Virus record (IMG/VR): IMGVR_UViG_3300010885_002608
Coordinates: 1 to 31,923 of that record
From: a virus
Strand: one strand, 5' to 3'
DNA: 31,923 nucleotides
Shown here in pieces: positions 1-31,923 of the stretch (its first letter is position 1; the number at the start of each line of letters is the position of its first letter). The notes beneath the pieces were generated by a model that searched no databases, had not been told where the DNA came from, and worked only from the letters and a program-made list of their open reading frames with translations. The translations under genes and the position numbers were made by a program.

Positions 1-393
1 CGCACGCTGATTACCACCGCAGCCACCACGCCGCTGGCCCGCGACATTGCCGCGACTCTCTCGCCCTCGGGCGGGCAGAATATGTGGCTCACCGGGCTGT
101 CTGCTACGGGCAACGCGCCTGCGACGCACTACGTCAGCACCGGGCTAATCTCGCCTGAGTTCGCCATGCTCGTTCCCGAGCAGGTGTGGGAGCAGGACGC
201 AAACGGCGACTGGGTGCAGACGGGCAGCAGCCCCGGCGACCCGGTGATGTGCTATCAGATGTGTGTGGCTGGCGGGCTGACCGTCACGCAGGCGCAGGTG
301 AATGCGGTGTATGCCGCGGCTGATGTGACGCAGCAGGAGCCGTTTACGGCGTTTGCGCGGCTGGGCTTGCTGATGGTGCAGGAGCCGCTGTGA
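1..393 (+). CDS. Partial CDS, unknown phage protein (5' end missing)
   Basis: The frame is open from the first base, so the gene starts before the window; 130 codons are visible and the stop TGA is at 391-393. I do not recognise a domain. The C-terminal part carries the segment TQAQVNAVYAAADVTQQEPF, a predicted helix of the kind seen at the end of small phage structural proteins. An internal ATG at 82 exists, but the upstream codons look equally coding, so I do not use it as the start. The stop overlaps the start of the next gene (TGATG), which suggests translational coupling within the late operon. The gene is clearly richer in GC (first 60 bases 70%) than everything downstream. Confidence 0.7.
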   Translation, partial: RTLITTAATTPLARDIAATLSPSGGQNMWLTGLSATGNAPATHYVSTGLISPEFAMLVPEQVWEQDANGDWVQTGSSPGDPVMCYQMCVAGGLTVTQAQVNAVYAAADVTQQEPFTAFARLGLLMVQEPL

Positions 394-629
394 TGCCGCC
401 TATTGACAAGCAGGCGCACTTTTGGTGGGGTTGGGCTATTGCCGCAACCATCTACCCGCTGGGGTTCTGGCTTGCCATTTTTTGTGCGATTATCGTCGGA
501 GCCGCCAAGGAACTGTGGGACAAGAAAGGTCATGGTGTACCTGACGTAAAAGATTTCTACGCCACGTTCTTTGGTGGAATAACCGGTGCCGTGGTATGTT
601 TAGTGCTAGGGAAAATAGCAAATGGCTAA
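393..629 (+). CDS. Small membrane protein, YfiM-like
   Basis: The product is 78 residues if translation starts at the ATG at 393, which overlaps the TGA of the upstream gene; a GTG at 390 would add one residue. Two hydrophobic stretches (about residues 11-34 and 57-73) flank a charged loop with AKELWDKKGHGVPDVKD. The start DKQAHFWWG followed by a K-E-x-x-D loop and a second membrane helix matches, from memory, a small phage/bacterial family related to the YfiM-type lipoproteins. The function is unknown. A lysis accessory or membrane role is possible because a holin-like gene lies close by, but that is inference. Confidence 0.6.
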   Translation: MPPIDKQAHFWWGWAIAATIYPLGFWLAIFCAIIVGAAKELWDKKGHGVPDVKDFYATFFGGITGAVVCLVLGKIANG

Positions 630-876
630 GTCACCCGCTTGGACTCGTAAGGAAGGTAAGAGCGAGGCTGGTGGCTTGAATGCCAAAGGTCGTGCTTCCT
701 ACAACAAGGCCAACCCCAGTAAGCCGGGACTCAAGGCTCCGCAGCCTAAGGGTGGCCCCCGTCGCGATTCATTCTGCGCTAGGATGAGTGGTATGAAGAA
801 GAAGCTGACTTCGGAGAAAACAGCCAACGACCCTAATAGTCGTATCAACAAAAGCCTTCGGGCGTGGAACTGCTGA
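622..876 (+). CDS. DUF6321-like small basic phage protein
   Basis: This is an 84-residue, very basic protein beginning MAKSPAWTRKEGKSEAGGLN and ending in a conserved block with FCARMSGMKKKL and NDPNSRINKSLRAW. Both blocks match what I recall of the DUF6321 family, common in tail-module regions of aquatic podoviruses. The function of the family is not known. The ATG at 622 overlaps the end of the preceding gene by eight bases. High Lys/Arg content would suit DNA or RNA contact, or packing inside the virion, but nothing in the sequence proves this. Confidence 0.8.
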   Translation: MAKSPAWTRKEGKSEAGGLNAKGRASYNKANPSKPGLKAPQPKGGPRRDSFCARMSGMKKKLTSEKTANDPNSRINKSLRAWNC

Positions 877-877
877 T

Positions 878-1063
878 ATGTCACACCACGACTGGAGCGA
901 TACCGTTAAATACATTATGGATGGGATATCCGTAGTGACGGCTGTAGGAACAATAATTAACATGCTTCCAGCAGTCGCAGCGCTATTTACCATCGTATGG
1001 ACGGGAATTCGTATCTACGAGTCCCAGACTGTTCAAAAACTACTTGGTAAGGATAAGAAATGA
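878..1063 (+). CDS. Holin-like small membrane protein
   Basis: The protein is 61 residues with one long hydrophobic region (about residues 15-45, including IINMLPAVAALFTIVWTGI) followed by a charged end, LLGKDKK. Length, one or two membrane helices and a basic tail are what a small holin looks like, and very similar short proteins are annotated as holin-like in marine podoviruses, as I recall. It starts one base after the upstream stop, and its own stop TGA overlaps the next ATG (ATGA). It is about 6.5 kb away from the endolysin gene, and another holin candidate sits right next to that endolysin, so the lysis role remains open. Confidence 0.6.
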   Translation: MSHHDWSDTVKYIMDGISVVTAVGTIINMLPAVAALFTIVWTGIRIYESQTVQKLLGKDKK

Positions 1064-2001
1064 ACCCTCAAGCTAAAAAGAAAGGCGGCATGATGTTTGG
1101 CGGCAAAAAGCGCGGCATGCCCGCTGCTCTTAACAAGGGTAAGACCAATCACGGCAAGATGGCTAAAGGAGGTCACGTGAAGAAAATGGCAATGGGTGGC
1201 CTTGGCGCTGGCATGGGCGCGTCTGCTCCGATGACTCCCGATATACAACAGCAGGTCAACTTTGCACGGTCTAGTGAGGGTATGTCTCCCATTAGTGGCG
1301 TCATGAATGTCCCTGCTGGGGCAAGAACTATGATGCCGGGGGGCTTTACTGGTGGCGGTTTTAATCAACAGCAGCCCCCTATGGGCCGTATGGGTCGTCC
1401 TAATATGGGCGGGATGCAGGGTGGTCAGAGCGGCGGCATGCAAGCAATGGCTAAGGGCGGCAAGGTTGGCTACTCCAAGATGGAGAAGGAACATGTTTCT
1501 GCAATGAAGAAGCATGGCGTTCCTAAGAAGTTCATCAAGCAAGAAGAGAAAGAAGCCGAGGAAGAAACTGGCATGAAGAAGGGTGGTAAGGTCAAGCCAA
1601 ACTTTGCCAAGATGTTTGGTAACAAAATGAAGCCCCCCGGCATGAACACGGGCGGCATGGCTGGCTATAAGAAGGGCGGCATGGCCTGCGGCGGCATGAA
1701 GAAGTACGCCAATGGCGGTCAGGTTCTTAGCGCTGGCGACCGTAACGAGAAGGCGGGCGGCGACCAAGAGATGAAGATGCGTGAGGATATCGCTGCCAAG
1801 AACCGTATGCGCGGCCCCGGTCGTGGCCCTCTCAGCCGCAATGGTATGAAGGACAAGCCGTTTGGCTACGCTCGCGGCGGTGGTATCGAGGCCCACGGCA
1901 AGACCAAGGGTTCGATGGTCAAGATGGCCTCCGGTGGCTCGGTCTCGTCTCGCGCTGACGGCATTGCCTCTAAGGGCAAGACCAACTGCAAGATTTGCTG
2001 A
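1060..2001 (+). CDS. Gly/Lys/Met-rich KGG-repeat protein
   Basis: The 313-residue product is low complexity: glycine, lysine and methionine dominate, and there is no hydrophobic core of normal pattern. It carries at least six copies of a short motif of the form M/Y-A-x-G-G-x-V: MAKGGHV (DNA 1159), MAKGGKV (1447), MKKGGKV (1573), YANGGQV (1705), YARGGGI (1867) and MASGGSV (1924). A more ordinary helical stretch lies around residues 136-170 (KMEKEHVSAMKKHGVPKKF). The C-terminus RADGIASKGKTNCKIC resembles ends of similar proteins in other aquatic phages. The role is unknown; an unstructured virion or DNA-binding protein is a guess. It is coupled to both neighbours by overlapping start/stop codons. 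Confidence 0.75.
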   Translation: MNPQAKKKGGMMFGGKKRGMPAALNKGKTNHGKMAKGGHVKKMAMGGLGAGMGASAPMTPDIQQQVNFARSSEGMSPISGVMNVPAGARTMMPGGFTGGGFNQQQPPMGRMGRPNMGGMQGGQSGGMQAMAKGGKVGYSKMEKEHVSAMKKHGVPKKFIKQEEKEAEEETGMKKGGKVKPNFAKMFGNKMKPPGMNTGGMAGYKKGGMACGGMKKYANGGQVLSAGDRNEKAGGDQEMKMREDIAAKNRMRGPGRGPLSRNGMKDKPFGYARGGGIEAHGKTKGSMVKMASGGSVSSRADGIASKGKTNCKIC

Positions 2002-2282
2002 TGCGCCCGTCTCGCGGCATGGGAGCTATCGCCCCGTCTAAGCAGCCAAAGAAAATCCGGCGCAAGGATGGGGCGGAGGTTGACGTGTACGCCGCTGGCG
2101 GTGACACTGGCTCCAAAGTAAACGAGGCTGGTAACTATACTAAGCCAAGTATGCGTAAGTCGCTGTTCAACAGGATTAAGAGCAGTGCTACGCAGGGTAC
2201 TGGGGCGGGTCAGTGGAGTGCCCGTAAGGCGCAGTTGCTTGCCAAGCAGTACAAGGCCAAGGGTGGGGGATACAAGGATTGA
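2001..2282 (+). CDS. Small conserved basic phage protein
   Basis: Start chosen at the ATG at 2001, which shares its A with the TGA of the upstream gene; a TTG at 1995 is in frame but unnecessary. The product is 93 residues. It contains YAAGGDTGSKV, another copy of the A-x-G-G motif, and then a conserved C-terminal half with GNYTKPSMRKSLFNRIK and GQWSARKAQLLAKQYKAKGG. The latter half is recognisable from many aquatic phage genomes but has no assigned function that I know. It is strongly basic and lies in a run of tiny basic genes ahead of the connector genes. Confidence 0.75.
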   Translation: MRPSRGMGAIAPSKQPKKIRRKDGAEVDVYAAGGDTGSKVNEAGNYTKPSMRKSLFNRIKSSATQGTGAGQWSARKAQLLAKQYKAKGGGYKD

Positions 2283-2524
2283 AAGCTCCGCAGCAGTCCC
2301 TCAAGGCGTGGGGCGACCAGAAATGGCGTACCAAGTCTGGTAAACCGTCTAGCAAGACGGGAGAACGCTATCTGCCAGAAGCCGCCATCAAGTCGCTGAG
2401 TTCTGCGGAGTATGCGGCGACTACCCGCGCCAAGCGTAAGGGTAAAGCTGCGGGCAAGCAGTTTGTTGCTCAGCCCAAGGGCATTAGCCAGAAGACCCGC
2501 TCCTTCAGGAACATGGGGAAGTAA
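2279..2524 (+). CDS. DUF5872-like small basic protein
   Basis: This 81-residue basic protein has the block TKSGKPSSKTGERYLPEAAI followed by LSSAEYAATTRAKR and GKQFVAQPKGISQKT, which match my memory of the DUF5872 family. That family occurs in phages and large viruses and has no established function. The only start that keeps the full block is the TTG at 2279, which overlaps the preceding TGA (ATTGA) and follows an AAGG sequence, so a non-ATG start with translational coupling is likely. Confidence 0.75.
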   Translation: MKAPQQSLKAWGDQKWRTKSGKPSSKTGERYLPEAAIKSLSSAEYAATTRAKRKGKAAGKQFVAQPKGISQKTRSFRNMGK

Positions 2525-3235
2525 ATGGTCGCGTATACCACAGGTTTAACGGACTTTAACCTTGACCTTAATGCCATCGTGGAAGAGGCGTTCGAGCGTT
2601 GCGGTGTCGAGTTACGCTCTGGCTACGACCTGCGTACTGCTCGCCGTTCTCTTAATCTCTTGTTTCTTGATTGGGCAAATCGTGGCATTAACCTGTGGAC
2701 GGTTGAGCAAGGTCAGCAAGTTCTGACCTACAACGACGACACCTATGACCTACCTGTAGATACGGTGGACTTGCTTGATCACGTTATCAGGACAGGAACT
2801 GGTACCAATCAGACTGACATTACGATCACCCGTATCTCGGGTAGCGTTTACTCCGCTATCCCTAATAAAAATGCTACGGGACGTCCAATCCAGATCTGGG
2901 TTAACAGGCAATCTGGCGCTTCTACCGTCGCCTCTACTAGCTATCCGCAGTTTATAATTTGGCCCAAGCCTGACAATTCTACGACCTACACTCTTGTTTA
3001 CTGGCGCTTGCGTCGGATGCAGGAAGCCGGAAACGGCATCAACGGGCAGGACATACCGTTTCGATTCCTTCCTTGTATGGTTGCTGGTCTGTCATACATG
3101 TTATCTATGAAACTACCCGGTGCGGAAGCGCGTGCCCAGATGTTGAAAGCAGAATATGATCAGCAGTGGCAGTTGGCAGCGGAAGAAGACCGTGACAAGT
3201 CCCCAATCCGGCTTGTCCCGCGACAGATGTTTTAG
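2525..3235 (+). CDS. Putative head-tail connector/adaptor protein
   Basis: The 236-residue protein begins directly after the upstream TAA. An N-terminal helical region (LNAIVEEAFERCGVEL, then TARRSLNLLFLDWANRGINL) is followed by a beta-rich section with LPVDTVDLLDHVIR and a C-terminal helical part ending in RDKSPIRLVPRQMF. Proteins of this type and length sit next to tail genes in aquatic podoviruses and are usually called head completion or tail-accessory proteins (P22 gp4 or T7 gp11 type of role). The assignment is from layout and recalled resemblance; no catalytic motif is expected. A second adaptor candidate lies at 4002-4661. Confidence 0.6.
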   Translation: MVAYTTGLTDFNLDLNAIVEEAFERCGVELRSGYDLRTARRSLNLLFLDWANRGINLWTVEQGQQVLTYNDDTYDLPVDTVDLLDHVIRTGTGTNQTDITITRISGSVYSAIPNKNATGRPIQIWVNRQSGASTVASTSYPQFIIWPKPDNSTTYTLVYWRLRRMQEAGNGINGQDIPFRFLPCMVAGLSYMLSMKLPGAEARAQMLKAEYDQQWQLAAEEDRDKSPIRLVPRQMF

Positions 3236-3242
3236 GTGATGT

Positions 3243-3623
3243 ATGAGTGGTAGTCGGTTTGCCTCTGGTAAATACGCGATTGCCATGTGTGATCGCTGCG
3301 GGTTTAAATACAAGCTGAAGCAGTTGAAGACCTTGGTCATCAAAACCAAGAACGTTAACATCAAGGTCTGCTCGGAGTGTTGGGAACCTGACCAGCCACA
3401 GTTGCAGCTTGGTATGTACCCCGTCAATGACCCACAGGCGGTACGTGAGCCGAGACCGGATACTAGCTATTACACCCCAACGGGTACAAGTGGCGGTGAC
3501 GGTGGTAGTCGAGTCATTGAGTGGGGGTGGAACCCCGTTGGCGGGGCAAGTGCTTTTGACGCTTTTCTGACCCCGAATGGTCTGGGCACCACTTGCTCAG
3601 TTAATAGCGTAGTAGTCTTGTAA
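3243..3623 (+). CDS. Zinc-ribbon virion-region protein
   Basis: The 126-residue product has two CxxC pairs, C16-D-R-C19 and C47-S-E-C50, in the setting MCDRCGFKYKLKQLK and KVCSECWEPDQPQLQLGMYP, which is a clear zinc-ribbon layout. The rest, from about residue 70, is Gly/Ser/Thr-rich and ends in a beta-like hydrophobic stretch (CSVNSVVVL). The N-terminal 70 residues are strongly conserved in related phages as far as I recall. The function is unknown. Its position between two connector-type genes suggests a small structural or assembly role rather than transcription control. Confidence 0.7.
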   Translation: MSGSRFASGKYAIAMCDRCGFKYKLKQLKTLVIKTKNVNIKVCSECWEPDQPQLQLGMYPVNDPQAVREPRPDTSYYTPTGTSGGDGGSRVIEWGWNPVGGASAFDAFLTPNGLGTTCSVNSVVVL

Positions 3624-3632
3624 GGAGTATTT

Positions 3633-3791
3633 ATGAAGATGGACCAGAAGACGATGAAGGCTGTCGCCAAGGGCGAGGTCAAGGGCCATGAGAAGCGCAT
3701 GCACGGCATGAAAGCTGGCGGGCCGACTTCGATGGACATGAAAAAGTTTGGGCGTAATATGGCCCGTGCCAAGAACCAGCGGGGTGGCTAA
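3633..3791 (+). CDS. 52-aa basic phage protein
   Basis: A short gene with a very good ribosome binding site, AAGGAG at 3622-3627, five bases before the ATG at 3633; it ends with TAA at 3789-3791. The product is 52 residues, basic and Met/Lys/Gly-rich, with the segment KGEVKGHEKRMHGMKAGGPT and then SMDMKKFGRNMARAKNQ. I recall near-identical tiny proteins in other aquatic phages, always unassigned. The MKAGGPT piece is a loose relative of the A-x-G-G motif in the neighbouring proteins. It is likely real because of the strong binding site, the tight fit between neighbours and the recognisable sequence. Confidence 0.75.
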   Translation: MKMDQKTMKAVAKGEVKGHEKRMHGMKAGGPTSMDMKKFGRNMARAKNQRGG

Positions 3792-3792
3792 C

Positions 3793-4002
3793 ATGTCTGT
3801 ATATAAACAGCCGCAGTCGGTCAAGGTTGAAAAGGGTAATGGCTACCCACAGACCGATATTGGCAAGAACAATATCATGGTCAAGGGTCGCTGGCCTTCG
3901 GATACTGGCATGAAGACGTATGGCACCATGCGTGGTGCGGGCGCTGCCACCAAGGGCAAGAAGTTCCTTAACTCGGATAACGAGCCCGGCCCGAGGACGT
4001 AA
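3793..4002 (+). CDS. Small basic phage protein, 69 aa
   Basis: Start set at the ATG at 3793, one base after the upstream stop; an in-frame GTG at 3748 would overlap the preceding gene by 44 bases and is not needed. The 69-residue product includes YKQPQSVKVEKGNGYPQTDI and KTYGTMRGAGAATKGKKF, a pattern I recall from other podovirus genomes without a known role. The stop TAA overlaps the ATG of the adaptor gene (TAATG), so it is probably translated with it. Confidence 0.7.
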   Translation: MSVYKQPQSVKVEKGNGYPQTDIGKNNIMVKGRWPSDTGMKTYGTMRGAGAATKGKKFLNSDNEPGPRT

Positions 4003-4661
4003 TGAACTACGTAGCTTCTGGAACATCTTCATCGAACTTGTGGTACGCCATTCAGGAGTACACCGAGAACTTTGAAACGTCTTTTATTGCCAACATACCA
4101 AACTTTGTTCAGTTGGCGGAAGAGCGGATTTACAATTCCGTCCAGATTCCGGCTATCCGGAAGAACCAAACTGGTACTATGACCGCTAATAATAAGTATG
4201 TCACACTACCAACGGATTGGTTAGCTACGTTTTCGTTAGCTGTCATTACTCCAACTACTCAGGCCCAAACGTTCTTGTTGAACAAGGACGTAAACTTTAT
4301 CCGTGAGGCTTTCCCGACCCCTACGTACACCGGAACGCCGTCGCACTACGCACAGTTTGATGCTACGACCCTCCTCGTCGGGCCAACCCCCGACCTGTCG
4401 TATGATATCGAGCTGCATTACTATTACTACCCCGAGAGTATAGTAACTGCTACTACTAGCTGGCTGGGCACCAATTTTGAAACTGCCTTGCTTTACGGCG
4501 CACTGCGTGAGGCGTATCAGTACATGAAGGGTGACGCAGATATCACCGCCCAGTACGAGGCCAAGTATCAGGAATCACTTGACTTGCTGAAACAACTCGG
4601 CGATGGCAAGGATAGGATGGATACTTACCGTAGCGGACAAGTTAGGGTGCCAGTGAGATGA
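4002..4661 (+). CDS. Head-tail adaptor protein, phiSU10 type
   Basis: The 219-residue protein has an N-terminal helical region with IPNFVQLAEERIYNSVQIPA, a beta-rich middle with ANNKYVTLPTDW and a C-terminal helical region with LLYGALREAYQYMKGDADIT. This order and these blocks fit the adaptor family typified by the phiSU10 adaptor, which forms a ring below the portal and joins head to tail. The identification is from memory of the family. Start and stop overlap both neighbours (TAATG and ATGA). Together with the gene at 2525 it may form a two-ring neck, as adaptor pairs do in related phages. Confidence 0.65.
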   Translation: MNYVASGTSSSNLWYAIQEYTENFETSFIANIPNFVQLAEERIYNSVQIPAIRKNQTGTMTANNKYVTLPTDWLATFSLAVITPTTQAQTFLLNKDVNFIREAFPTPTYTGTPSHYAQFDATTLLVGPTPDLSYDIELHYYYYPESIVTATTSWLGTNFETALLYGALREAYQYMKGDADITAQYEAKYQESLDLLKQLGDGKDRMDTYRSGQVRVPVR

Positions 4662-5092
4662 TAACTCAAGGTCAATGCGGCAGTTTCAGGGCGGAGTTGC
4701 TGAATGGCTATCATGCGTTCAGTTCCGCGTACCGTGCTGCCGACACGTTTAAGATTGCCCTATATTTGCCTACAGCAGACCTCAATCCCGCGACCACGAT
4801 GGTCTATACTACTGTGGGTGAGATATCTGCTACTGGATACGCGGCTGGCGGGTTGGTGCTTACGCCTACCGCCCCGGCATATTCGGGCACTACGGCATAC
4901 GAGTCGTTTGATAACGCGGTGTGGACTTCTAGCGATATCTTGGCAACAGGGGCTTTGATTTATAACTTTACTCAGGGCAACAAAGCCGTCTGCATCCTCA
5001 ACTTTGGGGGCAACAAAACGCCGACTGGCGGGACGTTTACGGTGCAATTTCCGGTAAATGGCTCTACTACGTCTGTCCTTCGGTTTTACTAA
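4658..5092 (+). CDS. Conserved small tail-module protein
   Basis: This 144-residue protein starts MITQGQCGSFRAELLNGYHA and has blocks FKIALYLPTADL, GYAAGGLVL and a C-terminal beta-rich half with ALIYNFTQGNKAVCILNFGG. I recognise this as a widespread phage protein that usually lies just upstream of tail fibre genes; it is mostly annotated as a hypothetical or structural protein. The beta-rich sequence and low charge suit a virion component. It is coupled to the adaptor gene by ATGA. Confidence 0.65.
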   Translation: MITQGQCGSFRAELLNGYHAFSSAYRAADTFKIALYLPTADLNPATTMVYTTVGEISATGYAAGGLVLTPTAPAYSGTTAYESFDNAVWTSSDILATGALIYNFTQGNKAVCILNFGGNKTPTGGTFTVQFPVNGSTTSVLRFY

Positions 5093-5107
5093 GGTCAAGA
5101 GGTAAGC

Positions 5108-5233
5108 ATGATTTGGGTACCGGTAGATAATTCCCAAACGCCAAGTTGGGTTCTTGTTAACGATGCCCAGACTAGTGCATGGAGTCCGGTTGATGATTCT
5201 CAGGCTGGTAGTTGGTCTCCAGTCTTACCATAG
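5108..5233 (+). CDS. 41-aa W-x-P-V-D repeat protein
   Basis: A 41-residue product built of about three copies of a 12-15 residue unit, W-x-P-V-D/N-x-S/A-Q-x-x-S-W: MIWVPVDNSQTPSW, then SWVLVNDAQTSAW, then SPVDDSQAGSWSPV. I recall such tiny Trp/Asp/Gln-repeat proteins in other phages at the same place, just ahead of the fibre gene, with no known role. An AGGT/AGAGG sequence lies just upstream (5094-5102). Real gene status is supported by the internal repeat, which would be unlikely by chance, and by the fit between neighbours. Confidence 0.7.
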   Translation: MIWVPVDNSQTPSWVLVNDAQTSAWSPVDDSQAGSWSPVLP

Positions 5234-5240
5234 GTGAAAC

Positions 5241-6299
5241 ATGGCTACTTATTCTACTAACCTTGCTATTACCCTACCCGCTGATGGCGAGTACTCCGGT
5301 ACGTGGGGTCAGATTACCAATACTAATCTTGGTACTCTGCTGGAACAGGCGGTTAGCGGGTACGTTACTCAGGGGGTCGTTAGCGGCACTGACACTTCGA
5401 TCACTATCCCCAACGGTGCTACGGGCGTGGCCCGTAACATGTACCTTCAGTTGACTGGCACGGGTGGCGCTAGCACAAACCTGATTGTTCCAGCCAACAA
5501 GAAGCTATATTTTATTTATAACGCCACTGCTGGTCAGGTCACTGTAAAAACAGCAACCCCCGGTATTTCCGTGCCCGCTGGCGCAAAAATGATTCTTGTC
5601 TCTAACGGCACAGACATTGTAGACGCGGTTAGCTATTTTTCTTCTTTGGTTGCGGGGTCTATCAACAGTACTCCGATTGGTGCGACCACTGCTTCAACTG
5701 GCGCGTTTACCACGCTTAGTGCTACGACCAGCCTTACTACTACGTACATGGTGGTAAACGGGGCAACCGTCCCGGCTAACGGTGTCTACCTCCCATCAGC
5801 TAATACGCTGGGCTTTAGCTCTAACACGACCTCCCGTGCCACGGTTAACTCTACTGGTAACTGGAACTTCGTTGCTGGCACTACTGGCGTCACTGCCACG
5901 TTTAACTCGTTCAGCGGTACGCACTCCGTACAGATTGGCGACACCGCCAATACTAAGTATAACGCTGGGTTCCTTGAAACCCCGGTCAATGCATCGACTG
6001 GTGTAACCATTACGCCGGTACTAGCGGACTCGGGCAAGACGTTTTACTTCACGGGTGCCACAGCTCCTACGGCAACCATCCCGGCTAACGGTAGCGTTGC
6101 CTATCCCACGGGTACGGTATTGACCTTTATTAATGACGCTTCTGCTGCTGTAAGTATGACAATCGCTATTACCACTGATACTATTCAATTGGCGGGTACG
6201 GGTACAACTGGCTCTAGAACGCTTGCTCGTTACGGTATAGCCACGGCGGTAAAAGTGACATCCACCAAGTGGATTATTAATGGTACGGGACTTACCTGA
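5241..6299 (+). CDS. Tail fibre or spike protein
   Basis: The 352-residue product is rich in Thr, Ser, Ala and Gly with short beta-type repeats, as in trimeric fibres. The N-terminal block LAITLPADGEYSGTWGQITN is a conserved virion-attachment segment in many phage fibres. A linker with INSTPIGATTASTGAFTTLS marks the shaft, a motif common to phage fibre shafts. No Ser-Asp peptidase (chaperone) end was seen. The function would be host-receptor binding on the outside of the virion. It overlaps the next gene by one base (TGATG). Confidence 0.7.
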   Translation: MATYSTNLAITLPADGEYSGTWGQITNTNLGTLLEQAVSGYVTQGVVSGTDTSITIPNGATGVARNMYLQLTGTGGASTNLIVPANKKLYFIYNATAGQVTVKTATPGISVPAGAKMILVSNGTDIVDAVSYFSSLVAGSINSTPIGATTASTGAFTTLSATTSLTTTYMVVNGATVPANGVYLPSANTLGFSSNTTSRATVNSTGNWNFVAGTTGVTATFNSFSGTHSVQIGDTANTKYNAGFLETPVNASTGVTITPVLADSGKTFYFTGATAPTATIPANGSVAYPTGTVLTFINDASAAVSMTIAITTDTIQLAGTGTTGSRTLARYGIATAVKVTSTKWIINGTGLT

Positions 6300-6736
6300 T
6301 GAGCGCTATTTTAAATACGCTATTTGCCGCAAAGGGTAGGACATCTATCTATACCGGTGACCTTACGTCGGGTACTATTCCTTCCGGAATTAGTACTTTT
6401 TACGGGCTTTTTGACGCTCTTGGCGGTAGCATATCCCCCGCTACTTTTACGGGGGCGGGAACTACGCTTACTGTAAAAAGAACATACGACCTTGTTAATT
6501 CCACCACCCCTATATATACCTCAGTTATACAGATTAGTGGTTTTATTTCTGACCCCGGTGCTACGTTTATATCCACTGCTCAATGGGGTACTGGGTCGTT
6601 ATTATCACGAATTGCATATACGTATACAGCGGGCACCCCCAACCTAGGTACTTGGACTTTTTCATTAACTGCTACTCCTAACTTTGGTCTTCAAGCTGGT
6701 GCTGGTACAACCCAAACACTCTATATTTTTGGGTAA
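6299..6736 (+). CDS. Hypothetical beta-rich tail-region protein
   Basis: The 145-residue protein starts MSAILNTLFAAKGRTSIYTG and is dominated by Thr, Ser, Gly and hydrophobic residues in alternating pattern, which predicts a beta-sandwich. I do not recognise a family. Its position directly after the fibre gene, with overlapping codons, makes an accessory tail or fibre component likely. The DNA is somewhat more AT-rich than its neighbours. Confidence 0.5.
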   Translation: MSAILNTLFAAKGRTSIYTGDLTSGTIPSGISTFYGLFDALGGSISPATFTGAGTTLTVKRTYDLVNSTTPIYTSVIQISGFISDPGATFISTAQWGTGSLLSRIAYTYTAGTPNLGTWTFSLTATPNFGLQAGAGTTQTLYIFG

Positions 6737-6742
6737 CAAACA

Positions 6743-7099
6743 GTGATTAGCACTTTCCTAGCATTGCTTATATCCGTCACTGACGGAGATACCTTTAAAG
6801 CCCGAGTCCTAGTTTGGGATGGGATCGAAGTAGTTACGGCTGTGCGCCTTGCGGGTATTGATACCCCCGAGTTGAAGGGTAAATGCGTCGCTGAAAAGGT
6901 GCTTGCGCTTAAGGCCAAGGCGCGTCTTGCGGAACTCTTGGTTGGCACCATCGTCATTTCCGAGATAAAGCCTGACAAATTCTCCGGTCGTGTCGATGCT
7001 ATCGTTACTGTTAATGGTCAAGATGTCGCGGGCATTCTTGTGGCTGACGGACTGGCTAGACAATATACAAGTGGTACCCGTGGGAGTTGGTGTCTATGA
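6743..7099 (+). CDS. Staphylococcal nuclease-like (TNase) endonuclease
   Basis: The 118-residue product is a compact SNase-fold protein. The active-site set of the family is intact: D16 in TDGDTF (metal), R35, D40 and E43 in VRLAGIDTPEL, and R83 in FSGRVDAI. This predicts Ca-dependent phosphodiester hydrolysis of DNA or RNA. The start is a GTG at 6743 with no clear ribosome binding site. The N-terminus MISTFLALLISV is hydrophobic but too short for a normal signal peptide, so it probably forms the first strand, or is the remnant of a signal. It overlaps the holin-like gene (ATGA), placing it in the lysis cluster. A role in host DNA breakdown or DNA release at lysis is inference. Confidence 0.8.
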   Translation: MISTFLALLISVTDGDTFKARVLVWDGIEVVTAVRLAGIDTPELKGKCVAEKVLALKAKARLAELLVGTIVISEIKPDKFSGRVDAIVTVNGQDVAGILVADGLARQYTSGTRGSWCL

Positions 7100-7623
7100 T
7101 TCCTATCGTGACTGCCCTGCTGGGTAAGGGGCTTAACCTCGTCGCCAACGCTGTGATGGCGAAAGGTAAGGATTGGGTGGAGAATAAGCTCGGCGTTGAG
7201 CTTAAGCCTGATATGACCAGCGAGGACTACGCCAAACTCCAGATTGCTCAGATGCAGCATGAAGAAGAACTTCTCAAGCTGAAACTGGAGGACAACAAGC
7301 TTGACCTCCAAGAGCTAGACATGCGACTTAAGGACACCGACAGTGCGCGTAACCGCGAGACGCAGATCGCTACTTCGGAAAAAGCACCTCTCATCAATAA
7401 GGTCGTTACTCCGGTGCTGGCGCTTGGCGTTACTGCACTCACGTTCATTCTTTTCGGAATCCTCTTGTTCGATGACTCTCCTGTAGAACCAAGCCGTAAG
7501 GACATTCTTGTATACGTGCTGGGTGCTTTGACCGCTATCTCCACGCAGGTCATTTCGTACTACTTCGGTAGCTCGATTGGAAGCAAGGAAAAGTCTGCCC
7601 AGCTAGACAAGGTGTTGAAATGA
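7096..7623 (+). CDS. GTA-holin-like membrane protein
   Basis: Start chosen at the ATG at 7096, overlapping the upstream TGA; a GTG at 7087 is in frame but would lengthen the overlap. The 175-residue protein has a short N-terminal hydrophobic part (IPIVTALLGKGLNLVANAVM), a long charged coiled-coil region (about residues 48-100) with a TDSARNRE block, and two strong membrane helices (PVLALGVTALTFILFGILLF and YVLGALTAISTQVISYYFGS). This fits the holins first described from gene transfer agents (GTA_holin_3TM type). It lies immediately before the endolysin, coupled by ATGA, which supports a role in opening the inner membrane. Confidence 0.7.
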   Translation: MIPIVTALLGKGLNLVANAVMAKGKDWVENKLGVELKPDMTSEDYAKLQIAQMQHEEELLKLKLEDNKLDLQELDMRLKDTDSARNRETQIATSEKAPLINKVVTPVLALGVTALTFILFGILLFDDSPVEPSRKDILVYVLGALTAISTQVISYYFGSSIGSKEKSAQLDKVLK

Positions 7624-7958
7624 GCCTCGTTGTTGAGCAAGCACAGTTCTTGATGGATGTCTGCAAGCTGGTGGTGTTTGCCACCAAGCAGGGCTTCGTA
7701 GTCACGGGCGGTGAGCTGTTCCGCACTCCGGAGCAGCAAGAAATCTACGTGAAGACTGGGCGCTCCAAGACCATGAACAGCTACCACCTAAAGCGGTGCG
7801 CGGTTGACCTAAACTTCTTTAAGGGCGGTGAGCTGATTTACGACATCAAGGTGCTTGGCCCTGTTGGTGCGTACTGGGAAAGTCTTAGCCAGAAGAACTC
7901 TTGGGGTGGTAACTGGAACTCCTTTAAGGATGTTCCTCACTTTGAAAGGCGCGTCTAA
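7620..7958 (+). CDS. Endolysin, M15-type peptidase
   Basis: This 112-residue protein is a small peptidoglycan peptidase of the M15 (VanY/L-alanyl-D-glutamate peptidase) fold. The zinc ligands are visible: H56 and D63 in SYHLKRCAVDL and H107 in VPHFER. The preceding block VTGGELFRTPEQQ matches the substrate-side strand and helix of the family. The length is that of a single catalytic domain with no cell-wall binding module and no signal sequence, so it should depend on the adjacent holin to reach the cell wall. It starts inside the stop of the holin gene and ends overlapping the next start. Confidence 0.85.
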   Translation: MSLVVEQAQFLMDVCKLVVFATKQGFVVTGGELFRTPEQQEIYVKTGRSKTMNSYHLKRCAVDLNFFKGGELIYDIKVLGPVGAYWESLSQKNSWGGNWNSFKDVPHFERRV

Positions 7959-10291
7959 TGCCGCTTACCAAACTTACGTTAAAGCCCGGAATAAACAAAG
8001 AAGGTACTAGCTACTCCAACGAGGGCGGGTACTACAACTGCGACAAAATCCGGTTCCGTTCCGGATACGCAGAAAAAATTGGTGGGTGGCGCAACCAATC
8101 GTATAACTACACGTACAGTGGCGTGTGCCGTTCTATGTTTAACTGGGTGCCGTACGATTCCTCTAACCTGCTTGCTATGGGCACTAGCCAGAAGTTCTAC
8201 ATTGAAAACGGCGGTCAGTACTACGACATCACGCCCATTCGCAGCGGGCCTACCACGCTAGCTGCTACACCTATTGCTACTAGCACTGCTAGTAAATTAG
8301 TTACAGTAACCGCTGCTTTGCACGGCGTTACATCGGGCACTTTTGTCATTATTACGTCTACGGCGGCGGTGGGCGGTTTGACTATTAGTGGTGAGTATCA
8401 AGTCATCGCTACACCGACCGTGAATACTTTCACTATCGCAAGTACCACCGCTGCTTCGACTAACGCAACGGGTGGCGGTACCGTTACGGTTACTTACCTG
8501 CTTAATGCCGGTGGTTCTACGCTAACTGTCGGCCTTGGTTGGGGTGCTGGGTCATGGTCTTCTGGCGGTTGGGGCAGCTCTGCTTCGTCTACTAGTCTGG
8601 TTCCCCTACGCTATTGGGCCAGTGATATCTATGAACAAAACCTTGTTTTCTGTCAGGTAGGCGGTGGCGTCTATTATTGGGCAAAAGACACCGCTACGTA
8701 TCCTCGGGCAATAACGCTGGAAACGGCTTCCAACGCTACGACTAAAACTTCAAAGTCCACCACCACTAGCCCTGTGGGTATTAGCTTTGCTTTGGGGTCG
8801 CCTAGCGTTGTCGTTGACACCACTGACGGTATAAATACAGGCAGCGTGATATCCGGAACTGGTATTCCTACTGGATCATACGTCCCCGAAACTTGGAATT
8901 TTAGCACCACAATACCGCTGTACCTAAACGGTGCCCCTACCGTAACTACCGCAAACGCCTCTGGTACGTATACCTTTAGTTATGCCGGGCGTCATGTGCC
9001 CGAACAGACTAGCTTTATTTTAACCTCCGATACGTCTGCTTTTATTATGGTGTTTGGCTCTAGTCCGTATATTTCAACAAATTTTAGCCCAACTTATGAC
9101 CCTATGCTTGTGCGCTGGTCTGACCAAAATAACCCGTTTGAATGGGTTCCTGAAGTCACTAATCAGTCGGGTGAGCAGCATCTGTCCAATGGTTCGTACC
9201 TTGTAGCTGCGGTAAACACCCGACAGGAAATCCTCGTATTCTCAGATGCTGCTGTCTATTCGATGCAGTACGTTGGTCCGCCATACGTCTGGAACTTCTC
9301 GTTGATTGGCGACAATACGTCCGTCATTTCTTGTAACGCGGTTATTTCAATTAACACCATCGTTTACTGGATGGGCGTAGACAAGTTTTACCTGTACAAC
9401 GGTAGGTTGGAAACGCTGTCTTGTACGCTATGGAAATTTGTTTACGACAACCTAAACCGGGCACAGCAATCTCAAGTGGTTTGCGGTTCTAACGAAGGTT
9501 TTAGTGAGGTATGGTGGCATTATCCGTCATCTAATAGCATGGTAAATGATAGTTACATCATTTATAACTATCTTGAACAAACATGGTATTACGGTACGTT
9601 AAACCGTTCCTACTGGCTAGACTCACCCCTACGCTCTAGTCCTATGGCTGCGTTTAGCGTGCAGACTTCTGTTCTGGCCCAAGACCTGACTACCACTATT
9701 ACCACTATCACATTGACTGACGGCGCAAGCTATCCGGCGTCTGGCACTGTCACGATTGACGCGGAACAAATTACGTACACCAGCATCAGTAGTAACTCAC
9801 TACTTAATTGCGTACGAGGGGCGAATAGCACCACTCCCGCTACCCATACTACGTATACCCCTGTCACGTATAACGTGCCTAATCAAATTATGTTCCATGA
9901 AGTTGGTACTGATGACCAATCAACTACCACTACTCTGCCAATAGTCTCGTACCTTGAGTCGTCAGATATCGACATTGATGACGGGTATAACTTTGGCTTT
10001 GTGTGGCGCATCATTCCCGACATGACCTTCCGTGGGTCTACCGGTGCTTCTCCACAGGCAATTTTGTCTCTTAAGGCTCGGGTTAACTCAGGTAGCGATT
10101 ACACCACGGCGTTTACCGACCCAGCCAATGTCACTAGGACTGCCACTATCCCCGTGGAGCAGTACACCGGACAGGTCTATACCCGTATCCGAGGAAGGCA
10201 AATGGCCTTCCGCATAGACTCCACAGAAGTCGGTACCGCGTGGCAGGTAGGCGCGATGCGTATTGATATCCGACCGGACGGACGCCGATGA
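7958..10291 (+). CDS. Large tail protein, nozzle-like
   Basis: The 777-residue protein begins with LTLKPGINKEGTSYSNEGGY and KIRFRSGYAEKIGGW, a strongly conserved start I recall from the large tail protein of aquatic podoviruses. It is rich in aromatic and small residues in a beta-type pattern, and the part from about residue 370 (MVFGSSPYIS, EQHLSNGSYLVAAVN, AAVYSMQYVG) looks like propeller blades. Length is close to that of the T7 nozzle protein gp12 (about 790 residues). I infer a tail-tube or nozzle role below the adaptor ring. An insertion at roughly residues 100-190 and one at 560-640 are Thr-rich and resemble Ig-like or decoration domains. Confidence 0.65.
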   Translation: MPLTKLTLKPGINKEGTSYSNEGGYYNCDKIRFRSGYAEKIGGWRNQSYNYTYSGVCRSMFNWVPYDSSNLLAMGTSQKFYIENGGQYYDITPIRSGPTTLAATPIATSTASKLVTVTAALHGVTSGTFVIITSTAAVGGLTISGEYQVIATPTVNTFTIASTTAASTNATGGGTVTVTYLLNAGGSTLTVGLGWGAGSWSSGGWGSSASSTSLVPLRYWASDIYEQNLVFCQVGGGVYYWAKDTATYPRAITLETASNATTKTSKSTTTSPVGISFALGSPSVVVDTTDGINTGSVISGTGIPTGSYVPETWNFSTTIPLYLNGAPTVTTANASGTYTFSYAGRHVPEQTSFILTSDTSAFIMVFGSSPYISTNFSPTYDPMLVRWSDQNNPFEWVPEVTNQSGEQHLSNGSYLVAAVNTRQEILVFSDAAVYSMQYVGPPYVWNFSLIGDNTSVISCNAVISINTIVYWMGVDKFYLYNGRLETLSCTLWKFVYDNLNRAQQSQVVCGSNEGFSEVWWHYPSSNSMVNDSYIIYNYLEQTWYYGTLNRSYWLDSPLRSSPMAAFSVQTSVLAQDLTTTITTITLTDGASYPASGTVTIDAEQITYTSISSNSLLNCVRGANSTTPATHTTYTPVTYNVPNQIMFHEVGTDDQSTTTTLPIVSYLESSDIDIDDGYNFGFVWRIIPDMTFRGSTGASPQAILSLKARVNSGSDYTTAFTDPANVTRTATIPVEQYTGQVYTRIRGRQMAFRIDSTEVGTAWQVGAMRIDIRPDGRR

Positions 10292-10896
10292 TAAAAGGTG
10301 GCTTGCGGAACATAACTTCTCCAAACTTCCCGGTCGCGCTGCCCCAGTACGAACAGAAGTTTATGGATCAATTTATTAATGTATTAAGGTTAAACACAAA
10401 TACATTAGCAAATGCTATTAACTCCCCAAAAGTATTTGGTTCGTTTTATAGTAACGTACGCCAAACTAATGCTGGTGTAGCCGCTGTTAATTTAATTACG
10501 TATAATAATACAGTAGTTACATATGGCACGGTGGTAAATTCACCCGGTTCACGTATATATGTATCAGAAAACGGAATTTATAATCTTCAATTTTCGGTTC
10601 AGTTAGACAAAACCGGCGGCGCGGCGGCGGATATATACATTTGGCTACGTCAGAACGGTGTAAACGTACCGAACAGCGCTGGTAAAGTGGTTGTTCAGGG
10701 TGCTAATACTGAACTAATTGCTGCGTGGAACTACGTCGTACTACTGTCTGCCAATGACTACCTAGAAATTGCGTGGGCGTCTACGGACACTGCGGTTGTA
10801 ATTGAAGCTTTTGCCGCTGCCACCGGCCCCCCGTCGATCCCCGCCATTCCTTCTGTAATTGTTACTATCTGTTGGGTATCAAATACTCCAATTTAG
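10288..10896 (+). CDS. Jelly-roll-like fibre or decoration protein
   Basis: The 202-residue protein has a short N-terminal part (SPNFPVALPQYEQKFMDQFI) that looks like a virion-binding helix, followed from about residue 80 by a beta-rich domain with SRIYVSENGIYNLQFSVQ and ADIYIWLRQNGVNV and NDYLEIAWAS. That order resembles the C1q/TNF-type jelly rolls found at the tips of phage fibres. Such domains bind surface ligands. It is coupled by ATGA to the tail gene. The first half is unusually AT-rich (30-38% GC in 60-base blocks from 10381 to 10620), then jumps to about 53%. Confidence 0.6.
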   Translation: MIKGGLRNITSPNFPVALPQYEQKFMDQFINVLRLNTNTLANAINSPKVFGSFYSNVRQTNAGVAAVNLITYNNTVVTYGTVVNSPGSRIYVSENGIYNLQFSVQLDKTGGAAADIYIWLRQNGVNVPNSAGKVVVQGANTELIAAWNYVVLLSANDYLEIAWASTDTAVVIEAFAAATGPPSIPAIPSVIVTICWVSNTPI

Positions 10897-10928
10897 GCGT
10901 ACTATTTGGCTATCATTTGGAGAAAAAA

Positions 10929-12824
10929 ATGAGCCTCCACCATCTTGCCCGACACCTCGCCACAAAAGGGCGTGGAGAAGACTCTGTACTGATTCACATG
11001 ACCCCCAAGGAAGTCGCTGGGCTGCAATCGCTTGCTCGCGCTAATGGTGGGTCTTTGACTGTTAACCCTAGCACTGGACTTCCTGAAGCTGGATTCCTGA
11101 GCGCCATCCTGCCCATGATTGCAGGTGCTGCTGCTACGCTTTTGACTGGTGGTGCGGCGGCTCCCATTGTGTCGGCCCTTGCCGGTGCCGGTGCCGGTGC
11201 TGTGACCAAAGGTGCTACGTCCGGTGACTGGTCGGCTGGCAGCTTGCTCGGCGGTGCGCTGAGCGGCTTCGGCGGTGCGGGTGTTGGCAGTGCGCTGGGT
11301 ACCGCTGGTGGCGTTGGTGCTGCTGGTGCTGGTACAGGTGCTGTAGAAGGTCTAGGCGCTGGGCCTCTTGGTGCTGGGCTTGTTGAAACAACAGCTCCTG
11401 TGGTTGAGCAGTCCCTTGGTGCGATGGGTACGGGGCTTGTTAACTCCTTCTCCAGCGTTCCGGGGCTTGAAAGTCTTGCTGGCAATATCGGCATGATGCC
11501 CGCTGGCGCTGCTCTTGCGGGCGGCGCTCAGGCTATGCAGCCTAAGCCGTATGAGTACGACCCCAAAAATGAAGCCCCGACAAAGTATAAGCGGACTAAG
11601 TATAACCCCGGTGAGATCAATACAACTGACCCGGATAAGCCATACTTTATTGGGCAGGGGTTTGGCCCATACGAAGAATACACGATGGCTGAAGGTGGTG
11701 AGGTAAAGGATGAGAAGCCGATGGCTGCTCCTGCCGCTGTTAGTGCAACGCAGTCCTCTGGTCCGTTGGCTGACTACCTTAGCAGCTTGAATAGGCAGTT
11801 GGTATCGCCCGTTTCGTGGTCTCAGGAACGGCAGGGTATGCCGAAGCCGACTGCAACTACGACTGAACCGTCTACCAATCCGTCTGTCAATCCGTATAAC
11901 GAGTACCTTTCAAACTTCCGTGGTACTGGCCTTTTTGGAGGCGCTATCAATGAGGCTCTCTCCCGTGCTGGCTATGGCGGGGGGGTTATGGGCGGTATGG
12001 GTACGCCGCAATATCGGTACGACGGTGCTACTGGGAAGTTTGTTAATTCCCGTGATACATCCGTGACTAACCCCGCTACGACTAACCCCGCTACGACTAA
12101 CCCCGCTACGACTAACCCCGCTACGACTAACCCCGCCGTTGACTACTCCATGTATCCCGGACTTCGGGACTACATGCGGAATAACAACATAGGTCAGCAG
12201 CCTGACGTTACGCCCACGACTAACCCCGCTACGACTAACCCCGCTACGACTAACCCCGCCGTTGACTACTCCATGTATCCCGGACTTCGGGACTACATGC
12301 GGAATAACAACATAGGTCAGCAGCCTGACGTTACGTCCACGACTACTCCAACTACTCCGGCTACTACGCCTGAATATACTTTGCCGATGTCCTATGAAGA
12401 GCCCCCCCCTGTAAATATCTATTCTCCGTATAACCCGTACCCTACGTCTACCGAAGAAAGTTATTCTCCTCCTAGCAGGAGCAGGGCTGAAGGACGGATG
12501 GTACAACGTGCAAGTGGTGGTGGTATTGGGTCACTGAATACCTCATCGCTTGGCGGCTATTCGGACGGCGGCAGGTTGCTGCGTGGTCCCGGCGACGGTG
12601 TGTCGGATGATATTCCGGCTACTATCCATCGTAATGACGGCAGCAAGCAGGAAGCCCGATTGGCTGACGGCGAGTTTGTCATTGACGCGCAGACGGTATC
12701 TAGGCTTGGCAATGGTTCGACCGAGGCTGGTGCAAAAAAGCTCTACGCCATGATGGGCCGTATCCACACTATCAAGACTAAGCCGGGTAAAGACCTCCAC
12801 GCTGACAAATATCTGCCAGCATGA
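10929..12824 (+). CDS. Internal virion-type protein with tandem repeats
   Basis: Start set at the ATG at 10929, with GGAG six bases upstream; an earlier in-frame GTG at 10872 would overlap the previous gene. The 631-residue protein has a helical start (MSLHHLARHLATKGRGEDSV), a long Gly/Ala-rich hydrophobic region (about residues 58-140), an A-x-G-G motif (MAEGGEV), and a Pro/Thr/Asn-rich region with two nearly identical 41-residue repeats. The C-terminal domain from about residue 545 (LRGPGDGVSDDIPATI, EARLADGEFVIDAQTVSRLG, GAKKLYAMMGRIH) is highly recognisable from ejection-type proteins of aquatic phages. A role inside the virion or in DNA entry is inferred from this domain and its neighbours. 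Confidence 0.65.
   Translation: MSLHHLARHLATKGRGEDSVLIHMTPKEVAGLQSLARANGGSLTVNPSTGLPEAGFLSAILPMIAGAAATLLTGGAAAPIVSALAGAGAGAVTKGATSGDWSAGSLLGGALSGFGGAGVGSALGTAGGVGAAGAGTGAVEGLGAGPLGAGLVETTAPVVEQSLGAMGTGLVNSFSSVPGLESLAGNIGMMPAGAALAGGAQAMQPKPYEYDPKNEAPTKYKRTKYNPGEINTTDPDKPYFIGQGFGPYEEYTMAEGGEVKDEKPMAAPAAVSATQSSGPLADYLSSLNRQLVSPVSWSQERQGMPKPTATTTEPSTNPSVNPYNEYLSNFRGTGLFGGAINEALSRAGYGGGVMGGMGTPQYRYDGATGKFVNSRDTSVTNPATTNPATTNPATTNPATTNPAVDYSMYPGLRDYMRNNNIGQQPDVTPTTNPATTNPATTNPAVDYSMYPGLRDYMRNNNIGQQPDVTSTTTPTTPATTPEYTLPMSYEEPPPVNIYSPYNPYPTSTEESYSPPSRSRAEGRMVQRASGGGIGSLNTSSLGGYSDGGRLLRGPGDGVSDDIPATIHRNDGSKQEARLADGEFVIDAQTVSRLGNGSTEAGAKKLYAMMGRIHTIKTKPGKDLHADKYLPA
12066..12137 (+). repeat. 15-bp tandem repeat, TNPAT-coding
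   Basis: The unit ACTAACCCCGCTACG begins at 12066, 12081, 12096 and 12111, with a partial fifth copy at 12126. It codes for the five-residue unit T-N-P-A-T. The same unit recurs twice inside the second copy of the larger duplication downstream. Such exact short repeats expand and contract by replication slippage, so the linker length probably varies between related phages. Confidence 0.9.
12093..12335 (+). repeat. 123-bp tandem duplication in coding sequence
   Basis: Positions 12093-12212 and 12216-12335 are identical over 120 bases, a period of 123 bp (41 codons). Each copy carries TNPAT units followed by VDYSMYPGLRDYMRNNNIGQ. The complete identity, with no silent changes, points to a very recent duplication or to ongoing recombination. 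The reading frame is kept. Confidence 0.9.
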
Positions 12825-13264
12825 ACTACCATCTGAGTTACATTCCTCGGGGTATTCTGACTGAAGTAGTAGCCCAGATTTTACCGTACCTACCGAAGTC
12901 CGAAGAGTGGAGCATAGGTAGGTCACACGTTGATGACATCGTTGCGTTCCTATACTCAGGTCAAATGCACCTGATTGGTGTGTACGACAACGATACGCAG
13001 AAGATGCACGGGTATGTCATCTGCGAAGTCAAGAATTACCCGCAATACAAAATGCTTATCATGCAGTACACCGCCGGAGAACCCGGTGTTATGCAGCATA
13101 TCGAAGAGAAGACGCACAAGTTTGTAGAAGACTTTGCCAAAGCTCTCGGTTGCAAGGGCATCGAATTCGTCGGTCGTCCGGGCTGGAAGAAAACCATGCT
13201 TAAGCATGGCTACAAAGCGGACACCATTGTGTACGAGAAATTTTTTGAGGGAGAACCACAATGA
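12821..13264 (+). CDS. GNAT-like protein of the virion gene cluster
   Basis: The 147-residue protein has a predicted alpha/beta order like a GNAT acetyltransferase: strand MHLIGVYD, strand MHGYVICEVK, strand MLIMQYTAG, a long helix (about residues 94-108), strand GIEFVGRPGWKKTMLKHGYK and a final strand. The end block G-R-P-G-W-x-x-x-L/M-x-x-x-G-Y is typical for GNAT proteins. The usual acetyl-CoA loop (Q/R-x-x-G-x-G/A) is not clear; AGEPGVMQHI stands in its place, so activity is uncertain. It overlaps both neighbours by four bases. GNAT-like genes in this spot are common in podoviruses, but their role is not known to me. Confidence 0.55.
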   Translation: MNYHLSYIPRGILTEVVAQILPYLPKSEEWSIGRSHVDDIVAFLYSGQMHLIGVYDNDTQKMHGYVICEVKNYPQYKMLIMQYTAGEPGVMQHIEEKTHKFVEDFAKALGCKGIEFVGRPGWKKTMLKHGYKADTIVYEKFFEGEPQ

Positions 13265-14862
13265 GCGGCGGCGGTAGCAGCGGACCACAATATTCAGAGT
13301 CCACAGTAACTCAACAGGCTATTCCTAAAGAGCTGATGCCGTTTGCGACAGACATGCTCGCACGTACGTCTGCGCTTACTGACCTTAACCAGAACCCTTA
13401 TCAGCAGTATCAGGGTCAGCAGTTTGCTGGTATCAACCCGCTGCAACAGCAGGGGTACCAAGGTATTTCACAAGCTGGCGTTGCTCCACAGCTTAACGCA
13501 GCTACTAGCCTTGCCAGTAATGCAGGGCTTGCCGCAATGGGTGGTAGTAATTACCAACCAGTGAACCAACGTAATTTCTTTAAAACCCCCACTGCTGGGG
13601 TTCAGGACATCAACTACACGCGGACACAAGCTCCTCAGTTACAGCAGTATCAGATGGGGCCAGCGCTTGCGGCTCAAGCTCCAAATTTGATGCAGTATCA
13701 GATGGGAGGTCCGCAAGAAATTAGCTCGCAAAATTTGTCTGCCTACCAGATGGGTGGCCCGCAGCAGGTTAGCACGCAAGACTTTACGGGTGGTAATGTT
13801 AACCAATACATGTCTCCCTACATGCAGAGGGTGGTTGATACCCAAAAGCAGGGGGCTATTCGTGACTATGCTCGTCAGTTGCCGCAGCTTGGTGCTAGCG
13901 CTGCCCAAGTGGGTGGTCTTGGTGGTACTCGTAGCGCACTGATGCAGTCGGAAGCCCAGCGTAACTTGCAGAATCAGTTGGGAGACATTGAGGCTACTGG
14001 CTCACAGGCTGCGTATCAGAACGCACAGCAGCAGTTTAACGCGCAGCAGCAAGCTCAGCTTCAGGCTCAGCAGGCTAACCAGCAGGCTGGACTTACTGTT
14101 GGTCAGCAGAATCTTGGATCACAGCAGGCAGCGCAACAGTTGTCCGCACAGCAGAGGATGCAGGCTCAACTTGCTAACCAGCAGGCTGGACTTACTGTTG
14201 GTCAGCAGAATCTGCAATCGTTGCTTCAGACGCAGGGGCTTGGCTCTGGACAAAACCTTCAGGCTCAACTTGCTAATCAGCAGGCTGGTATGAACGTCGG
14301 TCAGCAAAACCTGCAATCGTTGCTTCAGACGCAGGGGCTTGGCGCACAGAACACCATGCAGTCTCAGCAGCTCAATCAGGCGGCTCAGCTTCAGGCTCAG
14401 CAGCAGGGTTTGGGTCAGCAGCAGGCTCTCAATCAATTTAACCAGCAGAATGCTGGTATGAAGGCGCAGTACGGGTTGTCCGGGGCGCAGTTGGCTGACC
14501 AGTCTAGGCAGTTTGGTGCGAATCTTGGCTTGCAGTATCTCCAGCAACAGATGGGTGCGGCAAACACCCTCGGTCAGCTCGGACAGACGCAGTTTGGTCA
14601 GCAGATGGGTGCGGCTCAAGCTCAGCAACAGGCGGGTGGACAGCTTCGTGATATTGAACAGCAGCGGTTGGCTGCACAGTACCAGTCGTTCATCGACCAG
14701 CAGAACCTGCCGTACCAGCAGCTTGGCTTTCTCTCGGATGTTCTCCGTGGTGTGCCGACAGCGCAGTCGGGGCAGCAGATTTACCGTGCGCCGCCTAGCG
14801 TCATGGGTCAGGTGGCAGGTCTTGGTGTCGGCCTTGGTAGCCTAATGGGTAAGGGTACGTAA
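13261..14862 (+). CDS. Gln-rich internal virion-type protein
   Basis: The 533-residue protein is extremely rich in Gln, Ala and Leu. The N-terminal 200 residues contain repeated YQMGGPQ-type units (near residues 126, 145 and 160), followed by a conserved block NQYMSPYMQRVVDTQKQGAI and GASAAQVGGLGGTRSALMQS. Residues 260-410 are helical, coiled-coil-like and include three 33-residue repeats. The C-terminal part (QQRLAAQYQSFIDQQNLPYQ and VLRGVPTAQSGQQ) is again conserved in similar phages as I recall. I infer an ejection or internal core protein from composition and position between other such genes; there is no enzyme motif. Confidence 0.65.
   Translation: MSGGGSSGPQYSESTVTQQAIPKELMPFATDMLARTSALTDLNQNPYQQYQGQQFAGINPLQQQGYQGISQAGVAPQLNAATSLASNAGLAAMGGSNYQPVNQRNFFKTPTAGVQDINYTRTQAPQLQQYQMGPALAAQAPNLMQYQMGGPQEISSQNLSAYQMGGPQQVSTQDFTGGNVNQYMSPYMQRVVDTQKQGAIRDYARQLPQLGASAAQVGGLGGTRSALMQSEAQRNLQNQLGDIEATGSQAAYQNAQQQFNAQQQAQLQAQQANQQAGLTVGQQNLGSQQAAQQLSAQQRMQAQLANQQAGLTVGQQNLQSLLQTQGLGSGQNLQAQLANQQAGMNVGQQNLQSLLQTQGLGAQNTMQSQQLNQAAQLQAQQQGLGQQQALNQFNQQNAGMKAQYGLSGAQLADQSRQFGANLGLQYLQQQMGAANTLGQLGQTQFGQQMGAAQAQQQAGGQLRDIEQQRLAAQYQSFIDQQNLPYQQLGFLSDVLRGVPTAQSGQQIYRAPPSVMGQVAGLGVGLGSLMGKGT
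14062..14358 (+). repeat. Three 99-bp (33-aa) repeats
   Basis: Three consecutive 99-base units begin near 14062, 14161 and 14260. Each codes for a variant of QAQLANQQAGLTVGQQNLQS plus about 13 further residues. Copies two and three share long exact runs, for example CTGCAATCGTTGCTTCAGAC; copy one is more diverged in its second half. The period keeps the reading frame, and the protein here should be a regular coiled coil or helical stack. Confidence 0.85.
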
Positions 14863-14863
14863 T

Positions 14864-16474
14864 ATGAGCATGGCAACCCCACTGATGAGTGACACGGCGC
14901 GGGCATGGTTGGCCTCGCTTAAGGGTGTCCCCCCTGAGCAGCTTAACCAGCACGCTATCAGCGCCGCACAGACTGGCATGATTTCGTTTGGCGATGCTAT
15001 CGCGCTCAAGCAGATGGCAGACAAGTTGTCGGGTGCTCCTGCACAGAAGGACGCCCCGTCCCCAACAAGCGTGGTGCAAGACCTTAAACAGCAAGTTCAG
15101 AACAAGGATATGTATAGCGGAGTTGGGGCGCTTTCAACTGCGCCTGCGCCTGCTGCGTCACCGATGGAGTCTGGTATTGCTAGCCTTCCTGCTCCTGTGA
15201 TGGATAACGCCGAGTACGCTGGTGGTGGCATCGTGGCGTTTGCGGAAGCTGGCTCTACTGGTGCTAGCAAGAAAAATGAAAAGCGTCCGCTTACTCCGGA
15301 AGAAGAAGCGGAATATCAGAGACTGAGCCAGTATATTAAACAATCTATTGCGCCAAGGACACAAACGTCTATATGGGAAAATTTTGGTGGCCCATTGGCT
15401 GAAACATCCTCGGCTCCACCGCGAGATCCTGCGGTAGATAAAGTATTGGATCGTTTTGAACCGCGCTATAAAGAGTTAAAAAATATTCGTGACGAGTGGG
15501 AAGCAGGCACAAAGGAACGTGAAGCTGTCGCAGGGGCTGAGCAACTGTCTCAACAAGCGGGACTCGGCGCGCTCCCCGCTGCTCCCAACGTTGCTACTGA
15601 AAAGAAAGCTAAGGGAATTTCTTCACTTGACCCCGGCTTGGCTCAGTATTTTAAGCAAGACACGACTGGCGGCGGGGGAACTCCTAAGCTGGGGTCTATG
15701 CGTGGTGCCACGACTCCCCTGCAAGAATATGTCAGGAAACTTGAGGCTGAGATTCCCAACGATGCTGCCCGCAAAACTGCTATCGACGCTTCTCGTAAAG
15801 AGTCCGAAGCGGCAGGTATTGGGGCGGCTGACAAACGTGCTGAAGCGCTACGTAAAGACGAGATGGAGGAACTTAAGTCTCGTAAATCCGAAGACCGCCG
15901 CATGGCTCTGGCAGAAGCTGGGTTCAGAATGGCAGAAGCTGCGTCTCAGTCCGGTGCTAGTCTCCTTGGCTCTGCGGCATCAGGCGCTAGCGGGTACATA
16001 AAGTCGGTTAAGGAATCCCAAGCCGAACAGCGTAAAGCCCAGAAAGAACTTAGTAAGGCCGAAATTGAAATTATGCGTTCCAACGAAGCGCGTGAGGCGG
16101 GTCATATTGCTAAGGCTGATGCACTTAAGACCACCGCCACTGCTCGTTTTGACAAGGCGCAGGGTATGCTTATGGAAGCAGACTTCGAGGCTCGCAAGGC
16201 TGAGTACGTGACAAACGGGAACATCCTCGCTGCTCAGTTGGCTCAAGCGGGCAAGAATGACGTGGCGCAAGAGTTTGAATATGCATACATGAACGCTATC
16301 AAGCAGAATAAACAGGCCGATGCTAAGAAGATCTATGACCATTACATACAGCTAGTTCCGTCTGTTGCCGCTGCTATGGCTGCTAACTCGCCTTTTGCTG
16401 GATTGGGTAATAACCCTGCTGGTGGGGGTGGTGGTAATAACGGCTTTAAATATGTTGGTTCGCGCCCACAATAA
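14864..16474 (+). CDS. Helical internal virion-type protein
   Basis: The 536-residue protein starts MSMATPLMSDTARAWLASLK; a second ATG two codons later is also possible. A segment at about residues 95-130 includes MDNAEYAGGGIVAFAEAGS, a copy of the A-x-G-G motif that I have seen in many aquatic phage proteins. Residues 290-480 are strongly charged, Ala/Lys/Glu-rich and predicted to be long helices or coiled coils (for example AEIEIMRSNEAREAGHIAK). The C-terminus is Gly/Asn-rich. No catalytic motif is visible. It lies directly before the giant polyvalent gene, so a role in the ejected protein set is inferred. Confidence 0.6.
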   Translation: MSMATPLMSDTARAWLASLKGVPPEQLNQHAISAAQTGMISFGDAIALKQMADKLSGAPAQKDAPSPTSVVQDLKQQVQNKDMYSGVGALSTAPAPAASPMESGIASLPAPVMDNAEYAGGGIVAFAEAGSTGASKKNEKRPLTPEEEAEYQRLSQYIKQSIAPRTQTSIWENFGGPLAETSSAPPRDPAVDKVLDRFEPRYKELKNIRDEWEAGTKEREAVAGAEQLSQQAGLGALPAAPNVATEKKAKGISSLDPGLAQYFKQDTTGGGGTPKLGSMRGATTPLQEYVRKLEAEIPNDAARKTAIDASRKESEAAGIGAADKRAEALRKDEMEELKSRKSEDRRMALAEAGFRMAEAASQSGASLLGSAASGASGYIKSVKESQAEQRKAQKELSKAEIEIMRSNEAREAGHIAKADALKTTATARFDKAQGMLMEADFEARKAEYVTNGNILAAQLAQAGKNDVAQEFEYAYMNAIKQNKQADAKKIYDHYIQLVPSVAAAMAANSPFAGLGNNPAGGGGGNNGFKYVGSRPQ

Positions 16475-16482
16475 GGTACAAA

Positions 16483-19400
16483 ATGCCTATCTATGATGTT
16501 GAGGGGCCAGATGGACGCATTCATTCCGTTGAAGGCCCGGAAGGAGCAACACCTGAACAGGTAATTGCGGTTGTTAAACAACAGCTTGGTATCGGCGCTG
16601 CTCCCCCCGCCACTGAGAAATCTGGCTTCTTCGGTTCCCTTGCCAACACTGCGGGTACGCTGGGTTCTGCCCTGAGTGCTATTGGTTTTGCTGGCGCAGA
16701 TACTCCTGAAGAAGAAAACCAGACGCGAGAGCAACTCATCGCTGATGAGACTCCTGAGGGAATTGGCACAGCGTTTTCGGATATTGAAGATGCTTCGTCT
16801 GCGTGGGACTGGTTCAAGCAGACCGCTGGTTCGTCGCTAGGTTTCCTTGTCGCCCCCGGTGTCGCTGCCACTGCCGCTGGGGTGGCAAAACTACCCTTTC
16901 TTCCCGCTAAAGCAGTGGGCTATGGTGTCCTTGGCGCGCAATACCTTATCTCCAACCTGACCCGTCAGGCGCAAGAGCAAAAGGCTGCTATCGAAGCGGG
17001 CGAAACGCCCAACACGACTAGCCTTGGTAAGGCAATCATCGCCTCTGCTGCTCAGACAGGTCTAGACGTTTATCAGTTCGGTACGGTCTTTGCGCCAATC
17101 GTTTCCAAGTTTCCCGTGCTGGGTAGGTTGGTAGGGCAAGAGGGCAAGGAAGTTGCTAAGCGTACCGAAAAAGAACTTGTCGAAGCGCTAGACCGTGGTG
17201 AGTTCTCGATTAGTGGCGGTATCGCTCGCGGTATGTTGGGCGGTGCGGCGTTTGAAATCCCGCAAGAAATCGCTCAGCAGATGCTTGAGCGATGGCAGTC
17301 TGATCAGCCCTTGACCGGCGAGGATGCTGCACAGGAATACCTTGAGGCTGGCGTTGGTGCCCTTGCTCTCGGTGGCAGCATGGGCGCGCTTAACGGGTTT
17401 ATTAAAACAGCGTCGGAAAAAGCTGAAGCCCAGCAGGCCAAGGACGATGAGCTTATAACCGCTCAGGATGCTTATAACAAAGAGAGAGACGAGGCTCAAC
17501 GCATTGCTCAAGCAGAGGCTGACCGCCAAGCTGAGTTGAATTCACTGTCCAAGGACGCGCCCGAAGGAAAACTTAAGGGTACGGAGGCTGTTGCTAAGCT
17601 GTTTGAAGACGCCAAAGCGTTTGCTGCTACCTTGCCCGAAGGCTACGAAGCCGACTGGAAGGAAGCACTTAACAAGCAATTCCCCAACCTTGAGCCGGGG
17701 TACGATAATTGGTTGCTTAAACAGTTTACGGAAAAGGACGTCGCTTACAAAGATCGCTCCGGTGTCTGGACGCAGGGCAAGAAGGTACCGAAGGATCAGC
17801 AGGCTCCTAAGCTTGAACTCCCTAAGGAAAATTATATTGACCTTCAACAGAAGGCGATGGAGTTCCTAAAGACCCTGCCTCCTGAGACGGAGAAAGATCA
17901 ATGGAAGAGAGCGCTTACGAAGGAGTTCAACCTCTATCGTAATAAAGCCTACCCCGAAACGTTGCTTAAAGACGCGGTAAAAAACTTTCCAGACCTTTTT
18001 CATTACACGGGCTGGGACGAAACCAAGCTTTTTAATCAGGGGCCAAAGCCCAATACAAGTGCTTTCAAGGCGCGGAAAGATCTGCTGGTCGATGCTTATA
18101 AGAAAGTCATCGCCGCTGCACCTCTTTCTGAACGTGGCTTTCATAAGACGGAACTCAAAAAGCTATCAAGCGCGCCTAGCGTTGCTGCGCTTGATAAAGC
18201 TGAAACGGAACTCAAGCCGACCATCGACAAGTACACGGGTTACGTTGTTGACGGTCTGAAGGCCCGTAACGAAACTACTAAGAAGCTCGATGCTCTTGTT
18301 CGTCGTAACCAAAAGGATGCGGACTTTGCTGCCACATTTGGCCCCAAGGTCAAGGAACTTGTTGGCAAGGTCACTTCACTGTATCGCGGCACGGGCGGTA
18401 CCGACGCCCTGATGTGGACGATTGATGAGGATACTGCACACCGTGAAATTGCGGAAACTGAGCTTCCCGCACTAGAGCAAGCCACTACTGCTTACGATGA
18501 GAAGTTCAAGGCTGACACCGAAGCTGCTAAGGTTTTGGCAAAGGCGCAGAAAGAACAGGAAGCCGCCGCTGCCAAGGCAGCAAAAATTGCGGAGCGTGCC
18601 GCAGCAAAAACCGCCGCTGAACAAGGTAAGGCGGCAAGCAAGACCAAGGCTGAAGCCGACAAGGCTGCGGCAAAGGCACAGCGTGATGCGCGTCAGCAGA
18701 CAGCGGTAACCAACGTCCTTACGGCGTTCACCAGCAACCCAGAGTTTGCTGACCGCAGCAAAGCTATCCCCCTGACTGCAACCAAAATTGCTGAGATTAC
18801 CGGGCTTAACCGGATGACCGAAGCTCCTGCGGTGCTGTCTGCTCTCCAGAAAGCAGGACATATTGAAAAAAGTACGGCGGGCAAGGGATACTCCATCCCT
18901 GCCAATAAGAAAGGAAAGCCTAATGCTGGGCCAGTCAACCCTGATAATGGAGCTAACGGTGCGGCAACTGGAGCTGGCACTACTGGCACTGCACGAAAGA
19001 AGGGTGCCGCGAACCAAGGCACTAAAGAAGCTGGGGCCGCAGGAGTGGATGCTACTGTCGCACCTCCTACAGGAGCTGATGTTGGAAAAGCAGCGGATGG
19101 GAGTTCACTAAAGCCCAAGACGCCAAAGCCACCGAAGCCACCGAAGCCACCGAAGCCACCGAAGCCCCCGAAGCCATCACAGGCTCGCACTGCTGAAGAA
19201 ATTACCAAGGAGGCTGGTGAGCTTTTTAGTCAGGGGCACATAGAACCGCAGGAAGCCAAACGCGCTGAGAAGCTTATCAAGGCAGGTGAACTAAGTCTGG
19301 CTGAGACTATTGTTGGCATGGCGCGCAAGGCGCGCGAGGTTGCTGAGAAAGCTAAGGCTGAGACTGCCGCTGAAGAAAGCACTGCACCTGAGGTTGAAGA

Positions 19401-22400
19401 AGAAGAAGAAACTAAGGAACAGCGCGAAGCGCGTGAGGCTGCTGAAGCAACTGCACAGCGTAAGGCTGAGATAGCGGAGCAACAGCGCAAGGCTGCGGAA
19501 AGGGAAGAAGAGGAAGGTGACGGGCGTGCGCTTGCTGGCACGATGCGCGATGAAATATCAGCGCAAGAAGTTGATAACGTAGAGACAGCGATAGATGAGT
19601 CAAAGGGTGAAGTTGCTCCGTTCTTGGACAAGCTTGCTAAGCTTGTTCCGGATAAGTTGTATAGTTATCTTTCGCAGCTTCTTGCTGACCGCTACCGTGA
19701 GTTGCAAAAGCTCGGCGTTGGTACGTCCATAGAAATCACTGACACTATTACGGACGAAAACGGCAAGCCTGACAAAGACTATGCGGGTGTAGCTAAGTCA
19801 AATAAATCTACCCGTTTTAGAGGGCTTACTTCCTCTGTACACCTTCAGCTTCGTAATAATAATAACGATATTAGTTGGCGTACTGGCAATAGGGGTAGGC
19901 TTGGAAGCGACGGTAGGAATTATCTGACCGCACTGCATGAGGCGATGCATGGCGTGACGTTGGGGCTTATCGATCTTCCGAACTCTTTGCTGCCTGAGAA
20001 TGTTGTCCGTTCCAAAGCGGAACTTGAAGCCATCCTTAAAAAAGCCAAAGCTGCTATTGAACGTATCAAGCGTAAACCTTCTCACACATGGACAGCTACC
20101 GAACAAGCTGCTATTACCCTAAGCAAGTCTAACGCTTTTAACGATATACATGAGTTGGTAGCGCAGACGTTTACCAACTATGACATGCAGCGGTTCCTCA
20201 ACGATATCAAACACCCCGCCAAGGGTGGTTGGCGTACGCTGTTCAACGATTTTATTGCCGCGATCAAGAATGCTATCGGGTTCAACGTTAAGGATGACTC
20301 TGCACTCCTTGCTACAATCAAAGCTACCAGCGTTTTGATGAACGCTGATCTGTCTATTGCTTACACTGCTTCCACTGATAGTCAAACAGCAGGGCGCGCA
20401 GCGCCTATGGCTAAGCGTACTAAAAAGGTCAATACTGCTCCACCCTACCGTAACGAGACCCACGAACAACGTGCTACACGAAGGGCTGGGCAGACGAATG
20501 CCAAGGCGCGGCGTGAAGAGGGGGTGCGTGAGGCGAGCAAGGCTCTTATGACTGAGAGCGGTTATGAGGAAGTAGTTCGTAAGTTTCAGAACGACCGCCG
20601 CCCCATAAAGCAGCTTCAAGACTTCTTAGAGAAAGCTAAGAGGCTAATCACGACTGGAGACTTTAACAATCTCTTTGACCACATCACTTTGTCTACAGGT
20701 AAAGCGTTTAACGCTATGACCGAGTATATGCAGGGTCATATGGCTAGCCTTGACCGTGCTATCCTTAAATATGCTGAAGCGCGTGGCATCGACACCAAGT
20801 TGGCTTTGGGTTATCTCCAGACCTACTTCGAGGCGTTGCACGAACGTGAGCGTCGCGAAATCAAGTACTTGATGAACGTCCCACTGAACACCAAAACCGT
20901 TACTCAGCTTGACCAGACTGTCATTCCGCAACAGTCTCCGCTATACAATCTTAAGGCGTCCGCTGCTGAACTGCGCGAGCGGATCATTGCTGAACTTGCC
21001 ACCAATAAGGATCTTGTTAGTAACGGCTACGCTGATAAATACCGTCAAGCCCTGAGGGAACTCATAGAGCGTAACCCCAAGACAGTTACCCGTGCGGATG
21101 GCTCTACCTACAAGGTAGGTCAGTTTATGGATAACACGGTGGACGGCGCGTCTACTGTTACTGACGTCCCAGTAGCCAATATGTCGTTCGATATTAACGA
21201 CCGTGTCTACGACGTAATTGGTGCGTACTCGCAAGCTCAGATAAAAGAAGACCTTGATGCTTATAATAATGATAAAAACAAAGCTAAGGTTGATGAAATC
21301 TACAAGCATATGGAGCGGTTGCAGGAAGCCACAATCCGTTTAGACAAAGAATCTAACTATTGGTCTAAGCCCGTAGATAACATCAAGCATTTTTACGGCT
21401 GGAATCATTATATTCCAATGAAGGGCAAAGGTGAGGTCCGCGTTCACGCAAGCGACGCCCGCTTTGACTACAGCAGTCGGCGTCTTGGTGCGGGCTATAA
21501 CGACTTGGGCGGCGAGTTCCGTGGGCGGTCTTCAGACTCTGACAACCCTGTGTTGCAGACCATGGTTGATGCTACTAAGGCAGCGTTGCGCTATGGGCGT
21601 AAGGACGTTACTACTGCACTAAAGAACCTTATTAATCAAAAGCACATCAAGGGCAAGCTGTTCGCGAAGATTTCTTTCCGCGACCGTTACCGTTCAGAGC
21701 TTGCCTTTAACCCAACTTCCGATAGGTTTTTCTTCGTCTACAAACCTGACGGCATGATCGAAATCTACGAAGTAGAAGACAAACGGATGAAGGAAGCCAT
21801 TCGACGTTCTCACACTGAGCAGCAGCCGCTCGTTAACTTGGCAAACAACATCACAGGCGCAATCGGACACTTGCATACCCGTTACAACATGTCCTTCCAC
21901 CCGTACAACTTTGTACGTGACGCCCTGACCAACGCCTTTACCATGGGCGCAGAAATGGGCCCGCTGAAGGCAGCGAAGTTGCTTCAAGCCGTAGCAGTGC
22001 GTGTCGGTCAAAGCGGCGCTATGACCAAGGCGATGAAAATCTCCAGACTCTACGCTGCTGGCAAGGTCAGTGAGATTCGCGCCATGGCAAAAGATGACAC
22101 CTTCGTGCAGGAAGTACTTGAGTACCTTCTAGAAGGTGGTCGAATCGCTTACATCCAAGGCTTGTCTAACAAGAGTCAGGCGCAGGAGATGCTTAAGGAT
22201 ATCGAGCGCGGGGACTTCTCGCGCCACAAAGAAGTGTTCGACAAGTGGGTGGACACTTGGGGCGACGGCTTTGAGTTCACAAGCCGCGCCGCTACGTATG
22301 CCGTGATGAAGTCAGAGTATATAGCACAGGGTATGACTGAAGCAGAGGCCCGCACACGCGCCGCTTCTTACTCCAAGAACCTTGCTAACTTCGAGCAGGT

Positions 22401-23631
22401 GGGTCAGTACGGTCGCCAAATGGGTGCGATGTACATGTTCTTCCGTCCTGCTATCACAGGTGCTGTGCGCGCTATTGACGCACTTAAGCCCGCTTTCCAG
22501 AGCGTGGATAGTTTTCTTGAGTCGGTTCCTGAGTCACTGCGCGGTGACGCAGAAGCTATGGAGAATCTCCGGAAGGACCATCTTGCCAAGAAGAAGAACG
22601 CGCAGCATATGATTTATAGCTTGCTGGGTATGGGTGCCACACTCTACCTGATGGCTATGCTTGCCTCCGATGATGATGAGCAGGGACGTAACAAAACCCA
22701 GATTGATGACATGGCGTTGTGGACACGCAACATTCGTCTACCGCTGGATATGTTTGGCGACAAGGATAGTTACCTACAGATTCCATGGGGCTTTGGTCTT
22801 GGTGCCTTTGGTGCCATGGGCGCGCAAGTGGCGGGTGTGGCGTTCGGCAAGACTTCTATCATGGAAGCAATGCCTAACTTCATCTCGATCGGTCTTGACT
22901 CCTACATGCCTATTCCGTTCGAGCGTATCGACCCAAAGGAGAACTTCTCAGCGTTTGCTATGGGGTCGATGGCTCCGTCTCTTGCGCGTCCGTTCTTGGA
23001 GTGGGCAATGAACGTGGACAGCCTTGGTCGCGAAATCTACAACAACAGGCTTAATAAGTATGGCGATGCCTTCACGGGTGGAGCCAATGTGCCAGAAGCT
23101 TACCGTGACCTCTCGCGGTGGATGTTGAAGAAGAGCAACGTCGGCATCGATGTACAGCCGACTACCTTGCAGTTTTGGGCGAACAACTACGCCGATGGTA
23201 TCGCCCGTATCGGGCATGGTTTGTACGGTCTGAATCAGTACTTCAGTGGTACCAAGCAGTTGGACGTTAAGGCAGACATCCCGCTGCTCAGTAGCTACAT
23301 TGGTCGTAAGAGTAATTATGACGGACGTGAGTTTTCGGCTATTGAAGGGCAACTAAAGGAAGAGTCAGCTCGGCTTACGTCACTAGAGTTTCGACCGGAA
23401 CTGTACCGTAGGTATGTCAAGGATCATCCTTACATGCCACTTGTTGTAGGCCATTTCAACAAGGTTGTGAACAACCAGCTTAAGGACATCCGTTCGATGA
23501 GGAAGGAAATTGAAGCGTCCGACCTGCCAGCTATTGTTCGCAAGGAACAGCTTGACGCGATTCGCATCAACGAAAACTATATTAAGCGAAACTTGATTAA
23601 TCTGTACCGGCAGTACGGGATAAAACCCTAG
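16483..23631 (+). CDS. Large polyvalent virion protein with zincin motif
   Basis: The 2382-residue product is the largest in the window. Visible parts in order: an N-terminal module (residues 1-36, MPIYDVEGPDGRIHSVEGPE) common to giant phage ejection proteins; hydrophobic stretches at about 116-135 and 288-307; charged helical repeats (about 370-580); an Ala/Lys coiled coil (675-740); a winged-helix-like segment (738-806); a P-K-P linker (880-898); a second coiled coil (905-1040); a metallopeptidase-type HEAMH at 1152-1156; long helical regions; and a C-terminal part (about 1800-2180) with YNMSFHPYNFVRDALTNAF and FEQVGQYGRQMGAMYMFFRP, typical of the large polyvalent protein domain LPD38. A membrane helix lies at 2043-2060. 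Such proteins are thought to enter the host with the DNA. The stop TAG lies in the CTAG shared with the opposing gene. Confidence 0.75.
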   Translation: MPIYDVEGPDGRIHSVEGPEGATPEQVIAVVKQQLGIGAAPPATEKSGFFGSLANTAGTLGSALSAIGFAGADTPEEENQTREQLIADETPEGIGTAFSDIEDASSAWDWFKQTAGSSLGFLVAPGVAATAAGVAKLPFLPAKAVGYGVLGAQYLISNLTRQAQEQKAAIEAGETPNTTSLGKAIIASAAQTGLDVYQFGTVFAPIVSKFPVLGRLVGQEGKEVAKRTEKELVEALDRGEFSISGGIARGMLGGAAFEIPQEIAQQMLERWQSDQPLTGEDAAQEYLEAGVGALALGGSMGALNGFIKTASEKAEAQQAKDDELITAQDAYNKERDEAQRIAQAEADRQAELNSLSKDAPEGKLKGTEAVAKLFEDAKAFAATLPEGYEADWKEALNKQFPNLEPGYDNWLLKQFTEKDVAYKDRSGVWTQGKKVPKDQQAPKLELPKENYIDLQQKAMEFLKTLPPETEKDQWKRALTKEFNLYRNKAYPETLLKDAVKNFPDLFHYTGWDETKLFNQGPKPNTSAFKARKDLLVDAYKKVIAAAPLSERGFHKTELKKLSSAPSVAALDKAETELKPTIDKYTGYVVDGLKARNETTKKLDALVRRNQKDADFAATFGPKVKELVGKVTSLYRGTGGTDALMWTIDEDTAHREIAETELPALEQATTAYDEKFKADTEAAKVLAKAQKEQEAAAAKAAKIAERAAAKTAAEQGKAASKTKAEADKAAAKAQRDARQQTAVTNVLTAFTSNPEFADRSKAIPLTATKIAEITGLNRMTEAPAVLSALQKAGHIEKSTAGKGYSIPANKKGKPNAGPVNPDNGANGAATGAGTTGTARKKGAANQGTKEAGAAGVDATVAPPTGADVGKAADGSSLKPKTPKPPKPPKPPKPPKPPKPSQARTAEEITKEAGELFSQGHIEPQEAKRAEKLIKAGELSLAETIVGMARKAREVAEKAKAETAAEESTAPEVEEEEETKEQREAREAAEATAQRKAEIAEQQRKAAEREEEEGDGRALAGTMRDEISAQEVDNVETAIDESKGEVAPFLDKLAKLVPDKLYSYLSQLLADRYRELQKLGVGTSIEITDTITDENGKPDKDYAGVAKSNKSTRFRGLTSSVHLQLRNNNNDISWRTGNRGRLGSDGRNYLTALHEAMHGVTLGLIDLPNSLLPENVVRSKAELEAILKKAKAAIERIKRKPSHTWTATEQAAITLSKSNAFNDIHELVAQTFTNYDMQRFLNDIKHPAKGGWRTLFNDFIAAIKNAIGFNVKDDSALLATIKATSVLMNADLSIAYTASTDSQTAGRAAPMAKRTKKVNTAPPYRNETHEQRATRRAGQTNAKARREEGVREASKALMTESGYEEVVRKFQNDRRPIKQLQDFLEKAKRLITTGDFNNLFDHITLSTGKAFNAMTEYMQGHMASLDRAILKYAEARGIDTKLALGYLQTYFEALHERERREIKYLMNVPLNTKTVTQLDQTVIPQQSPLYNLKASAAELRERIIAELATNKDLVSNGYADKYRQALRELIERNPKTVTRADGSTYKVGQFMDNTVDGASTVTDVPVANMSFDINDRVYDVIGAYSQAQIKEDLDAYNNDKNKAKVDEIYKHMERLQEATIRLDKESNYWSKPVDNIKHFYGWNHYIPMKGKGEVRVHASDARFDYSSRRLGAGYNDLGGEFRGRSSDSDNPVLQTMVDATKAALRYGRKDVTTALKNLINQKHIKGKLFAKISFRDRYRSELAFNPTSDRFFFVYKPDGMIEIYEVEDKRMKEAIRRSHTEQQPLVNLANNITGAIGHLHTRYNMSFHPYNFVRDALTNAFTMGAEMGPLKAAKLLQAVAVRVGQSGAMTKAMKISRLYAAGKVSEIRAMAKDDTFVQEVLEYLLEGGRIAYIQGLSNKSQAQEMLKDIERGDFSRHKEVFDKWVDTWGDGFEFTSRAATYAVMKSEYIAQGMTEAEARTRAASYSKNLANFEQVGQYGRQMGAMYMFFRPAITGAVRAIDALKPAFQSVDSFLESVPESLRGDAEAMENLRKDHLAKKKNAQHMIYSLLGMGATLYLMAMLASDDDEQGRNKTQIDDMALWTRNIRLPLDMFGDKDSYLQIPWGFGLGAFGAMGAQVAGVAFGKTSIMEAMPNFISIGLDSYMPIPFERIDPKENFSAFAMGSMAPSLARPFLEWAMNVDSLGREIYNNRLNKYGDAFTGGANVPEAYRDLSRWMLKKSNVGIDVQPTTLQFWANNYADGIARIGHGLYGLNQYFSGTKQLDVKADIPLLSSYIGRKSNYDGREFSAIEGQLKEESARLTSLEFRPELYRRYVKDHPYMPLVVGHFNKVVNNQLKDIRSMRKEIEASDLPAIVRKEQLDAIRINENYIKRNLINLYRQYGIKP
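19121..19178 (+). repeat. 9-bp repeats coding a P-K-P linker
   Basis: A run of six near-exact 9-base units of the form CCGAAGCCA/C codes for repeated K-P-P inside the giant protein (about residues 880-898). It forms a stiff proline linker between the N-terminal half (with the winged-helix-like segment) and the second coiled coil plus zincin region. Slippage here would change linker length without breaking the frame. Confidence 0.85.
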
Positions 23632-23834
23632 CGTACCCGCCACGCCCTGATGCCTATGCAGCCGTCCTTGGTGGTTGCATAGGCTTTTACCTTCATACCT
23701 TCTTTCTTCGCCCCGGTATCGATGAGGTAGATCATCTCGCCAATCTTAACCGTGGGGATGAAGAAGCTATCGCCTACTCCCATCCCCTGAAACGGAAACA
23801 CCCACTCCGGTTCCTCAAGCCGTGGCATCGTCAT
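23628..23834 (-). CDS. Small DUF7303-like protein
   Basis: Start chosen at the ATG at 23834 (68 residues); ATG at 23828 is also possible, and a TTG at 23843 is less likely. All overlap the end of the primase gene by 14-29 bases, so coupling is likely. The sequence has FPFQGMGVGDSFFIPTVKIG and a Cys-containing end KDGCIGIRAWRVR. The G-x-S-F-F-x-P block followed by a final R-x-W-R-V resembles a small phage family I recall as DUF7303, found among replication genes and of unknown function. The stop codon is the reverse reading of the CTAG that also ends the giant plus-strand gene, and the gene body holds the putative late terminator. Confidence 0.65.
   Translation of the reverse strand: MTMPRLEEPEWVFPFQGMGVGDSFFIPTVKIGEMIYLIDTGAKKEGMKVKAYATTKDGCIGIRAWRVR
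23652..23688 (+). terminator. Probable late-operon terminator inside opposing gene
   Basis: GCCTATGCA at 23652-23660 pairs perfectly with TGCATAGGC at 23676-23684. In plus-strand RNA the stem can extend inward to 23665/23671 through two C-G and three G-U pairs, leaving the loop CCTTG. TTTTACC follows at once. This has the form of an intrinsic terminator for plus-strand transcription, about 20 bases after the last late gene. It lies wholly within the coding sequence of the minus-strand gene at 23628-23834. The same sequence in minus-strand RNA would have A-C mismatches in place of the G-U pairs and no U-tract after it. Confidence 0.65.
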
Positions 23835-26619
23835 CCAGTCCAAGGTTGTTAAACCCGTAGACCGCGATGGGGGATGAGGTCATGCCTGACCATCCATTAG
23901 CTAGACGCTGCTTTCCGGAAAAAGTTAGGATGCCTTGATTGGTCATGGATTCTTCAAACTCTCGGGTACTTACTTGCAGCTCTGCCAGATACTTCTTGAA
24001 CTCTGTCTTTGATACATAGTATGTACCACCAACTTCCTTACGAGCCACGAGCGAAGCGTATGGTTCCTTGACCACGCGACCGTTGTCGATGACCAGCGTA
24101 CCTGTTTGAAACTTACCGTTGAACTCACCGATAAGATCCTTGTAGTCGATGTTGTTGATCTTGATGGTCTTGTCGCGGATGTCCTTGATATGGGCAACCA
24201 CCGTCCTGTAGATGCGTTCCAAGTCGAGGGTCACGATACCAGCCGTGCAAGCTAGTTCTCCACCTGCCATGGTCGCGCCAACCATGTTGGCATAGAAGCG
24301 GTAGGTGTTGTCGTTGCCAAAGTCGGCGTCGAATCGGGCAATCCACTTCTCTATCATTAGCTTGGTATCCACCCAGCCTATGGAGAAGATCTTGCCAACG
24401 AAATCAAACACCGCATGTCCATAATTATTACGGAACACGTCAAAGATCTCTCGCCCTAGCTCCGGGTTCTTGGTCAACGGTACAGGTTTGGGGATTGTGA
24501 ACTCGATGATTCGGGCTACCTCACCGTCCGGCGCTGCCTTAAACATGGTCAGCTTGTCGTACATGGACTGGTTGGAAGTAAAGGTCGAGATGAGCGATGC
24601 GCTCTGCTCTATCTCGCGCACAGCGTTCACGCTGGCTTGCATCCGGAGTTTGCCCTTACCCTGACTGATGTTATGCAGGAGGTTAGACAGGCTCTCAGGC
24701 TTCTTGTTGGACGCTTCGTCAATGCCCAGCGGGATGTTCTTCAAGCCCAGCATCCAGCCTGTTAGGGCGTTCTCTGTGGCGCTCTTCTCACCCGCCAATG
24801 ACAGTCCCTTGGGGTCACCGTAGATACTCAACTGAGCGTACAGCGCACCCGTCTTGGCGTTACCTGACGGGCCTGTAAGGCATAGCGCACCGCCGCTTGT
24901 GGAGGTTAGGTGCATCAGCGCAGAGCCGAACCCAGCGAACATGGTGAAGGCGTGTAACTCGAAGCCGACTATATTCAACTTGTTGGCGGCTTCCTTCCAC
25001 AGGTCATAACTCCCCTCAGTGCGGAGAAGCTTGGCTTGGGCGTTGACCATGGGGCTAGGGGCGGTCTGTATCACCTTGCCGTCGTTCCGGATTTCCCGGT
25101 GCCCAGCAACGAACCCTGTCTTATCATCTGTCCAGCCCATCTGCATACGCATCTGCTCGGCGGTCTTGGCGTTAATCATGTGTTGGTTCCACTTTACAAA
25201 ATAGTCAGCAATGGTAGGTATGTGCCGGGGGAAGAAGGACGCCTCTACGCTACCCAACACTTCCTTAAGTTTGTCAACCGCATACACTGTCTTCATGTGC
25301 AGGGTGAACTCGCGGATACCGTCGTTGGGCAGGTGAAGCCGCATCAACAGCGCAGCGCCGTCTATTGGACTGAACATACGTTTGACCGGATAGATGTCAT
25401 GGTTAAACAGTAGGATAGGATCATCCTGCATGACATCACCCTTCTTGCTTACCTTGGGCGGGGGGATGAAGTATATGCCACCCTCATTGCCACGGACGTA
25501 AGGTCTCAGCGAGGCGGGGAAAGCAGGAATAGCTTCGGGATTCGATTCCTCCCGAACTGCGTTCTCCTCGGTAGCCTCCGGGGCTTCTTTGAGGTGTCGC
25601 CCAAGGGCGAGGGGGTTGGTAATCTTTCCTCTGAAAGGGCACCCTTCACATCCACCGGGGTTGCGGGACTCGATGGCGACGCAACTATGCGGCTTTCCAT
25701 GGGTTTCGTTTGCCTTATGCAGCGTGTCAGCCGCATTGTATTTTGGGTATTCTCTAGACAACTCATGGATGGACTCTTCCCAATCCACACAGTGGCGTGC
25801 AATTGACAGTCCTGAGTGCCACAGGGGCTCCTCAAGGTTTGCTGCGTTCTCGATCATGTACTTGATCTGATTGCAGCCCTCGCCGTTTATGCTCTTGCTG
25901 GCGATGATGTCAAACAAAGTCTCAAGGTTGTCTGTCTTGAGTATCTGCTTCGTATCTTCGTCGAGCCCCTTGGGAGCCGCTGCCAATATTTGCAGGAGTT
26001 CCTGCGAAACAGTCGGTTCAATGACGCCAAGGAAATCTTTGAATGCATCAAAGCTGTACTGATCGCTCTCATTAAAGAGCAGACTAGTATCACATGGCGG
26101 GGAATATTTATAGTTGGTGGTGAATGGAGCGCGCATGATACGCGCAGCGTCCGCAGTCACTGCCATGTCGATAGGTATTATGCTCGACACCTTCGCCTTG
26201 AACTTCTCGGCGTAGGGCTTCCACTCGCTGATGGGGATGTCAGCGTCGAATACCCAGTAGGCATGGACGCCACCACCGGAGTCCACCACATAGGGCATAG
26301 GCATCTCGGTCTCAGTGATGAGATGGTCGAGCGCCTCCAAGGCTTCTTCTTTAGTGTCATAGCCCTTGCCATCACCGACATCCAAGTCGATGAAGAACGA
26401 CCGCGAGTACATGGCATTCGCTGCCATGCGGCTAAAGTTCTTGAAGGAAGCGGGGGCTACAAAGATGTTCTGTCTGTCTTGCTTAAGATCCTCGATGAGG
26501 TTGATGAGCGCGTCGAGCGACTCGGCGAAACGATTGTAAGCTTGTTTGTCAGTGCCAATAACCGTTAAGCAATAGACGCCCTGCGATGGCAATACTTTCT
26601 CATAGAATTGTTTTAGCAT
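23815..26619 (-). CDS. Primase-helicase: AEP primase fused to DUF927-type ATPase
   Basis: The 934-residue protein joins two replication activities. Residues 1-200 form an archaeo-eukaryotic primase-type domain: the metal pair D78-L-D80 in FFIDLDVG, the nucleotide motif SGGGVHAYW at 114-122, and AARIMRAPFTTNYK at 158-171. A Cys cluster follows (H311, C313, C324, C327), suited to zinc binding. Residues 560-760 carry an ATPase like the DUF927 helicase group: Walker A GPSGNAKT at 583-590, Walker B LGIDEA at 631-636 and FTSNQ at 680-684. It should prime and unwind DNA at the phage fork. The ATG has no clear ribosome binding site and lies 12 bases after a strong terminator. Confidence 0.85.
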   Translation of the reverse strand: MLKQFYEKVLPSQGVYCLTVIGTDKQAYNRFAESLDALINLIEDLKQDRQNIFVAPASFKNFSRMAANAMYSRSFFIDLDVGDGKGYDTKEEALEALDHLITETEMPMPYVVDSGGGVHAYWVFDADIPISEWKPYAEKFKAKVSSIIPIDMAVTADAARIMRAPFTTNYKYSPPCDTSLLFNESDQYSFDAFKDFLGVIEPTVSQELLQILAAAPKGLDEDTKQILKTDNLETLFDIIASKSINGEGCNQIKYMIENAANLEEPLWHSGLSIARHCVDWEESIHELSREYPKYNAADTLHKANETHGKPHSCVAIESRNPGGCEGCPFRGKITNPLALGRHLKEAPEATEENAVREESNPEAIPAFPASLRPYVRGNEGGIYFIPPPKVSKKGDVMQDDPILLFNHDIYPVKRMFSPIDGAALLMRLHLPNDGIREFTLHMKTVYAVDKLKEVLGSVEASFFPRHIPTIADYFVKWNQHMINAKTAEQMRMQMGWTDDKTGFVAGHREIRNDGKVIQTAPSPMVNAQAKLLRTEGSYDLWKEAANKLNIVGFELHAFTMFAGFGSALMHLTSTSGGALCLTGPSGNAKTGALYAQLSIYGDPKGLSLAGEKSATENALTGWMLGLKNIPLGIDEASNKKPESLSNLLHNISQGKGKLRMQASVNAVREIEQSASLISTFTSNQSMYDKLTMFKAAPDGEVARIIEFTIPKPVPLTKNPELGREIFDVFRNNYGHAVFDFVGKIFSIGWVDTKLMIEKWIARFDADFGNDNTYRFYANMVGATMAGGELACTAGIVTLDLERIYRTVVAHIKDIRDKTIKINNIDYKDLIGEFNGKFQTGTLVIDNGRVVKEPYASLVARKEVGGTYYVSKTEFKKYLAELQVSTREFEESMTNQGILTFSGKQRLANGWSGMTSSPIAVYGFNNLGLDDDATA

Positions 26620-26631
26620 ACCCGCAGAGAT

Positions 26632-26655
26632 AAAAAAGGCGGGGAGTGCCCCGCC
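26632..26655 (-). terminator. Intrinsic terminator or attenuator before primase
   Basis: Read on the minus strand, GGCGGGG-CACT-CCCCGCC (26638-26655) is followed at once by six T (26637 down to 26632). A perfect seven-base GC stem, a four-base loop and a T-tract make a strong rho-independent terminator. It lies between the HTH gene (stop at 26682) and the primase start at 26619, only 12 bases before that ATG, so it probably sets how much transcription reaches the primase. Confidence 0.85.
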
Positions 26656-26681
26656 TAGTGAAAGGATAAAACCGTGTTAGA

Positions 26682-26993
26682 TCAAAGACGCCGCCCCAAC
26701 ATGGTCTCGATGTAATGCTTCGACTGCTTGGCGTTGGTGACGGGCAAGTCGCCAGCCTCCATATCCTTCTCCACCAAGCTAATAAATACGTCAATCAACT
26801 CATGCCGCTTCCGCAAAATCTTCGACCCACGGAACCAACTGTGGATAGTTGCCCGTGATACATCGAACGCCTTAGCGACATGAGCCGTGCCAAGATTTGC
26901 CCGTACACACGCACGGGCTAACCGCGCCCCAATGGCGTCATCCTCCTTGGAGAATAATTCCATAAGAAACTTCTGACTGTACGGACGGGCCAT
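26682..26993 (-). CDS. HTH DNA-binding protein
   Basis: The 103-residue protein has a helix-turn-helix of the Cro/CI or resolvase type at about residues 33-56: LGTAHVAKAFDVSRATIHSW, with the usual small residue in the turn (V-S). The N-terminus MARPYSQKFLMELFSKEDDA and the helical end (DVFISLVEKDMEAGDL) suggest an additional dimer part. It lies three bases after the stop of the ssDNA-binding candidate and just before the terminator, so it is the last gene of that transcription unit. A regulator of the early/replication genes is likely; its operator is not known. Confidence 0.7.
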   Translation of the reverse strand: MARPYSQKFLMELFSKEDDAIGARLARACVRANLGTAHVAKAFDVSRATIHSWFRGSKILRKRHELIDVFISLVEKDMEAGDLPVTNAKQSKHYIETMLGRRL

Positions 26994-26996
26994 GGC

Positions 26997-27863
26997 TTAC
27001 TTCTTTTTCCACTTGTTGATAACCGACACAGCATCGCTGCTGGGCGCGGTCGGTGTCGACTGACGCAACACAGGTTCCTGCACAGCAGGTTGCAGCGCAG
27101 AGAAGTCCACCGGAGCCTCGACCTCAACCTCTTCAACCGCTACCGAACCACCGTCCGACTGATAGACAGTCAACTTGATAGCCTTATCGGCAGCGTCGCT
27201 CTTACCCTGACGGGCGAGGGCATCGAGGTCTTCAGCGTTGATAGGCGCGATGGGTGAGAACAGCAGACGGGGCACCGATGCCTTAGTGTCGAACTGCATC
27301 TTGGTCACAACACGCGATGCGCTAATGTTGTTATTAGCCAGCATCTGCACATACGCCTTGAAGGGCCAGCGACCAGCATCCTCGTCACCAAAGACGGACG
27401 TAGCCGGGAGAACCAACTGCATCACATCCCCGGTCGGATCCTGCGGCAGCACCACAGCGGTACGCCACGACAGACGGCAAGCGGTACCCGTACCACCCTG
27501 ACCCGAACCCTTGACGGACATGGGGCACTCGCGGCACGAAGAAGCCCTCGGGCTCTTGACCGTGACGTCAGGCGTCTGCGCGTCCTGCGACCAGCAAGCC
27601 GGAGAAATCTTGACGCCCTTCTGATACGCGCCAGCGTAATAGGTACGCGACGGGTTGTGCGACATCTTCACGAAGATGACGTTCATGGAGCGGTCTTCGA
27701 CCTCGGCAACCTGCTTGCCACCGATGTACTTGCGAAACACGCCGCCGTCGATGCTAAGACGCTTGGCACCGCTGTTGCCAGCAACTGCGCGGGTATCGTC
27801 ATCAACGCCAGTCTGAATGGCGGCGACCGAACCCTGAAGCATAGTGATGATTTCATTAGCCAT
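26997..27863 (-). CDS. Putative ssDNA-binding/replication protein
   Basis: The 288-residue protein has AAGGA nine bases before its ATG. The N-terminal two thirds look like a beta-barrel type domain with FRKYIGGKQVAEVEDRSMNV, a Cys cluster at about residues 90-130 (ACWSQD, SSCRECPMSV, TACRLSW; four or five Cys) that may bind zinc, and a conserved LPATSVFGDEDAGRWPFKAY. The C-terminal third is low complexity with many Glu, Val and Pro and ends in KWKKK. I infer an ssDNA-binding or recombination accessory role from its place between primase and helicase genes; homologues are usually unannotated. The end is basic, unlike the acidic tail of classic SSB. Confidence 0.5.
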   Translation of the reverse strand: MANEIITMLQGSVAAIQTGVDDDTRAVAGNSGAKRLSIDGGVFRKYIGGKQVAEVEDRSMNVIFVKMSHNPSRTYYAGAYQKGVKISPACWSQDAQTPDVTVKSPRASSCRECPMSVKGSGQGGTGTACRLSWRTAVVLPQDPTGDVMQLVLPATSVFGDEDAGRWPFKAYVQMLANNNISASRVVTKMQFDTKASVPRLLFSPIAPINAEDLDALARQGKSDAADKAIKLTVYQSDGGSVAVEEVEVEAPVDFSALQPAVQEPVLRQSTPTAPSSDAVSVINKWKKK

Positions 27864-27875
27864 GATTGTTATTCC

Positions 27876-28280
27876 TTACTTACTAGACTTACGTACGGTG
27901 ATGCCAAACTCGCGCATCACGTTAACACCCGGAGGCAACCCTTCCCCTTCATGGTCTTCCATGAACGTCTTGAAGTTACCCTGATGAATCCTGCGCTCAA
28001 GGCAGTCAACCGCATCGTTCTCGCGGATGAACGTCTTGAAGTTGTCCCAGTCGCTGCAAATGAACCGCTCCTTAAGAGCGCGAATCACAGTGCCGTGCTG
28101 AGTGTTGATGCTGTTGGCGTTCATGCCGTTGCAGATGTCCAACAGCGCAGCCTCGATCTGAGTCATGTCCTGCTTAAGTACAAGGTCATGTTCTTCAAAC
28201 TGCTGCTTGAGTCGGTCGCGCTCATTCCGGATGGCGAGGTACGCTTCCACTGACTCTTCGAGATTGATCTGACTATCCAT
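27876..28280 (-). CDS. DUF7173-like replication-region protein
   Basis: The 134-residue protein has an N-terminal coiled-coil helix (VEAYLAIRNERDRLKQQFEE and on to about residue 50), then INTQHGTVIRALKERFICSD, WDNFKTFIREND, a C-L-E-R-R block and a PPGVNVMREFGITVR end. This order is one I recall from a widespread phage family, labelled DUF7173 or described as hypothetical, found between helicase and SSB-type genes. No activity has been shown that I know of. It starts one base after the SNF2 gene's stop, with AGGAG/GGA sequences upstream of the ATG. Confidence 0.65.
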   Translation of the reverse strand: MDSQINLEESVEAYLAIRNERDRLKQQFEEHDLVLKQDMTQIEAALLDICNGMNANSINTQHGTVIRALKERFICSDWDNFKTFIRENDAVDCLERRIHQGNFKTFMEDHEGEGLPPGVNVMREFGITVRKSSK

Positions 28281-28281
28281 A

Positions 28282-29850
28282 CTAAATTCCTAACTCCTGA
28301 CGATATAGGTCAACTAACTGATGGTGCATATCTACCTTGCTTCGCAGCATGGTGTAGACCTTACGCTCTACATCTGAGCCTTCGAGATGAACAACCGTCA
28401 TGGTGTTCTTCTGACCGACTCGGTCAATACGGGCGATGCACTGGAGATACGTTTCAACTGACATTACTGGAGACCAAAATACTACTGTGTCCGCTGCCGT
28501 CAAGGTCACACCATGCGATGCTGCTTGCGGCTGGATGATTAGAACTCGCGGATTTTCTTGCGTCTGAAACTGTTGGATGATGTCGCCACGTTCTTTCGCG
28601 CCAACACTACCTTGGATAACTGCATTGTTTACATGAATACTGTCGAGGTGTCTCTTAACTACATCTATGGTATGAGTGTAGGGAATGAATACTAAAACCT
28701 TGTTATCTGTTTCGTCAAGTACTTCTTCCAACGCTTTTAGGCGTGGCGAGACATCAAACTCAACGACATCCTTCTTGTCCGTATACACTGCGCCGCCGCT
28801 GATTTGCAGCAACTTCGTCATGCCAGCAGCAGCGTTCACTGCACTGATCTTCTCTCCCGCTGCCTCGATTAGCATCTCGCGTTTCAGTGCTTTGTAGTAC
28901 TGCATCACCTGCGGCGTAAGCGGAATGAGTCTCGTTTGATATGTGATGTCGGGAAGATCAAGACACTCAGACTTTGTATAACGGATAGCGGGCTGTAACG
29001 CAGCGAACACCTCGTCCCTAGCGTACTGCTTGGGTATCCACTTGAAGCGAGTCATCTGCGTCATCACGCGATCGCGCCAAGCATTCATGTACCTCGGTAC
29101 ACGGGTTGGTGCAATCATCTTAGCCAAACCAAACGCATCCAACGGCGACTGCGATGCGGGAGTACCCGTCATCATCCACAACTTGGTAGATGCCTTCACA
29201 AGTTTCGCCAACGTACGCCAACGCTTGGAACCATTGTTCTTATAACTATTAGCCTCATCAACAATGATAAGGTCAAAGCCAGCGTTCTCGATAGCGTCGC
29301 GTATCACGTTCACACCATCGTAGTTGATGATGACGAAGTCATAGTTGTCGTTGACTATCTTGGTACGCTTGTCTGCATTACCGTACGCCACGGCGCAGGT
29401 ACGGTGCATCGCAGTGTTGAACACGTCCGCTTGCCACGCAGAGAACATGATGGATAGCGGGCAGATGACCAGCACACGCTTCACCTTGCCGATGCTCATC
29501 AAGTAGTCCGCAGCCCAAATGGCTGCACTCGTCTTGCCTGTGCCAGCCTCGTTAAAGCAGAACGCACGGTCACGCAGCGACAGGAACGACGCTGTACTCT
29601 TCTGATGCTCGAAGGGCTTGTAGATTCCGGGCCATGTATAGTCGCGCACCATGGGCGACGGGATGGCGGGGATCTTCGGGTTCGGCTGGAAGGTATCCAA
29701 CGAACGCGCGAGGAACGAAGTCTCGTCAAAGTCCCAACATACCAACAAGTCATCACCGACTTGCTCCGTACGCTCGAACTTGGTCGTCACATCGTTTGCT
29801 ACTGTCGGCGGCACATACAACTGAATGGCGGCGTTATCAATGATTTGCAT
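28282..29850 (-). CDS. SNF2-type superfamily 2 helicase
   Basis: The 522-residue protein has the full SF2 motif set: Q-like region YKPFEHQKST (78-86), motif I AGTGKT (102-107), motif Ia VLVICPLSIMFSAW (127-139), motif II DEAN (198-201, replacing DEAH), motif III TGTP (228-231), motif V QPQAASHGVTL (440-450) and motif VI QCIARIDRVGQ (470-480). This is the SNF2/Rad54-like group common in phages. It should translocate on double-stranded DNA using ATP, perhaps at forks or in recombination; strand separation itself is not assured for SNF2 proteins. It starts after a 192-base gap without genes and may have its own promoter there. Confidence 0.85.
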   Translation of the reverse strand: MQIIDNAAIQLYVPPTVANDVTTKFERTEQVGDDLLVCWDFDETSFLARSLDTFQPNPKIPAIPSPMVRDYTWPGIYKPFEHQKSTASFLSLRDRAFCFNEAGTGKTSAAIWAADYLMSIGKVKRVLVICPLSIMFSAWQADVFNTAMHRTCAVAYGNADKRTKIVNDNYDFVIINYDGVNVIRDAIENAGFDLIIVDEANSYKNNGSKRWRTLAKLVKASTKLWMMTGTPASQSPLDAFGLAKMIAPTRVPRYMNAWRDRVMTQMTRFKWIPKQYARDEVFAALQPAIRYTKSECLDLPDITYQTRLIPLTPQVMQYYKALKREMLIEAAGEKISAVNAAAGMTKLLQISGGAVYTDKKDVVEFDVSPRLKALEEVLDETDNKVLVFIPYTHTIDVVKRHLDSIHVNNAVIQGSVGAKERGDIIQQFQTQENPRVLIIQPQAASHGVTLTAADTVVFWSPVMSVETYLQCIARIDRVGQKNTMTVVHLEGSDVERKVYTMLRSKVDMHHQLVDLYRQELGI

Positions 29851-30042
29851 GACTACCCTTTACTAAATAAGTTGACCCTTGACGGGGGTCAGGCGGTCTA
29901 CGCAGGGACAGGAGGCGACCATACGGCGCGTATTTTCCCTCGTAAACTGACATGGTTAGGAGAATAGATTCACCTTTGGCGGTTGTTACGCGGAGTCCGG
30001 GTTAAAGGAATCCACCGCCGTGCCCACTCATGCCGTACAGCA
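29851..30042. other. Non-coding gap in the replication arm
   Basis: This 192-base stretch is the only sizeable space in the window. It has a candidate minus-strand promoter (29918-29946), an inverted repeat TGACCC/GGGTCA at 29873-29891 (6-base arms, 7-base spacer) just before the helicase gene, and GGCGGT/ACCGCC arms at about 29979-30019 enclosing a small CGGAGTCCG palindrome. No U-tract follows these arms, so they do not form an obvious terminator. A 38-codon minus-strand frame at 29837-29953 has no ribosome binding site and is not accepted as a gene. Confidence 0.6.
29918..29946 (-). promoter_or_regulatory. Weak candidate sigma70-type promoter
   Basis: Read on the minus strand, TTTACG (29946-29941) and TATGGT (29923-29918) are separated by exactly 17 bases. 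Each box matches the bacterial consensus at four of six positions. The site points towards the SNF2 helicase gene, whose start is about 68 bases downstream. Such matches are common by chance, so this is a suggestion only. Confidence 0.2.
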
Positions 30043-30339
30043 CTAGACCTTTATCTTACGTTTTCCTTTTGGAATGTCAAGCGCAGAAGCGGGTTTGTGA
30101 TTAGATTTTCGCTTGTAACTGCGGTTTTCGCTCGGTGTCTGAAGGGTGACACCGTTGGCATTGCTGCCACCGGAGGACAGAGCCTTGACGTGCGATACGT
30201 CCTTGCCCTTACGGTCTATACCTTGTGCATCCAATGAACGTCGAGCGCGTTGGCGTTCTGCTCGTTCAGGGTTCTCGTCACGCTTCTTCTGCATGGCGTA
30301 CTCATGTGCATAGGGTCTCGACTTGTTTACGTACGGCAT
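30043..30339 (-). CDS. HNH-type endonuclease, small
   Basis: Start chosen at the ATG at 30339, two bases after the nuclease gene's stop; earlier in-frame starts up to 30468 would overlap that gene heavily. The 98-residue protein is very basic. The core KDVSHVKALSSGG followed by NGVTLQTPSENRSYK and a final N-H-K-P fits an HNH/NUMOD-free endonuclease: D-V-S-H supplies the first His, and the N of SENRS the central Asn. The usual second Cys pairs are absent. Such small HNH proteins nick or cut DNA; in phages they serve packaging or homing. Here it follows a RecB-type nuclease, so a DNA-processing role is inferred. Confidence 0.7.
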   Translation of the reverse strand: MPYVNKSRPYAHEYAMQKKRDENPERAERQRARRSLDAQGIDRKGKDVSHVKALSSGGSNANGVTLQTPSENRSYKRKSNHKPASALDIPKGKRKIKV

Positions 30340-30341
30340 TG

Positions 30342-30992
30342 CTATCCCTTGTTGTATTGGCAGGTTGTCACCGGACACCATCCGCACAGCGGAGAAGGAT
30401 TTGCAGTCCACGTATCGGTGTCCATGGCGATACGCAACCGTGTAAGCGAGGGAGTGAAGAACTCCCACAAGTCGCCTGTTTGTTCTCGGCTGTAGTTTTC
30501 ATCGATAAACATATTATGAGCGACAAAAAGCAAACCAGCCTTAATTTTCCGTACGGAGTTATGGTGCGCGAACGTCATCAACGCCATCAACTTTAACTGC
30601 TTCAGGTCAGGGTAACGCGCACTGCCAGTCTTGTAGTCCACAATATAAGCAGTGTCGCCATCGATGACCAAGAAGTCCACGATACCCCTGACCCAGTAAT
30701 CCTCAGCATCGAAGTCGCACGGAGTCTTGTTCTCTCGCAGTGCCATCTTGAGTTCGGGATGGCGGGTGCCTTCAATCTCAAGCAGCGGGTCAACCATGGC
30801 GCGATAGCGTTCATAGTTCTTAGCGAGAGGAATCCCATCCCTCACATAGTCTTCAAGGGCTTTGTGTACCACTGTCCCATAATTCATCTGCTCGGTTACC
30901 TTCTTGGTAAACCGCTTATGAATCTTGACCTCGTTATATTGGCGAGGGCAGGTAGTGAAATCCTTCAACCCACTGAACGACCACTTAATCAT
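30342..30992 (-). CDS. RecB/Cas4-like PD-(D/E)XK nuclease
   Basis: The 216-residue protein shows the RecB-family set: WSFSGLKDFTTCPRQY at 4-19, the helix GTVVHKALEDY with H43, D106 in VRGIVDFL, D119-Y-K121 in YIVDYKTG and Q132 in the following helix. C15 near the N-terminus plus C203, C206 and C211 near the end match the one-plus-three cysteine layout that holds a 4Fe-4S cluster in Cas4 and AddB. It should degrade DNA ends or single strands with Mg or Mn. The start follows the upstream stop directly, and AAGGTAGG provides the ribosome binding site. In this operon it probably acts in replication or recombination, or in host DNA recycling. Confidence 0.85.
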   Translation of the reverse strand: MIKWSFSGLKDFTTCPRQYNEVKIHKRFTKKVTEQMNYGTVVHKALEDYVRDGIPLAKNYERYRAMVDPLLEIEGTRHPELKMALRENKTPCDFDAEDYWVRGIVDFLVIDGDTAYIVDYKTGSARYPDLKQLKLMALMTFAHHNSVRKIKAGLLFVAHNMFIDENYSREQTGDLWEFFTPSLTRLRIAMDTDTWTANPSPLCGWCPVTTCQYNKG

Positions 30993-30994
30993 GC

Positions 30995-31351
30995 CTACCT
31001 TACCTTAGTGTATGCCCTGTAATAATGGGCACAGTTGGCTACCGACTTTGCAGGTTGGTAACCCGTGACTTCGATCCGTCCATACTCCTGCCAGTCCTTG
31101 AGATGGCTACGCGCCATGCCACTCCAGCAGTTGGGGTGATGCGGGTTGGATAGCCCGCCTTTGGCGACGGCTTTCCGCATGTCCTCGCCTAGAAACGTTG
31201 TTCCCAGCGGGAGCGTTTCAAACCAAGCACAGATGAGAGTATGGTAATTGTACTTCCACTCCGTGTATTCGTGGCTAAGGACGCGCTCGACGCCTTCGTC
31301 CCGCGCCTCTTTCGCTTTGAACAAATCGTACTGCACAGGCGGCGTATCCAT
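30995..31351 (-). CDS. Hypothetical protein of the replication arm
   Basis: The ATG at 31351 is preferred: GGAG lies nine bases before it and it begins one base after the polymerase stop. In-frame starts at 31366, 31378 and 31396 would overlap the polymerase gene. The 118-residue product starts MDTPPVQYDLFKAKEARDEG. A central part with WFETLPLGTTFLGEDMRKAV followed by HPNCWSGMARSHLKDWQEYG and a VTGYQPA strand looks like a winged helix (two helices, then a beta hairpin). I know similar unassigned proteins next to phage polymerase genes. A DNA-contact role is inference. Confidence 0.6.
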   Translation of the reverse strand: MDTPPVQYDLFKAKEARDEGVERVLSHEYTEWKYNYHTLICAWFETLPLGTTFLGEDMRKAVAKGGLSNPHHPNCWSGMARSHLKDWQEYGRIEVTGYQPAKSVANCAHYYRAYTKVR

Positions 31352-31352
31352 C

Positions 31353-31923
31353 TCAGCACACTCCATACGACTGACCATACTTAGCCTCGCAAGCAACCGG
31401 GAGTCCCGCTGCCCACTGAGGTGTAGCAGACATTATACCAATTATATGTTCAAGGGCTGGCATGATATCGGCTTCCGGTACCACACAGACAGCGGCGTCG
31501 TGTACGGTCAACGCGACAGGATATGTCTTGCTGATCTCGACCATCTGCTCACCGACAACGATACGGGCGAGTGCCTGTACGACGTTCTCGACCATGGCTC
31601 CACCCCAAATCGACACAGTCCCACGGCGGGAGTCATAGACTTTCTTGCCTTCAACTAGCCGTAGGTTGGGGTATCGTATATACAAACCATTAGGGAGAAG
31701 AATACCGTCTTGGGTAACAGCCACGGCTCCAGTGCTACCTAGAATAAAGGGAGCCTTTACACCATTCATCATGGCGTCGAGGGCTTGGTCGCACTCTTTC
31801 CACAGGTTAACAATGTGGTAGTTAACACTCCTGTATAGGTCAACGTACCCCTTGCAGGTTGCCACGGGTAGGTCGGCACCGGGCGGCGAGGTCTTCAGCG
31901 TGTGCCGTAACTTTTCAGCACCA
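31353..31923 (-). CDS. DNA polymerase family A, C-terminal part
   Basis: The frame is open to the right edge of the window, so the N-terminal part of the gene lies beyond it; about 189 codons are visible. The visible part begins with GAEKLRHTLKTSPPGADLP and ends in a polymerase I-type palm: MVENVVQALARIVVGEQM (the conserved E-N-x-x-Q helix) followed by motif C, VHDAAVCV, in which H-D is kept and the usual Glu of H-D-E is replaced by Ala. This replicative polymerase fits the primase-helicase gene in the same arm. Polymerase motifs A and B and any 3'-5' exonuclease part cannot be judged from here. Confidence 0.85.
   Translation of the reverse strand, partial: GAEKLRHTLKTSPPGADLPVATCKGYVDLYRSVNYHIVNLWKECDQALDAMMNGVKAPFILGSTGAVAVTQDGILLPNGLYIRYPNLRLVEGKKVYDSRRGTVSIWGGAMVENVVQALARIVVGEQMVEISKTYPVALTVHDAAVCVVPEADIMPALEHIIGIMSATPQWAAGLPVACEAKYGQSYGVC

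Follow-up and report, generated by a model that had tools for sequence, protein, structure and literature searches.

In bacteriophage T4 the capsid targeting sequence (CTS) is an N-terminal peptide that is removed by the prohead protease. A short targeting peptide is all that the diverse small internal proteins of T4 have in common (PMC3012670). The T5 tape measure protein (TMP) pb2 is cut after R1127, directly before A1128-E-G-G (PMC10038345), and the Tal protein of TP901-1 is proteolytically processed at a glycine-rich site that precedes its wall-degrading domain (PMC11409707). For the hook of JBD30, a make-up of a hairpin plus helices has been proposed (PMC11445458).

The window analysed here, a 31,923-nucleotide stretch of viral DNA (IMG/VR record IMGVR_UViG_3300010885_002608), contains a block of virion-region genes (Table 1) in which a sequence-only reading had described a recurring motif (Y/M/F, A/K, any residue, G, G, any residue, V/I). 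Translation placed all 11 cited positions in frame within the named proteins, and 10 of them match the pattern in its strict or looser form; the exception, in the 93-aa protein, is off-pattern in its final T. The 313-aa protein alone contains six strict sites: MAKGGHV (1159), MAKGGKV (1447), MKKGGKV (1573), YANGGQV (1705), YARGGGI (1867) and MASGGSV (1924). The 536-aa protein contains YAGGGIV at 15215, and the 631-aa protein, which begins at an ATG (10929) within a 650-codon frame open from 10872, contains MAEGGEV at 11685 as a strict site and RASGGGI (12507) and YSDGGRL (12558) as looser ones. One further strict site, in the 144-aa protein, was absent from the earlier list.

Table 1. Features of the virion-region gene block (window coordinates).
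Feature	Position	Strand	Evidence
84-aa DUF6321 protein, no tag	622..876	+	PHROG/Pfam match
313-aa Gly/Lys/Met-rich protein, six strict motifs	1060..2001	+	translation, shuffles
Penultimate tag-like repeat YARGGGIEAHGKTKGSMVK	1867..1923	+	translation; similar tandem ends in loci L346 and L290
C-terminal tag MASGGSVSSRADGIASKGKTNCKIC	1924..1998	+	tag family, 179 carriers
93-aa basic protein, off-pattern YAAGGDT at 2088	2001..2282	+	PHROG 17747, unknown function
Adaptor-like protein (SU10_adaptor)	2525..3235	+	PHROG/Pfam; family often beside tagged genes elsewhere
144-aa protein, strict YAAGGLV at 4838	4658..5092	+	translation
777-aa virion structural/tail stabilization-like protein	7958..10291	+	PHROG
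631-aa protein: hydrophobic segment, repetitive linker, motif at 11685, C-terminal hook module	10929..12824	+	
Linker leading straight into the hook, with RASGGGI and YSDGGRL	12507..12578	+	homologues; low-confidence (disordered) in model
Hook module GPGDGVSDDIPATI...LADGEFVIDAQTVSRLGNGS...	12579..12821	+	PHROG TMP families, PDB chains, model
533-aa Gln-rich protein; some relatives are fusions with the hook protein, motif at junction	13261..14862	+	
536-aa protein: N-terminal helical region, linker, GIASLPAPVMDNAEYAGGGIVAFAEAG at 15215, C-terminal part	14864..16474	+	
2382-aa large presumed internal virion protein, last of block; relatives almost motif-free	16483..23631	+	

Beyond the window, we used the 777-aa protein to collect 80 related viral loci, chosen without regard to the motif. 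Their 831 proteins contain 45 motifs, against 2.35 in shuffled sequences (about 20-fold) and 2 in reversed proteins, and the density per 1000 aa is 2.7 in proteins of the 650 type (relatives of the 650-codon frame) and 1.6 in those of the 536 type, versus 0.11 in all others. Among non-redundant proteins of these loci the motif is carried by 15 of 20 of the 650 type and 14 of 16 of the 536 type, where Y/M/F, A/K, GG and then V are found in 14/14; the commonest form in ejection-type proteins is YAGGGIVAF. No enrichment was seen in 669 viral proteins from an independent sample (4 motifs versus 2.44 shuffled), and a general enrichment in viral proteins is thereby rejected. Within the related loci the motif keeps to certain gene classes, and the suspected link to gene location proved to be a strong tie to gene class. 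The sites had also been said to lie in proteins without other similarity, which holds between the three protein classes, but each site has its own homologous family. A search for relatives with the 536-aa protein alone gave no match, and neither did tblastn against cultured phages, whether the query was the YAGGGIVAF consensus, the end of the 313-aa protein or the tag described below; these queries were probably too short or too low in complexity.

The 313-aa protein, for which we found five relatives among viral contigs and no PHROG or Pfam match, ends in a peptide (KMASGGSVSSRADGIASKGKTNCKIC) opened by its last motif copy. This C-terminal tag, of the form (M/Y/F)(K/A)xGGx(V/T)...RADG(C/I)AxRGKT(K/R)G..., is modular: viral loci with its core DGCAxRGKT number at least 120, whereas the reversed-order control gave 2, and the 158 bodies of 179 carriers (97 loci) fall into 65 families. 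Often two to four genes of a locus are tagged, and 86 of the 91 within-locus pairs are unrelated. An x.GG lies no more than 25 aa upstream in 170 of the 179 carriers, and around this GG, which was outside the search pattern, the consensus is M/Y/F (80%), K/A (91%), xGGx and V (58%). The protein ends exactly 2 or 5 residues past the core in 130/179. The best reading of these sequences is that the tag would be a shared signal, because about 65 unrelated families, several of them per locus, carry the same peptide with little sign of shared DNA. Synechococcus phage MinM2 and Planktothrix phage Pag-Yong1 are cultured carriers of the tag, and Caulobacter phage GB2A is one for the hook protein described below. 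Of 104 genes neighbouring tagged ones, 22 belonged to the adaptor family PHROG 12985, and some carriers match PHROG 'virion structural protein', a match that may be to the body or to the tag. Among homologues of tagged proteins, many that seem to lack the tag have a degenerate one; clean gain or loss therefore rests mainly on one DUF6321 homologue (locus L335, 2628-2945), where the tag is appended after the same ...NKSLRAWNC end as in the untagged window protein. A literature search on the tag sequence and YAGGGIVAF (subscription papers excluded) returned no relevant paper.

In the 631-aa and 536-aa proteins the motif lies instead within flexible Gly/Pro/Gln-rich linkers, which are low-confidence in the predicted structure models of both. 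The 650-codon frame has a hydrophobic segment (near residues 68-113, with hydrophobic windows starting at residues 68-95), followed by a long unstructured linker with repeats and then by the hook module, an order expected of a TMP hook. Sequence comparison shows that this module is homologous to the siphophage tape measure hook: TMPs make up 11 of its 16 matching PHROG families, and it matches PDB chains 8zdo and 8rk3. Of 88 non-redundant homologues, 82 have an A.GG lead no more than 45 aa from the module. The model of the hook (m814271d2eca1; pLDDT about 70-91) has strands at 53-56 and 62-65 and helices at 76-82 and 87-104, that is, the beta-hairpin and two helices of a TMP hook. Foldseek with this model found nothing significant in the PDB, and among viral models its top matches were all unnamed proteins of uncultured phages. 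Similarity to lambda gpH was partial, and in lambda gpH and a JBD30 relative ATGG-type motifs flank the hook on both sides; comparison with T5 pb2 detected no homology to its hook. A whole TMP is a long, coiled protein that sets the length of a long tail; the window protein has 631 aa and lies in a gene block resembling those of short-tailed phages.

The genes of the presumed ejection proteins follow the tail-stabilization gene, as expected, and some PHROG matches, all weak, are to DNA ejection proteins or internal virion proteins. In five relatives of the 536 type a lytic transglycosylase (SLT) begins about 14-25 residues past the motif, which gives the presumed ejection proteins, in these relatives, the peptidoglycan-degrading domain expected of such a set. 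Natural fusions of the 650- and 533-type proteins have the motif at the junction in 11/11, of which eight were found by matching the pattern to their own junction, so that only L112, L119 and L193 are unbiased; separate 533-type proteins have it within their first 60 residues in 0/138.

We propose, on balance of about equal confidence and doubt, that the motif may be a short linear signal on proteins packed into, or ejected from, the virion, and that it may have two uses. In the 313-aa protein its last copy opens the modular C-terminal tag, which sits on many unrelated small proteins and would most likely address them to the procapsid or portal vertex, in the manner of the T4 CTS. In the two presumed ejection proteins, of 631 and 536 aa, it lies within a flexible linker where a C-terminal unit starts. 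This unit is a hook of the tape measure type or, among relatives, a lytic transglycosylase, and the motif would most likely mark a grip on the tail vertex, a maturation cut, or both, as in T5 pb2, where the cut splits off the wall-degrading domain. We infer packaging, docking and cleavage from motif and tag, and a receptor or protease common to the two uses would be suggested by the seven-residue pattern, the one link between them. The earlier suggestion of a docking or processing signal is partly supported by the specificity of the motif, the modularity of the tag and the T5 parallel, but it merged two different contexts. A wider rule would be rather unlikely: that a widespread group of aquatic phages uses one modular C-terminal peptide as a general encapsidation or portal-vertex address for dozens of unrelated small proteins, and that a single partner or protease recognizes its GG core both in their ejection proteins and in the tape measure proteins of siphophages.

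Recurrence of the motif in the virion-region proteins is confirmed, and chance occurrence in Gly/Lys-rich proteins is a practically negligible explanation. The sequences are of low complexity, and a single strict match is weak by itself (shuffle fraction 0.013 for the 650-aa and 0.005 for the 536-aa protein). The 313-aa protein, however, has its six sites against a shuffled mean of 0.026, with six reached in 0 of 20,000 shuffles and a maximum of 2 (mean 0.053) when GG was preserved; together with the reversed-order controls, the class specificity and the conservation in homologues, this refutes chance, and a count in shuffled Gly/Lys-rich sequence, which the sequence-only reading had called for, thus came out in favour of the motif. 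That the tags are recent recombination copies between neighbouring genes, rather than a selected signal, is highly improbable. Tagged genes are often adjacent (two to four per locus), but within a locus the codons of the tags agree only a little more often than codon usage predicts (identity 0.454 versus 0.389), so that selection acts mainly on the peptide, and the peptide is held at a fixed distance from the C-terminus. The codon test showed no long near-identical DNA tracts spanning tags within genomes, and recent DNA copying is unsupported as the source of the common tags.

More weight, though still on the unlikely side, goes to a structural role, in which AxGGxV would be a flexible hinge, linker or entry to the hook kept for chain geometry, without a partner or protease. 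Both the low model confidence of the motif regions and their Gly/Pro/Gln-rich surroundings are as such a role predicts. The constraint on the motif is, however, tighter than a hinge needs, the separate 533-type proteins lack at their N-terminus what the fusions have at the junction, and the motif heads the tag, where no hinge is needed. It is distinctly unlikely that the motif, rich in Lys and Gly, and the tag with its basic RGKTKG are nucleic-acid-binding tails for packaged DNA. The 313-aa protein, with 43 K and 65 G, is strongly basic, as are the tags, but YAGGGIVAF has no basic residue, and binding to DNA does not call for an exact DG(C/I)AxRGKT core at a constant 2 or 5 residues from the C-terminus.

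Should the tag be an address label, it would mark which small aquatic-phage proteins travel in the virion and could be used to load foreign proteins into particles. AxGG, if it is a site of processing, would provide a sequence rule for cuts in TMPs and ejection proteins, which are unsettled for most phages; the rule predicts a cut at NPVR-HATGGQI in JBD30-like TMPs, not at R1066 as guessed in the JBD30 paper. The common hook ties ejection-type proteins to TMPs at the level of sequence.

Terminal targeting peptides and the processing or anchoring of TMPs are known in kind; the form found in the window is apparently undescribed. With the T4 CTS as with the tag, a single terminal peptide recurs on several proteins that are otherwise unrelated, but the CTS is N-terminal, whereas the tag is C-terminal and of unrelated sequence; the CTS directs encapsidation, a role that the tag may share. 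In TP901-1 Tal, a different protein, the site is NGGGNSGGGD and not AxGGxV. Searches found no significant homology to the model ejection proteins of P22 (gp7/gp16/gp20) and T7 (gp14-gp16), which share with the window proteins a gene position after tail stabilization, hydrophobic segments and, in relatives, a lytic transglycosylase. Closer in sequence are the hooks of JBD30 gp46 (1022-1066), Douge gp16 and lambda gpH, which have in common with the window hook an SD-IPA...GEFV(I) module after FA/YAxGG. As in the window protein, siphophage TMPs have a hydrophobic segment, an unstructured linker and then the hook, with a hairpin and helices predicted; the window hook, however, belongs to a short protein whose gene lies in a tail-stabilization/adaptor block next to presumed ejection proteins. 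For T5 pb2 the cleavage is mapped and R precedes the cut, whereas in the window AxGG is a sequence match, and Y, M or F precedes A/K in its strict sites and in the 536-type proteins of the motif-independent loci. With pb2 cut directly before AEGG, and R-A-x-G-G kept in five T5-like TMPs, the idea of processing has one firm precedent. The two cases have in common an AxGG, conserved in relatives, at the point where the body meets a wall-degrading domain.

All eleven sites at which the sequence-only reading had placed a recurring motif (usually Y or M, then A/K, any residue, G-G, any residue, V/I) are in frame, but the one at 2088, YAAGGDT, departs from that reading's own pattern, and a strict site at 4838 was absent from its list. 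The 313-aa protein carries six copies against a shuffled mean of 0.026, with none of 20,000 shuffles reaching six, and shuffles that kept GG pairs intact gave at most two; both controls rule out composition as the source of the six. Taken singly, the match in the 650-codon frame (which from its ATG at 10929 encodes 631 aa) and the one in the 536-aa protein carry little weight, and the homologues of both frames were therefore checked. Genes were called by a simple longest-ORF rule.

Features of the window and of compared viral loci
Locus	Position	Feature
Window	622-876	84-aa DUF6321 protein, untagged
Window	4838-4858	YAAGGLV, strict motif, in a 144-aa protein; kept in L008; setting differs
Window	12065-12345	Linker of the 631-aa protein: exact 15-bp repeats (TNPAT); 123-bp unit x2.1 at 99%
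Window	12821-13264	147-aa protein between hook protein and 533-aa gene, acetyltransferase-like by eye
Window	14059-14405	99-bp repeats in the 533-aa gene
L283	4888-6189	Hook-module/GG gene, HTVC104P, HTVC115P, CRP-207 set
L422	3-587	Hook-module/GG gene, same set
L284	4636-7473	Hook-module/GG gene, same set

The main sample, 80 viral loci, was fetched by homology to the window's 777-aa protein, and the motif was not used in the choice. [YMF]A.GG.[VI] occurs 45 times in its 831 non-redundant proteins, whereas shuffling them gave 2.35 and reversing them 2. With the pattern widened to [AK] and V/I/L, the 650-type proteins have 26 sites in 20 proteins (0.67 expected; 15 carriers) and the 536-type 18 in 16 (0.23 expected; 14 carriers), the Gln-rich 533-type 2 in 28 and the very large 2382-type 1 in 18; the other 728 proteins share 20 sites, 15 of them in Gly/Lys-rich proteins resembling the 313-aa one or in the neighbour of these. 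Among 669 viral proteins sampled independently, the motif was found four times against 2.44 expected, twice in a tag-type Lys/Gly protein and once in tape-measure-module-like sequence. The motif is thus tied to gene class, concentrated in the 650 and 536 types, and the proposed excess over shuffled sequence and link to gene class are borne out.

Among relatives the gene order is conserved: stabilization protein, fibre-like protein, 650, 533, 536 and a very large protein. The C-terminal 80 residues of the 650 frame make up a module with matches in 16 PHROG families, of which 11 are tape measure proteins ('hook' is the name of their C-terminal module). It also matches two tape measure proteins that have PDB entries: Douge gp16, with two module copies and YA(G/N)GGFL before each, and JBD30 gp46, where the match spans residues 1018-1062 and begins GFASGGHI. 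The JBD30 hook is itself a prediction, because its authors modelled the last 33 residues alone (PMC11445458). In the structure prediction, the window module folds into a hairpin plus helices at a pLDDT of about 70-91, and the motif region comes out as disordered. Of 88 non-redundant homologues, 82 have an A.GG-type lead no more than 45 residues from the module, and 55 show a strongly hydrophobic window upstream of it. A tape-measure-type hook module is also found in pelagiphages HTVC104P and HTVC115P, in a gene between the portal and capsid genes, and the matching gene of Roseobacter phage CRP-207 has several GG motifs. In Rhizobium phage RHph_TM3_14A, a gene placed similarly to that of the 147-aa protein is annotated as an N-acyltransferase.

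Proteins of the 536 type have a variable N-terminal helical region and a Pro/Gln/Met-rich linker, then GIAxLP...YAGGGIVAF. Scanning the viral collection for YA.GG.VAF gave at least 120 loci, and the reversed-order pattern 64 in all; among the matches listed, 119/120 and 37/64, respectively, were in frame in a called gene, and nearly all forward ones were 536-type. In five relatives, including L036, which was chosen without the motif, a lytic transglycosylase domain starts about 14-25 residues past it. The 650 and 533 proteins are fused in 11 relatives with a GG motif at the junction in every one, eight of these having been found via a pattern matching the junction and only L112, L119 and L193 being unbiased. 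A GG motif is absent from the first 60 residues of all 138 separate 533 proteins, and the chain ends directly after the hook in 124 of 125 unfused hook proteins.

The 313-aa protein ends in KMASGGSVSSRADGIASKGKTNCKIC, an ending (the tag) found also in relatives and neighbours. DGCAxRGKT occurs in at least 120 loci, its reversed-order control twice in the whole collection. Allowing C, I or V in the core gave 179 carriers in 97 loci, 55 of which have two to four. Tagged bodies of at least 40 residues form 65 families by single linkage, and 86 of 91 within-locus pairs are unrelated. In 130 of the 179 carriers the chain ends exactly 2 or 5 residues past the core, and in 170 a GG, outside the search pattern used, lies within 25 residues upstream, with M/Y/F at -3 (80%), K/A at -2 (91%) and V at +3 (58%); this is the same motif. 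Codon agreement between same-locus tags is only slightly above codon-usage expectation; it is therefore the peptide that the tags have in common, which argues against recent DNA copying as their source. Neighbours of tagged genes most often match PHROG 12985 (22/104), to which the window's adaptor-like gene belongs, and in cultured phage MinM2 a tagged protein lies near head genes. The DUF6321 protein is tagged in L335. The 84-aa protein makes up the C-terminal portion of far longer proteins in several PHROG families, and it matches 500 records, mainly of cyanophages and pelagiphages. L297, L332, L304 and L324 each have two to four adjacent small genes with unrelated bodies and the same tag.

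For these motif and tag proteins we infer virion location, cleavage and binding; a literature search, covering papers outside subscription, found none naming the tag or YAGGGIVAF. In the ejection-type proteins (650 and 536) we favour a role for the motif in recognition: it would mark the boundary of a C-terminal unit, where the tail vertex would hold the chain and/or cleavage would occur. The 650-type order of hydrophobic segment, repetitive linker, motif and hook is the layout proposed for a tape measure protein. T5 pb2 is cut after R1127, splitting the body from the wall-degrading domain (PMC10038345), and its sequence continues directly with A1128-E-G-G-M-M; with three [AK].GG in 1219 residues, the chance of exact coincidence with the cut is about 0.25%. 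R-A-x-G-G is conserved in five T5-like tape measure proteins, at identities down to about 37%. However, T5 has R where the window's motifs have Y, M or F, which counts against a processing parallel. In TP901-1 Tal, proteolytic processing takes place at a glycine-rich site ahead of the catalytic domain (PMC11409707), and ATGG/ASGG flank the hook on both sides in lambda gpH and a JBD30 relative. The JBD30-type tape measure protein of Pseudomonas phage Ps56 (L289) has NPVR-HATGGQI about 14 residues past R1066, the cleavage site guessed by the JBD30 authors (PMC11445458); by the T5 rule the former would be the likelier site. The tag finds its best parallel in the T4 internal proteins, a diverse set with nothing in common but a capsid targeting sequence (PMC3012670), and we therefore favour the tag as a putative address to the procapsid or portal vertex, one targeting peptide on diverse proteins as in T4.
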